The notes under the pieces: generated by a model
Told to the model about the DNA's origin: nothing
Seen by the model: only the letters and a program-made list of their open reading frames with translations
The model's database searches: none
Program-made: the position numbers and the translations under genes
DNA from: a virus
DNA length: 64,000 nucleotides
Strand: one strand, 5' to 3'
IMG/VR virus record: IMGVR_UViG_3300020394_000003
Location: 1 to 64,000 of that record
Shown: positions 1-64,000 of the stretch, one piece after another
How positions within the stretch are numbered: the stretch's first letter is position 1
Layout of the letters: every line of letters begins with the position of its first letter

Positions 1-1
1 T

Positions 2-349
2 AGCCGGGTCAACGATGCGTTTGTTCCTACCAAGAAGCAGTATGATGCGATCACCGGCAACAAGTATGCTGCGAAGATCCTCGCGGGTTGGGAGTCTGCA
101 CCGAAGTTCGCGGTCGGCTCGATGGCTCTGGTGCGGTCTACAAGCGCCCGTGCTTCCGCTCTGTGGCGCGCCGCGGGCAACGGCAAGCTACCAGTCGTCA
201 TCGTCGCTCAGAACGCTTCAGCGCCCTCTAGCGCCTGCAAGGGCAACAAGATTTACAAGGTGCTGCCAGTCGGCTGCGCTCAGACCTTCATGGTCGAGGA
301 ACGTGACCTCAAGACCTACCGCGCCACGAAGAAGAGAGGCAAAAGGTAA
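2..349 (+). CDS. C-terminal part of an unrecognised protein, cut by the left window edge
   Basis: An open frame enters from the left edge without a start and ends at 347-349, giving at least 115 residues. I do not recognise the family. The visible part is rich in Ala, Val and Lys, has two Cys near its centre and end (in KGNK- and PVGCAQ-type contexts) and finishes in a strongly basic tail (ATKKRGKR), which could suit nucleic-acid contact. Codon use is G/C-ending like the MoxR/VWA genes downstream, and a rho-independent terminator follows directly, so it is probably the last gene of an upstream unit. The internal ATG at 122 is unlikely to be the real start because the frame is open through the edge. 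Confidence 0.6.
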   Translation, partial: SRVNDAFVPTKKQYDAITGNKYAAKILAGWESAPKFAVGSMALVRSTSARASALWRAAGNGKLPVVIVAQNASAPSSACKGNKIYKVLPVGCAQTFMVEERDLKTYRATKKRGKR

Positions 350-354
350 CCTTT

Positions 355-396
355 CGCTGGCCGGACAGAAGTTGTCCGGCTGGCCTTCATTTTTTC
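355..396 (+). terminator. Rho-independent terminator
   Basis: GCCGGACA (360-367) and TGTCCGGC (373-380) form a perfect 8-bp stem with a 5-nt loop, followed by a T-rich run at 388-395. It sits between the partial gene and the next promoter. Confidence 0.85.
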
Positions 397-397
397 C

Positions 398-426
398 TTG
401 ACTCTAATCCTCGCCTGTGCGATAAT
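398..426 (+). promoter_or_regulatory. Sigma70-type promoter
   Basis: TTGACT (398-403), 17-nt spacer, GATAAT (421-426), with TGC before the -10 (extended -10). It lies directly after a terminator and upstream of the 474 gene. Confidence 0.75.
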
Positions 427-473
427 ATAGTTGATGGTTGGGAATGACCCCAGCCATCGAGAACGAGAACCGA

Positions 474-659
474 ATGACCATCAAGCCCCCTCGACACGTC
501 AAGCCTCCCGCTGATTATCCCGGCCGCCCTGCGTGGCTCAAATCTGGCCCGTTCGCCGATCCGAAGGCTCGTACCCTGATGGTTCGCATGTGGCGTGCAA
601 ACAAGGGGTTTGACGGTGATGACGAGTCCTTGACAACTTCTTTACAAGATCGGGCTTGA
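474..659 (+). CDS. Small hypothetical protein, 61 aa
   Basis: A short basic protein with a Pro-rich N-terminus (IKPPRHVKPPADYPGRP) and a WLKSGPFADPK motif; family not recognised. ATG 438 in the same frame is closer to the predicted transcription start (about 433) than a normal leader allows, so I prefer ATG 474, though its ribosome site is weak. The 3' end overlaps the promoter of the MoxR gene. Codon use is G/C-rich like its neighbours. Confidence 0.5.
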   Translation: MTIKPPRHVKPPADYPGRPAWLKSGPFADPKARTLMVRMWRANKGFDGDDESLTTSLQDRA

Positions 660-684
660 TCTTTTCCCCCGCCCGTGCTATATT
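656..684 (+). promoter_or_regulatory. Sigma70-type promoter of the MoxR gene
   Basis: TTGATC (656-661), 17-nt spacer containing CCCCCGCCC, TGC, then TATATT (679-684). The spacer is nearly the same as that of the promoter at 2093, so the two promoters look like copies. Confidence 0.75.
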
Positions 685-753
685 ATATATGTAAGGTGAG
701 GAAACGTCCTCGCCATCCTTCCAACCCCCCGATTCAAAGAGAGAGAGAATCAC

Positions 754-1827
754 ATGAGCATCGACTTCCGCACTTTCCGCACCGTCGTCCCCGCCGTCAT
801 CGCGGCACGTTTCCCCGTCCTTATCCGTGGCCGTCACGGTGTGGGCAAATCGCAGGTGGTCTATCAGACCGCCGCTGATCTTGGCCTGCCTGTGGTCGAG
901 CGCCGCGCTAGCCAGATGACCGAGGGTGATCTTCTTGGCCTGCCTGACAACCGTGACGTTCAAGTCAACGGTCGCAAGGCTACCACGTTCAACCCGCCTG
1001 AGTGGTTCCTGACCGCTTGCACCGAGCCGGTTGTGCTCTTCCTCGATGAGGTTGATCGCGCTACCACCGAGGTCCGTCAGGGTATTTTCGAGTTGTGTGA
1101 TTCTCGCAAGCTGGCCGGTAACGTCTTGCACCCTGACACGATCATCATCGCTGCCGTCAACGGTGGCGAGCACGGTGCTCAGTATCAGGTCGGTGAAATG
1201 GATCCGGCAGAGCTTGACCGTTACACGGTCTTCGACGTTGAGCCTTCCTGTGAGGATTGGCTTGACTGGGCAAAGAGTAACGTTGACTCTGTTCTCTGGG
1301 ACTTCATCAATCAGAACCGCATGCACTTGGAGCACAGCGAGGACTTTGAGCCTAACAAGGTTTACCCTTCCCGTCGCTCATGGGACCGCCTCAATACTAC
1401 TGTGGTGCCCGCTGGCTGCTTCTCCGAGGGTGGCGACCTTGATCTCCTGTTCAACCTCACCACGGCATTCTGTGGCTTTGAGGCGGCTGTCGCCCTTCGC
1501 GACTTCGTTGCTTCCTATGACCGTCAGGTGACTGTCGAGGATATTCTTGACAACGGTGAGATCGACAAGACTGCCGACTGGACGATCAACGAGCACTCCG
1601 CTCTGGTTGAGAAGATGGAGGCCGCTGAGACTTTCAAGGCCGAGTTGACTGATGATCAAGTGGTCAACCTCGCAACCTACTTTGTAACCTTGCCTAGCGA
1701 GGTGGCTATGAAGCTGTGGACTGTACTCGGTGACGGCGACGTTCAGAACGTCATCCGTACTCACCAGACCACGTTGCCCGATGGCACCGCCATCAGCGAC
1801 CACCTTGTGACCATTCTCGGCGGCTAG
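754..1827 (+). CDS. MoxR-like AAA+ ATPase
   Basis: A 357-residue AAA+ ATPase of the MoxR/CobS type. Walker A is GRHGVGKS at residues 26-33, and Walker B is VVLFLDEVDRA near residues 91-101, followed by an Arg-rich sensor region and a DRYTVFDVEP segment. Known MoxR proteins work with a VWA-domain partner as chaperone-like machines that insert metals or remodel complexes. The gene 2146-3420 encodes exactly such a partner, so I infer a two-component module. ATG 754 follows a GAGAGAGAG purine-rich ribosome site, and a dedicated promoter lies about 70 nt upstream. G/C-ending codons contrast with the A/T-rich rest of the window, suggesting acquisition from a GC-rich genome. The substrate is unknown. 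Confidence 0.9.
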   Translation: MSIDFRTFRTVVPAVIAARFPVLIRGRHGVGKSQVVYQTAADLGLPVVERRASQMTEGDLLGLPDNRDVQVNGRKATTFNPPEWFLTACTEPVVLFLDEVDRATTEVRQGIFELCDSRKLAGNVLHPDTIIIAAVNGGEHGAQYQVGEMDPAELDRYTVFDVEPSCEDWLDWAKSNVDSVLWDFINQNRMHLEHSEDFEPNKVYPSRRSWDRLNTTVVPAGCFSEGGDLDLLFNLTTAFCGFEAAVALRDFVASYDRQVTVEDILDNGEIDKTADWTINEHSALVEKMEAAETFKAELTDDQVVNLATYFVTLPSEVAMKLWTVLGDGDVQNVIRTHQTTLPDGTAISDHLVTILGG

Positions 1828-1965
1828 TCCGTCAGGGGCCGTCAGGGGGCGACAGAGGCTCTTTCTCTCTCTCGCCTACCTGTCACCCTCTGGCGGTTTC
1901 CTATGGCCTCTGCGAGGCCCTGAGAGCCTTGCAAAGTAAACTTCAATCCCTTGAGAGAGAGCCCA

Positions 1966-2070
1966 ATGACCCACATCGAGCCCGTTGCCGTGATACTCTT
2001 GATCGCCTTCATCGCCGTCTTCCTCCGAGTACTCGGTCACGCTATTTCAAAGGCCAATATCGGGTCTTGA
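1966..2070 (+). CDS. Small single-span membrane protein, 34 aa
   Basis: A short ORF with a GAGAGAGAG ribosome site. It encodes one hydrophobic segment (VAVILLIAFIAVFLRVL) followed by a short polar tail. It lies between the MoxR and VWA genes and could be co-transcribed with MoxR. No family recognised; coding status rests on the hydrophobic pattern and the ribosome site only. Confidence 0.5.
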   Translation: MTHIEPVAVILLIAFIAVFLRVLGHAISKANIGS

Positions 2071-2092
2071 CATTCTCTTTACAAAGTTTCCC

Positions 2093-2121
2093 TTGATTAT
2101 CCCCCGCACCTATGCTATATT
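2093..2121 (+). promoter_or_regulatory. Sigma70-type promoter of the VWA gene
   Basis: TTGATT (2093-2098), 17-nt spacer with CCCCCGCACC, TGC, then TATATT (2116-2121). Near-duplicate of the promoter at 656. Confidence 0.75.
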
Positions 2122-2145
2122 ATAAGAGTAGCTAGGAGATCACAC

Positions 2146-3420
2146 ATGACTGACCAGACCACCACAACCGGCTCCGCAGACGCGACCCTTCCAGAGTTCG
2201 ATCTGAACATGCACGCGGCGCGCCTTCTTATGAAAGAGCCATTCTTTGCAGCTATCAGCCGCCGTATCAACAAGCGTGCTAGCAAGGCCATCCCGACCGC
2301 CGGCGTGACAGTCACCGAGGCAGGTCAGTTTGAGTTGATTTACAATCCTGAGTTCATGGGCAAACTGGAGGACTCTCACAAGCTGGGTGTGCTCAAGCAT
2401 GAGTTCTATCACCTTATCTTTGAGCACGTTACTGGCACCCGGTTCGCTCACTTCCGCGACCTCGACTCTTCCGAGCGACGGATCCACAATATCGGCATGG
2501 ACCTCGCGATCAACAGTCACCTTCAGGGTGAGCTGCCCGAACAGTGTTGCATGCCCGGTGCTGGCCCATTCGCTGAGTACGAGCCTTTCCTTTCTGCCGA
2601 GCAGTACATCGCGAAGCTGCGCGAGGACAAGAATCAGCAAGAGCAAGAGCAGCAGGATGGCGACTCCGGTGAGGGTGGCGACGGCGAGGGCGATGGCTCT
2701 GGTGATGGCTCTGGTGGCTCTGGTGACGGTCAGTTCGATGACCATGATGGTTGGGGCGAGGCAGGCGACAGCGCCAGTCAGGTGGCCGCAGAGCGCCTGA
2801 AAGATACCATTCGCAAAGCTGCCGAGGAAGCCGACCGCAGCCGGACATGGGGATCTGTATCCTCTAGTGTCCGTGAGGATATTCGCAAGGCTCTCCGGTC
2901 CCATGTTGACTGGAAGAAAGTTCTTCGATACTTCATCAAGACTAGTCAGCGCGCTAACAAGTCCAGCACTGTGCGACGGCTCAACCGTCGTTATCCTCGC
3001 GTCCACGCAGGCAGCAAGGTCAACCGTCAGGCTCGCATCGCTATCAGTATCGACCAGTCGGGATCGGTAGATGATGTTATGCTCTCCGCTTTCTATGCAG
3101 AACTAGACAAGCTGGCGACCCTTGCCGAGTTTACTGTGGTCCCGTTTGACACTGAGGTTGCCGAGGATCACGTATACGTCTGGAAGAAGGGCGAGCGCCG
3201 CAAGGCCGAGCGTGTTCGCTACGGTGGCACCGACTTCAACCCGCCGACCGAATGGGTAAACAGCCGCGGCTTCGATGGTCACATTGTCCTGACCGATCTG
3301 TGTGCGCCTAAGCCAGTTGCTAGCAAGTGCCAGCGTATGTGGATGACTACCCGGTACTATGCCGAGCGTCCATACTTCAAGACTAATGAAATGATTGTAG
3401 CCATTGACACGGAGGGCTGA
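2146..3420 (+). CDS. DUF2201-like metallopeptidase/VWA protein
   Basis: 424 residues in two parts joined by a flexible linker. The N-terminal part has HEFYH at residues 85-89, an HExxH zinc signature as in the DUF2201 N-terminal putative metallopeptidase domain. Residues about 165-205 are a Gly/Ser/Asp-rich low-complexity linker. The C-terminal part is VWA-like with a MIDAS motif DQSGS at residues 303-307. Families of this architecture pair with MoxR AAA+ ATPases, and the MoxR gene lies just upstream. AGGAG precedes ATG 2146, and the gene has its own promoter. Role in the phage is unknown; assembly or disassembly of a host or virion complex is a reasonable guess. Confidence 0.85.
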   Translation: MTDQTTTTGSADATLPEFDLNMHAARLLMKEPFFAAISRRINKRASKAIPTAGVTVTEAGQFELIYNPEFMGKLEDSHKLGVLKHEFYHLIFEHVTGTRFAHFRDLDSSERRIHNIGMDLAINSHLQGELPEQCCMPGAGPFAEYEPFLSAEQYIAKLREDKNQQEQEQQDGDSGEGGDGEGDGSGDGSGGSGDGQFDDHDGWGEAGDSASQVAAERLKDTIRKAAEEADRSRTWGSVSSSVREDIRKALRSHVDWKKVLRYFIKTSQRANKSSTVRRLNRRYPRVHAGSKVNRQARIAISIDQSGSVDDVMLSAFYAELDKLATLAEFTVVPFDTEVAEDHVYVWKKGERRKAERVRYGGTDFNPPTEWVNSRGFDGHIVLTDLCAPKPVASKCQRMWMTTRYYAERPYFKTNEMIVAIDTEG

Positions 3421-3424
3421 GAAC

Positions 3425-3859
3425 ATGAGTAGAAATAAAGTGTTTGAGAAGGGGTGCCTGTATGCACTCAAGGGTCTGGCAAAGAACAAACAATATATTG
3501 GGATGATGAACTACAACGGTGTGCTATACCTCACTGACGGCAAGGGCTATGCAGGTAATAGACCTACGTTTTATGATGGTGATCTATTCGTTGCACTAGA
3601 TGACATCCATGCGTTTGACCGTGAGGAAGCCCGCAGGGAAGCCGCTGAACGTATCGGAAACGGGTCTAGGCATGGTTTCGCAGACGAGGCATCAGAAGAG
3701 CGATGGTTAGACTCTCAGGCCGCACGATCCCAACGAAACTGGGCTAGGTCCACTAACATTAGACTACTAGCGCCTGATGGGAACATTGTTAGCATGATGC
3801 TGAAGGGCAACATGGGCAAGTTCAAGAAAGTGACAAAGCGCACAAGAAAGGTAAAGTAA
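3425..3859 (+). CDS. Hypothetical protein, 144 aa
   Basis: No recognised family. The N-terminal half (CLYALKGLAKNKQYIGMMNYNGVLYLTDGKG...GDLFVALDD) looks like a small beta-rich SH3-like fold of the type repeated in several genes to the right. The C-terminus is strongly basic (KKVTKRTRKVK). ATG 3425 is preferred over the upstream TTG 3404 because GGAGG lies 8-12 nt before it. The gene directly follows the VWA gene and probably shares its transcript. Base composition shifts toward A/T from here on. Confidence 0.65.
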   Translation: MSRNKVFEKGCLYALKGLAKNKQYIGMMNYNGVLYLTDGKGYAGNRPTFYDGDLFVALDDIHAFDREEARREAAERIGNGSRHGFADEASEERWLDSQAARSQRNWARSTNIRLLAPDGNIVSMMLKGNMGKFKKVTKRTRKVK

Positions 3860-3864
3860 AGTAT

Positions 3865-4098
3865 ATGCAGGTTGGAGACTTCATCGAGGACACTTATAAA
3901 TCTTTTGATGGTCACATTGTAGCAGTAACGCGAGGTGTGATCACAGAAGTAATCGGAGACTGTGTAAAATATCATTGTTCTCAGATACACTTTAGTGAGA
4001 ACGAAAGTTCATTAGATGGTATGCTAGGAACGATTATAGACAGACACAGTAGAAACATTGTAGTGTTATCACAGCGTAGTGGTGGTAAGGTGGTATAA
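3865..4098 (+). CDS. Small GDxx/SH3-like protein, 77 aa
   Basis: The N-terminus MQVGDFIED and a later HIVAVTRGVITEVIGD segment match the pattern 'GDhV...GhhhEV' seen in the genes at 6580, 6916, 7167 and 9564, suggesting a shared small beta-barrel fold (KOW/SH3-like). That is a pattern match by eye, not a family assignment. The gene starts 5 nt after the previous stop. Confidence 0.6.
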   Translation: MQVGDFIEDTYKSFDGHIVAVTRGVITEVIGDCVKYHCSQIHFSENESSLDGMLGTIIDRHSRNIVVLSQRSGGKVV

Positions 4099-4443
4099 AA
4101 TGGAGTAAAGTGGGAGAAGGTGGATTTAGAAAATCTGTAGTTGTCACACGATGTTACAGGTGACTATAAAGGGTGAGCAAATAGACGTGATACTAGCAAA
4201 GAACCTTATACCTAGGTGCTTCATTTGTCAAGTGACATTATTTGTCAAGGTCTAAACTTGTCCGAGGACAAAACCTGTCCGTAACACACACATGCTACAA
4301 CGTGAGCATGCGCATCGTGTAAATCCCCGTTACAACTGGCTTTTCGAGGACCGTAACTCACGAAAACATGCGAGAGTGCTACAAAAAACCCTTGACAAAC
4401 CCACTAGAATGTGCGATAATAGTATAGTAGGAGAGCGAAAGAG
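4099..4443. other. Intergenic region with operator-like repeats and a promoter
   Basis: No convincing gene in about 345 nt. It holds a direct repeat ATTTGTCAAG at 4223-4232 and 4240-4249 (17-nt period) and a palindrome TTGTCC-GA-GGACAA at 4258-4271. A further TGTCC-type half site follows near 4276, and a TTGACA/GATAAT promoter sits at the right end. The reverse complement of the direct repeats reads TTGACA, so a leftward promoter is possible. Confidence 0.5.
4392..4420 (+). promoter_or_regulatory. Sigma70-type promoter
   Basis: TTGACA (4392-4397), 17-nt spacer, GATAAT (4415-4420) with an extended TGC element. AGGAG follows at 4430 and ATG at 4444. Confidence 0.8.
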
Positions 4444-4560
4444 ATGAGTGATATAGAGATTGTGATTGCAGCAATGGGTAAGATTGCCTACAACTTTTGG
4501 CCGGTGGTTGCTACTGTAGCCATTTATGCGACATGGGAAATGATCAGTAATAACAGGTAG
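4444..4560 (+). CDS. Small single-span membrane protein, 38 aa
   Basis: Behind a strong promoter and AGGAG site. Encodes a hydrophobic core (WPVVATVAIYATW) between short polar ends. No family recognised. First gene of an early transcript that probably continues through the 4590 and 4903 genes. Confidence 0.6.
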   Translation: MSDIEIVIAAMGKIAYNFWPVVATVAIYATWEMISNNR

Positions 4561-4589
4561 TTAGTTTAAACTGCTCCTAGGGGAAGCAA

Positions 4590-4922
4590 ATGAAAGTAGG
4601 CAGAATGTATCAGATCAAGGGGCTCGGCTCGTTACGCAAGAATGATTGTATGGTTGTGTGTAGCTGGACCGGCATGCTTGAGACTGGTGAGGCCAACGCG
4701 CCGTATAACAGACACAACGGTAAACAGATATACCGTGATGGTGACGTGGTTGTGTGCGTAGGTAAAGAGTACAAGCGAACAGCACACTATGAGCCGCAAC
4801 CGTTCTGGAAGGTACTAACCACTAGCGGGGAACATGCGACAGTTAGCCGAGGGGCTAGAAAATACTTTAGTGTAGTATCAGAGAAAAGTAAACTTTGCGG
4901 ACATGGAGTTGACAGTGAGTGA
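4590..4922 (+). CDS. Hypothetical early protein, 110 aa
   Basis: Begins MKVGRMYQIKGLGSLRKNDCMVVC, a small beta-rich N-terminus like the other GDxx-type proteins here, with GDVVVCVGKEYKR near residues 52-64. No catalytic motif recognised. AGGGGAAG precedes ATG 4590. Its end overlaps the next gene by 20 nt. Confidence 0.65.
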   Translation: MKVGRMYQIKGLGSLRKNDCMVVCSWTGMLETGEANAPYNRHNGKQIYRDGDVVVCVGKEYKRTAHYEPQPFWKVLTTSGEHATVSRGARKYFSVVSEKSKLCGHGVDSE

Positions 4923-5118
4923 GCCGTGGGAATGGCGAGAGCCTAGGTTACAAGCCAGTAATCAGAGAGTGAGACAAACAGTGAGGGGTGTAACAAATAA
5001 TGTTACACAGTTAGCACAGGTAGCTAGTGGACTAGTCGGGTATACAACTGTAGCATTATTTGTATACATGAGTATGTTACGGCGTGACTATCGTGAGGGT
5101 AAAAGGTATAACAAATAA
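4903..5118 (+). CDS. Small membrane-associated protein, 71 aa
   Basis: N-terminal polar/amphipathic half (about residues 1-40) followed by one predicted membrane span (LVGYTTVALFVYMSML) and a basic tail. No family recognised. Overlaps the upstream gene by 20 nt, suggesting translational coupling. Confidence 0.6.
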   Translation: MELTVSEPWEWREPRLQASNQRVRQTVRGVTNNVTQLAQVASGLVGYTTVALFVYMSMLRRDYREGKRYNK

Positions 5119-5152
5119 AGTGTAGTTATTTCAAACACTTACAGGTACTCCT

Positions 5153-5172
5153 CCCCCTACCCCCCTACCCCC
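5153..5172 (-). repeat. C-tract / potential G-quadruplex on the - strand
   Basis: Runs of 5, 6 and 5 C separated by TA occupy 5153-5172, with CC just upstream and GGGG at 5173-5176. The - strand therefore carries G5-TA-G6-TA-G5-A-GG, which could fold as a quadruplex. Intergenic, between the 4903 gene and the next promoter. Confidence 0.6.
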
Positions 5173-5274
5173 GGGGTATATGTCCCATACTGTCACATAG
5201 GGTGCTACAGGCGCTCAGATACATTCGCGATGCGTATGAAAAAATGCGAGATTTGAAAAATGCCCAAAAAAAAT

Positions 5275-5303
5275 TTGACAGATTTAAGAAAGCGTGTTAT
5301 AGT
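5275..5303 (+). promoter_or_regulatory. Sigma70-type promoter
   Basis: TTGACA (5275-5280), 17-nt spacer, TATAGT (5298-5303), with AAGGAG at 5312-5317 ahead of ATG 5323. Confidence 0.8.
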
Positions 5304-5322
5304 AGGAGAGTAAGGAGTGGGC

Positions 5323-5508
5323 ATGAGGTACCAGAGCAACACTAGCGCGATCAAAGCAGCGGGCGGTGTGTTACTGTTTACAGCATGCCTAGGACTATGT
5401 TGGATCCTAATGGGGTTAAATCCCAGTGTGGAAAGAGGTGAAGAAGATGAAGCGGAAGCAGGTAGTGTTGAGTTGCGTAGTAGTGATGCTAATGAGTATA
5501 GTAGGTAG
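5323..5508 (+). CDS. Small membrane protein, 61 aa
   Basis: One hydrophobic segment (AAGGVLLFTACLGLCWILMGL, about residues 13-33) followed by a short acidic tail (ERGEEDEAEAG). ATG 5323 sits 5 nt after AAGGAG; GTG 5317 in the same frame overlaps the ribosome site and is less likely. Driven by the promoter at 5275. Family unknown. Confidence 0.6.
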   Translation: MRYQSNTSAIKAAGGVLLFTACLGLCWILMGLNPSVERGEEDEAEAGSVELRSSDANEYSR

Positions 5509-5527
5509 CTTATGTTGGACAGGATGA
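5447..5527 (+). CDS. Possible 26-aa membrane peptide overlapping the previous gene
   Basis: A second frame within the end of the 5323 gene encodes MKRKQ followed by a hydrophobic stretch (VVLSCVVVMLMSIVG) and a short end. An AGAGGTGAAG ribosome site lies just upstream. The signal-peptide-like shape is suggestive, but the length is too short to be sure. Confidence 0.35.
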   Translation: MKRKQVVLSCVVVMLMSIVGSLCWTG

Positions 5528-5577
5528 AAAGGAGAAGTTGAGTAAATAATGCGGAGAGCATAATGGCCCAGTGTTCA

Positions 5578-5675
5578 TGGGAGGTGGCGGAATTGGCAGA
5601 CGCGCCCGGTTGTTTCCCGGGTGGTGATAAGGCGACAAGCCCACCTTGGAGGTTCGAGCCCTCCCCTTCCAGCCA
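5578..5675 (+). tRNA. Class-II tRNA with anticodon GUU (identity uncertain)
   Basis: Acceptor TGGGAGG (5578-5584) pairs with CCTTCCA (5665-5671), G73, encoded CCA (5673-5675). The D arm is GCG/CGC, and the anticodon stem CCCGG/CCGGG (5605-5609/5617-5621) closes the loop TTGTTTC, giving anticodon GUU at 5612-5614. The variable arm is long (5622-5647), with GGTG/CACC and an inner GGC/GCC stem. The T arm is GGAGG-TTCGAGC-CCTCC. A long variable arm marks Leu/Ser/Tyr tRNAs, yet the anticodon and G73 are Asn-like, and position 37 is T where a purine is usual. Confidence 0.8.
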
Positions 5676-5676
5676 T

Positions 5677-5750
5677 TGGGGTATAGTGTAAAGGCAACAC
5701 CGCGGTTTTTGACACCGCTATTCTAGGTTCGAATCCTAGTACCCCAGCCA
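5677..5750 (+). tRNA. tRNA-Gln (UUG)
   Basis: Acceptor TGGGGTA/TACCCCA with U1-A72 typical of Gln tRNAs, anticodon stem GCGGT/ACCGC, loop TTTTGAC giving anticodon UUG. T arm CTAGG-TTCGAAT-CCTAG, G73, encoded CCA. It lies one nucleotide after the previous tRNA and reads CAA, a preferred codon in this AT-rich phage. Confidence 0.95.
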
Positions 5751-5779
5751 ATTATGCTAATAGCGCACTATTTATTTAC

Positions 5780-6034
5780 ATGAAGATAGGTGAAGGCGCA
5801 TATGTACGAGTTGAAGCAGCTAACTTTACTTGCCCGCTGTGCGGTTCACCCATTGAATGGAGATGCTGGCCCGACAATGGATATGCCCACTGTACGAAGT
5901 CGTTAGAGGCCTCTCGTAGCTGGGTAGGACCCAGTAACCCCGCGCACTGCGGGTGGTCTGGAAGGACCAAAAGAGCTAAAAACGGTAGAGTGATGATCTT
6001 ATACAGATTAGGGATTGGTAATGACAAAAAATAA
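5780..6034 (+). CDS. Small Cys/His-rich protein, 84 aa
   Basis: Contains CPLC near residue 18, followed by a Cys, an HC pair and a later HC pair (FTCPLCGSPIEW...CWPDNGYAHC...NPAHCGW), a likely zinc-binding arrangement. No specific family recognised. The start lies only 3 nt after an ACTATTTATT element (5767-5776) and has no obvious ribosome site, as in the 9839 and 30928 genes. Confidence 0.65.
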   Translation: MKIGEGAYVRVEAANFTCPLCGSPIEWRCWPDNGYAHCTKSLEASRSWVGPSNPAHCGWSGRTKRAKNGRVMILYRLGIGNDKK

Positions 6035-6302
6035 TGTGCCGGATATAATGGATTACACGCACGAATATATTTTATCAAAGAGGGACGGGCCCGAGGAGCC
6101 ATTGGCCTACTTGGGCAAAAACCAAGTATTGTCCCTATTGGGGCCTCGCGAAGATTCACAATTACTACTAGAATCGCTGCCACCGGCGATGGAATTGTTA
6201 GATGGGCCTACTAGGGTACCTATCTACTTGTGGCATGATGTGTATGCTCTTTTAGTAAAAGAAGGGCTAGATGAACGCCAACTTACGGATTCTATACTAT
6301 AA
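6021..6302 (+). CDS. Hypothetical protein, 93 aa
   Basis: A mildly acidic, Leu/Pro-rich protein with no recognised domain (MTKNNVPDIMDYTHEY start). ATG 6021 is chosen over TTG 6015; GGTAATG contains little ribosome-site signal. Overlaps the previous gene by 14 nt, so translational coupling is likely. An AT-rich inverted repeat follows. Confidence 0.55.
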   Translation: MTKNNVPDIMDYTHEYILSKRDGPEEPLAYLGKNQVLSLLGPREDSQLLLESLPPAMELLDGPTRVPIYLWHDVYALLVKEGLDERQLTDSIL

Positions 6303-6320
6303 AACAGCTAAAAATTTTTC

Positions 6321-6339
6321 CGAAAAATAAAATTTTTCG
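6321..6339. repeat. AT-rich inverted repeat followed by a GC palindrome
   Basis: CGAAAAAT (6321-6328) and ATTTTTCG (6332-6339) form an 8-bp hairpin with an AAA loop. TCGGGGGCCCGA follows just before the ATG at 6354, so the ribosome site of that gene could be hidden in a second hairpin. Confidence 0.6.
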
Positions 6340-6353
6340 ATTTCGGGGGCCCG

Positions 6354-6548
6354 ATGGCACAATACTCACAATCACAAATCGACCTTCTGCACGCGACCCA
6401 CGACCTGCCGCCGGAGGAAGCGCCGCCGCGATATAAGTACACATGTGCCCATTGTCGTTATGGGTATGTGCCTTTTTTGCCTTGCGAATGCCCAGAGTGC
6501 GGCGTTTGGCTAAATGAGCCAGTAAAAAAAGAAAAAGACGAAGGCTAG
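6354..6548 (+). CDS. Small zinc-ribbon-like protein, 64 aa
   Basis: Two Cys knuckles, CAHC at about residues 31-34 and CECPEC at about residues 46-51, give a rubredoxin/zinc-ribbon-like layout. The C-terminal tail is charged (KKEKDEG). The GGGGG preceding ATG lies in a potential hairpin. Function unknown. Confidence 0.65.
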   Translation: MAQYSQSQIDLLHATHDLPPEEAPPRYKYTCAHCRYGYVPFLPCECPECGVWLNEPVKKEKDEG

Positions 6549-6579
6549 CAAATTAGATTAATACCGCTCTAATTAAAGT

Positions 6580-6897
6580 GTGAGTGGATCTAATCAGCAG
6601 ACAACCAGTAGCCACACTGGTTGGAACTTTAATGTTGGTGATCTTGTGGGCCTTGCTCCTACAAGAGTTCATCTTTATGACTATGACGGTTATTATTATC
6701 CCGGGATGGGTCGATATGGTTATAAAGATAAAGAGCACCGCGATGTGATAGGGGTCGTTATCGAAGTTTATGAAAAGTATGGATATTTTTCTGACCGGTA
6801 CTACAAAATTAAATGGTTTGATAATAAAACATTTTCTAATGAACGTCACGAAGACTTAATGTTGATTTCAGCCAAGCCATTAAAAGATAAAGATTGA
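6580..6897 (+). CDS. GDLV/SH3-like small protein, 105 aa
   Basis: Pattern FNVGDLVGLAP...DVIGVVIEVYEKYG...YYKIKWFDN...LMLIS, typical of a small KOW/SH3-like beta-barrel and shared with the 6916, 7167, 9564 and probably 3865 products. It has a Tyr/Gly-rich loop (YDYDGYYYPGMGRYGY). GTG 6580 is the best start in frame, but no clear ribosome site precedes it, so the start is uncertain. Function unknown. Confidence 0.6.
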   Translation: MSGSNQQTTSSHTGWNFNVGDLVGLAPTRVHLYDYDGYYYPGMGRYGYKDKEHRDVIGVVIEVYEKYGYFSDRYYKIKWFDNKTFSNERHEDLMLISAKPLKDKD

Positions 6898-6915
6898 TAT
6901 GCAACTAGTTATAGC

Positions 6916-7143
6916 ATGGAACAAGAGCGTTCAGATAATCAATATATTGCAGGTGATTTGGTTCAGAGTACTGTTGTAGGTCTAAAAGATTTTGAATACA
7001 ATTCTTTTGGAACACTAGGTATTTTGATTGAAGTCATTGGCACCCGTGAAGCTGCTAAAGTGTGGTGGTTTGGTTCTGAAAAACCTTCTACTGTGCTGTT
7101 TCGTAATTTTAAGTTATTATCTAGAACATCTAAAGCTAGCTGA
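6916..7143 (+). CDS. GDLV/SH3-like small protein, 75 aa
   Basis: IAGDLVQSTVVG...GTLGILIEVIGTREAAKVWWF...FKLLS repeats the same strand order as the 6580 product, so the two look like diverged tandem duplicates. No catalytic motif and no recognised family name. Confidence 0.6.
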   Translation: MEQERSDNQYIAGDLVQSTVVGLKDFEYNSFGTLGILIEVIGTREAAKVWWFGSEKPSTVLFRNFKLLSRTSKAS

Positions 7144-7166
7144 GACTCCATGTTTAATCATTTGTT

Positions 7167-7460
7167 ATGTCAAAAACTAATCCAAAAAATCAAAGTATAC
7201 GATTAGGAGTTGGTGATTTAATAGTCAACACAGATTCTCAAGCTGTTGGCATACTGCTAGAAAAACACCGGTTAATTAAACCATCTTCTGAGTCTACTGG
7301 TTCATCTTGGGAGTGGGCATGGAGTATAAGGTGGTCAAAAACAACGCCTAATGCTTCGATAAAATACTCAAATTGGATAAAATCTTATGCTTGTACAGAA
7401 GAATCAATTATTAATGAGATAAGAGAAGGTCAAGTTGAACATTATAGTGTTAAACAATAA
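7167..7460 (+). CDS. GDLI/SH3-like small protein, 97 aa
   Basis: LGVGDLIVNTDSQAVGILLEKHRL, then a Trp-rich strand pair (SWEWAWSIRWSK) that in the paralogs is the K-V-x-W strand. Third member of the local array. Function unknown. Confidence 0.55.
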   Translation: MSKTNPKNQSIRLGVGDLIVNTDSQAVGILLEKHRLIKPSSESTGSSWEWAWSIRWSKTTPNASIKYSNWIKSYACTEESIINEIREGQVEHYSVKQ

Positions 7461-7527
7461 CAATTTTACTAGAAGTGAGTCGATATTCGGTGTATAATAA
7501 ATTTAAAATCCATAAGGAGAGTAAAAA

Positions 7528-7758
7528 ATGAGTGAAAAAGACAATAAAAATACCATGAACCCAGTGGCTTTTGAGGCTTTTCTTAAAGAATTGTCTTTAC
7601 AAATGGCTGATTTTAACATTAGCAGCCGCCAAACTGCTGATTTTTTTAATGAAGCAATCCGTACTGTCAAATCTACCTTTCCAAACACTGAAAGTATTAG
7701 GGAATTTGATAATCCAGAAGAAGATGACCGCCCTTGGATAGACCAAGACGAAGATTAG
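7528..7758 (+). CDS. Small acidic protein, 76 aa
   Basis: A helical N-terminal half (FEAFLKELSLQMADFNIS) and a very acidic tail (NPEEDDRPWIDQDED). The ribosome site AAGGAG lies 9 nt before ATG, and a TATAAT box at 7493-7498 could be its -10, though no good -35 is present. Acidic tails of this kind occur in DNA-mimic or chaperone-like phage proteins, but I cannot assign one. Confidence 0.6.
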   Translation: MSEKDNKNTMNPVAFEAFLKELSLQMADFNISSRQTADFFNEAIRTVKSTFPNTESIREFDNPEEDDRPWIDQDED

Positions 7759-7771
7759 TTGCTTTTTTTTC

Positions 7772-7800
7772 TTGACAATGCCTTCGAAATGCGGTATATT
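7772..7800 (+). promoter_or_regulatory. Sigma70-type promoter
   Basis: TTGACA (7772-7777), 17-nt spacer, TATATT (7795-7800), then GGAGG at 7808 and ATG 7818. Confidence 0.8.
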
Positions 7801-7817
7801 TATAGTGGAGGTAAGCA

Positions 7818-8045
7818 ATGAAATACATTATTGGTAATTTAATCATCCTAGGGTCTGTTGCACTCTCAATTCTTGCACTTGTTATCGCTTGTGCTTCTAT
7901 TTTTGGCTTCGGGCCGGCCGTTGTACTGTTTATTTTTTGTTTACCGGGCATGTTTGCTCATATTGTTATTGGTACTGCCGGTACTAGGGCTGCGATGCAG
8001 AAAAGAGACCACTATTTTGAACGAAAAGCGAAGCGAGGTTGGTAG
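7818..8045 (+). CDS. Two-span membrane protein, 75 aa
   Basis: Two hydrophobic segments (about residues 4-28 and 31-53) and a basic C-terminal tail (RDHYFERKAKRGW), so probably an inner-membrane protein with a cytoplasmic tail. First gene after a strong promoter. No family recognised. Confidence 0.65.
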   Translation: MKYIIGNLIILGSVALSILALVIACASIFGFGPAVVLFIFCLPGMFAHIVIGTAGTRAAMQKRDHYFERKAKRGW

Positions 8046-8494
8046 ATTTGTGGTCAAAAATAAAAAAAAGGATGAAATCCTTGCTTGAAAATCTAGTTAC
8101 AGAAGTGGAAGAGTCTGAAGTCGCTACTGTAGAGAACGAAAGTATCGAAAGTGAGACAGAAAGGCCTTCCCAATCACCAAAAATAGTAAAGGTTTCTGTT
8201 TTGTCTGACGACCAAAAGAAAATAACCATTGATGAGCTTGAGGGAATGCTGCGAGAAATGTTGGGGAGCAGTAAAGGTTCTAAAAAAAGCCCTGATGCTT
8301 CTCATATTCTTATTACGGATGGCGCTCAATGGTACTACGACCCAATTAACAAACAAATGATCAGAGTACATTCCGGTACCGAGGTCGTTTTGTCAAATCC
8401 TGACCCAGATGACGACGGTAGAGTGCTCTGTTACTGCGATTTAGGCTTTATTATGGTGCCATACGACAATATTTCAGAATTAGGGTTAAATTAA
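8039..8494 (+). CDS. Hypothetical protein, about 151 aa
   Basis: N-terminal acidic and Ser/Glu-rich region, central helix (ELEGMLREML), then a compact C-terminal domain (HILITDGAQWYYDPINKQMIRVHSG...VLCYCDLGFIMVPYDNISELG). It overlaps the membrane-protein gene. Possible starts are TTG 8039 or TTG 8048; the latter has better spacing from GAGG. Function unknown. Confidence 0.6.
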   Translation: MVDLWSKIKKRMKSLLENLVTEVEESEVATVENESIESETERPSQSPKIVKVSVLSDDQKKITIDELEGMLREMLGSSKGSKKSPDASHILITDGAQWYYDPINKQMIRVHSGTEVVLSNPDPDDDGRVLCYCDLGFIMVPYDNISELGLN

Positions 8495-8653
8495 ATGTTT
8501 TTTTCTTTCTTTCAAAGCCCTTTTTGGAGAGGTGTTCTCTGGATTGGAGGATTTTTAACACTTTACGCCTTTTTAGGTTTTGAAATTACAACAATTACGG
8601 CCCTAGCGGTCATTGGAATGAGACAAAAAGAGCCAAAAGACTACTTCTTTTAG
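8495..8653 (+). CDS. Small membrane protein, 52 aa
   Basis: Starts right after the previous stop. It encodes a hydrophobic protein (WRGVLWIGGFLTLYAFLGF, then a second weaker segment TTITALAVIGM) ending in a polar tail. No recognised family. Confidence 0.5.
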   Translation: MFFSFFQSPFWRGVLWIGGFLTLYAFLGFEITTITALAVIGMRQKEPKDYFF

Positions 8654-8692
8654 TAAAACCTAATACTTAGTGTTGGCAAGGGGGGTTTGGCT

Positions 8693-9211
8693 GTGAAATT
8701 TCTTGAATTAGTAAATTATGAAGTTTTAGAGGCCAATTATGGTGAACTTTGTGAACCTGTTGAGGAAATTAATGATGAAATTGTTAGATTTTGTCATAAT
8801 TTAGCTCAAATCATGTACAATCACGACGGGATTGGTATTGCAGCACCTCAAGTTGGCGTAAATAAACGAATTATCATAATTGATTGCTCCCCAAACAAAA
8901 ATGAGACTGTTTATTTGATAAATCCCGAAATTTTGTGGCAATCTCCTAAAGAATCTCAAAAAAAAGAAGGTTGTCTTAGCTATCCCGGGCTAGCACTGCC
9001 TGTTTCTAGACCACATAGAATAAAAGTGCAAGGTTTGGGGCTAGACGGAAAAATTATTGAATTTGAAGCAGTTGGTATGTATGCTCGCTGTATTTATCAT
9101 GAAATTGACCATTTAAACGGAATTTCTTTCACAAGAAGAGCTACTAGGCAGGTTAGAAGACATCTTATGAGAAAATGGCAAAAAAAACAGGATAATGGAC
9201 ATGAATTCTAA
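8693..9211 (+). CDS. def: Peptide deformylase
   Basis: 172 residues with all three family motifs: GIGIAAPQVG (motif I), EGCLSYPG (motif II, metal-binding Cys) and CIYHEIDHLNG (motif III, HExxH-type zinc/iron site). It removes the N-formyl group from nascent proteins. Phage deformylases are known in marine phages, where they are thought to speed processing of fast-turnover host proteins. GTG 8693 follows AGGGGGG at a normal distance; TTG 8687 in frame is less likely. The size is normal and the active site complete, so it is probably functional. Overlaps the next gene by 17 nt. Confidence 0.93.
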   Translation: MKFLELVNYEVLEANYGELCEPVEEINDEIVRFCHNLAQIMYNHDGIGIAAPQVGVNKRIIIIDCSPNKNETVYLINPEILWQSPKESQKKEGCLSYPGLALPVSRPHRIKVQGLGLDGKIIEFEAVGMYARCIYHEIDHLNGISFTRRATRQVRRHLMRKWQKKQDNGHEF

Positions 9212-9407
9212 TAATTGGGAAGAATGGATGGGATATTCCGTTCATTACATGAATTGGGACGGAGAGGGGCCCTTTATTGACCCTTCCACCGACTACGGAA
9301 TTCCTATGGTGACGGCTTTAACCACTATGAAGGCTATTTTATTAACCGGTCGTTGTGCTTGGGTGGCAAAGGTAGACCCCGAATCGGCTTTGGAAGTTCC
9401 GTTTTGA
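9195..9407 (+). CDS. Hypothetical protein, 70 aa
   Basis: Acidic/Trp-rich start (NNWEEWMGYSVHYMNWDGEG) and an ATTMKAILLTGRCAWVAKV-like end. That end resembles SALFTQLNAGMCAWM in the next product, so the two may be related. No family recognised. Confidence 0.5.
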   Translation: MDMNSNNWEEWMGYSVHYMNWDGEGPFIDPSTDYGIPMVTALTTMKAILLTGRCAWVAKVDPESALEVPF

Positions 9408-9640
9408 AAAGCTACCAATTAGACTTTTTTAATGATGTTATGTATATAAATGTCTATTTTGGTGGCCATATTGTAGAACTAGGGCCCTTCTTTTGTTTTG
9501 AAAACGCTAGATCAGCACTATTTACTCAACTGAACGCAGGGATGTGTGCTTGGATGACACTTAATGGACGAAAAACCAAGTCTAGGAGACTCAAAAAAAA
9601 TAAAGATCGGAGATCTTGTACAGTGGAAACATTGGAATGA
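9404..9640 (+). CDS. Hypothetical protein, about 78 aa
   Basis: Probable start TTG 9404 (overlapping the previous stop) or ATG 9437; the frame extends further upstream but would overlap the 9195 gene. Contains VYFGGHIVELGPFFCFENARSAL and a basic tail. An ACTATTTACT element lies inside it about 45 nt before the 9564 start. Function unknown. Confidence 0.45.
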   Translation: MKSYQLDFFNDVMYINVYFGGHIVELGPFFCFENARSALFTQLNAGMCAWMTLNGRKTKSRRLKKNKDRRSCTVETLE

Positions 9641-9821
9641 TGGCTGGGTGCCTATTATAGGCATTGTTACCGCAATCTATACAAAAAAGATGTCTGGCCG
9701 TCGAGTAACAATGGTAAAGGTTACAACAACAACATCGTCTTCTCAAATTAGAGTAGGAGAAGAGCTAGAGTTAAATCCTTTGAGTTTGCAAATTATTTCA
9801 TCTCAAACGATATCAGATTAA
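9564..9821 (+). CDS. GDLV/SH3-like small protein, 85 aa
   Basis: KIKIGDLVQWKHWNDGWVPIIGIVTAIYTKK...RVTMVKV...LSLQIIS follows the same GDLV-x-GIV-strand-hIS pattern as the 6580/6916/7167 products. It overlaps the preceding gene by 77 nt. Function unknown. Confidence 0.6.
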   Translation: MDEKPSLGDSKKIKIGDLVQWKHWNDGWVPIIGIVTAIYTKKMSGRRVTMVKVTTTTSSSQIRVGEELELNPLSLQIISSQTISD

Positions 9822-9838
9822 TTAAAGACTATTTACTT

Positions 9839-10021
9839 ATGGTAAAAGTCATGAAAAAGCTCTTAAGAAATATTTGTTATGTTGCATTTGGCATCAATTT
9901 GGCTATTTTAGGACTATCGGTCTACCTAGCAGACCTAAATTTACTTCTTCTCTCAGGCTCCTCAGCGGTGTTAACGTTGTTTGGGGCCACTTTTGTATTT
10001 TCAGAGGAACCTATTAAATGA
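9839..10021 (+). CDS. Two-span membrane protein, 60 aa
   Basis: Two hydrophobic segments (ICYVAFGINLAILGLSVYL and LNLLLLSGSSAVLTLFGATFVF) after a basic start. An ACTATTTACT element (9828-9837) lies 1 nt before the ATG and no ribosome site is visible, so initiation may be leaderless or coupled. Last gene before the L-x-E operon. Confidence 0.6.
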   Translation: MVKVMKKLLRNICYVAFGINLAILGLSVYLADLNLLLLSGSSAVLTLFGATFVFSEEPIK

Positions 10022-12429
10022 ACATTAATGATTGGCGCAGTTTTTTACAAGAATCTAAAGAATCATCGGAAAAACTTCTTAGAGAAGTCACCGAAGACGA
10101 GCTTGGACACATTCAGCAGGCGCTAGATGAAATGGATAATGAAGATCTTGCATTCAATAAAATTTTTGATGGCAAAATGCGCGTTATCTTAGACTTTAAA
10201 ACAATGGACAGAACAAGTGCTTTGGGCACTTTTGTAGATTTCTTTAAACTTAACGGTTATGAAGTTGATTGGAATAAGGGAATGCTTTCGGGCGTTCAAG
10301 AATTGCATGATACAAGTATAGCTAACCAAGTGGCCGGCCTAGGCTTGGGAACAGCTACCCAGAAATATAAGCCTCCACAAAAAAAGAAAATTCAAATGAA
10401 GGTTGGCAAGTACCTCAAAAAAGTTGCCGACCTTCATGCAAAACAACAACAGTACTTTCAGAAGATTGTTGCATATAGCAGAAAAAATCAAATCTATGGA
10501 GCGACCCCTAATACTCCCGGGCAAGTAACAGGCACACTAGAGAAAAATGCACTAACCCCCGAAGAGCAAGAAAACTATCGCAGAATTGGTGCACATTTAG
10601 ATATGTACGATCCAAAAGTTGGTAGAGGAATGGCTAAGCAGTTCGCTGAATATTGGGCTAAGAATGCTGAGTATATTAAAGACAAAATTGATACTCTGGA
10701 AAACGATAAGTACAGCATCGTAATCACGCGACATCCTATCGACGTTCTTCGTATGAGTGACTTTGATAGCATTACTTCCTGCCATTCTCCACCCTCTAGA
10801 GGCTCAGGAGAGAGCTATTACAAGTGTGCGGTAGCAGAAGCTCACGGACACGGCGCAGTGGCTTATGTGGTCCATACAGACCAGCTTAAGGAGTGGGGTG
10901 GGCGACCAGATTTGAGCCTTGAAGAGATTGAGGAAGAAATGCAAACAGGCGAAATTTTTGAAGATACAGAGAGGTATGATGCCGGCACGATCAATCCAGT
11001 TTCTCGACTGCGTTTACGACAAGTTAGATATTATGAAGCTGCAAAGGGTAGCCAGCCTAAAACAGACGATTATAAGAAGGCCGGCCGTAATCCTTTTGAG
11101 GGGATCCAGCTAGCAGTACCAGAAAAACGTGTTTATGGACAGAAAATCCCGGGCATTCGAGACCGTGTAATGAAATGGGTAACCGAGGCTCAGCAAGAAC
11201 AGATGCAGATTGTCAGAAGAGATTCAGAACCCGACAATGAAGAGAGAGTAATTCAGCTAGATAAATTTATTAAGTTTGGCGGCTCGTATGAAGATAACCA
11301 AATTTCTGGCCTTATTGCTGATTTATTTGGCAATGAAGGTGGTGATGGCCTTCCGGCGAACACTTCCGGTCGAGTCATACAAGATACAACCACAGAAGAT
11401 GAACTAGATGCAAATCTTGTTGGTGGCCTTATGGAACAATATGAAGAGGAATGTGAAAATACAGCTGATCAATGGAATTACAGATATCAAGCTGTAGAAG
11501 TTTCCTATGATGTTCAAGATGATGGTGGAGGAGGTGTCTACATTAGTGTCCGCGGCGGCATGTTAATTAAATGGGATCTAGACGATTTCAATAGTCTTCC
11601 GAATTATATGACCGCCGGCTATGCAGCTAGTGAGCTAAATGACGTGGGATACGGATATTTTGATGATGACAGTGCCTCAATAAGTCGTCGAGGCGATGAA
11701 GTTCATATGTATATCGGTATTGAAACTGAAATGATTCCTCGCACAAATGGAATGGGGTTTGCTGTAGACCCTGAAGATTTTGAGGATTATTGCGTTGGTC
11801 TAAACGAAATTGATGATATGTATGACGGAATTAAAGAGATGCTTACACGCTTCTTTAAACGTGAAGGACATATGGCCGGCTCTGCTTTTTACGAGCTAGC
11901 AGTTGAAGTTGTTGACAACGGAGAGTATGACGGATATGAGTATTCTGCATGGGATGTTGAAGCTGATGATCGGTATGATTCTTCTGAAGCTTATACTATT
12001 GAAGCTACAACAGCTATTGATACTCATGAGATTATGGATGAACTTCCAGAAATTAATCCTGAAGTGCTTTTAAAAATTATTCAAAGCAGAGAATATCAAA
12101 CTGCTGTTCGTGTTGCTTTATCTCGGGCAGCCCGGGAAGAATTAGGAACTGAGTATTATGTCGACACCAGTCACACTGCTCACCTTGATAGCTCAAATGA
12201 CGTTATCCATAAAGTTACTTTTAGTGTTGATCAAAGCAGCTACCCTGAACAAATTGAATTGTTTAAAAAGATTCTAGAGTTAAATGACAGCGAGGATGAT
12301 ATCTTATCAGAACTTATATTGCCGGTTTTGTTACAAGCTATAAATTCTCGCATGCCCTCTAGCATGCAGCAGAATCTAGATGAAAATGAAAGAATTGTAA
12401 AAAGCTGGAAGAGTTTCCTAAGAGGGTGA
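10018..12429 (+). CDS. Large putative internal head protein with L-x-E tail, 803 aa
   Basis: Starts MNINDWRSFLQESKE. The WRSFLQE-S segment resembles a T4 capsid-targeting sequence with an L-x-E cleavage site. The body is acidic. Residues about 240-285 hold a conserved-looking Cys/His block (SDFDSITSCHSPP...YKCAVAEAHGHGAVAYV). The rest is rich in Asp/Glu and Tyr, with a helical end that closes in NERIVKSWKSFLRG. I do not recognise the enzyme class. It leads a 15-kb run of genes with similar N-termini, which suggests packaging in the head and perhaps injection. It overlaps the previous gene by 4 nt. Confidence 0.7.
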   Translation: MNINDWRSFLQESKESSEKLLREVTEDELGHIQQALDEMDNEDLAFNKIFDGKMRVILDFKTMDRTSALGTFVDFFKLNGYEVDWNKGMLSGVQELHDTSIANQVAGLGLGTATQKYKPPQKKKIQMKVGKYLKKVADLHAKQQQYFQKIVAYSRKNQIYGATPNTPGQVTGTLEKNALTPEEQENYRRIGAHLDMYDPKVGRGMAKQFAEYWAKNAEYIKDKIDTLENDKYSIVITRHPIDVLRMSDFDSITSCHSPPSRGSGESYYKCAVAEAHGHGAVAYVVHTDQLKEWGGRPDLSLEEIEEEMQTGEIFEDTERYDAGTINPVSRLRLRQVRYYEAAKGSQPKTDDYKKAGRNPFEGIQLAVPEKRVYGQKIPGIRDRVMKWVTEAQQEQMQIVRRDSEPDNEERVIQLDKFIKFGGSYEDNQISGLIADLFGNEGGDGLPANTSGRVIQDTTTEDELDANLVGGLMEQYEEECENTADQWNYRYQAVEVSYDVQDDGGGGVYISVRGGMLIKWDLDDFNSLPNYMTAGYAASELNDVGYGYFDDDSASISRRGDEVHMYIGIETEMIPRTNGMGFAVDPEDFEDYCVGLNEIDDMYDGIKEMLTRFFKREGHMAGSAFYELAVEVVDNGEYDGYEYSAWDVEADDRYDSSEAYTIEATTAIDTHEIMDELPEINPEVLLKIIQSREYQTAVRVALSRAAREELGTEYYVDTSHTAHLDSSNDVIHKVTFSVDQSSYPEQIELFKKILELNDSEDDILSELILPVLLQAINSRMPSSMQQNLDENERIVKSWKSFLRG

Positions 12430-12439
12430 GCTAGTTATT

Positions 12440-12859
12440 ATGTCACTGTTTCAAGATAAATGGAGAGAGTTTTTGGAAGAAGATAAAAAAGGTAAAGATT
12501 CCGATAAGATTGCAAAGGCAGTGCTTTATAAGGACGATAAGGTTTTATTGCTTAAACGTTCTTCTTATATGAAAAAGCATGCTAAAGAATGGGATCTCCC
12601 GGGCGGGCACGTTATGGAAGGCGAAAATCTAGAAGACGGACTTTTGCGAGAAGTCTGGGAGGAGACCGGGCTTCACATCAAAAACCCAGTAAAGCTTCAT
12701 TCAAGAAAAAACGATACTTATTACATGGCAGACCTGCCAGATACAGAAATTAAACTCAGCGATGAACATACAGAGCATAAAATGTTCTCATTAGATGAAA
12801 TTGATGATATTAATTTGCCAGATAAATATGCTAGAGCAGTTAAGGATACACTATCATGA
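12440..12859 (+). CDS. Nudix hydrolase with L-x-E N-terminal tail
   Basis: 139 residues. A complete Nudix box (GX5EX7REUXEEXGU) is visible from GGHVMEGE to REVWEETGL, about residues 54-78. The N-terminus MSLFQDKWREFLEEDKKG matches the tails of neighbouring genes (WR-x-FLEE). Nudix enzymes hydrolyse nucleoside-diphosphate derivatives such as ADP-ribose, NADH or oxidised nucleotides; the substrate cannot be read from sequence. If the tail is a capsid-targeting peptide, this is a virion-borne hydrolase. Its stop overlaps the next ATG by 4 nt. Confidence 0.88.
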   Translation: MSLFQDKWREFLEEDKKGKDSDKIAKAVLYKDDKVLLLKRSSYMKKHAKEWDLPGGHVMEGENLEDGLLREVWEETGLHIKNPVKLHSRKNDTYYMADLPDTEIKLSDEHTEHKMFSLDEIDDINLPDKYARAVKDTLS

Positions 12860-13458
12860 ACAAGCAGTGGAAAAACTTTATTAAAGAAAAAAAGTACGCC
12901 GATATTTCAAAAGGCAAAGGTCAATGGACCGATATTGACAAATCTGATCTTCAAGGTCAAGAAAACATTGACTTATCTATGGAACTTTATGATTTAATTG
13001 CAACCGCATATGCAAATATTGGTGGAAACTTTGATTTTCAGTCACCAGATGACATTCCGGGCAAGTCTGATATGTGGACCGCAGTCGATGTTGATGGCGA
13101 CGATGAACCCGATGCTCTCCGAGTTGGTAAAACCAAACCATATGGTAAGAAATTAACTGCTAGTGGTCACGACGGCTCCAAGCCCGGTATTGATGCATAT
13201 GTTGCAAAAACAGCAGAAATGTTAAATACTAAAGGCTATTATGCAGAAATGTCTAAAGGTATCGCTCATATTATGATAAAATATCATCAAGTACCACATG
13301 TTGCAGACGAAGAAACAGTTAGAAAAGTTTTAGGAAAAGAGTTAGAATGGTTAGGCCCGCACCCCGAGGGCAAATACCCAGACTATAACGGATGGTATGT
13401 TCGTGATATTAGCGGACACAGAGAAATGAAAATCATGTTAGGGACACCTAATATTTAA
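12856..13458 (+). CDS. Putative internal protein with tail, 200 aa
   Basis: Begins MNKQWKNFIKEKKY, a tail of the local type (W-K-x-F-I-K-E). The body (SMELYDLIATAYANIGGNFDFQSPDD...WTAVDVDGDDEPDALRVGKTKPYGKKL...MLNTKGYYAEMS) has the look of a GNAT-type acyltransferase, but I cannot see a convincing acetyl-CoA loop. The C-terminus is GPHPEGKYPDYNGWYVRDISG. Treated as unknown. Confidence 0.6.
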   Translation: MNKQWKNFIKEKKYADISKGKGQWTDIDKSDLQGQENIDLSMELYDLIATAYANIGGNFDFQSPDDIPGKSDMWTAVDVDGDDEPDALRVGKTKPYGKKLTASGHDGSKPGIDAYVAKTAEMLNTKGYYAEMSKGIAHIMIKYHQVPHVADEETVRKVLGKELEWLGPHPEGKYPDYNGWYVRDISGHREMKIMLGTPNI

Positions 13459-13470
13459 AAGGAGTAGAAG

Positions 13471-13659
13471 ATGGCTAGAACAACGACAAAAGAACTCACA
13501 GAGCAAAATGAAGTTTTGCAAGAAAAGCTTGATAATGCTAGGAATAGAGCTAGTTCTGTCCTCGCAAAAATCGGAGGCCTGCGCGCTCATGTAGCAGCAA
13601 ACAATCCTACTAGTGAAGACGTTATTCGTATTCTTGATTCAATTATCGCAGATTCATAA
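13471..13659 (+). CDS. Small coiled-coil protein, 62 aa
   Basis: Heptad-like helix from residue 5 to about 40 (TKELTEQNEVLQEKLDNARNRASSVLAKI), then a short tail. AAGGAG lies 9 nt before ATG. Followed by a strong terminator, so it closes the first part of the internal-protein run. No family recognised. Confidence 0.6.
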   Translation: MARTTTKELTEQNEVLQEKLDNARNRASSVLAKIGGLRAHVAANNPTSEDVIRILDSIIADS

Positions 13660-13687
13660 TAGAATATTTTAAAAAATAATATTTTTA

Positions 13688-13717
13688 AGCGGGGATAATA
13701 CCCCGCTTTTTTTGTTT
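13688..13717 (+). terminator. Rho-independent terminator
   Basis: AGCGGGG (13688-13694), loop ATAATA, CCCCGCT (13701-13707), then a T run. Perfect 7-bp stem after the coiled-coil gene. Confidence 0.92.
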
Positions 13718-13748
13718 TTGTTTGAAAAACGGACTATTTATTACCGCT

Positions 13749-13988
13749 ATGAAACATCTAGACGAAGTAGGGGAAACCTACTGGGAACATATGAGGGCCG
13801 CTCTCGCCATTACGGGGCGCCTCGCTTTGGCAACTCACTGTCAGCTATTGCATGCTGTTTTTCCTTTTATCAAGCCTCCTTTAGAAAATGATTTAGAAAG
13901 TTTAATTAAATTTCTTGAAAATCGTTTAACAAAGGTAAAAATCGATGAAGAAGAGGAGGAGTTGTACACAATTTATGGAGGAGATTAA
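13749..13988 (+). CDS. DUF6356-like small protein, 79 aa
   Basis: Begins MKHLDEVGETYWEHMRAALAI and continues with a hydrophobic helix (LALATHCQLLHAVFPFIKPP), matching my recollection of DUF6356 proteins ('HL-E-G-TYWEH...GLIHAxFPF'), which occur in bacteria and marine phages and have no known function. An ACTATTTATT element (13733-13742) lies 6 nt upstream and no ribosome site is apparent. The frame opens at TTG 13722, but that lies in the terminator tail. Confidence 0.65.
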   Translation: MKHLDEVGETYWEHMRAALAITGRLALATHCQLLHAVFPFIKPPLENDLESLIKFLENRLTKVKIDEEEEELYTIYGGD

Positions 13989-13989
13989 T

Positions 13990-14190
13990 ATGATAAAATG
14001 TTTTGGCACAGTACGTACCTCTAGTCCTTTAGACAGCTATATTGCATCTAGCACTGGACAATCTAATGAATCGGAGGCCCAATCAAATAGTTCAAGGGGC
14101 CTATCTGTACCTTCCGAACCAGAAACAAGAAATGGGCCACGTATAAAAGAGATCAAAAGAAGGTACATGATGATGATGAACACTATTTAA
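13990..14190 (+). CDS. Hypothetical Ser-rich protein, 66 aa
   Basis: ATG 13990 follows GGAGGAG and sits just after the previous stop. Low-complexity Ser/Glu/Asn middle and a basic, Met-rich end (RIKEIKRRYMMMMNTI). No recognised domain. Confidence 0.45.
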   Translation: MIKCFGTVRTSSPLDSYIASSTGQSNESEAQSNSSRGLSVPSEPETRNGPRIKEIKRRYMMMMNTI

Positions 14191-14223
14191 AAAAAAGACC
14201 TCTTGGGCACGGAGAAAATATCT

Positions 14224-15405
14224 ATGGAACATATTCTAAAAAAATGGAATAACTATCTTGTCGAGTCTCACTCTAAAGAAGATGAGGAAGAGCTTAAAAA
14301 AATCAGCGATGAACTGAAAGGTGCAGTAAAAGCGCATCAAAGCCAAGCTGACCGCATTGATAAAATTCTTGACAGCACAGACGACGAAGAGCTTGAAGAG
14401 GGCAAAAAGAAAAATTGTGGTTGTGGTCAAGACCCCTGCATCACTTATGGTATTCAAGAAGTCAAAGGCGGTGACAAAGAAGACGGTGAGTATCAAGACA
14501 CTGTTGATGACTCTTTTGATGACGCACTAAATGAAGATGAACTAGATGAAAAGAAAAAGAAAGGTGGTAAGAAAGATGCTTGCTATCATAAGGTTAAATC
14601 TCGCTACAAAGTCTGGCCTTCAGCATATGCCTCGGGTGCCCTAGTAAAATGCCGCAAAGTTGGTGCTAAAAATTGGGGCAATAAATCTAAAAAGAAAAAT
14701 GAAAGTTTCGATATCTTTGGAGACATGGTAATTGAAGAAATCTTTACTGCTCTTATTAATGAAGAGGGTCTTAAAGATTGGTTTGATGATGCTGATGGAG
14801 ATGGTCAAAAAGGTTGGGAGCAGATTGGTGGCAAGTACGACGGTAAACCGTGTGCTAAGCAGCCCGGTCAAAAAACCAAGCCTAAGTGCGCGTCTCCTGA
14901 AAAAGCTGCATCAATGTCTAAGAAGGAAAAGGACAATGCAGCAAAAAGAAAGCGTGCTAAAGACCCTAACCCTAATAGAAAAGGCAAAGCTAAAAACGTA
15001 AACACAGACCCCAAGAAGGAATCAATTGAAATGATCACAAAACAAGAATTAACAGAAATTATCCTAGATGAACTAAGCGACAATGTTTACTATCATATCA
15101 CAGACGCAACTTACGATGATGGAACAGTTGCAGAAGATGTGGAATTTTGGGATGATGTTCTTGAAGAGGCCGAGTATCAGGGCCGCAAGGTAACTCTCAA
15201 TAAACCCATGAAAGGTGATGTTAAAAAGTCTAAGGTTTATGTAAAAAATGCTAAAGGCAATGTTGTCAAAGTCAACTTTGGTGACAAAAAGATGAAGATC
15301 AAGAAATCAAATCCCAAACGACGCAAGTCTTTTAGAGCTAGGCACAACTGCGATAACCCCGGGCCCAAGTGGAAGGCAAGGTATTGGTCTTGTAAAGCGT
15401 GGTAA
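14224..15405 (+). CDS. Putative internal/structural head protein with L-x-E tail, 393 aa
   Basis: ATG 14224 gives MEHILKKWNNYLVESHSK, a tail of the local type with YLVE-S; TTG 14203 in frame would hide the tail. Acidic N-terminal third with a Cys cluster (KNCGCGQDPC). Two blocks follow that I recall from marine phage virion proteins: ACYHKVKSRYKVWPSAYASG, and LKDWF..ADGDGQKGWEQIGGKYDGKPCAKQPGQ. A very basic C-terminus (KKSNPKRRKSFRARHNCDNP...ARYWSCKAW) could bind packaged DNA. Extra L-x-E sites (e.g. LNED, LINEE) inside the chain could be further protease sites. Confidence 0.7.
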   Translation: MEHILKKWNNYLVESHSKEDEEELKKISDELKGAVKAHQSQADRIDKILDSTDDEELEEGKKKNCGCGQDPCITYGIQEVKGGDKEDGEYQDTVDDSFDDALNEDELDEKKKKGGKKDACYHKVKSRYKVWPSAYASGALVKCRKVGAKNWGNKSKKKNESFDIFGDMVIEEIFTALINEEGLKDWFDDADGDGQKGWEQIGGKYDGKPCAKQPGQKTKPKCASPEKAASMSKKEKDNAAKRKRAKDPNPNRKGKAKNVNTDPKKESIEMITKQELTEIILDELSDNVYYHITDATYDDGTVAEDVEFWDDVLEEAEYQGRKVTLNKPMKGDVKKSKVYVKNAKGNVVKVNFGDKKMKIKKSNPKRRKSFRARHNCDNPGPKWKARYWSCKAW

Positions 15406-15406
15406 A

Positions 15407-16099
15407 ATGAAACTTCTGTTTGAAAATTGGCGAAGGTATTTAACAGAAGCTGCTGCTAGCCCGCAGGATCTTGCGGATAAAAATTACCATATTAAATTTA
15501 ATGAAGTCGGTGATGATTATGTTAACTGGGTATTGATGCATCAAGATAAACATGGTCTTTATGAAGCTGGCTCAATTCATATTCAGCGTACTGAGTATGG
15601 TAGGAAACAAAATGGGCCATGTCTTGATGCGTGGATGATAGAGGCTGTTGACGCACCAGACGGCTTTGGTCCTTTAATGTATGATGTGGCTATGGAGTGG
15701 GCTACCCAAAATGGTAGTGGGCTTATGCCAGATCGCTATGATGTGTCCGGTGATGCCCGAGAGGTCTGGAGATATTATATTTCTCATCGCAGCGATGTAA
15801 CAAATAGCCAACTAGATGATCTTAAAAACACGCTTACCCCTGAACCAGAAGATAATTGTGCTCAAAACTCTGCCGGTGTGCTTGATTGGCAAGATAGTCC
15901 GTTAAGTAAAGTTTATCAAAAGTCCCCCGCTTCAACAACTCAAGAATTAAAAGATATGAATCTCTGGAAAGAAGAAACACTAGACGAACGTTGTCAGAAG
16001 GGTTACAAAACTCACGAAAAACGTAAAACCAAAAAAATGTATGGTAAAACTTATAGAAACTGTGTAAAGGCAGAAAACAAAAATGAAACTTCTATTTGA
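15407..16099 (+). CDS. Putative internal protein, GNAT-like, with capsid-targeting-like tail
   Basis: Begins MKLLFENWRRYLTEAAAS; YLTE-A is an almost ideal T4 gp21-type cleavage site. The body (GSIHIQRTEYGR...DAWMIEAVDAPDGFGPLMYDVAMEWATQ...LMPDRYDVSGDAREVWRYYISHRSDV) resembles GNAT-like acyltransferase domains, which is a shape judgement only. The end CQKGYKTHEKRKTKKMYGKTYRNCVKAE is a basic Cys-bracketed module. The first 30 nt are nearly the same as those of the next two genes, and its end overlaps the next gene by 17 nt. Confidence 0.7.
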   Translation: MKLLFENWRRYLTEAAASPQDLADKNYHIKFNEVGDDYVNWVLMHQDKHGLYEAGSIHIQRTEYGRKQNGPCLDAWMIEAVDAPDGFGPLMYDVAMEWATQNGSGLMPDRYDVSGDAREVWRYYISHRSDVTNSQLDDLKNTLTPEPEDNCAQNSAGVLDWQDSPLSKVYQKSPASTTQELKDMNLWKEETLDERCQKGYKTHEKRKTKKMYGKTYRNCVKAENKNETSI

Positions 16100-17021
16100 A
16101 AATTGGCGTCAGTATTTAAATGAAAAAGTTTATGGAAACTTAATTTCTGTTTTTTCTCGTACAACTAGTGAAAAAAACATTGCCAATATTGTAAAGAATG
16201 GGTGGAAGACACAACAGTATGGGGATTATGGCCCAGCTATTTATATGATTTATCAATTTGATCCCAACGACCGGGCTGATAGAGGTTATGGCACCCATGT
16301 TATGAGATTTGGCCTTAAGGCTAACAATAAGTTGTTGGTCCTTGGAGACCCTGAAGCTGCTACAAAAATATTTGGAACCGACTTGTCTGTTGAAGAACAA
16401 GTAAAGACTATGGCGCCAGAGGCGCTTCAGGATAAAAAAATAGCGAAATGGATAGAGAAGTCTAGTCAAAGCGGCTCTTATCGCTTTATGTTTCCTGCCG
16501 ATGAGTTAAAAAAATATTTTAACGGGTTTTTAATGAAATCTGGCAAAGATGCGCATTTGGCTGTTATTTACGCTCCTGAAGATGTCTTGAATATGACTTC
16601 GTGGGCCAAGATCCCGAAAGATTATGAATTCAAGTCTGATGAAGAGATGCTTAAAGCTCAAACTGAAGAGGCTGCCATGGAGGATATTCGTGCGGCCGTA
16701 ATGGAAGAATACTTGGGTGAAGATCCATATGAATCAGACCCTAGCTTCGACCCTAGATTAGAAACTCCAGAACAAATTATTAAAATTGTACAAGAAGACG
16801 ACCCCGAAGTATCAACAATTGCAGATGTTGTTGAGTTGTTAAAACAAAAAGGGTATGATTATATAAGTTTAGAGCCGGCAGAAGGAGATCATGTTTCTAG
16901 AAGGGATGTAGAGCTTAGTCATACTAAAGATTTTTCCGATGTTCAATATGATAAAGATTCATTACAATGGAACAAAGAAATAGCCGGAATTAGATTACCA
17001 CAAAGGATATCGATGCAATGA
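16083..17021 (+). CDS. Putative ADP-ribosyltransferase-like internal protein
   Basis: 312 residues. Tail MKLLFENWRQYLNE at residues 1-14. Then LISVFSRTTSEKNIANIVKNG and YGDYGPAIYMIYQ: the spacing of a basic/Thr-Ser strand, a helix ('NI-xIVKNG') and a 'GPAIY' motif resembles the NAD-binding core of ADP-ribosyltransferase-like folds. T4 Alt is a head-packaged ADP-ribosyltransferase, so the tail fits. The family call is inference; I cannot place the catalytic Glu with confidence. The C-terminal third is acidic. Confidence 0.5.
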   Translation: MKLLFENWRQYLNEKVYGNLISVFSRTTSEKNIANIVKNGWKTQQYGDYGPAIYMIYQFDPNDRADRGYGTHVMRFGLKANNKLLVLGDPEAATKIFGTDLSVEEQVKTMAPEALQDKKIAKWIEKSSQSGSYRFMFPADELKKYFNGFLMKSGKDAHLAVIYAPEDVLNMTSWAKIPKDYEFKSDEEMLKAQTEEAAMEDIRAAVMEEYLGEDPYESDPSFDPRLETPEQIIKIVQEDDPEVSTIADVVELLKQKGYDYISLEPAEGDHVSRRDVELSHTKDFSDVQYDKDSLQWNKEIAGIRLPQRISMQ

Positions 17022-17650
17022 AACTCCTACTTGAAAATTGGCGAAAGCACATCATTATCAAAGAAGAAAAGGGTAAGCACCAGATCTACTGTGATATGGA
17101 TGGTGTTCTAGTTGATTTTGTCAAGGGAGCAGTTCAGCAAATTAACGCAGACCTTAAAAACGAATCATTAACCGGAGATGATATTGAAGCCCTTCGCAAA
17201 AAACTGTCTGAGATGGGTAAGAAACGCATCGAAGAGAAAGATCTACACATCAACTCGTCTTTGGCCTTAGATGAGGCTAGAAAGTACATGTACCGTCGTC
17301 TAGCGGGCGATAAGAAGTGGTGGGCGGAACTACCTTGGATGCCTGATGGCAAACGCCTGTGGAATTTTATTAAAAAGTATGATCCGCTTATTCTTACCAC
17401 ACCAATGAAAAACAAAGCCTCAGAAGAAGGCAAACTTATTTGGGTTGAGTATAATCTTGGTATTGCTCGAAGCAAAGTTTATTTTTCTCACAACAAATAT
17501 GAATATGCTAAAGATGGCGATAACCCTAATATCTTAATTGATGACTTTTTAAAAAAGAACATTATTCCATATCGCGAATCTGGAGGGATTGGTATTCATC
17601 ACACTAGTGCTGATTCTTCCATTGCGGAGCTTAAAAAACTAGGCTTTTAA
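17018..17650 (+). CDS. HAD-family 5'-nucleotidase-like protein with N-terminal tail
   Basis: 210 residues. Tail MKLLLENWRKHIIIKE, then CDMDGVLVDFVKG (HAD motif I, DxDGVLxDF, about residues 25-37), PLILTTPMKN (motif II, Thr) and NILIDDFLKKN (motif IV, Asp pair). The layout is that of the 5'(3')-deoxyribonucleotidase/NT5C-like group. A packaged nucleotidase could act on host nucleotides early in infection. It overlaps the previous gene by 4 nt and ends the first three-gene direct-repeat set. Confidence 0.8.
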   Translation: MKLLLENWRKHIIIKEEKGKHQIYCDMDGVLVDFVKGAVQQINADLKNESLTGDDIEALRKKLSEMGKKRIEEKDLHINSSLALDEARKYMYRRLAGDKKWWAELPWMPDGKRLWNFIKKYDPLILTTPMKNKASEEGKLIWVEYNLGIARSKVYFSHNKYEYAKDGDNPNILIDDFLKKNIIPYRESGGIGIHHTSADSSIAELKKLGF

Positions 17651-17710
17651 TAAAAAGCGGTTTTGTCAACTTTTTAACTATTTACTGAAGCAACAGAGGA
17701 GCCCATTTAA

Positions 17711-20008
17711 ATGAACTTCCAAGATTATAACTTATTAACACAAGATGAAATTGATGCCGTCGTCGCTGAAGTGTTACAGGAAAACGGCATTGGAAGAATT
17801 TCCGAAAAGGACGAGGATGACGAATATCTAGAAAAAGATGGACCCAAGTCTAAGAGAGATAGAACTGCCGGCGCAGGTACACCTACAATGGGCAGAGGAC
17901 AAACAACTTACGACCCCAAAGGCGGATTACAGTATACCGGAACTCAAACTGGCAAATTAGGCGCTAGTGGTAAACAGCGTGGAGAAAAGGTAACTGACGA
18001 TGATTTAGTCGACGGACCATCAAGGTTGCCTGCACCGGGTGCCGCTGGCAAGGCTGTATCAAAACTGGGTGATAAAATTGCAGGAGATCCGGGTGATGAT
18101 TCTATGATGGGCAAAGCGCGCCGTGCAGTCGGTGGCGCTGTAAAGGGCGTAGGAGCGGCTGCAGGGGCTGTAGCAGGAAACACAGGAACTAGTCCCGACA
18201 TGTATGCACAAGGCGCTCAAGACAAGGCTAAGGCCCGGGCAAGAGGTAATATTGGTCCCGGCGGTTTACAGAGAACTGCTGACAAGGTAAACCCAAATGA
18301 TGCCTATGATGCAGGCGATGGCAGAGAGGGCTCCGCAGGTCGCGAAGGTGCCAAAAGAGTTGATATGACCAACACTTGGCACAACCCGGGTGCGTCATCA
18401 GTGCCACAATCTGTCAAAGCTGATATTAACTCAGTTTTTCCCTCTAGAATGCAAATGAGTATTGAGGACGTTCTTGACGGTTACCTTAAGTTAACATATG
18501 GAGGTGATGAATCTTCAATGTCACGCGAAAATGCTAGAGCGCATTGGTTGAGTAGATTTAAGCAGTTGGTAAACAGAATTGATCAACAAAAAGATCCAGA
18601 AATGGTATCCGCAGCTGAAGATGCTGTCGCTCGACAATTAGACTCTATGTTGCATAAAGCTGTGCTATTTGGCCAAAACAATAACGTACCTCCAGAAAAA
18701 ATTCAACAAGCCGTCAATGACGACACACCCGTTCCACCACCGGATCGCGATTCGGAAGAAGGCGGGGGTGGTTCAGATATTCCAATTCCTGTCAACAAAA
18801 AACTTAGTGGTGATCAAAGAGATCAAGCTGGAATGTCTAAGGGAGCCGCAGGCAGTTTGGCTAGCCAGCTATCAAAACTTTTTCCCGATGTTGACAAAAG
18901 TATTATCACCCAGATTCTTAAAGATGTGGCTGGCCAACTAAAAGCTAACAATATCCCAGTTCAAGAAGGAAAACGTTTAGCTTTCAGACTTATTTTAGAG
19001 CAACAAGTTAAAAGCATGATTCTTAATGAAAAACGGTATGATACTGACAAGGACGCCGAAATAGTCAAAACGCTAGTTCGTCAACTTGCACTTGGTAAGG
19101 GAGAAGTTAAGAAAGTCAATAAGGTTAAAGGCGTTGTTAAGAAACCAGCCCTAGTAGCCGTCAATAAAGATGGTGTACCAAGAGTATACTCTGTAGATAA
19201 AGGAAAGGATGGGCAAGACTCTGCTGAAGCTGGATTTACTCAGGCTAAAAAGTGGGCGTCGTCCGGGGGTAGTCAAGACTCAGACCTGTTCAAAAAATTC
19301 AAAGAAACTCTCAAACGTCTAGATTTACATACTTCAGAGGGTCGGGCCGCGGCTAAGGAAGACGACCAAGCTTTCTTAGGTGCTTACAGATATTATAAAG
19401 CAATGGTTGTCGCACTTAAAGCTTTAAAAACAGATCGACTTGAAAAAAGTACTCCTAAAATTATGAAGATGGTCGAGCCATTAAATGAAAAGTCGTTTGA
19501 GCATGAGGGAGCCGCTGGTAAAGATTTTAAAACTTGGCTAGCTAACATGATTAACATTTTTAAAGAAGAAGGTTTTGCTGATAAAGAAACTGGTATGGGT
19601 AAAGATACACCAGCTAAAGACAGAGCAATGAAAGCAATGAGAGCAGCAAGAAAAGGCCGTATGCCGGGTTCTGACTCTAAATCTCCTGAAACTAAGGCTG
19701 ATAAAGTTGCCGCAGGTGAAACCGAAAAGGCTGCAGGAGCAGAAACATCTAGGCGTAGCGGTTCTGCTGGTACCATCAATATGAAATCAGTAGTGGGTCC
19801 TCGCCTCAAGCAAGGTGGAATCGATCTCAAATCTCCAGAAGGCCAAGCCTTGCAGAAAAAAATGCAGAAAGTTATTCGACGATTTATTAAGAAAAATCTT
19901 CAAAGAGTTGGTAAGGGAGATCTTAAAGTTATTGCCGAAAACAAACAACTTCAAGCAGAGCTTAAGAATATAATTTTGGAACATTTAAGACAACATGAGC
20001 TTCTATAG
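17711..20008 (+). CDS. Large putative internal/structural protein, 765 aa
   Basis: No recognised family. The N-terminus (MNFQDYNLLTQDEIDAVVAEVLQENG) has an L-Q-E site. Residues about 35-250 are Gly/Ala/Lys/Asp-rich and low-complexity. The C-terminal half is helical and lysine-rich, with several L-x-E sites (LILEQ, MILNE, PLNEK). An ACTATTTACT element (17677-17686) lies upstream, and GAGGAG provides the ribosome site. The composition suits a prohead core or DNA-associated head protein. Confidence 0.6.
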   Translation: MNFQDYNLLTQDEIDAVVAEVLQENGIGRISEKDEDDEYLEKDGPKSKRDRTAGAGTPTMGRGQTTYDPKGGLQYTGTQTGKLGASGKQRGEKVTDDDLVDGPSRLPAPGAAGKAVSKLGDKIAGDPGDDSMMGKARRAVGGAVKGVGAAAGAVAGNTGTSPDMYAQGAQDKAKARARGNIGPGGLQRTADKVNPNDAYDAGDGREGSAGREGAKRVDMTNTWHNPGASSVPQSVKADINSVFPSRMQMSIEDVLDGYLKLTYGGDESSMSRENARAHWLSRFKQLVNRIDQQKDPEMVSAAEDAVARQLDSMLHKAVLFGQNNNVPPEKIQQAVNDDTPVPPPDRDSEEGGGGSDIPIPVNKKLSGDQRDQAGMSKGAAGSLASQLSKLFPDVDKSIITQILKDVAGQLKANNIPVQEGKRLAFRLILEQQVKSMILNEKRYDTDKDAEIVKTLVRQLALGKGEVKKVNKVKGVVKKPALVAVNKDGVPRVYSVDKGKDGQDSAEAGFTQAKKWASSGGSQDSDLFKKFKETLKRLDLHTSEGRAAAKEDDQAFLGAYRYYKAMVVALKALKTDRLEKSTPKIMKMVEPLNEKSFEHEGAAGKDFKTWLANMINIFKEEGFADKETGMGKDTPAKDRAMKAMRAARKGRMPGSDSKSPETKADKVAAGETEKAAGAETSRRSGSAGTINMKSVVGPRLKQGGIDLKSPEGQALQKKMQKVIRRFIKKNLQRVGKGDLKVIAENKQLQAELKNIILEHLRQHELL

Positions 20009-20510
20009 TATTAAAAACAACTCAGGACTTGAGCTTGAAGAAATGGAAAAGTTGCTAGGCAACTTTATGCCTTTTTCTAAAAAACGTATGGGTTATGATC
20101 AGCCTGTTAGTATCACTTTTGAAACAGACGAAAGAAATGGTGGAAACATGCTAGGCAAAACTGCATACTATAATCCTGAAGATATGAGTGTTACAATATT
20201 TACAGACTATCGTCATCCAAAAGACATGATGCGGTCTCTTTCTCACGAATTAGTTCATCATACACAGAATTGTAGAGGTGAGTTTAATAGAGAGATGAGC
20301 GTTGGCGAAGGTTATGCTCAACAAGATGAACATTTACGAAAAATGGAAGAGGAAGCCTACTTAGTAGGCAATATGACTTTCCGTGATTGGGAAGATACAT
20401 ATAAACACGATTTGGCTACTAATTATACTGACGTTAATTCACTAGTCACTGAAAAGAGAGAGCGCGTTTTTAGCGCATTAAAAAATAAAATCATTAAGGA
20501 GAACAAATAA
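19995..20510 (+). CDS. HExxH metalloprotease-like protein, 171 aa
   Basis: SLSHELVHHTQNCRGEF at about residues 80-96 contains the zincin signature HELVH, with a possible downstream metal ligand in HLRKMEEEAYLVGN. A small metallopeptidase is likely; the substrate is unknown. It lies inside the putative internal-protein operon, overlapping the previous gene by 14 nt. It lacks an obvious L-x-E tail, so it may act in processing rather than being cargo. Confidence 0.75.
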   Translation: MSFYSIKNNSGLELEEMEKLLGNFMPFSKKRMGYDQPVSITFETDERNGGNMLGKTAYYNPEDMSVTIFTDYRHPKDMMRSLSHELVHHTQNCRGEFNREMSVGEGYAQQDEHLRKMEEEAYLVGNMTFRDWEDTYKHDLATNYTDVNSLVTEKRERVFSALKNKIIKENK

Positions 20511-20511
20511 A

Positions 20512-21381
20512 ATGATTCACGGTAAAAAGAGAAATAAAGACCTTTTTAGACGTTTAACTGAAAGCTGGGGCTACACAAAGCCCGGTGAGGCTACCCCCCT
20601 CGATGAGCAAATGGCCGAAGAAGTTGAAGACGTTGTAGAGGCTAAGGATGAGGAAGAACTTGAGGAAGGCGTTTTTGATGCTAACCACTATTGTATTCAC
20701 CATGGCGGAGTTCATCACAACGGTAGTGTTGAGATGGCAGAGGCTGTCCAGCACGTTAAGCCCGATGCGAACGGTCACATTAGCCACTATGATATGAAGC
20801 TTGAGGATGGCACTATTCTTGAGAACGTTGCTGCTGAAGATATTCAGGTAACTAACGCTTCTCTAGCTAAAGAGCACCAGATGAAGCGAGATCATGATGC
20901 AATGAAGGACAAGGACGAAGACGAAGAGCTTGACGAAGGTGGAGCCGCCCATAAGAAGGACCCCAGAAATCGCAGACAAGATGATGAAAGAGCAAGACCC
21001 ATGGAAGAAGCTGAGGAATTAGAAGCTGAAGCTGAAGAATTAGAAGAAATGGACATGAGTAGATATACTCAAAGCGATTCAATTGATTCTCACGAGGTAG
21101 CGCAAAAATTAGAAACGCTAACAGGCAAAGTAATTGATGATGATATCGTGAAAAACATGCTCAGAACTTACGGCGCCGGCGGCCCCGATGCCCTAGAACA
21201 ATTTTCATCAACCGTAGAGTCGATAACAGGAAAAGCTATTGATTTTGACGTTTTAAGAAACATGCTAGATCACGGAACAGGCGTTAAAATCAGAGAAAGG
21301 CAAGAGCAGAACGAAGGTCTTGAAGAGGCAATCCGTCGTGTCGTATCAAGGGTGTTAAGCGAAATTAAACCCACTAAGTAA
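20512..21381 (+). CDS. Acidic putative internal protein with L-T-E site, 289 aa
   Basis: MIHGKKRNKDLFRRLTESWGY shows a basic tail with LTE-S near residue 17. A His-rich segment (NHYCIHHGGVHHNG) follows, then long Glu/Asp-rich runs and a C-terminal repeat: 'LTGKVIDDDIVKNMLRTYG' and 'ITGKAIDFDVLRNMLDHG' are two copies of one helical unit. The composition resembles scaffold/core proteins. Confidence 0.6.
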   Translation: MIHGKKRNKDLFRRLTESWGYTKPGEATPLDEQMAEEVEDVVEAKDEEELEEGVFDANHYCIHHGGVHHNGSVEMAEAVQHVKPDANGHISHYDMKLEDGTILENVAAEDIQVTNASLAKEHQMKRDHDAMKDKDEDEELDEGGAAHKKDPRNRRQDDERARPMEEAEELEAEAEELEEMDMSRYTQSDSIDSHEVAQKLETLTGKVIDDDIVKNMLRTYGAGGPDALEQFSSTVESITGKAIDFDVLRNMLDHGTGVKIRERQEQNEGLEEAIRRVVSRVLSEIKPTK

Positions 21382-21397
21382 ATTAAGGAACTCTACG

Positions 21398-21661
21398 GTG
21401 AAAAAAGTTGATTTAAACAGAATGACCCGTGAATTTCTTATGGGTAATGAATTGGAAGAAGGTCGCAAAGCTGACGCTTGGGATTATCTTCACAGCATTG
21501 CTGAAACACTTCAGTCGATTACCCCGAGGACTAAAGCCGGCGAACGTAAAGTTCAGCTGGCCTTAGAACACTTGCGTTCATTGCGTCGTCATACTAGACG
21601 GCTTGAAGAGCGTGTGAAAATCCTAGAAGAACAAGTACAAGTACTAGAAGAGGGAAGCTAG
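21398..21661 (+). CDS. Small coiled-coil protein, 87 aa
   Basis: GTG start with AAGGA 8-9 nt upstream. FLMGNELEEG carries an L-E-E-G site near residue 20. The last 40 residues form a clear heptad coiled coil (LRRHTRRLEERVKILEEQVQVLEEG). It lies between two putative internal proteins and is immediately followed by the next start. Confidence 0.6.
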   Translation: MKKVDLNRMTREFLMGNELEEGRKADAWDYLHSIAETLQSITPRTKAGERKVQLALEHLRSLRRHTRRLEERVKILEEQVQVLEEGS

Positions 21662-24600
21662 ATGCGAAGATTATTATTAGAAGGTGGCGTTGCAGGTCAC
21701 CTTTCACATCTTTATGATAATAGGCAACTTACTGCCAATAAAATGGGTAAAATTTTATCTTTAGCATCAAAGGGCGAACTTGAAGGTACTGAAAAGACTG
21801 ATGGTTTTAATATTTATTTAGGATATCGCGATGGTGAAACTCGATATGCACGTAACAAAGGTGATATGCGCGCCGGCGGGCGAGTTATGCAAGACTTGCT
21901 TGATCGTGTATTTGCCGGCGGTGATCAAATTAAAGATGTATATGTTAAAGCATTTACAGCTTTTGGAAAATTTGTAGAAAGACTCCCCCCGAATGTTCAA
22001 GCGAATATCTTTGGTGAAAATGGAGAAATTTTTTATAATACTGAAATTCAAGGCCCGGGCGCTAATAATGTAGTTACTTACGACGCTAATGTGGTTTCTA
22101 TTCATCATGGAAATCATAAAAGGTATAATCCAGATACGGACACTGTTGAAATCGTTGATGCAGAAGCAAACTCTAAAGCTCTTGATCGTGTGTTGAACTC
22201 TATTGAGCAAAAAGTTGCAGGCGATGATTTTCGCGTTGCACGAACAGCAATGATGCGTTTACGCAGATTAGATGATGACACTGATTTAAGAATTGTACTA
22301 GCTAAAATTGAAAAAGCTGGTTTTGTTGGCGACATGACTATGGAAGAGTATCTTGTCTCGAAAGTAACGCCTCAAGTTGAAGCTCGTTCTCCGCATTTAA
22401 ATCCTGCCATACATCAAATGATGGTTAATTATATTTTAAATATTCCCGGTGAAGACGGTCAAAAAGTAAAACTAAACAACATCTATAAAGGCTTTCCTGT
22501 TGATCAAAGAAAACTGATTCGAAATATTGTTAAAGAAGAAGGTGGTTCAATGGTTAAAAAATCAATTTGGCCTATTGAAACAGCTATTCATGATTTTGCA
22601 GTCGAGCTTCTTAGAGGCATGGAGAGTGCATATATTCTCGATAATAATTCTCAAGTCAATAGACTTAAAGCAGAGGTTGAAAGCGCTATTCGTGGTATTC
22701 AGTCTTATAAAGGTGAAGGTGATGATATTGCTAGGAGTGTTTTAGCTCAACAGCTTGAAAAGATCAAGCATTTAGATAATATCAATTCAACCGTAGAAGG
22801 ATTTGTATTTAATTACGAAGGTCAAATGTACAAGTTCACTGGTAATTTTGCCCCTATCAATCAAATTTTAGGATTATTTAAGTATGGCCGCGGTGGAGTA
22901 CCGGCAATCAAAAAGCAAGATTCATCAGAGCCAGAAGAACTTGATGAAATGGAAGAAGTGCCAGCCGGAGCAACTGAAACAGTTGTAGCTGTATTACCGG
23001 GCGCTTTTAAACCACCTCATCGAGGTCATTTTGCAATGGCCTTACACTATGCTTCTATTGCAGACTCGGTAAAAGTCTATATCAGCAGAATTCCTAGAGA
23101 AGGAGTTGATTTTAACGTATCAAAAGCAATTTGGAATATGTATGTTCAAGGTTCGTCAGACCCCAACGCTTCCAAAATTGAAGTAATCCCAGAGCCCTCC
23201 GACAATAGTTCTCCTGTCGGTGCGGCATTGGAGTATGTTGGCAACGAGCATGGAAAACCACATTTGGCTCAGCCGGGTGAAGCCGTAATTCTCGGTGCTA
23301 GCAACAAAGCAGATAAAAGAGGGGCGCCTGACTTCATGAGATTCAAGAACGCCGGCAAATACTTTGCTCCGGGCGTCAAGGGCGGCGATCCTGACCCTTC
23401 TACTGGTGTACCTACCCTTACAGTGCAGAATGTATTCAAAGTCAGTCCAGAAGCCCTCAGCGCATCTGATTTAAGAAAGGCGATTCGCAATTCAGATCTG
23501 AAAACGGTTATGAGTTATATGCCTAAAGATGTTGCTAAAAATGAAACTGCTTTACAAGCTATATTTGATATTTTAGATATTGGTGCAGCACCTAGTGTGG
23601 ATACGCCATCTATTTCAGAAACTCTGATGGCTGTTGTAGAAGAAGTTCTTAACGAAAAACTAAAACCTTCCCAAGGTGCCGGAGCCTATGTAAAAGATTT
23701 TTATAAATCTGACGCTCCCCAATTTAAAGGCAAGGATAAAAAGAAAAGACGTGAAATGGCAATTGCTGCCTTTTTGCAAGATAAAGAAGAAACGAACGAG
23801 GCTGTTCGACTAGACGAAAGCTCTAGGAGTTTGTTACAAAACCCAGAATATATCACAAATGTTCTTGGTATTGATATGCCTCTTAACGAATCATATCCAT
23901 ATTCTGCACAATTAAATGAACAAATTGTTAAAGAGCAGATGTTGCTAGAAGGTTTTTTTAATGATCTTAAAGCTATGGGTGGGCAAGCAAAACAACTATT
24001 TGCCGCTCTCAAAGAATTGCTTACTGATCCAAAAAGAGTTCAATACTGGACCAACGCCGCTTATCGTATGATGGTAAAGGCTCCAATCAATAAAATTTAT
24101 CAACTGCTAAATTATATTATTGAACAACTATCAACTATGCCGACTATTGTGCAATGGGCTCAAAAATCAAAAGCCATGCTACAAGGCATTCAACAAAGCG
24201 TTGGTAATGCAAAAGGCTGGCAGGGCGCCATGCTCATGACATCTCTCGGGCTTGGATTTAAATGGTTGTGGTCTCAGGTTGGAGAAATTATTGATGGGGC
24301 TGTTGGAAAAATTGGTGAACTAGTAGGAGCCAAGGCGATTCAAGAAATTCAAAAATATATTCAAGATACTGTTATTGGTAAAGCTTGGAAGGTAATTCAA
24401 GACAAATTTACTGGCTTAATAAAACAAGCCGGTGCAGCGTTATCTGGGGTCGGTGCTTGGTTCAAGTGGGCTAGCACAGCCTTCCAAGGTGCACAGTTTG
24501 TCTTAGACGCCCTTAAGGGTACCCTAAGCCGGTTTGGAGGCCTACGGGTCAATGAGTTATCGGCCATGGCCGGAGGAGCCGTTCAAGGGGCTGCTATCGA

Positions 24601-24760
24601 CTCAGATGAAGGCGATACACCATGGCGAGGATTAGACGCTAACAAAGAAAATAAGAAGCAGGAAAAAGCACAAAGACTCAAAGGTACAAAACTTACTAAA
24701 GAAGAGCTAATTCAAAAAGTAATGGACTACTTATTAGTACAGGAAAAAAGCTATGGATAA
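21662..24760 (+). CDS. Fusion of KxDG ligase-like and HxGH nucleotidylyltransferase-like domains, 1032 aa
   Basis: Part 1 (about 1-420): KTDG with K45 matches motif I of covalent nucleotidyltransferases (DNA/RNA ligases). IFGENGE near 117-123 resembles motif III of RNA-ligase-2-type enzymes, EGFVFNY near 379 motif IV and YKFTG near 390 motif V. Part 2 (about 440-620): LPGAFKPPHRGHF with H453 and H456 is the HxGH signature of NMNAT/cytidylyltransferases, and LSASDLR near 600 is the matching ISxTxxR-type motif. Part 3 (about 660-1032) has L-N-E sites and long amphipathic to hydrophobic helices, e.g. GAMLMTSLGLGFKWLW. MRRLLLEGG at the start gives an L-x-E-G site. Fusing both nucleotidyl-transfer chemistries is unusual; NAD or nucleic-acid repair roles are possible. 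Confidence 0.75.
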   Translation: MRRLLLEGGVAGHLSHLYDNRQLTANKMGKILSLASKGELEGTEKTDGFNIYLGYRDGETRYARNKGDMRAGGRVMQDLLDRVFAGGDQIKDVYVKAFTAFGKFVERLPPNVQANIFGENGEIFYNTEIQGPGANNVVTYDANVVSIHHGNHKRYNPDTDTVEIVDAEANSKALDRVLNSIEQKVAGDDFRVARTAMMRLRRLDDDTDLRIVLAKIEKAGFVGDMTMEEYLVSKVTPQVEARSPHLNPAIHQMMVNYILNIPGEDGQKVKLNNIYKGFPVDQRKLIRNIVKEEGGSMVKKSIWPIETAIHDFAVELLRGMESAYILDNNSQVNRLKAEVESAIRGIQSYKGEGDDIARSVLAQQLEKIKHLDNINSTVEGFVFNYEGQMYKFTGNFAPINQILGLFKYGRGGVPAIKKQDSSEPEELDEMEEVPAGATETVVAVLPGAFKPPHRGHFAMALHYASIADSVKVYISRIPREGVDFNVSKAIWNMYVQGSSDPNASKIEVIPEPSDNSSPVGAALEYVGNEHGKPHLAQPGEAVILGASNKADKRGAPDFMRFKNAGKYFAPGVKGGDPDPSTGVPTLTVQNVFKVSPEALSASDLRKAIRNSDLKTVMSYMPKDVAKNETALQAIFDILDIGAAPSVDTPSISETLMAVVEEVLNEKLKPSQGAGAYVKDFYKSDAPQFKGKDKKKRREMAIAAFLQDKEETNEAVRLDESSRSLLQNPEYITNVLGIDMPLNESYPYSAQLNEQIVKEQMLLEGFFNDLKAMGGQAKQLFAALKELLTDPKRVQYWTNAAYRMMVKAPINKIYQLLNYIIEQLSTMPTIVQWAQKSKAMLQGIQQSVGNAKGWQGAMLMTSLGLGFKWLWSQVGEIIDGAVGKIGELVGAKAIQEIQKYIQDTVIGKAWKVIQDKFTGLIKQAGAALSGVGAWFKWASTAFQGAQFVLDALKGTLSRFGGLRVNELSAMAGGAVQGAAIDSDEGDTPWRGLDANKENKKQEKAQRLKGTKLTKEELIQKVMDYLLVQEKSYG

Positions 24761-25700
24761 AATTGAATTACAAAGATTAGAGTTCCTTAAGGAACTTAAA
24801 GAGCGAAAAGTTTTACGTGAAGCAGTAAGAAAAGCTATTCGTATTGCATTAGAAAAAAGAGAACTAGCAGCTTATAACAAAGAAGTGGCTGAGTCGCAAA
24901 GACTTGAAGAAGAGGCAGTACTTAGAGGCTATCTACGACAGTACCTTAAAGAAAGTGCAGCAACCCAAGACAACGATCCCTCACCTCACAGATCAACTGG
25001 TATCAATGTACTATCCGATTTACTTAAAAAGATCATCCCAGTTCTTGAAGATGACTATAAAATCTTAACGACCGATGCAGATCAACGATCATCATTTCGA
25101 GCACATGTTATTCATGGTGTAAAAAATTCCTTAGCGCCACTCCAAGCTACAGACGATGTTGGTCCTGATGCTGATACTAGTAATCAATTAGAAGAAGACG
25201 TGGGAGTTACCGTAGGCGGTGGCGATGAGGACGAAAGATTCATTGACATCGCTGATGATGGTGATACAGGGGAAGAGCTATCTCCCGAAGAAGAATTTGC
25301 TACCGGTCTTAGCGGACAAGATCTAACAGGTCGAAATATGGCATATTCTTCATTTAAAAAGATTGAAAGAAACATCTTAGATGCTTATGAGCTTTTGAGC
25401 AATGACGAAGATCGAGAGTTGTTCTATGACTATCTTATTACCAACCTTAAGCTTTATTTTGATAAGTTTGAAGATGAGCTAGCAGGTAATTTAGAAGAAC
25501 CTACAACTCCTGAGTATGAAGACGCCGCTGCAGAAGCCGGTGATATGGATGGAGATCAGGAAGATTTTTCCCCAGCAGAAGAAGAGCCAGCGTTAGACGA
25601 TGAAGAACCACTTGAGGAAAAGTGGTATACCGCTAGCATCAGTTTTGGTGGCGGTGCTGGAGATTCTAAATTTAAAGTCAAGGGGCCTAAGAAGAAATAA
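24753..25700 (+). CDS. Acidic putative internal/scaffold-like protein, 315 aa
   Basis: An N-terminal basic helical stretch (residues 1-65, LKELKERKVLREAVRKAIRI) ends in YLKE-SAAT, a site of the local L-x-E type. A helical domain (LKKIIPVLEDDYKILTTD) and a second (SSFKKIERNILDAYELLSND) follow, separated by Asp/Glu/Gly-rich linkers. It ends in a short basic segment. It overlaps the fusion gene by 8 nt and closes the internal-protein run. Confidence 0.6.
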   Translation: MDKIELQRLEFLKELKERKVLREAVRKAIRIALEKRELAAYNKEVAESQRLEEEAVLRGYLRQYLKESAATQDNDPSPHRSTGINVLSDLLKKIIPVLEDDYKILTTDADQRSSFRAHVIHGVKNSLAPLQATDDVGPDADTSNQLEEDVGVTVGGGDEDERFIDIADDGDTGEELSPEEEFATGLSGQDLTGRNMAYSSFKKIERNILDAYELLSNDEDRELFYDYLITNLKLYFDKFEDELAGNLEEPTTPEYEDAAAEAGDMDGDQEDFSPAEEEPALDDEEPLEEKWYTASISFGGGAGDSKFKVKGPKKK

Positions 25701-25717
25701 TTTGACATAGGAGGGCG

Positions 25718-26050
25718 ATGTTTAAGAGGTTTAAAAGCCTAAACAACATTACGCTGCAGCTGAAGTTAACTGCGGTGATGACTTTCTTTGACCTTTTTAT
25801 GACATTATGTTGGGTGTATACTGGAACAGCTGACGAAGCAAACCCTATCCTAGAATATACTCTACGGTTTGGTGCAGCTCATTTTACTCTAGCTAAATTA
25901 ATCATGGGCCTTGGTTCTCTCTGGATCTTTTACAGACGCCAATATCATTGGCTAGTTAAAAAAGTGGTGCCTATTGTTTTTATTTTCTATATTTTTCTTA
26001 GTAGTCTTCATTTGTCTGGTTTAATTTATTATTTAAGTTATCTAAGTTAG
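25718..26050 (+). CDS. Multi-span membrane protein (DUF5658-like), 110 aa
   Basis: Three hydrophobic segments: about residues 15-35 (LTAVMTFFDLFMTLCWVY), 48-68 (FTLAKLIMGLGSLWIFY) and 80-108. The motif DLFMT...ANPILEY resembles DUF5658-type integral membrane proteins ('D-xxT...E-NPxxxx'). AGGAGG immediately precedes ATG. Function unknown. Confidence 0.65.
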   Translation: MFKRFKSLNNITLQLKLTAVMTFFDLFMTLCWVYTGTADEANPILEYTLRFGAAHFTLAKLIMGLGSLWIFYRRQYHWLVKKVVPIVFIFYIFLSSLHLSGLIYYLSYLS

Positions 26051-26126
26051 TATAAATTATTATAGTTTATTATATAATATATTATATTACTACTCCAAGT
26101 TTGAAGACTAGAAAAGGAAAAAAGAT

Positions 26127-26468
26127 ATGTCAGGAAGGCAGAAGGGCAAGTACAGTAATTATTCTATCTCAAGATCACTAAAGATTGCAGGAAAATCTTC
26201 AGAAGAATTTGAGGTTATGCTGGGCCAATTAACGCTAGAAGAAATAATTGCATTAAAGCTTGAAATCTCAGCAAAAATGATCAATAATAAGTTATATGGG
26301 CTTGAGCTTTGGAAGGCAATCCCCAGAATCACAAAAGATGCTCTTTTAAAATTTGCGGTGTCAGCGGCGCAGACTCAACAAGATGCATGTAGAATACTAG
26401 GAATTAAGCCTGCTGAACTAAGAAAATTAAAAGATATTTACAATTTTGAAAATTATTTTGAAAAATAA
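26127..26468 (+). CDS. HTH-like small protein, 113 aa
   Basis: All-helical. The C-terminal segment (AQTQQDACRILGIKPAELRKLKDIYN) has the spacing of a Fis-type helix-turn-helix, suggesting DNA binding. The first half (SNYSISRSLKIAGKSSEEFEVMLGQLTLEEIIALKLE) is conserved-looking, and I recall similar sequences from marine myoviruses. It precedes the ncRNA/tmRNA locus. Confidence 0.65.
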   Translation: MSGRQKGKYSNYSISRSLKIAGKSSEEFEVMLGQLTLEEIIALKLEISAKMINNKLYGLELWKAIPRITKDALLKFAVSAAQTQQDACRILGIKPAELRKLKDIYNFENYFEK

Positions 26469-26470
26469 GT

Positions 26471-26499
26471 TAGACAACTCAGGACACCTGTGCTATAAT
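26471..26499 (+). promoter_or_regulatory. Promoter of the structured RNA / tmRNA locus
   Basis: TAGACA (26471-26476), 17-nt spacer, TGC, consensus TATAAT (26494-26499). Predicted start about 26506. No long ORF begins in the next 340 nt, which fits transcription of a non-coding RNA. Confidence 0.75.
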
Positions 26500-26505
26500 A
26501 GTTTC

Positions 26506-26764
26506 TATAAGCAGGAGCAGAAGCATGAACAAAAAATGTACTCCAGAGAGGTTTCTTTGAAGTACTAGAGAGTTGGCTTAGGTCGTCTATGCGTTTTGTT
26601 ATTTAGGTTCTAGGTCCGTATGAACCTTGCCGAATGCAATGAAATGGAGGATTCCCATTTAGAAGGGCGGCGAATTAAAATCGGGCTGGCATGGTGATGA
26701 GCGAGGAGATTCACCCGACCTACCAACTCTTGCCCCCACGCGCATACAAGATACGATAAGGGCA
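26506..26764 (+). ncRNA. Structured non-coding RNA of unknown class
   Basis: A long-range stem pairs AGAGTTGG-(CT)-TAGGTCG at 26569-26585 with CGACCTACCAACTCT at 26716-26730 (15 bp, one 2-nt bulge). It encloses three hairpins: AGGTTC/GAACCT (26605-26610/26622-26627), AAATGG/CCATTT (26642-26647/26655-26660) and GGTGA/TCACC (26693-26697/26711-26715). TGCCC/GGGCA (26731-26735/26760-26764) may close the 3' side. A good promoter lies upstream and the tmRNA gene downstream. It does not match 6S RNA, RNase P, GOLLD or group I intron landmarks I know. The 5' end is set from the promoter, and the 3' end is uncertain. Confidence 0.7.
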
Positions 26765-26855
26765 CGTATTACTTAATGATATAATTGATAAAGATATAAA
26801 GTGACGGCAAAAAACACTAGGCATGCACCCTTCCTAGTTAAAAAAAGAGAATGAA

Positions 26856-27107
26856 ATGTGGCAGCTTTGGGAATGGAACGGAAGATATATACAGGGCAAT
26901 TTAGTAAGCAAGCACAAAACCGAAGCTGCCACTATTTCTAAAGCAAAAAAAGTACTAGGCGAAGATATAAGATTAACAAAAGAAGAAAAAAAGAAGGAAA
27001 CAATAATTTGGATTGATAGTTCTGAAGGAGTTCCAGTAGGGCTCATCAGAAAACCCAAGGGGGCGCAACGGCTTCGACAGGGTAAGAAAGAGAAAGAGTG
27101 CAAGTAG
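26856..27107 (+). CDS. Small basic protein overlapping the tmRNA 5' end, 83 aa
   Basis: Starts MWQLWEWNGRYIQGNLVSKHKTEAATISKAKKVLGEDI and continues IIWIDSSEGVPVGLIRKPKG. I recall similar small proteins in marine phages. Its last 49 nt overlap the tmRNA gene; the tail after residue 68 is encoded by tmRNA sequence and need not be conserved. Function unknown. Confidence 0.55.
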   Translation: MWQLWEWNGRYIQGNLVSKHKTEAATISKAKKVLGEDIRLTKEEKKKETIIWIDSSEGVPVGLIRKPKGAQRLRQGKKEKECK

Positions 27108-27390
27108 GTTAGACACGACCTTAACAGTTCAAAAACAATAGTTGCAAATAACAACAACCACTTCGAACAGCGCTTAGCCGCTTAGTAGGGAGGCGGACTA
27201 GGGCCTTCTATCCAATCTAGTCAAAACAACAGATAAGTTGTAAAAATCAAAAAAACTTATCGCAACAGGATGGTAAGCGATATTTTATAACCATCTAGCT
27301 TTTCAGTTAGTGATTAAAACTGAATAAACTTGTGAACGACTTATATTGGACTTATTTTGGACGCGGGTTCGACTCCCGCCGCCTCCACCA
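27059..27390 (+). ncRNA. ssrA: tmRNA (one-piece), tag ANNNNHFEQRLAA
   Basis: The 5' end GGGGGCGCAACGGCTTCGAC is the typical tmRNA start. GGGGGCG (27059-27065) pairs with CGCCTCC before the encoded ACCA, the T arm is CGGG-TTCGACT-CCCG, and CCA ends at 27390. The resume codon GCA at 27144-27146 opens ANNNNHFEQRLAA, followed by TAG at 27183-27185. A terminal LAA is the usual degradation signal. At 332 nt the length is normal for one-piece tmRNA. A phage copy could rescue stalled ribosomes or retag host proteins during infection. Confidence 0.95.
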
Positions 27391-27408
27391 AATTAATTTA
27401 AAAAAAAC

Positions 27409-27437
27409 TTGACTTAAGTGTTAAGATAAGTTATATT
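27409..27437 (+). promoter_or_regulatory. Sigma70-type promoter
   Basis: TTGACT (27409-27414), 17-nt spacer, TATATT (27432-27437). AAGGAGAT follows at about 27452, ahead of ATG 27467. Confidence 0.75.
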
Positions 27438-27466
27438 AAAACAACAACTAAAAGGAGATCTTAATA

Positions 27467-27580
27467 ATGAGATATGTTGTACCCATCCTAGCCTGCGTGT
27501 TTGCTTGTGCATGTGGCGATAAGGATTCAGATGATACAGGCACCGATACCGCTGCAACGGATACTGCAGCTGAAGAGTAG
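27467..27580 (+). CDS. Small lipoprotein, 37 aa
   Basis: Hydrophobic signal (MRYVVPILACVFACACGD) with a plausible lipobox VFAC, then an Asp/Thr/Ala-rich mature tail (DKDSDDTGTDTAATDTAAEE). Strong ribosome site and promoter. The lipobox position is ambiguous because three Cys lie close together. It could be an envelope-modifying or exclusion peptide. Probably co-transcribed with the FKBP gene. Confidence 0.65.
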   Translation: MRYVVPILACVFACACGDKDSDDTGTDTAATDTAAEE

Positions 27581-27593
27581 ATAGGATAAAATT

Positions 27594-28058
27594 ATGAAGA
27601 CTGTTACACCAAATAGTACTGTTACGGTACACTACAAGGGAACCCTTAACGACGGAACTGTTTTTGATGACTCCAATGTTAGAGGATCGGCAATCGAAGT
27701 TGTAATGGGAACTGGCAGAGTAATTCCCGGTTTTGAAAATGCACTAGTAGGAATGACCGAAGGTCAAAGCAAGAATGTTACAATTTCTGCTGCAGAAGCC
27801 TATGGTCCAACTAATCCTGATGCAATTCAGGCAGTGCCGCGCACCGCATTTCCCCCTGACTTTACTCCCACGCCCGGGGAGACTGTACAGGGCACTTCTG
27901 AAACTGGCCAGCCGCTAGTAGCTAGAGTTGTCGAGCATGACGACAGTAGCGTTACTTTGGATTTTAATCATCCTCTTGCTGGCGAAGATCTTACATTTGA
28001 TCTTGAAGTAGTGGGAATTGAACAAGAAGTCGCAACAGAGAACAACGAAGAAGAGTAA
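27594..28058 (+). CDS. FKBP-type peptidyl-prolyl isomerase (SlyD/SlpA-like)
   Basis: 154 residues. The FKBP core is seen as VTVHYKGTLNDGTVFDDS, VMGTGRVIPGFENALVGMTEGQSKNVTI and AEAYGP. An insert-in-flap region (NPDAIQAVPRTAFPPD...GETVQGTSETGQPLVARVVEHDDSSVTLDFNHPLAGEDLTFDLEVVGI) follows, as in bacterial SlyD/SlpA chaperone-isomerases. It lacks the His-rich SlyD tail. It has no signal peptide, so it acts in the cytoplasm. It would assist folding of phage proteins. Overlaps the next gene by 1 nt. Confidence 0.92.
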   Translation: MKTVTPNSTVTVHYKGTLNDGTVFDDSNVRGSAIEVVMGTGRVIPGFENALVGMTEGQSKNVTISAAEAYGPTNPDAIQAVPRTAFPPDFTPTPGETVQGTSETGQPLVARVVEHDDSSVTLDFNHPLAGEDLTFDLEVVGIEQEVATENNEEE

Positions 28059-28312
28059 TGTCGGATTCTGAAAAAGAATTCGTTCAAGCGGTCGGCGCCG
28101 CAGTAGCTAAGAGCATTTTATATATTTGCTTGACTGTTACTGCGGCGCTTTGTCTTTATGAAAGACGTTTAAACCCGAAAATGATTGAACAGTGTGAAGA
28201 ATCTTGTAGTGGCACAAATACTCACATGGAATCGGTAACTTATACTAAGTGCGAGTGTGCTCCGCTAGGCGATATAAGTAAGGAACAAAATATTTGGGCT
28301 CTACCACGATAG
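28058..28312 (+). CDS. Small Cys-rich membrane protein, 84 aa
   Basis: One membrane segment (AVAKSILYICLTVTAALCLY, about residues 14-33) followed by a Cys-rich outer or inner tail (CEESCSGTNT...TKCECAPLG). Overlaps the FKBP stop by one base, so translation is coupled. The Cys pairs could form disulfides if the tail is periplasmic. Unknown function. Confidence 0.6.
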   Translation: MSDSEKEFVQAVGAAVAKSILYICLTVTAALCLYERRLNPKMIEQCEESCSGTNTHMESVTYTKCECAPLGDISKEQNIWALPR

Positions 28313-28385
28313 GTCAGTAAAGCTGCAGTTTGTTTAACAAGGAACTAATTACAACGTCTATAGTAATAGACAGGAGGAAATTAAT

Positions 28386-28520
28386 ATGTTAGGTAAACTT
28401 AGAGATGGCGCACTTTGCGCTTGGGCAGACCTTATGGGTGGAGAACACCGTTGGTGCGTCCGCGGAGCACTTGCAGTAGGCCTTGTTGCCGGCTGGTGTC
28501 TTGGCGCGCTTGCCTGCTAA
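28386..28520 (+). CDS. Small membrane protein, 44 aa
   Basis: AGGAGG precedes ATG. Polar N-terminus with Cys/Trp (DGALCAWADLMGGEHRWCVRG), then a hydrophobic end (ALAVGLVAGWCLGALAC). A hairpin CCTAG-TACA-CTAGG follows at about 28546-28558. No recognised family. Confidence 0.55.
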   Translation: MLGKLRDGALCAWADLMGGEHRWCVRGALAVGLVAGWCLGALAC

Positions 28521-28591
28521 AACATAGTAATACAATGGCGTCCCTAGTACACTAGGTGGTAAGAACAAGCTTGTGGTAAGTTGTTCATATA

Positions 28592-28620
28592 TTGAAAAAA
28601 AAATCATTTTGTGTTAATAT
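28592..28620 (+). promoter_or_regulatory. Sigma70-type promoter, possibly leaderless
   Basis: TTGAAA (28592-28597), 17-nt spacer, TAATAT (28615-28620). The predicted start is at or beside ATG 28627, so the mRNA would have almost no leader. Confidence 0.6.
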
Positions 28621-28626
28621 TTATAT

Positions 28627-28908
28627 ATGGAAACAAGATGGAAGTACGGAATGATCAAGGTGGCGGAAGAATTTGATCTTGAAACAAATGAATTTTTAGA
28701 TGATATTTGTGAATTAGTAGAATTATATGAAGATATAGAAGGTAATTGGTCATCTTTCTGTCGCCCGTCACTGACCTCACCAGAAAACTTAAGTGTAGCA
28801 ATGGTAGAGGTTATGAAAGATGGAATTAATACATGGTTTTGGGAAAATGGCACGTTTAGATGGTCAATGGAAAACAGGTTCTGGGAATGGACCCCGGCAA
28901 CTAACTAA
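28627..28908 (+). CDS. Hypothetical acidic protein, 93 aa
   Basis: Acidic N-terminal half (VAEEFDLETNEFLDDICELVELYEDIEG) and a Trp-rich C-terminal half (WSSFCRPS...WFWENGTFRWSMENRFWEWTP). Family unknown. Overlaps the next gene by about 60 nt in another frame. Confidence 0.55.
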   Translation: METRWKYGMIKVAEEFDLETNEFLDDICELVELYEDIEGNWSSFCRPSLTSPENLSVAMVEVMKDGINTWFWENGTFRWSMENRFWEWTPATN

Positions 28909-29095
28909 AAAAGAACTAGCTGGTTTAACCGTCGTAGTAGTTCATATTGGGCTTATATTATTTTTTGTGTCATGTATATCTTCATTAACAAAATGGTATA
29001 AAAAAATTAGCGCTAGTATGAAAAATAGGTTAAAATCTAAACATAAAGTTGATATAATTGATGTAGAATACGAAGAGGTGACAAATGAGCAATGA
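28847..29095 (+). CDS. Small single-span membrane protein, 82 aa
   Basis: ATG 28847 (MARLDGQWKTG...) is the likelier start; ATG 28820 in frame would deepen the overlap with the previous gene. One clear span (GLTVVVVHIGLILFFVSCISSL) followed by a basic tail and an acidic end (IDVEYEEVTNEQ). Overlaps the next gene by 11 nt. Confidence 0.55.
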   Translation: MARLDGQWKTGSGNGPRQLTKKELAGLTVVVVHIGLILFFVSCISSLTKWYKKISASMKNRLKSKHKVDIIDVEYEEVTNEQ

Positions 29096-29330
29096 TGAAG
29101 AAAAAGAACTAGGGGATTCACCCCAGTTTTATATTTTAGGATTTCACAAAGAGCCTGATTCTGACGAGGTTCGAATTGACTATCAGGTAACCGAAGAATT
29201 TAAAAAATGGTATAAATCAAAGAATAATCTTAAAAGATGGTCACGCAAGCATTTTGAAAAAAAACTTGTTGAGTTGGTAGGAAATGACATCAGATCACAG
29301 TTGAAAAAAAACAAAACAATCCAAAAATAG
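29085..29330 (+). CDS. Hypothetical small protein, 81 aa
   Basis: Charged protein (FYILGFHKEPDSDEVRIDYQVTEEFKKWYKSKNNLKRWSRKHFEKKLVELVG) ending in a Lys-rich tail. AGAGGTGAC precedes ATG. No recognised domain. Confidence 0.55.
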   Translation: MSNDEEKELGDSPQFYILGFHKEPDSDEVRIDYQVTEEFKKWYKSKNNLKRWSRKHFEKKLVELVGNDIRSQLKKNKTIQK

Positions 29331-29359
29331 TTGACTCAGACCTTGCCATGTGGTATATT
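29331..29359 (+). promoter_or_regulatory. Sigma70-type promoter for tRNA-Ile
   Basis: TTGACT (29331-29336), 17-nt spacer, TATATT (29354-29359), 12 nt before the tRNA gene. Confidence 0.75.
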
Positions 29360-29371
29360 ATATAAAGATGA

Positions 29372-29447
29372 TGGCCGGTAGCTCAGTGGTCAGAGCAGTC
29401 GTCTTATATGCGATTGGTCGTGGGTTCAATCCCCACCCGGCCGACCA
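29372..29447 (+). tRNA. tRNA-Ile (UAU)
   Basis: Acceptor TGGCCGG/CCGGCCG, D arm GCTC/GAGC, anticodon stem GTCGT/GCGAT, loop CTTATAT giving anticodon UAU. T arm GTGGG-TTCAATC-CCCAC, A73, encoded CCA. It would read AUA directly, instead of using the modified CAU anticodon of bacterial tRNA-Ile2. U1-G72 is a wobble pair. Confidence 0.88.
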
Positions 29448-29468
29448 AAACTAGGTGTGGTAAAAAAA

Positions 29469-30317
29469 ATGAAAAATATTATACTTTTTGACATGGATGG
29501 CACCTTAACAGAGCCGAGACAAACAATTGAAGAACCAATGATCCATCAATTGATGGAAGTGCTTCGATTAGGGCATGATGTTGGAGTGGTTACAGGCTCT
29601 CCCGAAAAATATGTTTTTGAACAAATTGGTAGCTTTATCGAAAGATATCAAGACACTAGCAAAGGAACTAATGTAAATAGCAGATTGCATATTATGCCTT
29701 GCAATGGTACCCAATACTCATATTACGTGGGAAAGTATAGAAGTGAAATAGTCCCAGAAAATATGATAGATGAACTTGGAGAGAATAATTTTTATGATTT
29801 AACAGCAGCTTTGGTATCTTTGCAGGCAGAAGTACTAGGTCAGCTGAAGTTAAATAATTTGGCTCTTACTGGAGATTTTATTCAGTATAGAGGTTCGATG
29901 ATTAATTGGAGTCCAATCGGTCGAAACGCAAATACATTACAAAGAAAAGAATTTGTTAAATATGATCTTAGAACAAATTTTCGTAATGTATACAAAAGTG
30001 TGCTAGAGGGCTGGCTAGTACATAAAAAAATGCAGGATCAAATTACAGTAGCATTAGGTGGTTCAACCTCCTTTGATGTCTATCCAAAAGGATGGGACAA
30101 GACTTATGCTATGAGTTGGTTTGCTGCTCCACTAGCTGGTAAAGAATATCAGTGTTGGTTTATTGGTGATAAGTGCCAGCCCGGGGGTAATGACTACCAT
30201 TTATATGAATTGTTAGAACCTCATGGTCGAGGTTTTGAAACAAAGAACCCTGAAGAGACTATCGAAATCGTAAAAAATATTTTATCAATTTTAAGCCCCG
30301 ATAGCTCAGCTGGATAG
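29469..30317 (+). CDS. Eukaryotic-type phosphomannomutase (HAD)
   Basis: About 282 residues. FDMDGTLTEPR (HAD motif I, nucleophile Asp), VVTGSP (motif II), MINWSPIGRNA (substrate loop), GGSTSFDVYPKGWDKT and FIGDKCQPGGNDYHLY (motif IV) are diagnostic of alpha-phosphomannomutases, which interconvert mannose-6-P and mannose-1-P. It would feed the glycan cassette, which also has a mannose-6-P-isomerase-like cupin (51021). ATG 29469 is chosen; GTG 29457 is possible. The last 23 nt of the gene lie inside the tRNA-Arg gene. Confidence 0.9.
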   Translation: MKNIILFDMDGTLTEPRQTIEEPMIHQLMEVLRLGHDVGVVTGSPEKYVFEQIGSFIERYQDTSKGTNVNSRLHIMPCNGTQYSYYVGKYRSEIVPENMIDELGENNFYDLTAALVSLQAEVLGQLKLNNLALTGDFIQYRGSMINWSPIGRNANTLQRKEFVKYDLRTNFRNVYKSVLEGWLVHKKMQDQITVALGGSTSFDVYPKGWDKTYAMSWFAAPLAGKEYQCWFIGDKCQPGGNDYHLYELLEPHGRGFETKNPEETIEIVKNILSILSPDSSAG

Positions 30318-30371
30318 AGCAACGGCCTTCTAAGCCGTGGGCCGCAGGTTCGAATCCTGCTCGGGGTACCA
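30295..30371 (+). tRNA. tRNA-Arg (UCU)
   Basis: Acceptor GCCCCGA/TCGGGGT, D arm GCTC/GAGC, anticodon stem ACGGC/GCCGT, loop CTTCTAA giving UCU. T arm GCAGG-TTCGAAT-CCTGC, A73, CCA. It reads AGA, common in this genome. The stop codon of the phosphomannomutase gene (TAG 30315-30317) lies in its D loop. Confidence 0.95.
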
Positions 30372-30447
30372 TTCACAACTAGTAAAAGGAACAAACGTGG
30401 GTTATCATTATGGAGACTTTTTAGGTCTAGGGAGGAATAATAGAGAA

Positions 30448-30909
30448 ATGACAAGAACGCCTTATGATACAGTTATGGTTAGTGGTGGGTTTGACCCCAT
30501 CCATATTGGTCATGTAAGAATGATTCAAGATGCTGCAAGAGAATTTGGAAATGTAATTGTGGCAGTAAATTCAGACGATTGGCTTTTGCGTAAAAAAGGG
30601 TATGTATTTATGCCTTGGGAAGAGCGCGCCGAAATCGTTAGAGCAATTACGGGAGTGACAAAAGTTGTCGCTTTTGACGATTCTGATAATACGGCCTGCG
30701 ATGCTATTAGGAAACATCGACCAACATACTTCGCAAACGGAGGAGATCGCACAACTGACAACACCCCAGAGCAAGACGTATGTCAAGAACTCGATATTGA
30801 AATGGTATGGGGTGTCGGCGGTGGAAAAATTCAAAGTAGCAGTGATCTAGTAAACGATTCATCAGGCCATTTATTAGATAAGAAACAAAATTGGCCTAAC
30901 GGAGTATAG
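30448..30909 (+). CDS. HxGH nucleotidylyltransferase (RfaE/TagD-like)
   Basis: About 153 residues. VSGGFDPIHIGHVRMI contains the cytidylyltransferase signature HxGH, and KIQSSSDLV is the ISSTxL-type partner motif. The family includes glycerol-3-P cytidylyltransferase, HldE and related sugar-activating enzymes; substrate unknown. ATG 30448 is given, but GTG 30397 with AAAGGA upstream is an equally good start. It lies between tRNA genes and just after the phosphomannomutase, which suggests sugar-nucleotide work. Confidence 0.85.
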   Translation: MTRTPYDTVMVSGGFDPIHIGHVRMIQDAAREFGNVIVAVNSDDWLLRKKGYVFMPWEERAEIVRAITGVTKVVAFDDSDNTACDAIRKHRPTYFANGGDRTTDNTPEQDVCQELDIEMVWGVGGGKIQSSSDLVNDSSGHLLDKKQNWPNGV

Positions 30910-30927
30910 AGAGAACTATATACTAGT

Positions 30928-31218
30928 ATGGAATACATGCCAGTATATCAATATATATTTGAAACAGAGTTTGAAAAATATCACTACTATTTTTCATATA
31001 ATGCGAAACCTGCGGATGTCATGGAAATATGTAGCCAAATTTTTGATGGCAGAGCAGATTTGTATGATATATTTCCTGAACCACATTCTAAAAAGGGAGA
31101 GTTAAAAGAACCATTAAAACTTATAAACAGCCTAGGTAAAGAAATGTATTTACCAACTGGCTTTAATGTTGAAATAATAAGTAAATATCGATTATTGTTT
31201 CAATATAATGATGGATAA
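30928..31218 (+). CDS. Hypothetical protein, 96 aa
   Basis: Tyr/Phe-rich start (YMPVYQYIFETEFEKYHYYFSY), then DVMEICSQIFDGRADLYDIFPEPHSK. No family recognised. An ACTATATACT element lies 3 nt before ATG. Confidence 0.55.
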   Translation: MEYMPVYQYIFETEFEKYHYYFSYNAKPADVMEICSQIFDGRADLYDIFPEPHSKKGELKEPLKLINSLGKEMYLPTGFNVEIISKYRLLFQYNDG

Positions 31219-31224
31219 TGATAT

Positions 31225-31300
31225 GCCGCTTTAGCTCAGTTGGTAGAGCAACGGTTTTGTAAACCGTAGGTCAACAGTTCAAGTCTGTTAAGCGGCTCCA
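31225..31300 (+). tRNA. tRNA-Thr (UGU)
   Basis: Acceptor GCCGCTT/AAGCGGC, D arm GCTC/GAGC, anticodon stem ACGGT/ACCGT, loop TTTGTAA giving UGU. T arm AACAG-TTCAAGT-CTGTT, T73, CCA encoded. Reads ACA. Together the phage tRNAs all favour A-ending codons except the GUU one. Confidence 0.93.
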
Positions 31301-31331
31301 CATTAAAAAATGATTTTACATCTAAATATAA

Positions 31332-31349
31332 ATGAGACTTTTGTCTCAT
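31332..31349 (+). promoter_or_regulatory. Hairpin just upstream of the thioredoxin-lipoprotein ribosome site
   Basis: ATGAGAC-TTTT-GTCTCAT is a perfect 7-bp stem with a TTTT loop, ending 1 nt before the AGAGGTG ribosome site. It could tune translation or mRNA stability. No T run follows, so it is not a terminator. Confidence 0.55.
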
Positions 31350-31362
31350 AAGAGGTGTGAAA

Positions 31363-31953
31363 ATGAAAACATTATTTAGTGTATTACTTATTTGGCTCGC
31401 AGCATGCGGACCTGCAGAATTAGAAACTTTAGAAGAGATTGAAAATGAAAAAATTGAAGAAGTTAACACAACAGTGGGTTTTATTCAAACTAGCGATTGT
31501 GGATGGATGCTAGGAGAAAAAGCCTGTGATTTTCAACTACCAGATCAAAATGAAGAATTGTGGAGATTATCTTCTGAAGAAGGAGATTTGATTTTACTAG
31601 ACTTTTCAGCAATGTGGTGCGGACCTTGTAATATGGCGGCACAGACAGTACAGCATGTGCAAGAACTATATGAAGATCGCGGTTTTCAATACGTAACAGT
31701 ATTGATTGCTGACTCGCAAAATAGCACTGTTGAAAAAGAAGATGTTGATTCATGGAATTTAATGCATTCAATTGAAACAGCGCCAGTCTTGCGCGGTGAT
31801 AGAGCCATGTTGTACAGTCCAACTGTAACGCATGGCTTTCCTGTTTCTAGTTGGCCAACATTTGTTCTTATTGATCGTGCTGGAAATGTTGTTTATGGAC
31901 TACACGGATATAATGAAGCTTATATCCTTGAAGAAATTGAAGCAAATTTATAA
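31363..31953 (+). CDS. Thioredoxin-fold lipoprotein (TlpA/ResA-like)
   Basis: 196 residues. Signal MKTLFSVLLIWLAACG with lipobox LAAC, so lipid-anchored in the envelope. The mature part has a peroxiredoxin/TlpA-like core with the redox motif MWCGPC near residue 88 and the cis-Pro segment SWPTFVLID. Two extra Cys (SDCGW, KACDF) lie before it. A phage thiol-disulfide lipoprotein could protect or modify envelope proteins during infection. ATG 31363 follows AGAGGTG; GTG 31357 is possible. Confidence 0.88.
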   Translation: MKTLFSVLLIWLAACGPAELETLEEIENEKIEEVNTTVGFIQTSDCGWMLGEKACDFQLPDQNEELWRLSSEEGDLILLDFSAMWCGPCNMAAQTVQHVQELYEDRGFQYVTVLIADSQNSTVEKEDVDSWNLMHSIETAPVLRGDRAMLYSPTVTHGFPVSSWPTFVLIDRAGNVVYGLHGYNEAYILEEIEANL

Positions 31954-31981
31954 ATTTATATGTTAACCTGAAAATATACAT

Positions 31982-32017
31982 AAACTGTAGAATTTACTAT
32001 GTATAGATGTACAGTTT
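31982..32017. repeat. Inverted repeat upstream of phoH
   Basis: AAACTGTA (31982-31989) and TACAGTTT (32010-32017) form a perfect 8-bp inverted repeat with a 20-nt gap, just before GGAG. It may be an operator or a leader stem-loop. Confidence 0.5.
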
Positions 32018-32036
32018 TGGAGTGATTCTGTAACTG

Positions 32037-33389
32037 ATGAAAAAGAAAAATTATATTCTCGATACAAGCGTTTATTTAACAAACGCAAGAGCAATTTACG
32101 ACTTTGGAAGAAATGACATTATTATACCTTTAAAGGTATTAGAAGAAGTCGACAAACATAAAAAAAGACAAGACGGTGTTGGCTCACAAGCACGTCAATT
32201 TATTCGAATCTTAGATGCACTGAGAGAAAAAGGTTCATTAAGTAAAGGCGTCCGAATTGATACTGGAAAAGGGCTAGTCAAAGTATATGATCGTGGCGCC
32301 ACAGATGCCTCACTCTTGCCTCCTGACCTAGATCCTAGTGTACCTGACCACATCATCATCGCAACAGCCCTAACAGTAGCTGAACAAGATTCTAGTCGTA
32401 AGAGTATTATGGTCTCGCGTGATATTAACATGCGTGTTATCTGCGATTCAATTGGATTAACAGCAGAAGACTACAATGCAGCAAAAGCTGTTGACGATTT
32501 AGAAAAACTATATTCTGGATTTGATACTTACCTAGTCGATGATCAAACAATTGATAGGTTCTACTCAGGAGAAGATGTTTTTGTAGAAGAGGATGCACAA
32601 GCTCCAGAAAACAAATTCCAACCTAATCAGTATTTATTGTTAGTTTCGAATGCTAACGATAAAAAGACCGCACTAGCAAGATTTATGAATCACAACACAG
32701 CATTAAGAAAGGTTGTGCATGATAAACTGCCATCTTGGGGAATTCAATCTAGAAACAAAGAACAGGCATTTGCAATTGATCTTTTAATGGACCCGACGGT
32801 AGAGGTTGTTTCTTTAATTGGAAAAGCCGGCTCTGGAAAAACTCTGTGCGCTATTGCTGCTGGAATGGAACAGACACTAGGAACCAGCCTTAAAGCAGGC
32901 AAAAATAGTTTATATTCTAGAATGATTGTATCTAGACCAATTATGCCAATGGGTAGAGATATTGGTTTTCTTCCCGGCACAATGGAAGAAAAGATGCATC
33001 CATGGCTAATGCCAATTCAAGACAATCTTCAATTTCTCATGGGAAATGATAAGACCATGCTAGAGCAATACACTGAAAAGGGCTTGATTGAGATTGAAGC
33101 ACTAACTTATATTAGAGGGCGATCAATTTCTAATGCGTATATAATTATTGATGAGGCGCAGAACTTGACTGCGCATGAAATTAAAACAATTATTACTCGC
33201 GCCGGCGAGGGCACCAAGATCGTCTTAACAGGAGATATTGAACAGATTGATAATGCTTACACTGACGAAACGTCAAATGGCTTAGCCTATGCTATTGAAA
33301 AGTTTAAGTATTATGAAGTTTCGGGCCATATTACACTGCAAAAGGGAGAGCGCTCTAGAGTTGCCACGCTAGCTGCTAAGATTCTATAA
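32037..33389 (+). CDS. phoH: PIN-PhoH fusion (PhoH2/YlaK-like)
   Basis: 450 residues. The N-terminal PIN domain has IIVDTS-like ILDTSVYL, KVLEEVDKHK, DHIIIATAL and VSRDINMR, whose acidic residues fit a nuclease site. The C-terminal PhoH ATPase has GKAGSGKT (Walker A, near residues 261-268), YIIIDEAQN (Walker B) and TGDIEQID. Bacterial PhoH2 proteins combine RNA helicase and RNase activity. phoH is frequent in marine phages, usually as the ATPase alone, so the PIN fusion is worth noting. Confidence 0.92.
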   Translation: MKKKNYILDTSVYLTNARAIYDFGRNDIIIPLKVLEEVDKHKKRQDGVGSQARQFIRILDALREKGSLSKGVRIDTGKGLVKVYDRGATDASLLPPDLDPSVPDHIIIATALTVAEQDSSRKSIMVSRDINMRVICDSIGLTAEDYNAAKAVDDLEKLYSGFDTYLVDDQTIDRFYSGEDVFVEEDAQAPENKFQPNQYLLLVSNANDKKTALARFMNHNTALRKVVHDKLPSWGIQSRNKEQAFAIDLLMDPTVEVVSLIGKAGSGKTLCAIAAGMEQTLGTSLKAGKNSLYSRMIVSRPIMPMGRDIGFLPGTMEEKMHPWLMPIQDNLQFLMGNDKTMLEQYTEKGLIEIEALTYIRGRSISNAYIIIDEAQNLTAHEIKTIITRAGEGTKIVLTGDIEQIDNAYTDETSNGLAYAIEKFKYYEVSGHITLQKGERSRVATLAAKIL

Positions 33390-33404
33390 GGCAGGAATAG
33401 AACA

Positions 33405-33902
33405 TTGGAAATCAAAGTAGCTTTTTATAGAGGCAAAGGAAGTTGGAAAAATAGATTAATTCGATGGTGGACAAAAAGCCCATACAGTCACGCAGAACTG
33501 GTAATGCCAGATGATATTACATGGGTGAGTATTTCACCATTTCTCACCGCTACAGTTTCTGCACGCTCAAAATACGAAATAAAAAATTTAAACGATTGGG
33601 ACTTTATTAGTTTTCAGCTAAGCTGGAGAGAACCAGTCAGAGATTATCAAATTAAGCAACTCAATAATTTTATAGACGACACAAGTGGAGCTAAATACGA
33701 TTGGACAGGAATGATTTTATCACAAATATTTCCTTATCTAATAAAGCATAGAGATCGATGGTATTGTTCCGAATGGATTGCTCATGCACTTGTAAAAGCT
33801 AGAGTAGTAAGTTGGGAAAAGCTGCAGATTTACAGAACACCAAATTTGTCACCCGGCAAACTTTATGAAATATTGAAAGATTATAAACCAAATTATCAAT
33901 AA
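33405..33902 (+). CDS. Permuted NlpC/P60-like (YiiX-type) hydrolase, 165 aa
   Basis: YSHAELVM (catalytic His candidate near residue 29) and WYCSEWIAHALV (catalytic Cys candidate) are in the order seen in permuted papain-like amidases (YiiX/C92 group), which cleave peptide or amide bonds in lipid or cell-wall substrates. Starts at TTG 33405 with AGGAA upstream. No signal peptide. Might assist lysis, but the substrate is unknown. Confidence 0.75.
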   Translation: MEIKVAFYRGKGSWKNRLIRWWTKSPYSHAELVMPDDITWVSISPFLTATVSARSKYEIKNLNDWDFISFQLSWREPVRDYQIKQLNNFIDDTSGAKYDWTGMILSQIFPYLIKHRDRWYCSEWIAHALVKARVVSWEKLQIYRTPNLSPGKLYEILKDYKPNYQ

Positions 33903-33928
33903 CATTTAAATAAAAAGTAAATTTTTAA

Positions 33929-33956
33929 TTGACACTGGGTTATAATATGTTATACT
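33929..33956 (+). promoter_or_regulatory. Sigma70-type promoter
   Basis: TTGACA (33929-33934), 16-nt spacer, TATACT (33951-33956), then AGGAG and ATG 33974. Confidence 0.75.
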
Positions 33957-33973
33957 TTAATAGGAGTAAAAAT

Positions 33974-34297
33974 ATGAATGATCAACCTGAAGCAAAGATT
34001 CAATCAATTTCTTTAGAAGAATATCATGCTCATCTAGAAAATGAAGAAGAGTGGGAATCAGGCCCGCTTAAAGACGTATTGTTGGAATATGTTGGCCAAT
34101 CAAAAGATAGTGAAGAGATTACAGTTGAGATGATTGTAGAAACTATGGCTGATGAGTTTCCTGAGTTTTTGATGGCTGTGGCCGAAGAAAATTGGATTCG
34201 TGGATATCGACAAGCTATTCATGACATTGATCAAGGCCAGCGAATGCTAGCTGAACAAGCTGCTGAATCTGGCGAAACAGCAGAAGCCGATGTCTGA
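33974..34297 (+). CDS. Hypothetical acidic protein, 107 aa
   Basis: A Glu-rich helical protein (SLEEYHAHLENEEEWESGPLKDVLLEYVG...WIRGYRQAIHDIDQGQRML) with no known motif. The start is supported by AGGAG and the promoter. Overlaps the next gene by 8 nt. Confidence 0.65.
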   Translation: MNDQPEAKIQSISLEEYHAHLENEEEWESGPLKDVLLEYVGQSKDSEEITVEMIVETMADEFPEFLMAVAEENWIRGYRQAIHDIDQGQRMLAEQAAESGETAEADV

Positions 34298-35003
34298 TTT
34301 AGAAAAGCAAGATTTACGAGAGTATGTGAAAAGTTCAGCGGTGCTGTCAGAAAAAAATAGAAGAGAATATACACTGTATGGACATGTTTACGTATATATT
34401 CAAGATTTTTTACCTGAACATGTTGATATAGTAAAAGTGCTAGAAATGATCGAAAATACAATTCCTGCACACCTAGTGAACGAAGTAGATACGATCTTTG
34501 TTGGTGACTATCAAGAGCTTAACAACGGTTCGTTTACGGCAATGTATGACTCAGGAGCGATTTACGTTTCCAATGAACAGACAGACGAAAGCGATATGGT
34601 GGATGACATTATTCATGAGATTGCACACTCGCTGGAACATCCGTATGGTTGGTATATTTACTCAGACGAAATGCTAGAAAAGGAATTTCTACGAAAAAGA
34701 ATGCAAGCATTTGAAGTATTATATGGACATGAATACGTTGAAAAAAAGCATCGAAATATGTTTATGAACGTAGAATATGATAAAAAACTTGATGATTTCT
34801 TGCATAAAACTGTAGGATATGATAAGCTATTACATCTATTAATGGGAATTTTTATTACGCCATATGCAGCAACATCGTTAAGAGAGTACTTTGCTACAGG
34901 CTTAGAAGATTATTTTATTAATGATAGGGCATACCTAAAAAAAGTTTGCCCAATATTGTATACTAAGATTAATAAACTTACAAAAGGAGATTACGATGAG
35001 TAA
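34290..35003 (+). CDS. Putative zinc metallopeptidase, 237 aa
   Basis: DDIIHEIAHSLE near residues 107-118 is an HExxH signature, and EYFATGLEDYF near 195-205 fits the downstream Glu-containing segment of gluzincin-like phage proteins. An N-terminal HVYVYIQDFLPEHVDI strand pair precedes it. A soluble metallopeptidase; the target is unknown. Confidence 0.75.
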   Translation: MSDLEKQDLREYVKSSAVLSEKNRREYTLYGHVYVYIQDFLPEHVDIVKVLEMIENTIPAHLVNEVDTIFVGDYQELNNGSFTAMYDSGAIYVSNEQTDESDMVDDIIHEIAHSLEHPYGWYIYSDEMLEKEFLRKRMQAFEVLYGHEYVEKKHRNMFMNVEYDKKLDDFLHKTVGYDKLLHLLMGIFITPYAATSLREYFATGLEDYFINDRAYLKKVCPILYTKINKLTKGDYDE

Positions 35004-35343
35004 TAACAAATATGATTTTGTTCAAGCAAGCGTTGAAGATAATAAAAACGGAACAGTAACAGTAACGGCAAAGGTGCCAGCGTGCAATCCTAGGAAAAAC
35101 ATTCCAATGATTCGTTATGATGCCGATGATGCATTTGCGTTTGCTCAAAAAGTGTTTGGTGAAAACTTAGGTGCGATGGTTGGCAGTAATACGGTCTTGG
35201 AAAATCGTCGATATCCCGATAGACTGCACGGAGAGTGGGTGTTTGAACTCAATAAGCCGTCCTCTACCACTACTAGTAAGCCGAAAACAGCCACTCGTCG
35301 TCGACGTACCCGACGAACTACTAAAAAAAGCACTGCACAGTAG
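34996..35343 (+). CDS. Hypothetical protein with basic tail, 115 aa
   Basis: A beta-rich body (DFVQASVEDNKNGTVTVTAKVPA...VFELNKP) followed by a Thr/Lys/Arg tail (TATRRRRTRRTTKK), which suggests nucleic-acid binding. Overlaps the upstream gene by 8 nt. Confidence 0.6.
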   Translation: MSNNKYDFVQASVEDNKNGTVTVTAKVPACNPRKNIPMIRYDADDAFAFAQKVFGENLGAMVGSNTVLENRRYPDRLHGEWVFELNKPSSTTTSKPKTATRRRRTRRTTKKSTAQ

Positions 35344-35351
35344 AGAATTAA

Positions 35352-36119
35352 ATGAAGCCTCACATTTCTTTTAGTGAACTTAAAGATTGGAACACTTGCC
35401 CCTTCTATCACAAGCTTAAGCATGTTGAAGGACTCAAGGGTTTCGTTGGAAACGAATATACAGCTTTCGGCACTGCAATTCATACTATTTGCGAAAACAA
35501 GCTGTTACAAAAACAGTCCGATGAACAGTTATTCCTGTCAGAATTTGAAAAACAAATTAAAATCCTAGAAGATGATAGTGTAGAACTAAGGTCCGAGTTG
35601 GTAAATACTCTTCGTGGACAAGCAGCTAAAATTATTCCCCTAATTCAGCCTGCACTAGAGAAATATTTTAACGAGGGATATGAGGTTTTAGAAACCGAAG
35701 AACAACTAATGGTTCAGATTCCTGAACAGGATAAAAAATTTAAAGGGTTTATTGATGCAGTTTTTAGAACGCCAGATGGTAAAATACATATCGTGGATTG
35801 GAAATCCTGTTCTTGGGGATGGGACGCTCGTAAGCGTTCTGATCCTATGGTTGTATATCAGCTTGTCCTCTACAAGCATTTTTACGCGCTAAAGCATAAT
35901 ATTGATCCAAAACAGATCGAGACACACTTTGCACTACTAAAAAGAACAGCAAAAAACAACAATGTAGAATTTTTTCGAGTTACATCTGGCCCCAAAAGAG
36001 TAGACAATGCACTAAAACTTTTGAAAAATGCATTGTATAATATTGCTAGTAAAAGATATATGAAAAATAAATTGTCATGCACAAGGTGTGATTTTCACAA
36101 AACACACCATTGTCCTTGA
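35352..36119 (+). CDS. PD-(D/E)XK nuclease with Cas4-like Cys cluster, 255 aa
   Basis: Starts ISFSELKDWNTCPFYHKLKHVEGL, the RecB/Cas4-type N-terminus with a first Cys. The nuclease core is GFIDAVFRTPDGKIHIVDWKSC (D..D-x-K). The end CTRCDFHKTHHCP supplies three more Cys, so four Cys could hold a 4Fe-4S cluster as in Cas4/AddB. No Cas1, Cas2 or repeats are near, so a recombination or host-DNA role is likelier than CRISPR adaptation. Confidence 0.85.
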   Translation: MKPHISFSELKDWNTCPFYHKLKHVEGLKGFVGNEYTAFGTAIHTICENKLLQKQSDEQLFLSEFEKQIKILEDDSVELRSELVNTLRGQAAKIIPLIQPALEKYFNEGYEVLETEEQLMVQIPEQDKKFKGFIDAVFRTPDGKIHIVDWKSCSWGWDARKRSDPMVVYQLVLYKHFYALKHNIDPKQIETHFALLKRTAKNNNVEFFRVTSGPKRVDNALKLLKNALYNIASKRYMKNKLSCTRCDFHKTHHCP

Positions 36120-36133
36120 CATTGGAGTAAAAA

Positions 36134-37411
36134 TTGAAATTAAAAACTGATAAAAAAACTATTGTAACACTGTCGGACCATCCACTAAGTCCCTCTGGAG
36201 TTGGCACGCAGACAAAATATGTAATGGAAGCATTGCTGCAAACAGGCAAATATAGGATCATATCTTTTGGCGGAGCTATTAAGCACTCTGATTATACTCC
36301 CAAGATGGTTGAGCCATACGGAGAAGATTGGATAATCCACCCAGTAGATGGATATGGAAATCAAGAAATGATTCGTTCTGTGTTAAGAACAGAGCGTCCT
36401 GATATTTTATGGTTTATGACAGATCCTAGATTTTGGCCATGGCTGTGGGAAATGGAAGATGAAATTAGATCGGTATGTCCAATGGTTTACTATCACGTCT
36501 GGGACAACTACCCTTACCCAGACTTTAATGCAAAATGGTATAACTCTACAGATGTAATTGCTTGTATCTCAAAGTTAACACATGACATTGTTCAAACGGT
36601 AGCACCAGATGTAGAATCTCATTATTTACCACACGCGGTACAATCTCAAATTTTTAAGCCACTTGACTCAAACGATGTTAAGGAATTTTCAAAGGCACTT
36701 TTAAATGATGGAGATAAGCTAGAGGATAAGGTAACTTTCTTTTGGAACAACAGGAACGCTCGTCGCAAACAGAGCGGTTCTTTGATTTATTGGTTTAACG
36801 ATTTTCTAGATAGGGTTGGTAGAGATAAGGCAAGATTGATTATGCACACTGAGCCAAGAGATCCGAATGGACAAGATTTAATTGCTATTCTAGAAAACTT
36901 AAATTTAACTAATGGAGAAATTTATCTTTCTACAAACAAGCTTCCTGCGGAATCTCTGGCGTTGATGTATAACATGGCAGATGTAACTGTGAACATCTCT
37001 GATGCCGAAGGGTTTGGACTAGCAACACTAGAATCATTATCTTGTGGCACGCCAATTATCGTGACAATGACTGGCGGTTTGCAAGAGCAAGTAACTGATG
37101 GCGAAAGCTGGTTTGGAATTGGCTTGGAACCGACTTCAAAATCAATCATTGGTTCACAACAGGTACCTTATATCTACGAAGATCGTCTTTCACAAGAACT
37201 AGTCGTCGGAGCACTAGAAGAAATGTTTAATAAAACCGCGGAAGAAAGATTGCAAATGGGCCTTGCAGGTCGAAATCATGTTTTGGTAAATTATGGCTTT
37301 GAATCTTTTTGTAAAAGCTGGGTTGAATTAATGGACAATGTAGTGGAAAATTATGGATCATGGAACGAGAGAAAGAATTACAAAAATTGGTATTTTGCGG
37401 AGGTAGCATAA
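36134..37411 (+). CDS. GT-B glycosyltransferase (GT4-like), 425 aa
   Basis: TTG start with GGAG upstream. N-terminal HPLSPSGVGTQTKYV (donor-side Gly loop). C-terminal ADVTVNISDAEGFGLATLESLSCGTPIIVTMTGG has the E-x7-E motif of GT4 retaining enzymes. First of three consecutive related transferases that begin the glycan cassette. Likely adds sugars to a virion protein or host glycan; donor unknown. Confidence 0.88.
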   Translation: MKLKTDKKTIVTLSDHPLSPSGVGTQTKYVMEALLQTGKYRIISFGGAIKHSDYTPKMVEPYGEDWIIHPVDGYGNQEMIRSVLRTERPDILWFMTDPRFWPWLWEMEDEIRSVCPMVYYHVWDNYPYPDFNAKWYNSTDVIACISKLTHDIVQTVAPDVESHYLPHAVQSQIFKPLDSNDVKEFSKALLNDGDKLEDKVTFFWNNRNARRKQSGSLIYWFNDFLDRVGRDKARLIMHTEPRDPNGQDLIAILENLNLTNGEIYLSTNKLPAESLALMYNMADVTVNISDAEGFGLATLESLSCGTPIIVTMTGGLQEQVTDGESWFGIGLEPTSKSIIGSQQVPYIYEDRLSQELVVGALEEMFNKTAEERLQMGLAGRNHVLVNYGFESFCKSWVELMDNVVENYGSWNERKNYKNWYFAEVA

Positions 37412-38731
37412 ATGAGTACGCAAAAAAAGAAAGTTTTAATTAGAGGCCCACTACTCACCAGATCAGGATATGGCGAGCAAGCTAGATTCGCATATAGAGC
37501 ACTAAAATCTAGGCCTGATCTATTTGATGTATATTTGGCTCCAACCAATTGGGGGCAGACTGGATGGATTAGCGACGACAATGATGAGCGCAGAGAGATG
37601 GACAGTGTAATCAGAAACACTACAACCCATGCTCAACAGTGTCAGCAGCAAGGTGTCTTAGCATTTGATGCGTCTATTCAAGTAACCATTCCACAAGAAT
37701 GGCAAAGAATTACACCAAAAAATATTGGATATACAGCAGGCACAGAAACAACCCTTATTTCACACAAATGGGTTGAGTCATGTCAAAATGTAGACAGGAT
37801 TATTGCAGTATCTGAGCACACTAAAGCAGCATTTGAAAATACTGAGTACGAAGGCAGAGATTCGGCCGGAAATACAATCTCAGCTAGGTGTACTACGCCA
37901 ATTGATGTTGTAGGATTCCCAACCAAACAGTTAGAACCAGTCGAGCTAGACTTCAAGCCTGAAACAAAATTTAATTTCTTAGTGGTTGCTCAGTGGTCTG
38001 ACCGTAAGAATTTGCCCGAAACCCTTCAAGGTTTTATGCGAGAATTTAATGATAATGAAGATGTTGGTCTGATTATTAAAACTAGTCTAGCTAAGAACTC
38101 TTACGTGGATAGGATTTATACTGAGGCTAGGTTAAAGCAATATCTTAAAAACTATGATAAAGCACCTTGGAATGGAAAGCCTAGAAAATGCAAATTGTAT
38201 TTACTTCATGGAAATATGTCCGATGAAGAGATGGCTGGACTCTACAGGCACCCTAACGTTAATGCCTTTATCAATCTTGCCCATGGTGAGGGCTTCGGGC
38301 TTCCTATTTTTGAAGCTGCCCAAGCTGGACTACCAATTGTTGCACCCAACTGGGGGGGTATAAAGGATTATATGAATGCGTATGTCACAACTAAGAGAGG
38401 CGCCGGCAAGAAAGCTCGTAAATCGCATGGCCGCATGCGTTTTCTGGGACAAAAGGTAGACTTTAGTGTCAAACCAATTCAAAAAGAAGCAGTATGGGAT
38501 GGAGTGCTGATTCCTGAGTCTAGCTGGTGTTTCCCACATGAAAAAAGTTTTATGCGCGCCATGAGAAAAATTTACAAGTCATATGATTTGGCTCTAAGCG
38601 ATGCTAAAAAATTAAAAGCTCACGTCGAAAAAGAATTTTCAGAAGAGATTCAACAAAATAAATTTGTAGAGTCAGTCCTAGAGACACTTGAGGCGTCTTC
38701 TCCACAATCTACTTCGGTTATTACTTTATGA
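37412..38731 (+). CDS. GT-B glycosyltransferase (GT4-like), 439 aa
   Basis: GPLLTRSGYGEQARFA at the N-terminus and NAFINLAHGEGFGLPIFEAAQAGLPIVAPNWGG at the C-terminus mark the GT4 fold with its Glu pair. It starts at the base after the previous stop, and its end overlaps the next gene by 4 nt. Confidence 0.88.
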   Translation: MSTQKKKVLIRGPLLTRSGYGEQARFAYRALKSRPDLFDVYLAPTNWGQTGWISDDNDERREMDSVIRNTTTHAQQCQQQGVLAFDASIQVTIPQEWQRITPKNIGYTAGTETTLISHKWVESCQNVDRIIAVSEHTKAAFENTEYEGRDSAGNTISARCTTPIDVVGFPTKQLEPVELDFKPETKFNFLVVAQWSDRKNLPETLQGFMREFNDNEDVGLIIKTSLAKNSYVDRIYTEARLKQYLKNYDKAPWNGKPRKCKLYLLHGNMSDEEMAGLYRHPNVNAFINLAHGEGFGLPIFEAAQAGLPIVAPNWGGIKDYMNAYVTTKRGAGKKARKSHGRMRFLGQKVDFSVKPIQKEAVWDGVLIPESSWCFPHEKSFMRAMRKIYKSYDLALSDAKKLKAHVEKEFSEEIQQNKFVESVLETLEASSPQSTSVITL

Positions 38732-39987
38732 CAAAAAAGATATTATATCAAGGCCAGCTAGGTGATCCTAGCGGATACGCCGTTGCTGGTCGCGGCTATT
38801 TGCGTTCTATGTATGACTACATTCAAGAAAAAAAATTAGATATTGATTTAAAAGTACTTTCTATTAATGCGGATGAGCAGAGTGCTTTAACACAAGAAGA
38901 AGCTGAATTTCTCAATATGCTTTCTTTTGACAGCAACGAAGAGATAGATGCTTGGACTGAGGCCGAGGACTTTCATTACATATTCCATCATCCTCCTGTT
39001 TATGCTTGGAAAATAGACGCAACTAAGTTTTTTGCATCGAAATCAGCGACCACAACCTGTGTTACGGTGTGGGAGACAGATGCAATGCCACCGGTATGGA
39101 ATGATATCCTTAAAGCATTTGAAGTAGACAGAATCGTGGTCCCGTGCCAGTGGAACAAAGATTCTTTTGAAGCTAGTTTAGAGAAATTTGACAATTCGAT
39201 GCCTGTAAAAATGGTGCCTCATTTAATTAATGACGATTTTGTCGGCTCTGCGGAAATTGAACCACTACCTCAAGAGCTTTTGTCCCCTGACCACTTTAAC
39301 GTCTTAACAGTAGGGCAGTGGACCGACAGAAAAGCCCTGATGAATGTCGTCAAAGCATATCTAATGGAATTTAAAGATAACGAAGATTGCTCTTTAGTTG
39401 TTAAAACGTATGGAAATATTCAAGATTCTAGACCTGAGTATCAACAGCAGCAACAACAAATGATGGCTAATGAAATTACTCTTTTAAAAAGATCAATCTT
39501 GAACGACAGTCTATCCAAAACTCCTAGCTGCAAAATTCATCTTCTTTATGGCTTGTTTCCAAAAAGTCAAATGAATTATCTATACAGGGAGAGCGATCTG
39601 TTTGCGCTTTTTAGCCGCGCAGAAGGATTTGGTTTGCCAATTGCTGAATCTCTAGTCCACGAAACTCCTGTAATTGTACATGATAAGGGCGGACATGTAG
39701 GCTTTGTAGATCCTAAAAACAACTATATTGTAAACAGTTATCTAACGCCTGCCCACTGCAAAATCTTTCCATTTGTATATTCGTGTGACAGTAACTGGTT
39801 TGAGACAGACTATATTTCAGCAAGAAAGCAATTGCGATCCGCCTATAATGAATGGAAACACGAGCCTGAAGCATATGCCCAACGAGGCCCAAATGCAAAA
39901 GAATATATGCTTGAAGTAACTGGTGATAGTTTAAAAATTGGTAAAGAGCTAGTTGAATTTGTATTAAGTGAAGATGAAGAAGACTAG
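38728..39987 (+). CDS. GT-B glycosyltransferase (GT4-like), 419 aa
   Basis: YQGQLGDPSGYAVAGRGYL at the N-terminus and LFALFSRAEGFGLPIAESLVHETPVIVHDKGG at the C-terminus. Same layout as the two preceding genes, so the three form a diverged family. Its end overlaps the next gene by 20 nt. Confidence 0.88.
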   Translation: MTKKILYQGQLGDPSGYAVAGRGYLRSMYDYIQEKKLDIDLKVLSINADEQSALTQEEAEFLNMLSFDSNEEIDAWTEAEDFHYIFHHPPVYAWKIDATKFFASKSATTTCVTVWETDAMPPVWNDILKAFEVDRIVVPCQWNKDSFEASLEKFDNSMPVKMVPHLINDDFVGSAEIEPLPQELLSPDHFNVLTVGQWTDRKALMNVVKAYLMEFKDNEDCSLVVKTYGNIQDSRPEYQQQQQQMMANEITLLKRSILNDSLSKTPSCKIHLLYGLFPKSQMNYLYRESDLFALFSRAEGFGLPIAESLVHETPVIVHDKGGHVGFVDPKNNYIVNSYLTPAHCKIFPFVYSCDSNWFETDYISARKQLRSAYNEWKHEPEAYAQRGPNAKEYMLEVTGDSLKIGKELVEFVLSEDEED

Positions 39988-40744
39988 ACAATTAAAACGA
40001 GAGTTGAGGCGATTAAAGACGTATGATGAAAGAATCGCCTTTTTAAAAGATACATACGCAAATGAACGTTTGTTTATACTCGCATCTGGTCCGTCGTTAG
40101 GTCACGTCGACAAGCAAGAATTGAAGAAAAAAATGTCAAACTCTTTGACGTTTTCAGTTAAACAGGCATATTTGGAGTATGAGAAAGAGACTGATTTTCA
40201 CTTCATAAACGACTGTAACTTACCAATGATAAATGGATACGCGGGGTATCGTTACGGGGTCAAGTCTGGGCCCATAGTAATAGCCTCCAGTGGCTACACA
40301 GAATCCTATGCAAAAACAAGGTTTGCTCCCCAACAACAGTGGGATATATTTTGTAGAGTTTTGGATCCACTAGTATATCCAAAAAGTAACCTTGGGCGCC
40401 TCTGTGAAAATAATAATTTTGATGAAGGTCTTTTTGATAAAAGAGTTGATAGGCCTTGTGGTCCAAGTATCACCCTAGAAACCGTTATTTATATGGCAGT
40501 TCATGTAGGTATAAAAAATATATATGCAATTGGGTGGGATAGTGGCGACAAGGTAGGTGAGCATTTTTATAAATCCAAGACCCATTTAACAAGTAATCGA
40601 AATTTTGAATATGAAATGGTACAAAAAGGCTCAGGACCGTTGTATAATTGGTTGAGAGATAAAAATGTTAATTTGCACCTAGTAAGTAAGGTTAGTGCAC
40701 TTAGTGAAGAAATTCCAAGAATAGAGTTAAAGGATATAAAATGA
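39968..40744 (+). CDS. Sialyltransferase/Maf-like glycosyltransferase, 258 aa
   Basis: LFILASGPSLGHVDKQEL near residue 33 (the A-S-G-P-S loop of GT42 and DUF115/Maf proteins) and VIYMAVHVGIKNIYAIGWDSGDK near 175. That pairing matches Campylobacter CstII-type sialyltransferases and Maf flagellin glycosylation factors, which transfer nonulosonic acids. The gene is followed at once by a NeuB-type synthase, which supports the call. Acceptor unknown. Confidence 0.7.
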   Translation: MKMKKTRQLKRELRRLKTYDERIAFLKDTYANERLFILASGPSLGHVDKQELKKKMSNSLTFSVKQAYLEYEKETDFHFINDCNLPMINGYAGYRYGVKSGPIVIASSGYTESYAKTRFAPQQQWDIFCRVLDPLVYPKSNLGRLCENNNFDEGLFDKRVDRPCGPSITLETVIYMAVHVGIKNIYAIGWDSGDKVGEHFYKSKTHLTSNRNFEYEMVQKGSGPLYNWLRDKNVNLHLVSKVSALSEEIPRIELKDIK

Positions 40745-41571
40745 AAAAAACATATATTATCGCAGAAATCGGGATTAACCATAATGGCTCACTAGCTGTG
40801 GCCAAAAAACTAATTGATATTGCAGCGGTAGCAGGATGTGATGCTGTTAAATTTCAAAAACGAAATCCAGATGTTTGCGTTCCAGAACACCAAAAACAAG
40901 TTATGCGTGAAACCCCATGGGGCACCATGACCTATCTTGAATACAAGTATCGTGTTGAATTTGGAAAAGAAGAATACGACGAAATCGATCAATATTGTCG
41001 TGATAAAGGTATTGCTTGGTCCGCATCACCATGGGATATGGATAGTCTAGAGTTCTTGAGCCAATATGATTTACCTTTTATTAAGATGCCATCTGCAATG
41101 ATTACAAATGAAGAGTTAATGAGAGGCTGCGCACGCACAGGAAAGAAAGTAATTTTTTCAGCAGGAATGTCTACACTTGAAGAGACTGATCAAGCAGTTG
41201 AATGGATGCGCGAAGAAGGAGCAGAGTTTGCACTATTGCACTGCAACTCAACTTACCCAGCCCCTATCGAAGACTTAAACTTACAGTGCATTAAGACTTT
41301 ACAAGATCGATATGAGTGTGAAGTTGGCTACAGTGGCCATGAGTTTCGTCTTGGAACAACAGTCGCTAGTGTGTATTTAGGTGCTACGATCCTTGAGCGT
41401 CACATCACATTAGACCGTACCATGTGGGGGTCTGACCACTTAGCATCTGTAGAGCCACAAGGTCTCATTAAGCTTGTAAAAGGTGTTAGAGAGCTTGAGA
41501 CTGCCTTCGGCGATGGTGTAAAGCGGGTCACAGAAGGTGAAATTAAAGTTAGAAAGAAGTTGAGAGGTTAA
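40741..41571 (+). CDS. neuB: N-acetylneuraminate/nonulosonate synthase (NeuB-like)
   Basis: 276 residues. AEIGINHNGSLAVAKKLIDIAAVAGCDAVKFQKR, SPWDMDSLEFL, KMPSAMITN, STYPAP, GYSGHEFRLGTTVASVYLGATILERHITLD cover the TIM-barrel active site that condenses phosphoenolpyruvate with N-acetylmannosamine-type sugars. It stops short of the C-terminal SAF (antifreeze-like) domain of full NeuB (about 340-350 aa), which contributes to the partner active site. That truncation may alter activity. Overlaps the upstream gene by 4 nt. Confidence 0.9.
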   Translation: MKKTYIIAEIGINHNGSLAVAKKLIDIAAVAGCDAVKFQKRNPDVCVPEHQKQVMRETPWGTMTYLEYKYRVEFGKEEYDEIDQYCRDKGIAWSASPWDMDSLEFLSQYDLPFIKMPSAMITNEELMRGCARTGKKVIFSAGMSTLEETDQAVEWMREEGAEFALLHCNSTYPAPIEDLNLQCIKTLQDRYECEVGYSGHEFRLGTTVASVYLGATILERHITLDRTMWGSDHLASVEPQGLIKLVKGVRELETAFGDGVKRVTEGEIKVRKKLRG

Positions 41572-41572
41572 A

Positions 41573-42862
41573 ATGGATTGGACCGTAAAAGATAGATCAG
41601 TAAAAGAAAAATCACCATCACCGAAGGGCCATCTCCGCGAAGCCGTCGGGCAAAAAAAATGGAATCACTCGGCGAGGGACATCCCTGTAGATAAGTTGGG
41701 TGTTTCAATGGCCAATGGTATAGAGGATGATCATGATTTAAAATACAGAAACATTGACATTAACAATGCTTTACAAGAAGCTCAAGCGTGGGGTGATGGA
41801 AATCGTCTATATGGAAAGATCTGGCACAAGCACACACGGCAAGTTTTAACAAATCTTTTTTCCTCTGGCGAAGCCGGCCATGGTCACTTACAGACGATGG
41901 TAAGACAGTACATAAGAAGGCACCCATCAGCGGTTCATGAAAATATCTGGTTTGACCAGTTGCATCAAAAAATATTTAGCAACGCTCAAACATATTGCTC
42001 GGGCCTAGATCCTATTGAACATAGCTTTTGTTCACCTCGACAAAGTTTTGCAAATCAAACTTGGAACTCAATTGCATCAGAAATGGGCAGAATGATAGAA
42101 AATATGGTAGTTGCCTATAACGCGAAAGGTCAGGTACCTAGTGCTGATGGTGTTACTTCTGACGATATTAATGAAGGCCGTTGTTATGGAGACTTAGTAT
42201 TTCCTGATTTAAGAATTGGTCTATGTCCTGCGGTTACTGGGTTGGCTAATCAAGATAGTGTTTTGATTATCGGTGGAGGGCCATCGACTAATAATATTGA
42301 TTTTTCACAGTTTCAAGATATACCTGTATGGACAATGAATAATTATTATAAGAATCCTTTGTTTGATCAATTTAACAACATTCAGGTTGCCTCTTTTTTA
42401 GATGAGGTTGATGTGTTTTACAATGATCCACTATGGGAGTATGTAAACGATAGAGATACTATCGTACTGCAGGAGATTACAGACTGGGGAACTGAACGAT
42501 TGTCTTATGTCAAAGAAGCAGCGAATTATTCAAGCTACTTTCATACTAGATATAGAAGCAAGCTCGGTATTGGACCTCGCTTGATGATTACTGCAATTAT
42601 TCTGGGGATTAGAAATATTTATTTTTGTGGTTTTGACGGCTACAATACTGAAGATGTTTCCAATAATCATTCATTTGAGTTAGGAAAAGACCTTCCAAAT
42701 TGGATTAAAAACTCTGATCCGGGCACACAAGAGAGACAATATGTGATGCTTTTCGACTATTTGTTAAATGATTTAAAATTGTCTCGGAGTTTTAAATTAC
42801 ATGACCTTTCAGCAGGACAGCCCACATTACAATATGAATTTTTAAGACAGATAATCAGATGA
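41573..42862 (+). CDS. GT42/Maf-like glycosyltransferase with long N-terminal extension, 429 aa
   Basis: The C-terminal half carries VLIIGGGPSTNNIDFSQFQDIPVWTMNNYYKN and MITAIILGIRNIYFCGFDGYNTED, the same two motifs as in the 39968 product and in CstII-like sialyltransferases. The N-terminal 220 residues (His/Trp-rich, WHKHTRQVLTNLF) are of unknown fold. It lies between the synthase and the CMP-sugar synthetase genes. Confidence 0.65.
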   Translation: MDWTVKDRSVKEKSPSPKGHLREAVGQKKWNHSARDIPVDKLGVSMANGIEDDHDLKYRNIDINNALQEAQAWGDGNRLYGKIWHKHTRQVLTNLFSSGEAGHGHLQTMVRQYIRRHPSAVHENIWFDQLHQKIFSNAQTYCSGLDPIEHSFCSPRQSFANQTWNSIASEMGRMIENMVVAYNAKGQVPSADGVTSDDINEGRCYGDLVFPDLRIGLCPAVTGLANQDSVLIIGGGPSTNNIDFSQFQDIPVWTMNNYYKNPLFDQFNNIQVASFLDEVDVFYNDPLWEYVNDRDTIVLQEITDWGTERLSYVKEAANYSSYFHTRYRSKLGIGPRLMITAIILGIRNIYFCGFDGYNTEDVSNNHSFELGKDLPNWIKNSDPGTQERQYVMLFDYLLNDLKLSRSFKLHDLSAGQPTLQYEFLRQIIR

Positions 42863-43536
42863 AAAATGTAGAAGATATAGCCGTCGTAATCCAAGCAAGA
42901 TTAGGCTCACAAAGAGTCCCGCAAAAGATGATCAGATCTATTGCGGGAACTACTTTAACAGACATCGCGCTAGAAAAGATTAAAAAATGTACAAGTTTTC
43001 CACAAGAAAACTTTTATTTGTCCGTGCATGAACCTGAACTGCTTAAAATTGGCGAGAAACATAATGTTAATATTTATCGTCGAACAGAAAAATCAGCCAA
43101 GTCAGAAGGCACACCTATGACAGATATGTACGAATGGTGGGATAAATTACCTCATAAATATTGTGTGCTAGTAAATGCTTGTGCTCCGTTCCTAACTTCA
43201 AAAACAATCGACGCGTTTGTCAGAGCATACTCTTACACAGAATCAGATGGAATGTTTGGCGTAATTAGAAAAAAGAATTACTTTTGGAATTTTAACAAGG
43301 ATCTGATAACTCCATTAACGGAAGCAGTAATGAATACCAAGACAGTCGCACCGGTGTATGAAGCGGCACATTGCCTTTATGCCGGCCGCCTAGACAAAAT
43401 TGGAGAAGGGATATGGATGGGAGATTTTAATACTCCCGGTGATATTAAGTTGTTTCATATGGAAGAACAGGAAGTTTTTGATATTGATTATGAGTGGCAA
43501 TTTACAATGGCTGAAAGCTTGATGGAGACAAAGTGA
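42859..43536 (+). CDS. CMP-nonulosonate synthetase-like cytidylyltransferase
   Basis: 225 residues. AVVIQARLGSQRVPQKMIRSIAGTTLTDIALEKIKKC is the CMP-NeuAc/CMP-Kdo synthetase nucleotide loop, and VLVNACAPFLTSKTIDAFVRAY the metal/sugar-binding segment. It would activate the product of the NeuB-like enzyme with CTP. Overlaps both neighbours by 4 nt. Confidence 0.88.
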   Translation: MKNVEDIAVVIQARLGSQRVPQKMIRSIAGTTLTDIALEKIKKCTSFPQENFYLSVHEPELLKIGEKHNVNIYRRTEKSAKSEGTPMTDMYEWWDKLPHKYCVLVNACAPFLTSKTIDAFVRAYSYTESDGMFGVIRKKNYFWNFNKDLITPLTEAVMNTKTVAPVYEAAHCLYAGRLDKIGEGIWMGDFNTPGDIKLFHMEEQEVFDIDYEWQFTMAESLMETK

Positions 43537-44321
43537 CAAATTTGCCTCCTAGTAAAGAAGAAGTTAGAAAATTTATGGACACCATTGACCTACCGCCCAA
43601 GCCCCGCGGTAGAGGAATAATGGAGGTTTTATTAACAAAATATTATAATGACTTTCAGACAGTGTTAGATGTTGGTTCTGGAGGCGGTCATCACATTAGG
43701 ACCTTTAAGCACTTTGGCAAAGATACATTTGCATGCGATATGTCAGAACACAGGAACCCTGATTATCTAGGAAATTTTTTAGAAATTAGTTCTCAGATTC
43801 CAGATGGCCATTTCGATTGTGTATGGTGCAGCCATACTTTGGAGCATCAAATAAATGTTGGCGTGTTTTTAAAGGAACTGAAAAGAATTATCAGAGATGA
43901 TGGTATCCTAGCTTTGACTGTACCTCCAGCTAAGCATATGATTGTCCCGGGCCACTTATGCATCTGGAACGGTGGGCTGTTATTATACAACCTTGTCACA
44001 GTGGGCTTCGACTGCTCAGAGGCTATTGTGAGGGATCATAAACCGTCGGCTTACATTGACAGCAAAGGTCGTGAGTCAATTAAACCATATGACGTGTCTG
44101 TGCTAGTAAAAAAGAAAGACATCAATTGGAGTCCAAAAGTATTAGATGCACTACCTAGGGTAATTGAGTTTTCCGATGCAACAGTTCATGATGGAATCTT
44201 GTATATGAGTGGAAAGGGTATGATTAATATTAAGAAATTTTTTCCAAAAGATATCAAGTGGATCAGAAAAGGAAAACAGGGAGATATCCAGCTTGATGGA
44301 AGGGTGGGCAATATAGGTTGA
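43533..44321 (+). CDS. SAM-dependent methyltransferase, 262 aa
   Basis: GTG start overlapping the previous stop. VLDVGSGGGHHIRTF (motif I), DCVWCSHTLEHQINVGVFLKELKRIIRDDGILALTVPP (motifs II-III) give a class I methyltransferase of the methyltransf_11 type. Probably methylates a sugar or glycan intermediate, judging by its neighbours. Confidence 0.88.
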   Translation: MTNLPPSKEEVRKFMDTIDLPPKPRGRGIMEVLLTKYYNDFQTVLDVGSGGGHHIRTFKHFGKDTFACDMSEHRNPDYLGNFLEISSQIPDGHFDCVWCSHTLEHQINVGVFLKELKRIIRDDGILALTVPPAKHMIVPGHLCIWNGGLLLYNLVTVGFDCSEAIVRDHKPSAYIDSKGRESIKPYDVSVLVKKKDINWSPKVLDALPRVIEFSDATVHDGILYMSGKGMINIKKFFPKDIKWIRKGKQGDIQLDGRVGNIG

Positions 44322-44324
44322 GCG

Positions 44325-45134
44325 ATGAAAAAAAAGTTATGTTATATAATACCTTGTTTATATACGAAACAAAATGGGTTTCACATATTTAACTGCGTCA
44401 AATCTGTTAGAAAACAGTTTTCAAAAGTTGATATCTATGTGGTTGACAGCGGCTCATCTGACACTAGCTATCTTAATGTTTTAAAAAAGAAATATGACAT
44501 TATTCCTTTAGATGTGAAAAACAAAAACTTTCCTACTGGTGCCTTGTGGTATGTATACGAGTCAACAAAGGATCAATATGAAAATTACTTTTTACTACAT
44601 GATTCCACAATCATTAAGCAACGAGCTAGGATTGATGAAATTCTACAGGAAGATTACAAAGTGGCCCCAATAACAACATACGAAAAATGGAGTTGGCCAA
44701 AAAAAGACCGTTATGATGATAAATCAAGATCAAGCGCATGGCCCCGAAAGAAGTTTAGAGAAAATGAATTAGAATTTCCAAAAAATAAAAAATTTCTTTC
44801 TATTTTAGGGCCAATGTTTATGATATCGAAAGAGGTACTAGATGAAATTAGTAATACTACATTTTATAATATAAGGCCTAAAATCAAGTATCATTCAATA
44901 TGTATGGAAATTTTGTGGGCCTACACATTCCAGCAGCTTGGGTATAAAGAAAACATGCTTAAATATTCAATTATGCGACCAGAGCTTAAATCAGACGGTA
45001 GAAAAATATATGTTAAAGATAGCAGATATGGTGTGCCTGATCTAAATATCGATACTGAACAGCACAGATGCAAGACTCATGAAGAGCATGATTTTGATAA
45101 CACATTGCAAAAATTTTGGGCAACTAGGCAATAA
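44325..45134 (+). CDS. GT-A-like glycosyltransferase, 269 aa
   Basis: CYIIPCLYTKQNGFHIFNCVKSVRKQF and DIYVVDSGSSDTSYLNVL are GT2-like opening strands, and YFLLHDSTIIKQ stands at the place of the D-x-D metal site. The acceptor domain is Lys-rich. Call by motif; donor unknown. Confidence 0.7.
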   Translation: MKKKLCYIIPCLYTKQNGFHIFNCVKSVRKQFSKVDIYVVDSGSSDTSYLNVLKKKYDIIPLDVKNKNFPTGALWYVYESTKDQYENYFLLHDSTIIKQRARIDEILQEDYKVAPITTYEKWSWPKKDRYDDKSRSSAWPRKKFRENELEFPKNKKFLSILGPMFMISKEVLDEISNTTFYNIRPKIKYHSICMEILWAYTFQQLGYKENMLKYSIMRPELKSDGRKIYVKDSRYGVPDLNIDTEQHRCKTHEEHDFDNTLQKFWATRQ

Positions 45135-45135
45135 G

Positions 45136-45753
45136 ATGAACAGTATAAGATTAGTAATTTTTGATTTAGATGGGGTAATTGTTGATGCGTGCGAATGGCA
45201 TCGAGTTGCACTAAATAAAGCACTAGCAGAAGTATGCGATTACACAATTTCAATGGAAGACCATTACACTACTTTTAATGGAATTCCAACAAAAGTAAAG
45301 CTGTCAAAATTAACGGAAATGGGCATAGTAAAACCTGATCAGCATGAAGAAATTTATGATCGAAAACAACAACTAACAGTTGAAACAATTAATTTATCTG
45401 CACCAAGAAGGCAAGAAAAGATTGATTTAATTAAGTATCTGCGTGAGCAAGGGTGTTATGTCGCGTGTTATACAAACAGTATAAGAGAGACAGCTACACT
45501 GATGCTTGACAAGACTGGTGTGCTAGAGCAGATGGATTATTTACTAACAAATCAAGACGTTGAAAACTCAAAACCACACCCGGAAGGGTATAACTTTTTA
45601 GTTGAAAAATTCAATTTAAAAAAGCATCAAGTGCTAATTATAGAAGATTCTCCAAAGGGTAAGCAGGCTGCATATGCATCTGGATGCAATGTATTAGAAG
45701 TAAAGGATCCCGATGAGGTAACGATTGACACATTAAGGGAGTATTTTGAATGA
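45136..45753 (+). CDS. HAD phosphatase/beta-phosphoglucomutase-like, 205 aa
   Basis: LVIFDLDGVIVDACEWH (motif I), VACYTNSIRE (motif II), SKPHPEGY (Lys) and LIIEDSPKGKQAA (motif IV) form a complete HAD core. In this cassette it may dephosphorylate or isomerise a sugar phosphate, for instance the 9-phosphate left by some NeuB pathways. ATG 45136 follows the previous stop; an earlier start would overlap that gene. Confidence 0.88.
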   Translation: MNSIRLVIFDLDGVIVDACEWHRVALNKALAEVCDYTISMEDHYTTFNGIPTKVKLSKLTEMGIVKPDQHEEIYDRKQQLTVETINLSAPRRQEKIDLIKYLREQGCYVACYTNSIRETATLMLDKTGVLEQMDYLLTNQDVENSKPHPEGYNFLVEKFNLKKHQVLIIEDSPKGKQAAYASGCNVLEVKDPDEVTIDTLREYFE

Positions 45754-46466
45754 AGATTTTAATTCCAATGGCAGGCGAAGGAAGTCGTTTTGCTAAAGAA
45801 GGGTATACCTTTCCTAAGCCGCTTATTGATGTACGCGGCAAACCCATGATACAGACAGTAGTGGAAAACTTGGATTTTGATTCCGAGTATGTTTTTCTAG
45901 TAAGAAAAAAACATATTGAACAATACACTGGCTTGTTAGATACGCTAGACAGAATTACAAACGGTCGATTTAACTATGTTGAAGTTGATGGACTAACAGA
46001 GGGTGCTGCCTGCACTGCGCTTTTGGCTGAAAAATATATTGATAACGACGAAGGGTTGCTGATTGCCAACTCCGATCAGTTTATCTCATATGAACCAGAA
46101 AACTTTAATACCATCAAGAGTTTAACTAATGTTGATTCTATCGTATTTACATTTAATGATGTACACCCAAAGTGGTCATTTGTAAAAACAAACTCTCGTG
46201 GATTTATCACTGAAGTCGCCGAAAAAAAGCCAATTTCAAATATTGCAACTTGTGGAATTTATTGGTATAGGCGTGGTTCTGACTTTGTAAAGTATGCCAA
46301 ACAGATGATTGATAAAGATATCAGAGTCAATAATGAGTTTTACATCGCACCAGTGTATAATGAACTGATAGGTGATGGCAAGTCATTGATTCCTTTTTAT
46401 GTTAGTGAGATGTGGGGACTAGGAACACCTGAAGACCTCAAGCGATTTTTAGAGAATCATAGATGA
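45750..46466 (+). CDS. Sugar-1-phosphate nucleotidyltransferase, 238 aa
   Basis: LIPMAGEGSRFAKEGYTFPKPLIDVRGKPMI is the NTP-transferase signature loop, and LIANSDQFI holds the metal-binding Asp. Forms NDP-sugars for the transferases around it; base and sugar unknown. Overlaps both neighbours by 4 nt. Confidence 0.88.
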   Translation: MKILIPMAGEGSRFAKEGYTFPKPLIDVRGKPMIQTVVENLDFDSEYVFLVRKKHIEQYTGLLDTLDRITNGRFNYVEVDGLTEGAACTALLAEKYIDNDEGLLIANSDQFISYEPENFNTIKSLTNVDSIVFTFNDVHPKWSFVKTNSRGFITEVAEKKPISNIATCGIYWYRRGSDFVKYAKQMIDKDIRVNNEFYIAPVYNELIGDGKSLIPFYVSEMWGLGTPEDLKRFLENHR

Positions 46467-47299
46467 AGATAAAAATTTATATAGTAACATATAATAACGC
46501 TGAAGATATCAATAACAATTTAAGAATGCTGCTTGATAGTGATCTGAGTGGCCACGAAGTAGAAATTAACGTTATCAACAATCATTCGAATCTTCACATA
46601 AAAGAAGAATATTTAGAGCGAATTAATATTTTACATAATACACTTAGGCCGGACTTCAGCACAGGTCACTTGTCTAGAAATTGGAATCAAGCAATTATAA
46701 ACGGCTTTAAAGACCTGAATGAACCAGACTGCGATATTCTAATTCACACTCAGGATGATGTTGTGTGGAGTAAGGATTGGCTAAAACACACGATTGAGGT
46801 ACACAAGGAGTACACTTTCTTCAGTGGTCAGGTTGGGGACGCATTTTGTAGCTATACTGCCGAAGGCGTAAAAAACATTGGACTTTGGGATGAAAGGTTC
46901 TGTAATATAATGTATCAAGAATTCGATTACTTTTTAAGAGCATTGCTTTACAATAGAGAAAAGTCGAGTATAAATTCTTATGTTTATATGCCGGTAACAG
47001 GTGAAAGAAAGATTGATCTGTTGCTAAATCCCATAGAAGACATAGAAAAAAAGTTTCCTAGGAGACCGGACAGAAACCTAGAACGAGAAGCTGCGCATAC
47101 TAAATCGGGTAGATGGATAAAACAATCTAAATTATTATTTCGTGAAAAATGGGGAATACAACACCCACGACCAGTGTTTCAGGATAATGCTAAAATTGGA
47201 AAACCATCTGTGAAAAACTTCATATACTATCCTTATTTTGAGAAAGACATATATGAACTAGATAAGAAAAATTATGTGGCAGACCTATCAAAAAAATGA
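46463..47299 (+). CDS. GT2-like glycosyltransferase, 278 aa (copy A)
   Basis: KIKIYIVTYNNAEDINNNL at the N-terminus and DILIHTQDDVVWSKDWL supplying the Asp pair. About half the residues are shared with the 48926 product over full length, including LRPDFSTGHLSRNWNQAIINGF, so the two are duplicates separated by two inserted genes. Confidence 0.82.
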   Translation: MKIKIYIVTYNNAEDINNNLRMLLDSDLSGHEVEINVINNHSNLHIKEEYLERINILHNTLRPDFSTGHLSRNWNQAIINGFKDLNEPDCDILIHTQDDVVWSKDWLKHTIEVHKEYTFFSGQVGDAFCSYTAEGVKNIGLWDERFCNIMYQEFDYFLRALLYNREKSSINSYVYMPVTGERKIDLLLNPIEDIEKKFPRRPDRNLEREAAHTKSGRWIKQSKLLFREKWGIQHPRPVFQDNAKIGKPSVKNFIYYPYFEKDIYELDKKNYVADLSKK

Positions 47300-48111
47300 A
47301 ATATTTCAATAGTATGGGTGAGGTCGAAGAACACCGAAAAACAAATCCAGACATACCAATCTGGCAAATAGTATGTGATACACCGCATGCAAAAAACATT
47401 CATCTAAACCCGAATATACCCGTAGGGGTGAGGGATGGATACTACCCACTTGCGGTTGCAGCATCTGTCAATGAAATATACACACTAGTTAACAGCTATC
47501 ACATTATCGGTAAAGAGATAACAGTATTAGAGCACCATGTGGAACAGCTAGCTAAACCTTTGGAGTATGACAATAAATACAGCCATCCAAAAATGAAAGT
47601 AAACAAAGACATTATAGATCCTCTAAGATTTTGTATAGACCTAGATATTTTTGAAAAAGATCTCGCGGGGAACACACCAGATGAAATTGCAAAGCAAAAA
47701 ATAGATAAGATAATCTCAATTTTAAAAAAGAAAAGCGTCTTGTCTGAAATGCAAGATTTCATAGTCTTAAGCTCTCCGTTTGATAAGCAGCGTAAAAAAT
47801 ATAGCTTTCATATAATTTTGGCAAAAAAAAATTTACTAGTTAAGAATCAATATTCTTTTTTAAAGCTACTGAAAGAAGTAAAGCAGCAAGATAGTAGAAT
47901 AGATAAAATGTTTCCGGGGTTTATAACTAGAGTTTACAAAACAGGAAAATATCCGATGAACCAAAGCAAAGGAAGAATTTTTAGCTGCTATACCGGCATT
48001 CCTGAGACAAAAACATCAGACGCGTTTGATAGTGATAGACATTTTTTTGAGCACACATTAATGTACGCACACGATTACCATAATGATAGTGAGGCATATG
48101 TATTGTTATGA
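47296..48111 (+). CDS. Possible archaeo-eukaryotic primase-like protein, 271 aa
   Basis: No firm family. RFCIDLDIFEKD near residue 114 (D-x-D), KYSFHIILAKK near 170 (S-x-H) and TRVYKTGKYPMNQSKGRIFSC near 210-230 have the order and spacing of AEP/UL52-type primase motifs (metal Asp pair, s-x-H, 'VY..gr..R...sK'). It sits inside a glycosyltransferase cassette between duplicated genes, where a primase is unexpected. Treat as a hypothesis. Confidence 0.4.
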   Translation: MKYFNSMGEVEEHRKTNPDIPIWQIVCDTPHAKNIHLNPNIPVGVRDGYYPLAVAASVNEIYTLVNSYHIIGKEITVLEHHVEQLAKPLEYDNKYSHPKMKVNKDIIDPLRFCIDLDIFEKDLAGNTPDEIAKQKIDKIISILKKKSVLSEMQDFIVLSSPFDKQRKKYSFHIILAKKNLLVKNQYSFLKLLKEVKQQDSRIDKMFPGFITRVYKTGKYPMNQSKGRIFSCYTGIPETKTSDAFDSDRHFFEHTLMYAHDYHNDSEAYVLL

Positions 48112-48929
48112 AAGAATATCACGCATTTTGTCTTTGGAGAGAACATAAAGAACTTAGAGAACTGATATACAAATCTTTTAAGGTAGTGGAGTCAAAAAAG
48201 TATGATTTGGCTCCCGAAGTAAGAGCCAAAAAGGTCAGAGATATATATGAAATATTTATCGTTGCTGAGGATGAGAGAATCTGGTCCAAACACCCAATAG
48301 AGATAATTGTTGTTGAAGTTGACGCTGAATACGGAATAAGAACCACAGGGGGTACAAAGAATACTAGGTTTGTTAACACTGAAGTTTTTGACTTTAAAAC
48401 AAACTCAAGAAAAAAATTAGGAATAAATTTTAGATATATTCACGCTACAGATCACGTTTTAGAATCAAACAAAGTTTTTAAGTCTTTTGAGTTACCACAA
48501 TACATAACAGATTTTACAATGGTTAATTTAAGAGAAGCTAGGGCTGTAAAGTGGCACGTTAACCCTTTTAAGCTGGGCCTTAAAGCATATGAAAATACTG
48601 AAAATTACGATTTTTTAAAAATTACTGAATGTCCTCACTACAATTTTTTACAAGGCCAAAAAGATGAATACTTGAAATATGTAAAAAAAATAGATACTGT
48701 GCATAGTGATGCTGATCGATATAGAAAATTAATAGAAAAATTTGATTATAAGAAATACAATTCAAGTGAAAAAAAAGATCTGATACAAGTCTCGTATATC
48801 GACGAAAAGCCAGTAATAATTGACGGTCTTCACCGAGCTAGTATTTTAATATACAATTATCAGCAGCTAGATGATATAGTAGTAAGGGTAAGAATAAATG
48901 ATAATCATCAATATAGGAACAAGAAGTGA
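48108..48929 (+). CDS. ParB-like-motif protein, 273 aa
   Basis: The C-terminus KPVIIDGLHRASILIYNYQQLDDIVVRV resembles the ParB/Srx 'DGxHR' phosphate-binding motif. The N-terminal half is unrecognised. Similar domains occur in polysaccharide loci, so it may act on sugar nucleotides rather than DNA. Overlaps neighbours by 4 nt. Confidence 0.55.
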   Translation: MKEYHAFCLWREHKELRELIYKSFKVVESKKYDLAPEVRAKKVRDIYEIFIVAEDERIWSKHPIEIIVVEVDAEYGIRTTGGTKNTRFVNTEVFDFKTNSRKKLGINFRYIHATDHVLESNKVFKSFELPQYITDFTMVNLREARAVKWHVNPFKLGLKAYENTENYDFLKITECPHYNFLQGQKDEYLKYVKKIDTVHSDADRYRKLIEKFDYKKYNSSEKKDLIQVSYIDEKPVIIDGLHRASILIYNYQQLDDIVVRVRINDNHQYRNKK

Positions 48930-49792
48930 AAATAAAAATATACATTGTTACCTACAAGAACCCTCCTGATCTTAATAGAAACCTTAAATCCATATTTGAA
49001 TCAGATTGGCGAGATTATGATGTCAGCATTAACGTAATCAATAATCATTCTGATTTTCATTTGGATTCCAAATACGAAAAAAAAGTAAATATAATTCACA
49101 ATTCTTTACGTCCCGACTGGAGCACAGGTCACCTAGCAAGAAATTGGAATCAAGCAATTATAAATGGATTTAAAAGTCTAACAAATCCAGACTGTGATAT
49201 CTTGATTCACTGCCAAGACGACAACACATGGTCTAAAGAATGGCTAACAAAATTGGTTGAAATTCACACAAAGTATACATTTTTTACTGGGCAGGCTGGC
49301 GATGCGATGTGTAGTTACACACCGGAAGCTGTGCGGCGAATTGGTCTTTGGGACGAAAGGTTTTGCAGTATTGGGTTTCAAGAATTTGATTACTACACTA
49401 GAGCATATCTGTATAATAAGAACATGTCTAGTATAAATGCTAAGACTAACTTGCTTAATAGCATGCCTGACGTTCAAAGGTATTTCCCGTACAGACCAGA
49501 TAGAAACTCAGAAAGAGAAGCGGAGCATGTACGATCTTCTTCTTATCATACTATAAACTGGAATTTATTAAAATCAAAATGGCTTCCCGATAATATTGCT
49601 GTGGAGCCAAAACAATACTGGAAAACGTTCTTGCAAAACTCAAAAAATATAAAACATTCTAGGGTGCCAAATTATGTATTCTATCCGTATTTTGAAAAAG
49701 ATGTATACAGGCTAAAAGAAAAGAATTATGTAAACATACCAGACACTAATTCGGACGAGGGACAAAAGCTAGCTGGAGTAAAGAAGAAATGA
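48926..49792 (+). CDS. GT2-like glycosyltransferase, 288 aa (copy B)
   Basis: KIKIYIVTYKNPPDLNRNL, LRPDWSTGHLARNWNQAIINGF and DILIHCQDDNTWSKEWL align closely with the 46463 product; the ends (YFPYRPDRNSEREAEH; YFEKDVYRLKEKNYV) also align. A tandem duplication followed by divergence. Confidence 0.82.
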   Translation: MKIKIYIVTYKNPPDLNRNLKSIFESDWRDYDVSINVINNHSDFHLDSKYEKKVNIIHNSLRPDWSTGHLARNWNQAIINGFKSLTNPDCDILIHCQDDNTWSKEWLTKLVEIHTKYTFFTGQAGDAMCSYTPEAVRRIGLWDERFCSIGFQEFDYYTRAYLYNKNMSSINAKTNLLNSMPDVQRYFPYRPDRNSEREAEHVRSSSYHTINWNLLKSKWLPDNIAVEPKQYWKTFLQNSKNIKHSRVPNYVFYPYFEKDVYRLKEKNYVNIPDTNSDEGQKLAGVKKK

Positions 49793-50586
49793 ACACTCTT
49801 TGTTATATTTTTCATGTGCATAATACTTTTGGAAAACGGCATATTGATATGGCGCTAGAAAGTATTGCAAATCAGGTAGGTGCACCACCCCGGTTCAAAA
49901 CCTTTATTGTATACAATGTCTCGGACGCTATTGACAACGATTATATCGAAAACAAATATGAAGAATATAACCTAAATTTAAGATTTGAAAACTTTGAAAT
50001 ATTTGAAGTTACCAAAAGAACAGAGTCAGTCAGTGAAGACTTCAGAATTCACGTAAAAGAAATTAGCGGTTACGATTGGTATATGGTTCACAAATCGGAC
50101 TTTTATTTACCAAATAGTTTATTCTCCCAAGTTAATCAAAAGATGCTAGCATGCAATAGTAGCACAGAAGCAGAGTATATTAATTTTTCTAAGTTTGATC
50201 TTAGAGAATATGTTACTGCGAAAGATATAAGAACAATGGCAGAGTTTCCTACCTTTGAATCTCTTTCTGCACAAAAATATGCTTGTCATTCTGATTATTA
50301 TTCTTCGCACAAATGGAGCCCTGAGTTATCTCTTGAACATATAGCAATTGGATATCGAGGTAGAAACAAAAAGGGCGAAAATATTTTTGATGGAGTAATG
50401 CATTATTATAATGAATCTGCGAGAAAGAAGATTCAGTTCAACAGCTACTGGGACTCGAAAGATATATTTGAAAATAGAAATCGTGGGATTAAGATGGAAA
50501 TAGACAGAAACCAATATGTTCTCCACATGTTTCATGACATCAATAGAGCAACTTCTCAGAAAAACACAGAAGGTCATAGGTTTTAA
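49789..50586 (+). CDS. Probable GT-A-like protein, 265 aa
   Basis: CYIFHVHNTFGKRHIDMALESIANQ and a WYMVHKSDFYLPNSLF segment in the place of the metal motif suggest a divergent glycosyltransferase. A later HSDYYSSHKWSPELSLEHIAIGYRG may be an acceptor region. The call is weak and relies partly on context. Confidence 0.5.
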   Translation: MNTLCYIFHVHNTFGKRHIDMALESIANQVGAPPRFKTFIVYNVSDAIDNDYIENKYEEYNLNLRFENFEIFEVTKRTESVSEDFRIHVKEISGYDWYMVHKSDFYLPNSLFSQVNQKMLACNSSTEAEYINFSKFDLREYVTAKDIRTMAEFPTFESLSAQKYACHSDYYSSHKWSPELSLEHIAIGYRGRNKKGENIFDGVMHYYNESARKKIQFNSYWDSKDIFENRNRGIKMEIDRNQYVLHMFHDINRATSQKNTEGHRF

Positions 50587-51021
50587 ATGATCCTAATCGC
50601 CCACAGAGGAAATATTGCTGGTCCTGTACCTAAATTAGAAAACAGACCAGAGTACCTTTCATTAGCCATTGGAAGTGGATATAGTGTAGAGGCAGATGTA
50701 TGGTACCATGACGGACAGATTTTTTTGGGACATGATGAGCCATCTTATCCAATATCATTGCAATTTTTACAAAATGAAGCTATTTGGTGTCATTGTAAAA
50801 ATGTGGAAGCAGCTAGGCTGTTAATTGACAATGATATTCATTGTTTTTACCACAACATTGATGATATAACCATAACGTCTAGGGGATATATCTGGACATA
50901 TCCAAACAAAAAACTGGTAGAACGCTCGGTATGTGTAATGCCCGAACTAGGGTACAGCGGAATTATTGAAAACTGCAGTGCAATATGCAGTGACTACATC
51001 GAAAAATACAAGGATTTATAA
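50587..51021 (+). CDS. Short glycerophosphodiester phosphodiesterase-like protein, 144 aa
   Basis: LIAHRGN, ENRPEYLSLAIGSGYSVEADVWYHDG and FLGHDEPSYP are the GDPD H-R-G, E-x-D and H motifs. At 144 residues it lacks part of the usual barrel of about 250. Such mini-GDPD proteins are found in surface-glycan loci. May cleave a glycerophospho-linkage. Confidence 0.72.
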   Translation: MILIAHRGNIAGPVPKLENRPEYLSLAIGSGYSVEADVWYHDGQIFLGHDEPSYPISLQFLQNEAIWCHCKNVEAARLLIDNDIHCFYHNIDDITITSRGYIWTYPNKKLVERSVCVMPELGYSGIIENCSAICSDYIEKYKDL

Positions 51022-51362
51022 TGTATACAGAAGAAAGACCATGGGGAATGTTTGAAAACTTGTTAGAATCTGAATACTGCAAAGTAAAAAGAATAACAGT
51101 AAACCCCGGTCAACGTTTGAGTTACCAATATCACCACAAGCGCTCAGAAGTGTGGACAATTGTGCAGGGTAAAGCTCTTATCACTCTTGATGATATAACC
51201 ACAAGATACAAAGCTGGGGACACCATTACGATTCCTACTAGTATGAAACATAGGATCGAGAACGACACAGAAGAGGCTGTAATCTTTATTGAAGTACAAC
51301 ATGGTGAATATTTTGGAGAAGATGATATTGTGAGGATTAGTGATGACTACAACAGATCCTAG
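51021..51362 (+). CDS. Cupin, mannose-6-phosphate isomerase type II-like, 113 aa
   Basis: ERPWGMFENL, NPGQRLSYQYHHKRSEVWTIVQGKA and YKAGDTITIPTSMKHRIEN form the metal cupin of the isomerase part of ManC/AlgA. It would make mannose-6-P from fructose-6-P and feed the phosphomannomutase at 29469. Its end overlaps the next gene by 20 nt. Confidence 0.85.
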   Translation: MYTEERPWGMFENLLESEYCKVKRITVNPGQRLSYQYHHKRSEVWTIVQGKALITLDDITTRYKAGDTITIPTSMKHRIENDTEEAVIFIEVQHGEYFGEDDIVRISDDYNRS

Positions 51363-52026
51363 GCAGCTAAACAGAGTAAGAACTTTAATAGGGCCGTTTA
51401 AAAGAAATAAGATGTTCTTTGTGCACATTCCAAAAAATGCAGGAACCACAGTGATGAGGGTGTTGTTACAGCATCCGCAAGGGGCTAGCTGTCATGCTAC
51501 TGCAACACAAATCAATGGATTAGACGAGTATAAAGATTGGAACAATTTTATTTTTTGTAGAGATCCCCTCGATAGATTTATTAGCGTATACCTTTGGCGC
51601 CTCAGAAAAGACGAGCTTATACAAAACATTTCAATGAATGAAGTTGTCGAGAGGCTAAGCAAAGAAAATATTAGACAACCAAAAGAATTATGGGATTTCG
51701 AAACAGACCCTGAAAAGCTTGATCGAATGTTTAACAAGCAGGTAACATGGATAAACAATAAGACTGTTTATGTGGGACGTGTTGAAGCCGTCGGTAATCA
51801 CATGCATTACTTACGCGATCATTACGGTCTACGTATTCCTTGGACAATGACAGAATTTCGAAGACACGAAAACCCAGCAAAAACGTTTGGCCCTCAAACA
51901 CCAGAAACTAGAAAAAAATTAATTAACATTTTAAAGGATTCTACAACTTTACGCAACAATTTTTTTGATTATTATGCTGAAGATTATGAAAGATTCGGGT
52001 ATAATATACCAAAGGGTTTAAAATAA
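51343..52026 (+). CDS. Sulfotransferase-like protein, 227 aa
   Basis: FFVHIPKNAGTTVMRVL carries the 5'-phosphosulfate-binding loop of PAPS-dependent sulfotransferases, and FIFCRDPLDRFISVYLWR the 3'-phosphate motif. Likely sulfates a glycan. ATG 51343 has GAGGA upstream. The last base overlaps the next start. Confidence 0.82.
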   Translation: MTTTDPRQLNRVRTLIGPFKRNKMFFVHIPKNAGTTVMRVLLQHPQGASCHATATQINGLDEYKDWNNFIFCRDPLDRFISVYLWRLRKDELIQNISMNEVVERLSKENIRQPKELWDFETDPEKLDRMFNKQVTWINNKTVYVGRVEAVGNHMHYLRDHYGLRIPWTMTEFRRHENPAKTFGPQTPETRKKLINILKDSTTLRNNFFDYYAEDYERFGYNIPKGLK

Positions 52027-52973
52027 TGTACACCAAAGATCTGTCTCAAACAAAATATGGGATAAACCAAAGCCTGCAAACAGCTCAATCATGGATTGAG
52101 CCAAACAATCCTGATTATTTTTATCGAGGTGGCACTAGGTTTTTGAATCATTGGATACAGCTGCAGAGGCAACGCAGAGAAGAGCATTCAGCACAGATGG
52201 ATAGAATTACTCCTGAAGTTTTGGATATTGTCAAGACAATTGAAGAACAGGGTTACTACAAAATTGAAAATTTTTGGGACACTGAACTGCTAGACGAAGT
52301 AAAAAATCAGACAATTGAGATGATGAGAAGTGCAGATCCTAAAAAGGTGAATTATCCTCAAAACGGAGTTCATACAAAAATCATTCATCCATTAAAAAAT
52401 ATACCAATAACAAACAAGATGGCAACACACCCAAAGATTCAAGCCATCGCAGCGGCATTCCTAGGAGCCCCGGCGGGCCTAGGAACTACAAATCTCAGGA
52501 TGAGCACCGCCGACAAATCTAAAAATGTCGGAACTAACATGTTTCATAAGGACTTTAATAGCCCTATCAGGCTTATTAAGTTTTTTACATATTTTAACGA
52601 CGTTACAAAAGAAAACGGACCTTTTACTTATGTAAAAAATTCAAATCGCATGATGCCATCTGATCCTCCATGGTGGTCAATTCACCGTTGGCCGGATGAC
52701 AAAATTGAAAGCATTTATGGGAAAGATAGAATTATAAATTTAACAGCAAATTACGGAGATCTGATTGTTGCAACTACAAATGGGTTTCACAAAGGCCTTA
52801 AGCTAGAATCGGGAGAAAGGCTGATGCTGACCCTTAATTATCTTATTCATCCCGAGTGCGGAGACAGAGGATTTGATGCACCGCCAGAGGCAATTCATCC
52901 TGTTTTGAAAGATACTTTTGATGACCTTGCCCCCGAGGACAAATATTTATATGACTTTATGGAGAGAGTATGA
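52026..52973 (+). CDS. 2OG-Fe(II) oxygenase, phytanoyl-CoA dioxygenase-like, 315 aa
   Basis: MFHKDFNSP gives the HxD iron motif; GFHKGLKLESGERLMLTLNY gives the distal His and the 2-oxoglutarate Arg. Hydroxylates a small molecule or glycan; in this locus a sugar is a fair guess. Overlaps neighbours by 1-4 nt. Confidence 0.82.
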   Translation: MYTKDLSQTKYGINQSLQTAQSWIEPNNPDYFYRGGTRFLNHWIQLQRQRREEHSAQMDRITPEVLDIVKTIEEQGYYKIENFWDTELLDEVKNQTIEMMRSADPKKVNYPQNGVHTKIIHPLKNIPITNKMATHPKIQAIAAAFLGAPAGLGTTNLRMSTADKSKNVGTNMFHKDFNSPIRLIKFFTYFNDVTKENGPFTYVKNSNRMMPSDPPWWSIHRWPDDKIESIYGKDRIINLTANYGDLIVATTNGFHKGLKLESGERLMLTLNYLIHPECGDRGFDAPPEAIHPVLKDTFDDLAPEDKYLYDFMERV

Positions 52974-53281
52974 TTGTATATATTGATATTGATGAGACAA
53001 TCGCAAAAACCCCTGATAGTAGAGATTATAGCTTGTCTAAGCCTATTGAAGAAAATATTAAAAAGGCAAACAAGTATTATGAAGAAGGACACACTGTCGT
53101 GTACTGGACTGCTAGAGGTTCAGGAACCGGCATTGATTGGTATGATGTTACCAAAAAACAACTTAAGTCATGGGGAGTAAAACACCATGAGCTGAGATTA
53201 GGTAAACCAGTCTATGATTTGTTTATAGACGATAAAGCAATGAACCCATCAGTATGGGAGAACAAAGGAGAAGCCAAATGA
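52970..53281 (+). CDS. Small HAD-like phosphatase, 103 aa
   Basis: IVYIDIDETIAKT (motif I) and VVYWTARGSGTGIDW (motif II), with DLFIDDKA (motif IV). Resembles capsule-biosynthesis phosphatases of about 100 residues. Last gene of the glycan cassette. Confidence 0.8.
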   Translation: MIVYIDIDETIAKTPDSRDYSLSKPIEENIKKANKYYEEGHTVVYWTARGSGTGIDWYDVTKKQLKSWGVKHHELRLGKPVYDLFIDDKAMNPSVWENKGEAK

Positions 53282-53472
53282 GCAACAACGAAACAAACAA
53301 CCTGCACCTTTCAGATCAAGCCATTGGAGCCGTTATGATGGCTTTACAGCGCAGCCTGTTGGAACAATCAGATATTGTCCCAACACTTAAGGAAATGAAG
53401 CTTAAGCAGTCGGAACAGGGTCTAGTGGTCTTAAACCCGCCAATTGTCCGAGCAGCATCTGACGCTGAATAA
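53278..53472 (+). CDS. Small hypothetical protein, 64 aa
   Basis: ATG 53278 overlaps the previous stop. A helical body (LSDQAIGAVMMALQRSLLEQSDIVPTLKEMKLK). I recall similar short proteins before gp55-type genes in marine phages, but no function is known. Confidence 0.6.
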   Translation: MSNNETNNLHLSDQAIGAVMMALQRSLLEQSDIVPTLKEMKLKQSEQGLVVLNPPIVRAASDAE

Positions 53473-53732
53473 TGCCGCGATACTCTTATTATTGTGAATC
53501 TTGCGAAACTGTATCAAAGGTGTTCCACTCTATGAGTACGGTTTTACAAGAATGTCCACAGTGTTTGGCGCAAGATGGATTTTACAAAATGTTATCTAAG
53601 CCATCTTATAATAAAAGCAAGAACACAAAAGAAGAACCAAAAGAAAAAGTGGAACAACATATTCAGGAAGCTAGAGAACAACTTGACAAGCAAAAGCGCA
53701 ATATGAGAAATGAGGAGCTAGTAGAAAAATGA
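53472..53732 (+). CDS. FmdB-type zinc ribbon protein, 86 aa
   Basis: MPRYSYYCESCETVSKVFHSMST..QECPQC is the FmdB/CxxC zinc ribbon (Cys pairs near residues 8-11 and 28-31), followed by a Lys/Glu-rich coiled tail. It may bind DNA or a protein partner of the late sigma factor downstream. Confidence 0.82.
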   Translation: MPRYSYYCESCETVSKVFHSMSTVLQECPQCLAQDGFYKMLSKPSYNKSKNTKEEPKEKVEQHIQEAREQLDKQKRNMRNEELVEK

Positions 53733-54088
53733 CAATACCTATACAATACGTTGTACTAGTATGCTTGCTATTTTTAATTTCTTTGATCATTAATGCTGTA
53801 TTAATTTGGTATGCGCGCAATTCAATAATTCAATTAGCGTTTATTTCTGATAATTTAAACGATTTAAGAAACTCTGTCAGCGTGTATGCGAAGCACCTAA
53901 GAAATGTATATGAGCTAGAGATGTTTTATGGTGATGAAACCCTAGGAGCCCTGATGCAGCACACTACTGAGCTAGAAGCATCTTTGGAACTATATGAGGA
54001 TTTTTATGATTTATTTGAAACTGAAGACGGGGTGACTGAAGTAATGGTAGAAGAGGAGGAAGAAATAGATGCCGCCCCGCAGACGTAG
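53729..54088 (+). CDS. Small single-span membrane protein, 119 aa
   Basis: One N-terminal span (YVVLVCLLFLISLIINAVLIWYA), then a helical region and an acidic tail (EVMVEEEEEIDAAP). Overlaps the sigma factor gene by 20 nt. Unknown function. Confidence 0.7.
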   Translation: MTIPIQYVVLVCLLFLISLIINAVLIWYARNSIIQLAFISDNLNDLRNSVSVYAKHLRNVYELEMFYGDETLGALMQHTTELEASLELYEDFYDLFETEDGVTEVMVEEEEEIDAAPQT

Positions 54089-54770
54089 CAGCAAGAAAGA
54101 TCCAAAAAAACAATATTTTAGAAAAGAACATGAAGACGCAATCATCAAATACGCTCAAACAGATGATCATCGAGAGAGGACATTTTTATACGAAACACTA
54201 ATTGGTCCTGCTTTTTCTGAAATGGTTGACAAAATTGTATTTACATATAGATTTACAAACTTGCCAAACATTGAAGAACTGCAAGAAGAGTGTAAAATTT
54301 GGTTGACAACAATTTTAGATAAGTATGATCCAAGTAAAGGTTCAAAAGCATTTTCATATTTTTCGGTAATTACTAAAAATTGGTTTATTCATAAAGTTAA
54401 AAGACAGCAAAAAAGACTAGTAAGAGAGACAGATTTAGAGTCTTTGTCGAGCCAAGCTCATTTAGACCACATGTCAACAACAAACAAATATTTGCCGGAA
54501 AGAATTGAAAGAGAATTCTGGGAATTGTTGTGGAAAGAGATGGAGTCATGGGATGTGGCAACCATGAAAGAAAATGAAAGAAAAGTATACGAAGCAGTTA
54601 AAATTCTACTATCGAACCCAGACGACATAGAAATTTTTAACAAAAAAGCTATTTATCTTTACTTGAGGGAAATCACTGGATTGAATACAAAACAGGTTGT
54701 CAATAATCTGAATAAAATGCGTAAGAGATATAAGACCTTCAAAGAAAAGTGGAATGGTGGAGAATTGTGA
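54069..54770 (+). CDS. Late sigma factor (T4 gp55-like), 233 aa
   Basis: PNIEELQEECKIWLTTILDKYDPSKGSKAFSYFSVITKNWFIHKVKRQQKRLVRE matches sigma region 2 as reduced in gp55-type late sigma factors; the N-terminal tail is basic. It should recruit host RNA polymerase to late promoters and turn on the baseplate genes that follow. Its length is near that of T4 gp55 (185 aa), with a longer C-terminus. Confidence 0.88.
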   Translation: MPPRRRSSKKDPKKQYFRKEHEDAIIKYAQTDDHRERTFLYETLIGPAFSEMVDKIVFTYRFTNLPNIEELQEECKIWLTTILDKYDPSKGSKAFSYFSVITKNWFIHKVKRQQKRLVRETDLESLSSQAHLDHMSTTNKYLPERIEREFWELLWKEMESWDVATMKENERKVYEAVKILLSNPDDIEIFNKKAIYLYLREITGLNTKQVVNNLNKMRKRYKTFKEKWNGGEL

Positions 54771-55057
54771 AATTAGATCAATACATATCAGAAGTCGTTG
54801 ACAATATTCGTGCCGATAGAGAGGTTACGAAAGAATTGTTGAATGATGCGATTAACTATATGACTTCAAAAGCAGACGCACACGAATCAGTGGGTCAAGT
54901 CGCCGCGAAGTATGTAGAGACTCTACAGCGTTCAAACGAGCAACTGGTAAAGATTGCAAGCCTAGTTCACAAACAAGAGCAAGTCAAGTCGGATTCACTA
55001 TCTGATCAAGATAAACAAGAACTTATGGACATGATCAATACGGGAGATACAATGTAA
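54767..55057 (+). CDS. Small helical protein, 96 aa
   Basis: GTG start with GGTGGAG just upstream. Helical and charged (KLDQYISEVVDNIRADREVTKELLNDAINYM...YVETLQRSNEQLVKIASLVHK). Lies between gp55 and the hub gene, with 1-4 nt overlaps. No family recognised. Confidence 0.65.
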   Translation: MKLDQYISEVVDNIRADREVTKELLNDAINYMTSKADAHESVGQVAAKYVETLQRSNEQLVKIASLVHKQEQVKSDSLSDQDKQELMDMINTGDTM

Positions 55058-56541
55058 TGGCTGAAAAAGGTGATGATAGATATCTTCCCGGCACACTAAA
55101 TCCTAGTGCTATACAATCCCCGGGTGATTATAAAGAAACTGTTGGTCCATCAATGGACAACAACAACTTTTTTACAAAGTTTCACGAAACGATGCAAAAG
55201 GGCGCATCCCTTAATACCTTTAAGGGTGTTAACAGATACAAAGCAATGGTAATCAGTGAAGTCAAGACTACAAAATCTGGTGGATTTCTTGGTTTTGGTG
55301 GTAAAGAAAGGTATGAATTTAGAATCAGAATACCGGAGCTACACAGCGGTATTCAAGACCCATGTGCTCTTCCTCCCGATGGTGGCGGCGGCGCCAACTT
55401 TAACGACAAGGTAAAGAAACTAGTAGGTATGCACCCAATGGCCTATAGTGCTTCAGACAAAGAGGGCGGCGACGGAAATTTGCCAGAGCCAAAAATGGGG
55501 GATATTGTATGGGTTGAATTTGAAAAAGGCCCATCTGCTGGTAAAATGTCTGCGCCAATCTATGTTGGAAGATTCAGCAAAGGAAAGGGTACAAACAATA
55601 TCTCGGAAGTTTGTGACGGCCTAGCAGAATCTATGAATGCAGCAGGTAACCGAAGTACCGTAGGTGGTAATCATGCCAATGTCGGAGGATATGGAGGAGA
55701 TCCCTCCTCATGGCCCGTGAGCGACTCTTCTGAACATATTGAAGGTGAGGCCGCATCGGGCCTCCACGACGTAGCTAGAGCTTATTATGAAGAACTAGGG
55801 TATACTTGGTATGACGATCCATTCATGTTAAATCTTATGGGAATCAGAAATACAAACACTAGATCTAACAACTCTTTTGATGATAAGATTATTTGTATGT
55901 ATACTGATGATGCTGGTACACAGCATGTCTATGTCTGGCCCGGTACCACCCGTCCCGGCCGGCCAGCAATGATGGATGGTCGAACAGGTGGTATTGCTAT
56001 TATGACACCATCTGCCCCACAGTACCATGCAGACTTTCCTACTAGTCACGGCGCATATCCGGGCCGTACCGCATCGGCTGGCCAAAAAACATACTATAAA
56101 GGCGCCCCTTCAGATGGTAAGGTGCGAGGTAGGAACTCGGATAGCGGCACTGGTTTTGCTGGTGATGGACCTGACCCAGTTCAAGCTTATCGAGACACCA
56201 ATAACGACGATGTATTTGACTATGATCCAAATTCAATTAAAGGTTGTGCACAGTGTCAAATTCACGGTACCGGGCCTCACATGGGAGATGGAGTCGCTGC
56301 CAACGTTGGTGGTTTAAGAGCAGACGGCTCAGCTTGGGCATGGTCTGAAGGTTGTCAAGTTTGGGGTTCATGGGCAGATTATACCTTCTGGTTATCTTTG
56401 TGGTCGCAGCAAATTCAAAATGGTCGCGAGTACATTGATTATGTTCTGATTAGAGCAGAAGATTCTCCAGAGTTATGGGGCACCCAAACAGAATCAGGGG
56501 CACCATCCGACGAACCGCAAGCCGGTGATCCGATAGAATAA
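55057..56541 (+). CDS. Baseplate hub (gp5-like OB fold) with a cell-wall-cleaving domain, 494 aa
   Basis: Residues about 48-185 (YKAMVISEVKT...RYEFRIRIPELH...MGDIVWVEFEKG) fit the gp5/VgrG OB fold. The C-terminal part (MGIRNTNTRSNNSFDDKIICMYTDD..., QAYRDTNNDDVFDYDP, CQIHGTGPH and AWSEGCQVWGSW) matches a phage family with conserved H...S-x-G-C residues, similar to L,D-transpeptidase-type catalysis. It therefore probably opens the peptidoglycan during injection. It takes the place of the lysozyme domain of T4 gp5. Confidence 0.82.
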   Translation: MAEKGDDRYLPGTLNPSAIQSPGDYKETVGPSMDNNNFFTKFHETMQKGASLNTFKGVNRYKAMVISEVKTTKSGGFLGFGGKERYEFRIRIPELHSGIQDPCALPPDGGGGANFNDKVKKLVGMHPMAYSASDKEGGDGNLPEPKMGDIVWVEFEKGPSAGKMSAPIYVGRFSKGKGTNNISEVCDGLAESMNAAGNRSTVGGNHANVGGYGGDPSSWPVSDSSEHIEGEAASGLHDVARAYYEELGYTWYDDPFMLNLMGIRNTNTRSNNSFDDKIICMYTDDAGTQHVYVWPGTTRPGRPAMMDGRTGGIAIMTPSAPQYHADFPTSHGAYPGRTASAGQKTYYKGAPSDGKVRGRNSDSGTGFAGDGPDPVQAYRDTNNDDVFDYDPNSIKGCAQCQIHGTGPHMGDGVAANVGGLRADGSAWAWSEGCQVWGSWADYTFWLSLWSQQIQNGREYIDYVLIRAEDSPELWGTQTESGAPSDEPQAGDPIE

Positions 56542-56553
56542 AAGAGGAAGTAA

Positions 56554-57609
56554 ATGAGTCTATTCAGCAAAGGAAGAGACAAAGGTCGAGAAACTAAAAA
56601 TATTGAAGGAAGCAAGAAGAAACGAATCGACGATATTTCTGATGATTCGATAGGGACTGGTTCTGATGAGGCAAAAGAAGCCCGCCGCCGTGTTATGGGT
56701 GGTGTTGGCTGTGAGTCGATGATAGAGCCGGTACCTACTTATGATCAGGCTCCCTGCGAAACTGTTATTAATGGGGCGAATAACCAGTGGATTGTTTTAG
56801 GTCGCGACCGCCCGGGCAACAGGGCCTCTGGTTATGGTGGTGCCGGCCACACTCACTGTGGACACATCGATCTCTGTGTTGGCCGAGCATCCAGCAAAAA
56901 CAACGGATTGAAAGCAGCAGGACCTAGCGATGATGATATCGTAGGAAACAACTTTTTTAATGATGCTGCAAGAATTTATATTTCTTCAAAAACAGATATT
57001 GATAAAAACTTTGGATTGTCAAGAGGAAGACAAGGAAACAAAAAAGCTCATTCAGGTATCGGTATAAAAGCCGACGCGGTAAGAGTAATCGGGCGCGCCG
57101 GCGTAAAGATAGTTACAGGAAAAGCGCAAAATGTCAAAGCTGGCGCCGGCGGCGAAAAATTATCAATGGGCTCTAAAGATATTCGGCCTTCACCAAAAAT
57201 TGAATTGATTGCGGGTAATCAAGATGGCTCATCAAGACATTTTTCTATAGACAAAGGGTTCTTTACAGTAAACAATATCCAACCGGCAGTACTGGGCGAT
57301 AACATGGTTGAAGCTGTAAGCGAACTGGTTGAGCTAGTTAATCAGTTACAAGGAGCTTTAGTAAACTTTGCAGCTCAGCAATCAATTTTAAATGGTATTT
57401 TGGCAATACACACACACCCAGTCGCACTTGCATATACGACACCATCACCAGAACTAGCTGCAGCAGGAATCAATAATACAATTAAGATGGTGACAGATGT
57501 TCACATTCCGCTATTTTCTCAAAAAGTGAATACAATGTTTTATGAAATGAATTATCTACAGCCTTTCGGTATGCAATATATTAACAGCAGAAATGTTAAT
57601 ATTACTTAG
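56554..57609 (+). CDS. Baseplate spike-like protein, 351 aa
   Basis: AGGAAG precedes ATG. The middle (NNFFNDAARIYISSKTDIDKNFGL...SGIGIKADAVRVIGRAGVKIVTG) has the short repeated strands of a gp5-type beta-helix or beta-prism. The helical C-terminus contains IHTHPV, a His-rich motif common in phage baseplate proteins. Directly follows the hub gene, so likely part of the cell-puncturing complex. Confidence 0.7.
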   Translation: MSLFSKGRDKGRETKNIEGSKKKRIDDISDDSIGTGSDEAKEARRRVMGGVGCESMIEPVPTYDQAPCETVINGANNQWIVLGRDRPGNRASGYGGAGHTHCGHIDLCVGRASSKNNGLKAAGPSDDDIVGNNFFNDAARIYISSKTDIDKNFGLSRGRQGNKKAHSGIGIKADAVRVIGRAGVKIVTGKAQNVKAGAGGEKLSMGSKDIRPSPKIELIAGNQDGSSRHFSIDKGFFTVNNIQPAVLGDNMVEAVSELVELVNQLQGALVNFAAQQSILNGILAIHTHPVALAYTTPSPELAAAGINNTIKMVTDVHIPLFSQKVNTMFYEMNYLQPFGMQYINSRNVNIT

Positions 57610-57619
57610 GAATTAAAAA

Positions 57620-60600
57620 ATGGCAACTCACGACAAAGAAACATCAACTAGTAAATCTGAAACTAGTACGACAGAGACACAGGGCAATGAGTATGACTAC
57701 ATTGATTATCAATCACTTCCTGCTGATGATAGTAATTGTGATGTCACCGCTGTAGATGTTGAAGAATTAATCGAAGATTGTCCAACTTGCGTACCAAATC
57801 CAAAAGCCCCAGTAATTGACTGGACCAAAAGAACAGATTCAGAGCCGTTTCTAAACGAGAGAAAATGCACATACTCAATTGTTTTACGAACAAAGTATGA
57901 AGGAACCGGCGGCACAGGTGAACTGCAGGATCGTCTGGATGAATATACTGAAGAGGGCGTCATTAAGTTGCTAGCTCATTATAATAAGGCCTTGGATGCT
58001 AATACGGTTGCTGCTATGCTTAGTGTTGCCGGCGCTACGGATCACTTCGTACCACCTAGACCAAAGCTTAAAATGAAGGTGCTCATCGAAATCCCAGCTA
58101 ATGATTTTGATAAAATGCCATCAGCACAAGAGGTGCCAGAAGATAGTACACAAAGCGAAGAGGATGCAGCTGCAGATGAGCAGTCTATTGTTTACACAGC
58201 AACTCTTGAAATAGAAGGATTAGAGGAAAAATTTAAACAAATCGAGCACGGCCTATCAGCATACGCTAGGTTTCAAGTTATTTATCTAAAAACACAAGGT
58301 GGCCAAGTTAGATTCCCCGGTGGTCAAATGGTCAATCTACTGCAAGAATCTAGACACTTTAAAAAAGTATATCCGGCCATTGTAAACTTTTTGAGAGATA
58401 AGGGTTTTAGTTTACGTGAAGGCCGCGGCAATAATACATTAGGAAAAATTCCCGGTGGTCCTAAGCTAGCAAACAAGGTTGTCATTGATTTTGATGACGG
58501 ATACGTAGTTAAAAAAGTTACTGTACTACGACACGGTACATGTGAAGAAAAGCCGACTGTATTTAAGGGCAACAAACTATACACATTAAAAAACACATAT
58601 CCATTTGATCGGCCCACCACAATGGCATTTCTTCCCAAGATTGAAGAAATGACAATGGATCTTCGCCGCCGCGAAGGAATGATGCCTTGGACGGAATTTG
58701 CTAGAACTTATGTATGGCCCACGCCATCTATTGCTAGTGGAGTTGATCTAACCTCTGCTATGGCAGCGTTCGCGTCAGCAGCAACAGGGCAAGCCACTGA
58801 TAAAGACATGGAAACGCTAGCAAAAACAGCTGTGACCATGAGTGAGGCGGACAAGATTTCTTCACAGACCCCCGGTTCGTGGAAGGCTGCAGAAGATGCG
58901 TATGCCGACTATAAGGAAAGATCAGGACAGGATAATTACAGAGGTAGTGCTCTTGAAAACAGGCTAGAAAAGTGGAATGATCCAGATTATACCTATGAAG
59001 ATACGATCAATGACAAGACACTAGATTCAAAAGAGCAGGCGGCTATTGCTTGTGCAATTCATGAAGACGGTTTGAAGTCAGTCGTCGGGGAGGCTTGGGA
59101 CGATTTTAGCGAAGGGTTCATGGATGAGCTATTCAGCATTTGGGACGCGGTATCGTATCAATTTCAAAATTATCTTTGTATGTCTCCCGAAGAGCGCGCT
59201 AAATTATTAGCAGATCTACAATCGATGAGAAGCCAAGCCATGGTAGCCGCTTTCGCAGAAATGATGGCTCTTATGTTTGGATTCGTGGAAATGATTCAAT
59301 CATTCCAAGAAAGTTTAGACGAGATTAAGGATCTTAAGAATCTCTACTCTTTCGCATTTGATGAGATTAAACTGTGCGGTCTATTCAACTTGTTAATGGC
59401 CTTCATCGAATGTCTTGCAATGGGCTTAGATTTAGAAGAAATGCTTCAGCCACTGCTAGCTGCAGCACTTGCTAACATGGATGTTGTTCCATTCGAAAAA
59501 CTGTTTGTTGGCCTGCCTCCCGAAGTACAGGCTGAAGTCATGGCCAAAGTCGAAGCAGACCTAGGCAGTCATATGATGCCATGGGATGCAGCAAAAATTC
59601 AAGGAAAACCCGACCCAGCAGCGGAAACATCATTTGCAAACAAGCCATCTGCAGGAACGGTAGTCTCATGGGGTGGTCCCGGTACACCGCTCAATGCTGA
59701 AAAGAGCGCCGCTAGACAAGACCCAGATAATATTAAAGCTTCAGATCTAGCAGTTGCTCGCAAACTAGAAAATGCCGCAAAACAAATTAGAGAAGGATCC
59801 GTATATTATACAGATCCCGATGAGAACGGAAACTCAGAGAAAAAATATGCTCTAACAGAGGCTCAAGCTTTTGAGCAAGCTGTTATGACTAACGCCGCTG
59901 GAGTAAATGATAAATTACGCGCTTTTGCTGAGGCCTACAATATAGATCCTTATATGGATAGCGTTCAAATTGCTCAAAAATTAGTTGATTTTGCAAACGG
60001 GTCAAGCACGATGTCTGTCAACAACCTCGGCGTCACCCAAGCTGGCACAGTAGAAGCGGATCAGACAGTTGAGTATCAAACTAGATACGAACAAGCAATA
60101 CAAGAGTATTGTAAAGCGAACTACGAACTCCAAATGGCGCAATTGGCCGACGATGATCCAAAGCCATCTTATGACGAATTTAAAGTAAGCTGCAGAGACA
60201 CCTCAGAAGCTAAAGCCTATGCAGAAGCTCTAGCTACCGCATATAACGCCGGCCTAGCTGATGATGGAACGATTGGTTCCAATGGACCTTACGGCACAAG
60301 AGGTTCACTCGGCGCTGCTCTAGGAAGTTCGGTATCAACTCTGATATCTGCATATGCGCAGGCTATTTTAGACTATTACGTTGTTAATGGGATATTAGAA
60401 GACCTCAAAGACTTTATTGAGGAACTACCCGGTGCAGCATTTGTTGCAAAAATCATTGCAGCTATTGACTGTATTGTTCCACCATTATTTGATCCGCCCT
60501 TGTTTGATTTCTTAAACACATTAGAAATTGATTTCTGTAATAACCAATATGGTATTGTGCTGCCCCGATTCTCGGGTATTCAACTACCAAACTGGAAAGA

Positions 60601-63600
60601 CTTTTTTAAATATCTGCTGGAATATGCAAAAGAGATTCTATTATATATTTTGTTTAGGCTACTGCTATACGTCCTAACTAAGATTGTGTTGATGCTGTTT
60701 GACTCGCTATGCAAGGCCTTACAGAAGTTAGGCGAGGCTGCTAGTAACGCACTGGCAGACGCAGCTTGTAATGCTATGTCTAACGCCGGCGGATTCTTGT
60801 CAGATGTATCGGATGAGATGCAAAAGGGAGAAACTACTGTTAATCGTGAAACGGGAATGACAGAAAACGTAGCCGGCTCTGCAATGTGTGAGACACCCCC
60901 ACGCGGCTTTGGAGACATGATCAGGGAAGCTTTCTGTGGCAAGGATGCTACGGATGCAGATGTGGAGGCAACAACCAACGAAGTTATGCGCGCAGTTGGT
61001 GGTGTCACGGAGGCCGACGCAGCGCGGATGGCAAATTCTGATGGCGTAAATCAGCTAGTTGCAGATATATCATCTGTACTTACCGGTGATGAGTTGGCCG
61101 ATCTTCTTCTTGGAAATCCAAACCCCGGCGCAATTCAAATGATAAGCGAGGTTGTCCAGACGGAAAATCCTGACTATATCCCAGCGTTTAACTCTCCCGG
61201 TCAAATCCGAGATATGATGAAAAGCATTGGTAACATGATGCCTATGGAGTTCCGTGCACAATTGCGAGATGAGTTGAGTGTTCCAAAGGGAGAAAGGCCC
61301 GCAAATCCAAACCTATGTACAACCCCAAATGACATTCAGAGGTTTAGAGACCTGCGCAATATGATTTTGACATCAAAAGATGGTACAACACTCGATCAGG
61401 CAAATCAACAATTTGATGCCTTAAGAGGCCGTGCACTTAACGATCTTGCTGAAGCTGGAGATTTATTACAAGGCGGTGTAGAAAACTTTATTGCTAACAA
61501 CCTTCCACCTATTTTGGGAGAACCAGATGAAAACGGGTGCGTACCACCAAATGCAATTATTCCTCGTGAACCAGAAGAACTGAGTGATTTGCTAGCAGCT
61601 TCTACAGACGCGTTATATGAAAACGTCAGAAGAGGATTTCGAAGAGATTTAACTGGAAGAAAGGGAGTATTAGACATGATTTTGTCTGATACTTGTGGTA
61701 TACCATATTCTAGGCATGAAAGAAAATCAAGTAGGTCTCTTCACTATTCTGATTATGATAGCGAAATTTTAGATAAAATCTTAGATGGTGATGATTCTGA
61801 TTTGCCTGTATTCATAGAAAACTTGCTTGAAAGAGAAAAAGGCGCTTATCCAAAATATGTCGCCCAATGGCTTGTCGACTACCTCAGAGAATCAAGGCAT
61901 TTAGGTGCCGGGTACCAATCAACGACAGAGTATGATCCAACTCAATATATGACTTATACTGGCGGCGATGAATACCCAACAGATGACAGAGGGGTTCCGT
62001 ATGGAACTGAAGAAAATCCAATTGTTATTGAGGGCGAAAAAGAACCCGATTTAATTTTGGAATTCCGAGATAATAATAAGGGTGTAGAACTAGATTACAT
62101 TACATCAACAGATTATCAATTTTCTGAAGGGTTTAATATAGAATACGGCTCTTATATCATAAATGAAGATGAAGATGGAAATCCTGTACCAAATACAGAT
62201 AACATTTATAAATTAAAAATTCTTGATGTCACAAATCAACTAGCAGATTTGCCTCGCCGCGCACGAAAGATCAAAGTAGATGAGCCACCAGATTTTAATA
62301 TGGATGAAGAGATCGCTTTAGAAGATGAGGTAATTGATCTAGAGATCTATGGCTCGTTATCTACTGAGGCAGAAGAACTTAGGCAACAATATGATCTCGG
62401 AGCGAACACTTCGGCTAGTCCTCAAAATAATCTGTGGAGCCAATACATGGCTGAAAAGTTTGCGTCGTTAGGGCTTAATGACGAGCAACAGGCCTTGTTC
62501 CAGACTAGCACATTGTTCTCTCCAGAGAATGCAAATCAAACATATGATAAAATTGTAAACTCTTTGATGGCATTTATGGGTCAAAACATCGCCGATAACA
62601 CACCGGCATGGTCATTTGGTTTTGACCCAGAAGACGACGGTGATTTAAATACATTTGATAAAGCATACATGTCGCCGGACTACCCTGAAGACAATAGATT
62701 GTTTCTTGAATGGGCTGGAACTACCTTGGTTGATCAACTTCATACTGAAGATAATAGGTACCGTCGCAATAATGGTAAACCAATTTGGTGGAAAATTAAA
62801 AGATACATCAAAGAAAATCAAATTATGGGCAAGTCAGCACATGACCGCATGTTTTTCTTAAGTCCTGCAGAATTTGGCGGAAGCTGGATGTGGCCACCAT
62901 ACTACATCGAGCCACCAAAATCTGAAGGCTGGCTAGCCATCCGCGAGGCTCTGGTTCCTGAGATTGATGGAAAAGAGCCAAAAAGAACTTCCGTATGTGG
63001 ATTTCAAGATATTAAAGATCGAGTAGACGAGCTAACAAAAAAGATGCCTGACGATCCTAGATTGTCAGAATGTCCAGACTGTGTTGTTGAGCTTCCGTAT
63101 TCTAGGATTCTTGACCGCGCCGCGGCATCAGGAATGGAAGGCCCTATTTTATCTATAATTAGAATTTATGTGCTCGAAGAAATGTTAAAGGCGATGCCTG
63201 TGTTCTCTAACTTCAAAGCAGTGATCCCAGATGTCATGGACTATACATATGTTGAATATATTATTGCAAAGATGAAAATTGATTTTACTGAAAATCTCGG
63301 CAGAAAACGTGGTTTCTTAAAAGGCGATGCACTATGGTACACCTTCCTAGAACAGTGTGTGCAATCTTACGGGCGCAGAATTCAGCTTGATGGCCTTGAA
63401 CCAACTGAGGATATTATGCAAGCCATGAATGCGCTTAACATTGTCCAAAAAGATTTTCACTATCCCGACGAAGAAGACCTAGCAAGAGCAAAATTCGCTG
63501 CTGGCTTAAACCCATGGGCCGACTTTGGCGTTGAGGTTGACGAGACTACACCTGAAATTATTTTTGGAAGAGAAGTCAAGTTGTTTACTAAGCTGGAACA

Positions 63601-64000
63601 CTACCGTCGATGGCACTTATTACAAGCTGTGAAAGACTCAGAGCAACACGCAAATGTAATTGTTCGTGCTCTTGTTGAAGAACAACTGGAATACATGGCA
63701 GAAAAGTTTGAAGAAGCATTAAAAAAGGTTGATCTTGCACCTGAAATCAAAGATATTCATCAATATTTTGTGGGCTCTAGTAACTTTGTTGCTGGTAATA
63801 ATGGTTTTGCGCCTGACCTGATGTCTTATACGGGCAACGGGGATGTTCTTAATGTTGCTGAAAACCTAGAAGATAATCCATTCAACACATATCAATCAGA
63901 GGATTGGGCACCACTACCAGTTGATGTGCAAGTTACTGATCAGGGTGAAACTCAAGCAGCGTCCATTAATCTTAGTTCTAGGATTGTAACGGGTGATTTT
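57620..64000 (+). CDS. Giant virion-type protein, at least 2127 aa, cut by the right edge
   Basis: ATG 57620 opens a single frame with no stop to the last base (2127 codons). No recognised domain name. The first 30 residues are Ser/Thr-rich, and there are several Cys-rich spots. A strongly hydrophobic stretch (ILLYILFRLLLYVLTKIVLMLF) lies near residues 1006-1027. Acidic helical segments fill the middle, with a Trp/Pro-rich part (GGSWMWPPYYIEPP) near 1750. Its position after hub and spike genes suggests a baseplate/tail protein, possibly the tape measure or a tail-fibre-linked component, though none of these is shown by sequence. Confidence 0.75.
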   Translation, partial: MATHDKETSTSKSETSTTETQGNEYDYIDYQSLPADDSNCDVTAVDVEELIEDCPTCVPNPKAPVIDWTKRTDSEPFLNERKCTYSIVLRTKYEGTGGTGELQDRLDEYTEEGVIKLLAHYNKALDANTVAAMLSVAGATDHFVPPRPKLKMKVLIEIPANDFDKMPSAQEVPEDSTQSEEDAAADEQSIVYTATLEIEGLEEKFKQIEHGLSAYARFQVIYLKTQGGQVRFPGGQMVNLLQESRHFKKVYPAIVNFLRDKGFSLREGRGNNTLGKIPGGPKLANKVVIDFDDGYVVKKVTVLRHGTCEEKPTVFKGNKLYTLKNTYPFDRPTTMAFLPKIEEMTMDLRRREGMMPWTEFARTYVWPTPSIASGVDLTSAMAAFASAATGQATDKDMETLAKTAVTMSEADKISSQTPGSWKAAEDAYADYKERSGQDNYRGSALENRLEKWNDPDYTYEDTINDKTLDSKEQAAIACAIHEDGLKSVVGEAWDDFSEGFMDELFSIWDAVSYQFQNYLCMSPEERAKLLADLQSMRSQAMVAAFAEMMALMFGFVEMIQSFQESLDEIKDLKNLYSFAFDEIKLCGLFNLLMAFIECLAMGLDLEEMLQPLLAAALANMDVVPFEKLFVGLPPEVQAEVMAKVEADLGSHMMPWDAAKIQGKPDPAAETSFANKPSAGTVVSWGGPGTPLNAEKSAARQDPDNIKASDLAVARKLENAAKQIREGSVYYTDPDENGNSEKKYALTEAQAFEQAVMTNAAGVNDKLRAFAEAYNIDPYMDSVQIAQKLVDFANGSSTMSVNNLGVTQAGTVEADQTVEYQTRYEQAIQEYCKANYELQMAQLADDDPKPSYDEFKVSCRDTSEAKAYAEALATAYNAGLADDGTIGSNGPYGTRGSLGAALGSSVSTLISAYAQAILDYYVVNGILEDLKDFIEELPGAAFVAKIIAAIDCIVPPLFDPPLFDFLNTLEIDFCNNQYGIVLPRFSGIQLPNWKDFFKYLLEYAKEILLYILFRLLLYVLTKIVLMLFDSLCKALQKLGEAASNALADAACNAMSNAGGFLSDVSDEMQKGETTVNRETGMTENVAGSAMCETPPRGFGDMIREAFCGKDATDADVEATTNEVMRAVGGVTEADAARMANSDGVNQLVADISSVLTGDELADLLLGNPNPGAIQMISEVVQTENPDYIPAFNSPGQIRDMMKSIGNMMPMEFRAQLRDELSVPKGERPANPNLCTTPNDIQRFRDLRNMILTSKDGTTLDQANQQFDALRGRALNDLAEAGDLLQGGVENFIANNLPPILGEPDENGCVPPNAIIPREPEELSDLLAASTDALYENVRRGFRRDLTGRKGVLDMILSDTCGIPYSRHERKSSRSLHYSDYDSEILDKILDGDDSDLPVFIENLLEREKGAYPKYVAQWLVDYLRESRHLGAGYQSTTEYDPTQYMTYTGGDEYPTDDRGVPYGTEENPIVIEGEKEPDLILEFRDNNKGVELDYITSTDYQFSEGFNIEYGSYIINEDEDGNPVPNTDNIYKLKILDVTNQLADLPRRARKIKVDEPPDFNMDEEIALEDEVIDLEIYGSLSTEAEELRQQYDLGANTSASPQNNLWSQYMAEKFASLGLNDEQQALFQTSTLFSPENANQTYDKIVNSLMAFMGQNIADNTPAWSFGFDPEDDGDLNTFDKAYMSPDYPEDNRLFLEWAGTTLVDQLHTEDNRYRRNNGKPIWWKIKRYIKENQIMGKSAHDRMFFLSPAEFGGSWMWPPYYIEPPKSEGWLAIREALVPEIDGKEPKRTSVCGFQDIKDRVDELTKKMPDDPRLSECPDCVVELPYSRILDRAAASGMEGPILSIIRIYVLEEMLKAMPVFSNFKAVIPDVMDYTYVEYIIAKMKIDFTENLGRKRGFLKGDALWYTFLEQCVQSYGRRIQLDGLEPTEDIMQAMNALNIVQKDFHYPDEEDLARAKFAAGLNPWADFGVEVDETTPEIIFGREVKLFTKLEHYRRWHLLQAVKDSEQHANVIVRALVEEQLEYMAEKFEEALKKVDLAPEIKDIHQYFVGSSNFVAGNNGFAPDLMSYTGNGDVLNVAENLEDNPFNTYQSEDWAPLPVDVQVTDQGETQAASINLSSRIVTGDF

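Follow-up and report, generated by a model that had tools for sequence, protein, structure and literature searches.

Among the closest described systems are the T4 internal proteins. Few of these are characterised; a GmrSD restriction enzyme is the target blocked by each of IPI, IPII and IPIII (PMC12373910). According to a review, targeting depends on positions 4 and 7 of the T4 sequence, and processing on positions 8 and 10 (PMC9026906). A further precedent is the cytidylyltransferase T4-GC190 of cyanophage S-SM1, which was detected by mass spectrometry in purified virions (PMC3037559). A long-standing gap is which of the many unknown genes in uncultured marine phages are the earliest to act in an infected cell. 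Here we analysed a window of 64,000 nt (positions 1 to 64,000 of IMG/VR record IMGVR_UViG_3300020394_000003) together with the genome to which it belongs. An operon in this window encodes, with a probability that we put at about 0.83, internal proteins that a T4-like phage loads into its head; their N-terminal leader would be a capsid-targeting sequence. Since the operon tag closely matches the T4 head-loading tag, this uncultured virus of bacteria probably carries a set of enzymes in its head and injects them.

Results

The operon genes are ORFs predicted with a simple gene caller, 16 of them between 10018 and 24753. Six open with a leader of the form Wxx[FY][LI]xE, in each case inside the first 14 residues of the protein; the operon genes and promoter-like sites given below with both end coordinates lie on the plus strand. 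The first (10018..12429) encodes an 803-aa protein with the leader MNINDWRSFLQE (10018-10053), containing WRSFLQE and followed by S. Homologues of 770-822 aa with the leader were found in L008 (47%) and in L047, L055 and L059 (22-24%); the protein had no Pfam family above the cut-off, no PHROG and no match in phage records, and its AlphaFold model (pLDDT 49.6) was too poor for structure search. The second gene (12440..12859; leader MSLFQDKWREFLEE, 12440-12481, WREFLEE-D) encodes a Nudix hydrolase (Pfam NUDIX 3.5e-18; phrog_1198 2.7e-18; blastp to T4 NudE 1.1e-6), and T4 NudE itself has no such leader. The 200-aa product of 12856..13458 begins with MNKQWKNFIKE (12856-12888), followed by K, and its homologue L008:4967 starts with MNNKKWKQFLTE-A. 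A 393-aa lysine-rich protein (14224..15405) carries MEHILKKWNNYLVE (14224-14265), with WNNYLVE and then S; it belongs to phrog_727 (1.2e-57), and from residue 120 onward it has relatives in 380 phage records, mostly cyanophages. T4-GC119 is a homologue of this protein. The 230-aa protein of 15407..16099, which has no Pfam or PHROG family, carries MKLLFENWRRYLTE (15407-15448), with WRRYLTE and then A. The leader of the sixth gene (16083..17021, 312 aa) is MKLLFENWRQYLNE (16083-16124), with WRQYLNE-K. Its product is 40% identical to a partial protein of L119, although the IMG/VR search for relatives confirmed none. It had been read as an ART-like enzyme, a reading that found no Pfam or PHROG family above the cut-off and only an AlphaFold model of pLDDT 52.6, too poor to search.

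The next gene (17018..17650) encodes a HAD 5'(3')-deoxyribonucleotidase-like enzyme (phrog_2643 6.2e-21), so that both the Nudix hydrolase and the HAD nucleotidase named among the cargo by the first-pass annotation were confirmed. Its variant leader MKLLLENWRKHIIIKE (17018-17065) contains WRKHIIIKE-E, two residues more than the other W leaders. That annotation had placed L-x-E tails on at least ten consecutive genes, which holds for the six W leaders and the 17018 variant but not for 13471, 13791 and 13990 (all small), 17711 and 19995, which lack the motif. The 765-aa product of 17711..20008, whose position is conserved in L007 and L008, has no W leader and starts with MNFQDYNLLTQDEIDAVVAEVLQE-N. 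The gene at 19995..20510 encodes a zincin-like protein with HELVHH recognised by eye (MPTase-PolyVal 0.013 and Peptidase_M91 0.0071, both below the cut-off). Three of the L-x-E leaders claimed downstream are bare L-x-E without the aromatic part: LFRRLTE-S, lacking an aromatic pair, in the acidic protein of 20512..21381, where the N-terminus is conserved in L007 and L008; LEE-G, close to the N-terminus together with TREFLMG, in the 87-aa protein of 21398..21661; and LLLE-G in that of 21662..24760. The latter is a 1032-aa multidomain NMNAT/cytidylyltransferase-like protein with a KTDG segment seen by eye, and tblastn matched its residues 4-408 to genes annotated cytidylyltransferase-like (8e-26) and residues 441-706 to genes annotated NMNAT (4e-6). 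Its short extension MRRLLLE ahead of GGVAGH is missing in the homologue of L025 (MGGVAGG). Homology of this protein to S-SM1 GC190 was unsupported (E=0.14). The YLKE-S assigned to the N-terminus of 24753 is internal, at residues 64-68. The operon DNA had no match in phage records.

Motif counts across all protein N-termini, as the annotation had suggested, show that the shared leader is real, though on fewer genes than first noted. The strict motif Wxx[FYHW][LIV]xE occurs in 7 of 166 predicted N-termini, namely the six operon genes and a further copy beyond the window (WRSFLKE-N at 94677), and at no interior position in the 51,588 aa of the genome's proteins. When residues 2-25 were shuffled in 2000 trials, its mean was 0.06 and its maximum 2. 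For the general T4-style motif [FYW]xx[FYHWL][LIV]xE, 8 of 166 N-termini match, whereas the rate in protein interiors (16 matches) predicts 0.89; the match at 91763 is probably due to chance. This general form misses T4 IPI, and it also picks one or two genes in the stretches of immuto, Mel-JY01 and HTVC008M.

By hand alignment, Y4/F7/I8/E10 of T4 IPII/IPIII (MKTYQEFIAE-A) correspond to W8/Y11/L12/E14 of the 15407 leader. T4 positions 4, 7, 8 and 10 (aromatic, aromatic, aliphatic, Glu) are matched in the six operon genes and in 94677, and the 17018 leader departs from the register in spacing. In the leader sequence MKLLFENWRRYLTEA the corresponding positions are W8, Y11 and E14. The 65-residue propeptide of T4 gp23 ends in SFLTE-A, resembling KYLTE-A. 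A search of the genome for a gp21 protease found Peptidase_S77 (gp21-type, E=3.4e-31; genome positions 107826-108425), and a gp23-type capsid protein is also encoded (E=4.4e-70), as is a gp22-like scaffold (genome positions 119529-120641). The match at the four positions known from T4 mutagenesis, the two head genes and the portability of the leader all agree with the T4-like capsid-targeting reading first proposed for this operon. The mature parts gave nothing better than E=0.3 against T4 IPI-III (blastp, 14 proteins minus their first 16 residues). The pI was 5.6 or less in 9 of the 14 proteins examined, and 8.9-9.5 in the T4 internal proteins.

The residue after the leader E was less T4-like. 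It had been expected to be A, G or S, and is so in 3 of the 8 W-type leaders of this genome and in just 34 of 124 in relatives, where E or D follows in 44; cleavage may therefore be partial or differ in specificity. The same counts would suit an uncut leader that docks its proteins on the core of the prohead or on some other assembly of the phage, with E14 as part of a binding surface, and so would the C-terminal leader copies without glutamate, WKSFLRG in the 10018 protein (12406-12426) and WKQFLRG in its L008 homologue. We regard such an uncut peptide as unlikely. E is the commonest residue at the unforced positions 10-14 (127/166), as expected for P1, and the prohead proteases of T4, phiKZ and SPN3US cleave after glutamate, that of SPN3US at A-x-E (PMC5694885). 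LIE-9 agrees with the T4 cleavage logo (PMC9026906), and by inspection the major capsid protein (LLRE-S) and the protease (LCE-G) of this phage have matching sites.

At least 83 unrelated cargo families in IMG/VR carry the leader MKLLxENWRxYLxE. The search gave 170 pattern hits, 124 of them with the unforced tail; 128 unique proteins fell into 83 families, and their consensus stops at residue 14. Single or paired matches among the cargo were to Nudix, 5'-nucleotidase, GNAT acetyltransferase, RNase_T exonuclease, M23 peptidase and Zeta_toxin. Of the 16 loci checked for HAD homologues, 11 (about five distinct sequences) start without the leader and have the DMD motif at residue 6-10; in six HAD genes with the leader it stands at residue 23-26. 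The same pattern had 49 hits in 84,980 bacterial and archaeal genomes, 3 with the tail. A bacterial motif was rejected: 22 of the 49 hits were a single internal peptide, ENWR..PF...GK, presumably from glucose-6-phosphate dehydrogenase, and many others were short or internal ORFs. A tblastn search of the phage collection with a tandem leader peptide (E up to 10) returned 22 records, none convincing (best E 0.5, 41% identity); an exact 14-residue match was estimated to lie near the scoring limit of this search, so that near variants could be missed. No description of the leader was found in literature titles or abstract openings.

Most long records with the leader also have T4-type head genes. 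Of 23 leader records of 90 kb or more, 18 encode S77, compared with 3 of 14 random viral records of at least 100 kb whose habitat was not matched to theirs (p=0.001); with a 124-kb cut, picked after the result was known, the counts were 13/13 and 3/13. Gp23 was found in 16 of the 23, and the records without S77 (5/23) or Gp23 (7/23) are all at most 123 kb. This association bears on whether the locus is an ordinary auxiliary-gene operon, in which the common start of the proteins serves for dimerisation or marks them for degradation and has nothing to do with the head. Two of the cargo proteins do resemble metabolic enzymes, but given the link to S77/Gp23 phages, the register in common with the T4 sequence for targeting and the virion detection in S-SM1, we give this account hardly any credence.

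The leader start is conserved in DNA as well. An identical 26-nt start, ATGAAACTCCTACTTGAAAATTGGCG, occurs in 26 genes at 19 loci in 16 cargo families, the HAD gene at 17018 sharing this block with other cargo genes. These first 26 nt are kept at synonymous sites, which a purely peptide-level signal would not need. Overall, leader codons were identical in 0.573 of pairs versus 0.449 expected, the excess lying mostly in codons 2, 4, 5 and 6; for the codon-5 Leu the values were 0.75 versus 0.21. In HAD genes 13/14, 10/12 and 10/12 leader codons were identical, versus 0.50-0.64 in the cargo. Taken alone, these data would fit a DNA or RNA element, either a recombination block or a translation signal, with the peptide incidental. 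That is very improbable, as the codon-12 Leu is near random (0.28 versus 0.21) yet Y/F, L/I and E are maintained as amino acids, and as WREFLEE, WKNFIKE and T4 MKTYQEFIAE differ in DNA but keep the same four positions. Three genes with different leader DNA had 4/7, 4/6 and 2/5 identical leader codons, not clearly more conserved, and the sequence upstream of leader genes is not conserved. The likeliest account is that recombination spreads the leader as a cassette and that it works at the peptide level too.

Another class of leader, rich in lysine (MKITKxQLxxIIKEE), behaves in the same way and was found in 186 unique proteins of 149 families. Records with this K-type tag carry S77 in 17 of 18 cases and Gp23 in 17 of 18, and K-type tags sometimes share an operon with W-type tags. 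We see about an even chance that marine T4-like phages use a general head-loading tag code of at least these two portable leaders, passed between genes as cassettes and marking 83 W-type and 149 K-type cargo families, up to 232 in all if the two sets do not overlap. Under such a code the injected protein set of uncultured phages would be readable from sequence.

The promoter-like site ACTATTTA occurs at 16 sites on the plus strand of the genome and at none on the minus strand, and in 9 of 52 upstream regions versus 0.17 expected. One copy (9828..9835) lies upstream of the operon at a distance of only 11 nt from the ORF at 9839, and so could serve 10018 onward. Three others lie further on, at 13733..13740 within the operon, at 14182..14189 within a small ORF 42 nt before 14224, and at 17677..17684, 34 nt before 17711. 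ACTATTTA or ACTATATA sites stand upstream of the leader operon and also of the genes for the tail sheath, tail tube and baseplate; neither the capsid gene nor the scaffold gene has an exact ACTATTTA immediately in front of it. The T4 late promoter TATAAATA was not enriched (5 and 10 sites per strand versus 6 expected).

Discussion

We propose that the leader of 11-16 residues, ending in aromatic-x-x-aromatic-[LI]-x-E, would serve as the capsid-targeting sequence. It probably folds as an amphipathic helix and attaches to the scaffold core of the prohead, and the gp21-type S77 protease probably cuts after its E during head maturation. Once mature, the cargo (the Nudix and HAD enzymes plus several unknown proteins) would be present in the virion, exit with the DNA at infection and may act in early takeover or counter-defence. 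If so, the tag could be used to tell from sequence which unknown genes in uncultured marine phages come into action earliest during infection, and the tagged cargo already lists candidates for counter-defence and takeover.

Several known systems are close to this one. As in T4 IPI, IPII and IPIII, a short N-terminal leader stands on otherwise unrelated proteins, the aromatic-x-x-aromatic-[LI]-x-E register is that of IPII and IPIII, and a gp21-type protease, a gp23-type head and a cluster of variable cargo occur together. Unlike in T4, the leader is longer, tryptophan-based and often has an MKLLxEN front, the residue after E is often acidic, and the DNA of the leader start is also conserved. 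The cargo includes Nudix and HAD enzymes, reaches 803 aa, is mostly acidic (basic in T4) and comes from far more families. S-SM1 GC190 is likewise enzyme-like and has an equivalent leader, MKKFSAFLNE-A, with phenylalanine in place of tryptophan; this is the sole such N-terminus among the 68 called genes of its stretch, and the virion detection is that of S-SM1, not of this phage. Its publication treats GC190 as structural, and the part of that report drawn on here does not mention a targeting leader (PMC3037559). In SPN3US and phiKZ, a gp21-related protease similarly removes N-terminal propeptides of ejected proteins after x-x-E, but these propeptides are often over 100 residues, with motifs A-x-E or S-x-E (PMC5694885). 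What is new relative to the T4 internal-protein system is the tryptophan-based tag, the mostly acidic and partly enzymatic cargo and its great diversity: the T4 logic appears here on a larger scale, with a single recognisable tag shared by 83 or more unrelated families.

The leader genes of the operon

The virus record is 161,704 bases long, and the window is its bases 1 to 64000. From 10018 to 25700 the genes run on the same strand, several with overlaps of a few bases. Six of them (10018, 12440, 12856, 14224, 15407 and 16083) begin with a segment ending in Wxx[FY][LI]xE; in 17018 this segment takes the variant form WRKHIIIKE. An extra copy of this W-type leader (the MKLLxENWRxYLxE kind), MMNKHMVAEWRSFLKE, is located at 94677 of the genome, far from the operon. 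Among the 166 N-termini predicted by a simple in-house caller, 7 had the strict motif, which occurred nowhere else in the 51,588 residues of the whole genome. The first-pass annotation had described at least ten consecutive genes with L-x-E tails. The seven genes named here stand, but the longer list was too generous: the run is interrupted by 13471, 13791, 13990, 17711 and 19995, genes 20512, 21398 and 21662 have L-x-E alone, and the YLKE of 24753 sits at residues 64–68 of the protein. The observed set of leaders is real, but smaller than first stated.

Structure predictions of 16083 and of the 803-aa protein (10018) were both poor, so the ART-like assignment made in the first-pass annotation stays putative. 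The 803-aa protein ends in WKSFLRG (12406–12426), a leader copy without the glutamate, and a 770-aa protein of the related locus L008 likewise ends in WKQFLRG. Elsewhere in the window, a tmRNA gene with the tag ANNNNHFEQRLAA is found at 27059–27390. About 20 consecutive genes at 36134–53281, several of them glycosyltransferase- or sugar-nucleotide-enzyme-like by eye, resemble a surface-sugar cluster of unusual length for a phage.

The W-type leader on different cargo

The operon is shared by the close relatives L007 and L008, in which the leader occurs at the corresponding position but is joined to other cargo; in L008, five genes begin MKLLFENWR and three carry leaders of other forms. A degenerate DNA pattern for MKL[LI]xENW, which forces nothing past residue 9, was run on IMG/VR and gave at least 170 matches in at least 120 stretches. 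Among the matches listed, 124 of 170 had the tail x[FYHWLI][LIVM]xE; the remaining 46 include five ORFs of less than 40 aa and spacing variants. For the family count, 1–3 residues were allowed ahead of the glutamate, proteins below 60 aa and duplicates were left out, and cargo was grouped by blastp at 1e-4 with the first 15 residues removed. At least 128 unique proteins among the matches listed fell into at least 83 cargo families, 61 of them single-member. Alignment of 83 representatives gave the consensus MKLLxENWRxYLxE and none beyond it. Pfam (E 0.001) recognised 13 families, among them GNAT acetyltransferase, peptidase M23, RNase_T exonuclease, NUDIX, Zeta_toxin and 5′-nucleotidase. Each was matched by no more than two representatives, so a match of any kind exists for at most 14 of the 83 cargo families.

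In 84,980 bacterial and archaeal genomes the same pattern had 49 matches, three with the tail. Two of these three share one contig, where four W-type leaders lie beside a leader of the second class described below; this contig appears to be phage DNA within a MAG. Contigs filed as bacterial that contain leader genes are L163 (986–2843, Opitutia MAG) and L173 (1284–4315, WOR-3 'chromosome'); the genes are probably phage DNA in the assemblies.

Among homologues of the HAD enzyme (17018) from 16 other IMG/VR loci, 11 begin at the catalytic domain, with DMD at residue 6–10; these 11 amount to about five distinct sequences, several being near-identical. The N-terminus in the other five was longer, different or ambiguous to the script. 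Leader-bearing HAD proteins have DMD further in, at residue 26 (window, L007, L008), 25 (L067, L087) or 23 (L120). The homologue in Flavobacterium phage immuto has an extension unlike the leader, MKKVMGNLADLLLEE-S. The protein of 21662 begins MRRLLLE-GGVAGH, versus MGGVAGG in a similar protein of locus L025.

Conserved nucleotides at the leader start

The opening 26 nt, ATGAAACTCCTACTTGAAAATTGGCG, recur unchanged in 26 genes from 19 IMG/VR loci and 16 cargo families, keeping three different Leu codons across unrelated cargo; 17018 of the window carries the block too (17018–17043). Synonymous identity exceeded the expectation from cargo codon usage mainly at codons 2, 4, 5 and 6 (codon-5 Leu, 0.75 versus 0.21 expected), with hardly any excess at codons 3, 7 and 12. 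The sequence upstream of leader genes is not conserved. Between HAD orthologues, identical leader codons numbered 13/14, 10/12 and 10/12, versus 0.50–0.64 in cargo; the other leader types compared between orthologues (10018, Nudix, 12856) had no clear excess. We read this as cargo genes having been exchanged through recombination at a common leader that would also work as a peptide. The leader start may have an additional role as nucleic acid.

A second leader class

For the K-type leader (MKITKxQLxxIIKEE kind), the pattern MKITKxQLxxII had at least 214 matches in at least 120 stretches. Among the matches listed, Glu was present at residue 14, where the pattern does not force it, in 210 of 214, and at least 186 unique proteins of 60 aa or more formed at least 149 families. 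Both leader types occur together in at least eight loci of these matches. Among the matches listed, K-type records of at least 100 kb encode the gp21-type prohead protease (S77) in 17/18 and the T4-type capsid protein (Gp23) in 17/18, one record being without both. K-type loci include L237, L276 and L113, and up to 8 copies were seen in 9 kb. The window phage has looser K-type forms at 101329, 107430, 160575 and 160892, none of which matches the strict pattern; 107430 lies just upstream of the protease gene.

Head genes and their co-occurrence with the leader

A gp21-type protease, which the first-pass annotation proposed to seek in the rest of the genome, was found there as a full ORF at 107826–108425 (Peptidase_S77, 3.4e-31). 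Its N-terminus is MKKVLLREYYELCE-GG. Also encoded is a gp23-type capsid protein at 120668–122503 (Pfam Gp23, 4.4e-70); tail sheath and tail tube genes were identified as well (1.3e-64 and 1.2e-25, respectively). The capsid protein is 46–48% identical over aligned pieces to those of immuto and Microcystis phage Mel-JY01. Aligned by hand with SFLTE-AEIGG, the site in T4 gp23, the capsid protein would be cut at KELLRE-S in the window phage, KQIVSE-A in immuto and KQLISE-A in Mel-JY01. The gene directly ahead of the capsid gene occupies the place expected for gp22 and had no match in PHROG; its C-terminus, SERMKLLAGIKK, resembles those of the same-place genes of immuto (SRWQKLAGIIK) and Mel-JY01 (ERMKKLAGIVK). 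Other N-termini, FDLKKFLVENKLT and FRRMQKLAGIITES, are repeated in immuto (8807, 16676, 22632, 23633), and FRRMQKLAGIITES resembles RWQKLAGIIK at the end of its gp22-position gene, as if the cargo mimicked the scaffold end.

Leader-bearing records of 90 kb or more were selected through either the DNA pattern or the HAD search, without regard to the tail (L106 is without it); 18/23 of them encode S77 and 16/23 Gp23. Those without S77 or without Gp23 are all of 123 kb or less, and 13/13 above 124 kb, a cut picked after the result was known, encode both. A random baseline, made up of 14 records no shorter than 100 kb that came from 160 of 240 rows of two random-pattern scans and were unmatched for habitat, had S77 in 3/14 and the leader in 0/14 (Fisher, 18/23 versus 3/14, p=0.001; 13/13 versus 3/13, p=5e-5).

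A promoter-like site

Word enumeration gave ACTATTTA as the top 8-letter word upstream of genes (9/52 regions versus 0.17 expected). It has 16 sites on the + strand of the genome (for example 9828, 17677 and 126373) and none on the − strand, nearly all genes being on the + strand; 12 of the 16 are followed by a start within 150 nt. Sites precede 9839, 13791, 14224, 17711 and the tail sheath gene, and ACTATATA precedes the tail tube gene and a baseplate gene; no exact site stands directly ahead of the capsid gene. In relatives, ACTATTTA was within 100 nt upstream of 21/125 leader genes, near-duplicates counted, and on the opposite strand in none. The T4 late promoter sequence was not enriched. 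ACTATTTA is a candidate late promoter differing from that of T4, and the presence of these sites upstream of both leader and virion genes suggests that the operon may share its timing with virion genes.

Comparison with T4 and other phages

T4 IPII and IPIII, internal proteins loaded into the head by an N-terminal targeting sequence, begin MKTYQEFIAE-A. Aligned on the glutamate, Y4, F7, I8 and E10 of T4 correspond to W8, Y11, L12 and E14 of MKLLFENWRRYLTE-A. Suppressor experiments in T4 assign targeting mainly to residues 4 and 7 and processing to 8 and 10 (PMC9026906); the leader thus agrees with T4 at all four positions named there. Across a 50-kb stretch of T4 with 64 called genes, a general motif, [FYW]xx[FYHWL][LIV]xE within the first 22 residues, found only IPII and IPIII; IPI (MKTFKEFTST) escapes it. 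The motif was present in 1/68 and 0/20 genes of two S-SM1 stretches (the first of 49 kb), in 1/31, 2/34, 2/37 and 1/41 called genes of P-SSM2, HTVC008M, immuto and Mel-JY01, and in 20/2801 called genes of 240 viral loci sampled at random. The W form occurred in 7/166 genes of the window phage versus 4/2801 in the random loci (p=4e-7). The S-SM1 gene is SSM1_190 (T4-GC190, cytidylyltransferase), with the N-terminus MKKFSAFLNE-A; T4-GC190 is reported in PMC3037559 as one of the 41 proteins detected by mass spectrometry of purified S-SM1 virions.

The predicted loading of leader-bearing proteins into the head is well supported. T4 IPI–III are injected anti-restriction proteins with the leader as their sole common part, as stated in PMC12373910 and PMC9391042, and by analogy with T4 the cargo here would also be injected and function in the host. 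T4 IPII and IPIII differ from the relatives' leaders, where the residue following the glutamate is often acidic (44/124, versus A, G or S in 34/124, among the matches listed). The T4 internal proteins are basic, whereas 9 of the 14 proteins examined here are acidic; these 14 have no resemblance to them outside the leader, and the cargo is not homologous. NudE, T4's own Nudix protein, has no such leader. The operon would work like the T4 internal-protein system, probably as a variant of it. Apart from the residue that follows the cut, which agrees with T4 in some leaders and departs from it in others, the leader has those traits of the T4 targeting sequence that were compared.

Follow-up and report, generated by a model that had tools for sequence, protein, structure and literature searches.

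A small pseudoknotted RNA near tmRNA and tRNA genes of uncultured viruses as a proposed new RNA family

An uncultured virus carries, between an HTH-like gene and its gene for tmRNA, which rescues stalled ribosomes, what sequence comparison strongly supports as a new family of small non-coding RNA with a conserved pseudoknotted fold. The DNA analysed, referred to here as the window, covers the initial 64 kb of a virus record of 161.7 kb. The proposal of a new structured RNA, made in an earlier note from the letters of the window, is borne out by covariation among homologues and by the lack of an Rfam match at permissive thresholds. Comparable covariation in a class of small structured RNAs usually means that the class is functional. 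Altogether, 24 type-A and 3 type-B copies were collected from 22 virus records and one MAG scaffold, with about 97 related virus records searched and G017 left out of the copy count.

Fold of the RNA and its covariation

The RNA is closed by a 15-bp long-range stem, P1, which is present where the earlier note had placed it (Table 1). Its 5' strand consists of A26569, GAGTTGG (26570-26576), the bulge, and TAGGTCG (26579-26585), and the longest comparable stem among dinucleotide-shuffled versions of 26506-26764 (n = 200) has 13 bp. The three enclosed hairpins of the note were found as P2 (AGGTTC/GAACCT), AAATGG/CCATTT (26642-26647/26655-26660), and P4 (GGTGA/TCACC), and its possible 3' hairpin exists as well. 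However, the described architecture was understated, as it missed both a pseudoknot from the P2 loop (26614-26618/26682-26686) and the helix GCCG/CGGC. This helix, P3, encloses the AAATGG/CCATTT hairpin in the window; it is present in the window and in the relatives L005 and L078, and absent in more distant members. The sequence of the 5' leader hairpin (26538-26565) is not conserved.

Table 1. Coordinates of the RNA elements and neighbouring features (window positions unless a locus is named)
Feature	Position	Strand	Remarks
Upstream gene, 113 aa	26127..26468	+	HTH-like by eye; conserved neighbour
Sigma70-like promoter TAGACA-N17-TATAAT, extended -10 TG	26471..26499	+	predicted; aligned promoter in L005
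5' leader hairpin GTACT...AGTAC (26538-26542/26561-26565)	26538..26565	+	seen in sequence, partly in fold; weakly supported
P1 5' strand	26569..26585	+	15 bp, 2-nt bulge 26577-26578; covariation
P2 5' strand AGGTTC	26605..26610	+	covaries in distant relatives: GGCTC/GAGCC, GGATC/GATCC, CCTTC/GAAGG
Pseudoknot 5' strand GTCCG, in P2 loop	26614..26618	+	covariation
P2 3' strand GAACCT	26622..26627	+	covariation
P3 helix GCCG/CGGC (26629-26632/26668-26671)	26629..26671	+	GCTG/CAGC by compensatory change in L005; retained in L078
Pseudoknot 3' strand CGGGC	26682..26686	+	covariation
Conserved UGGCA	26687..26691	+	directly 3' of pseudoknot; U[GA]G[CU]A in most members
P4 hairpin GGTGA/TCACC, loop TGAGCGAGGAGAT	26693..26715	+	covariation; loop core GCGA/GTGA/GCAA in most members
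P1 3' strand CGACCTACCAACTCT	26716..26730	+	seen in sequence; covariation
Possible 3' hairpin GCCC/GGGC (26732-26735/26760-26763)	26732..26763	+	covariation from L005 alone (GCTCA/TGAGC)
83-aa ORF	26856..27107	+	between RNA and tmRNA, whose 5' end it overlaps; conserved in L005, L077, L078
tmRNA	27059..27390	+	tag ANNNNHFEQRLAA
Type-B copies	L279:1068-1216; L280:1292-1441; L281:1243-1405		phages also carrying type A; away from tmRNA

In folding energy the region does not stand out (z = -0.43), with 63 of 200 shuffles folding equally well, and the case for the RNA therefore rests on comparative evidence. The architecture had been called too regular to be chance; folding energy alone does not show such regularity, whereas covariation does contradict a chance fold. 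That an intergenic region without RNA function folds this way by chance, as the z-score would allow, has a negligible probability given covariation in four helices, one of which was never used for alignment.

The fold common to the family comprises P1 as the closing stem, P2 with 5-6 bp and an 11-12-nt loop, and P4 with a purine-rich loop of GCGA type, abutting P1 or nearly so; all curated elements were checked as present in the sequences. The window and its type-A relatives share P1, P2 with the 11-12-nt loop, the loop pseudoknot before U[GA]G, and P4. In the pseudoknot, P2-loop positions 4-9 pair with the six nucleotides directly 5' of U[GA]G[CU]A, as in GUCAUC/GAUGAC (L102), GUUCGU/ACGAAC (L078), GGCUC/GAGCC (L270), and CCCUU/AAGGG (L269).

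Covariation among homologues, the check proposed in the earlier note together with its absence as the finding that would speak against the RNA, was found. Two-sided changes are already seen in 7 pairs when the window, L005, and L078 are aligned. A model-made alignment of 15 sequences has 96.3% standard pair cells against 69.3% in shuffles, and 99 two-sided-change cells against 28, a level reached by none of 500 shuffles. The pseudoknot was not part of the model behind this alignment, and alone shows 19 two-sided changes over the 15 rows against 4.6 (0 of 500 shuffles). The covariation scores of the whole structure and of the pseudoknot alone exceed those of all 500 shuffles and all slid registers. 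Among 22 curated sequences (19 for P4), the pairing reaches 100% for P1, 95% for P2, and 96% for P4, values biased upward by strands partly picked by eye for pairing, and 90% for the pseudoknot, whose register was fixed beforehand. Dealing the 3' strands randomly gives 48% for P1, 78% for P2, 69% for the pseudoknot, and 60% for P4, and none of 2000 shuffles reaches the observed value for any helix. Moreover, 5-6 of the 6 pseudoknot pairs form in 21 of 22 members, compared to a mean of 2.3 of 6 in 71 background pattern matches. In the close relatives L181/L184 and L182/L185, P1 and P4 are kept through matched changes.

Relatives and their genomic surroundings

Relatives were reached by several routes. 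Protein searches with the HTH gene next to the RNA and with the 83-aa ORF gave L005 and L078, respectively, and a search with a 1032-aa gene gave 31 and then 80 related records; the copy in L051 was recognised 5' of its own tmRNA. The covariance model R1, built from the window, L005, and L078, found L102 and L104, and then L186 and L187. A second covariance model, R2, found L263-L271 and L276, with L278 at a weak E-value only. A structure-only scan, with a background of 1 match per 110 shuffled sequences, recovered at its strict cut-off (score >=21) 13 of 19 curated type-A members together with L201, and the scan added L181, L182, and L185 as well as another copy in L057; a dozen or so other scattered strict-cut-off matches, mostly at GC-rich loci, were taken as chance. 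One of 71 matches in a pattern scan of bacterial genomes was true, namely the phage piece L201 in a MAG scaffold. It was rejected as host evidence: the piece of the WOR-3 MAG (CP070664.1) is a phage tmRNA-region fragment adjoining an N-run, and the scaffold is probably chimeric.

Weak model matches in LR756508, P-TIM68, Mel-JY01, G019, and G029 were also set aside, as they have no pseudoknot and resemble coding sequence. A blastn search of the region against annotated phages gave chance matches only, and exact loop or P1 patterns gave mostly coding false positives, recovering only the near-identical contig L007 and known homologues. The RNA was not found in T4, including its RNA C/D, or in three further annotated phage records, nor in an architecture scan 5' of other tmRNA loci (L283-L293, L058, and L077). 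In L077:4600-5571 and L057:13500-13600, the RNA is missing, and the 83-aa ORF or tmRNA directly follows the HTH gene or promoter; these are natural deletions or pre-insertion states.

The placement beside tmRNA and tRNAs noticed in the window holds across relatives, in which the RNA usually heads a same-strand tmRNA or tRNA transcription unit. With tmRNA positions taken from the Rfam tmRNA model, 15 same-strand copies lie upstream of tmRNA at 12-837 nt. The distances are 337 nt in G000, 309 in G001, 327 in G030, 17 in G031, 12 in G007, 14 in G061, 230 in G057, 837 in G054, 252 in G039, 75 in G035, 58 in G033, 57 in G034, and 20 in G046, about 13 nt in L201, and about 150 nt in G095 with a tRNA-Gly between. 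The RNA lies upstream in 14 of 29 records with a tmRNA above the cut-off; the many tmRNA-bearing relatives without it indicate that the RNA is not essential to tmRNA. It abuts tRNA-Gly in L181, L182, and L185 and tRNA-Leu in L057, and the L278 copy is close to tRNA-Gly or tRNA-Leu. The L102 and L267 copies lie about 25-28 kb from tmRNA, and those of L104, L266, and L276 are on fragments without a tmRNA. Every copy whose surroundings were read has a same-strand gene downstream. A further conserved hairpin, GCCCCCTCG...CGAGGGGGC, is located between the RNA and tmRNA in L268, L269, and L271.

Type B, a less certain member assigned from three sequences, shares P2, the pseudoknot, and a GCGA/GCAA-type P4 loop, and sits among small ORFs. 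Its closing stems reach 18 bp and its motif is U[AG]GCGAGG..CGCGGC[GA]A..ACAGCG; it has no Rfam match at the gathering threshold. Copies away from tmRNA (L102, L267, and type B) imply that the RNA and its function are not tied to tmRNA alone.

In the window, the placement between the HTH gene and tmRNA was rightly described, except that the 83-aa ORF also lies between the RNA and tmRNA. Since this ORF ends within the tmRNA gene (start 27059), translation of a pre-tmRNA would run over the mature tmRNA 5' end. The 113-aa upstream gene has no Pfam match, and the search of annotated phages found no protein relatives of it and only distant relatives of the 1032-aa gene. The Rfam scan of the window detected the tmRNA and tRNAs. 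Just 5' of the 83-aa ORF lies a hairpin CUAGG...CCUAG (26813-26838), with a loop partly kept in L005 (GGCA...CCCUU) and a preQ1 riboswitch match below threshold (12.9 bits vs 39). Near the tRNA region are also a PhoH-like gene (32037-33389) and three consecutive glycosyltransferase genes (36224-39984).

Transcript ends and possible roles

The consensus promoter of the earlier note was confirmed as TAGACA-17-TATAAT with an extended TG, matching at 11 of 12 positions. In 15 of 26 members, a promoter scan found a match upstream that reaches p<=0.05 relative to shuffles. In eleven of these, a spacing of 13-27 nt lies between the end of the -10 box and the inner P1 strand, putting the predicted transcription start at or just before P1. 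The matches are predicted promoters, and in about 40% of members the scan found no convincing one. At the other end, P1 is followed by a U-run in L102, L267, L276, L278, L181, L182, L185, L268, and L281, with the U-run standing directly before a ribosome-binding site in L102 and L267. No U-run follows P1 in the window, L051, L186, L187, or L270. The modelled RNA end is 12-20 nt from tmRNA in L051, L186, L187, L270, and L201.

The leading proposal, held with about even confidence and derived from sequence features, is a discrete RNA with its own sigma70-like promoter that would be freed by RNase P or ended by P1 and a U-run, and would act in trans. Transcription would start with the RNA itself, often from a sigma70-like promoter. 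Its 3' end would arise either from an RNase P cut at the 5' end of the abutting tmRNA or tRNA, or from P1 and the U-run serving as an intrinsic terminator. The freed compact RNA would most plausibly bind a protein, ribosome, or ligand via its conserved loops during infection. A discrete RNA is suggested by the promoters and the U-runs after P1, and release by RNase P by a tmRNA 12-20 nt away (L051, L186, L187, L270, and L201) or a close tRNA-Gly or tRNA-Leu. Trans action is suggested by the copies far from tmRNA (L102 and L267) and by type-B copies elsewhere in type-A phages. On the other hand, the window copy has no U-run and an ORF precedes its tmRNA, so that neither route explains its 3' end. 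In addition, the U-runs before ribosome-binding sites are just as compatible with a riboswitch.

The RNA may have a role related to translation or polymerase, as first suggested from the neighbouring genes. More specifically, and only tentatively, the RNA could represent a new functional class: a multi-copy trans-acting phage RNA manipulating ribosomes, trans-translation, or a host RNA-binding protein, or alternatively a riboswitch class gating tmRNA/tRNA synthesis. A CsrA sponge with GGA in its loops was dropped, as GGA is not kept in L276, L269, L270, and L278.

The best surviving alternative, possible although on balance unlikely, is a riboswitch-like cis leader, in which the pseudoknotted junction would be an aptamer and P1, as a terminator stem with U's, would switch the downstream tmRNA, tRNA, or small ORF. 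A same-strand gene downstream of the copies, conserved unpaired nucleotides beside variable stems, the P1 stems with U-runs that directly precede the next gene (L102, L267, the L278 group, and L281), and a topology resembling that of SAM-I riboswitches are all consistent with it. However, the downstream genes (tmRNA, tRNA-Gly, tRNA-Leu, and unrelated small ORFs) have no common function, Rfam gives no riboswitch match, and the gap between P1 and tmRNA in L051, L186, L187, and L270 is no more than about 10-20 nt, with neither a U-run nor an alternative terminator in it. It is decidedly unlikely that the RNA is a cis leader for maturation or stability, guiding RNase P or blocking exonucleases for efficient phage tmRNA/tRNA processing: ten members lie directly 5' of tmRNA or tRNA, but L102, L267, L104, and type B adjoin neither, and an ORF intervenes in the window, L005, and L078. 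It is very improbable that the RNA is catalytic, by self-cleavage or in another way, as the compact pseudoknotted fold, GNRA-like loop, and nearly invariant single-stranded motifs are set against the lack of a match to known ribozyme families in Rfam and of a conserved cleavage-site context outside P1.

Comparison with known RNAs

The Rfam search proposed in the earlier note bears out novelty: the window RNA and 12 relative loci match none of the 4227 Rfam 15 families at gathering thresholds, and scans of the same loci at permissive E-values gave only sub-threshold chance matches, PreQ1 and TCL6 among those rejected, and the neighbouring tRNA/tmRNA. The Rfam models of 6S, RNase P, GOLLD, and ROOL are all unmatched, as the note had judged by eye. 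No earlier description of the RNA was found in a literature search of open-access papers. What is new is the RNA structural class, as phage structured RNAs of unknown function are already known; Rfam contains no comparable class associated with viral tmRNA/tRNA operons, and the alignments and models are usable in metatranscriptome searches.

SAM-I clan: In SAM-I riboswitches, P1 is the closing stem and the loop of P2 forms a pseudoknot with the junction strand preceding P4. This shared topology is a resemblance and not membership, and the SAM-I clan covariance models leave the window RNA and the 12 relative loci unmatched. In contrast to SAM-I, the RNA here precedes tmRNA/tRNA, and no SAM-related downstream gene was recognised.

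tmRNA and permuted tmRNA: tmRNA is a neighbour of the RNA and also contains a pseudoknot. However, the Rfam tmRNA matches fall on the adjacent tmRNA gene, and the RNA here has no visible tRNA-like domain or tag frame.

T4 RNA C and D: The rnaC and rnaD genes of a T4-type phage encode small stable RNAs and lie within its tRNA cluster. Their predicted folds differ from the RNA here, and they were rejected as homologues, with no R2 match in the T4 tRNA region and no R3 match at rnaC/rnaD in whole T4.

GOLLD and ROOL: These are ornate, structured, pseudoknotted phage/prophage RNAs of unknown function near tRNA islands (PMC12286853). The RNA here is likewise a structured, pseudoknotted phage RNA near tRNA genes, whereas GOLLD and ROOL are larger, GOLLD members often >800 nt, and differ in structure (PMC12286853). 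The role of such RNAs has been a question since T4 RNA C/D and again with GOLLD/ROOL, and the present RNA, at about 110-190 nt, offers a concrete, small, and foldable target for the role of structured phage RNAs near tRNA clusters.
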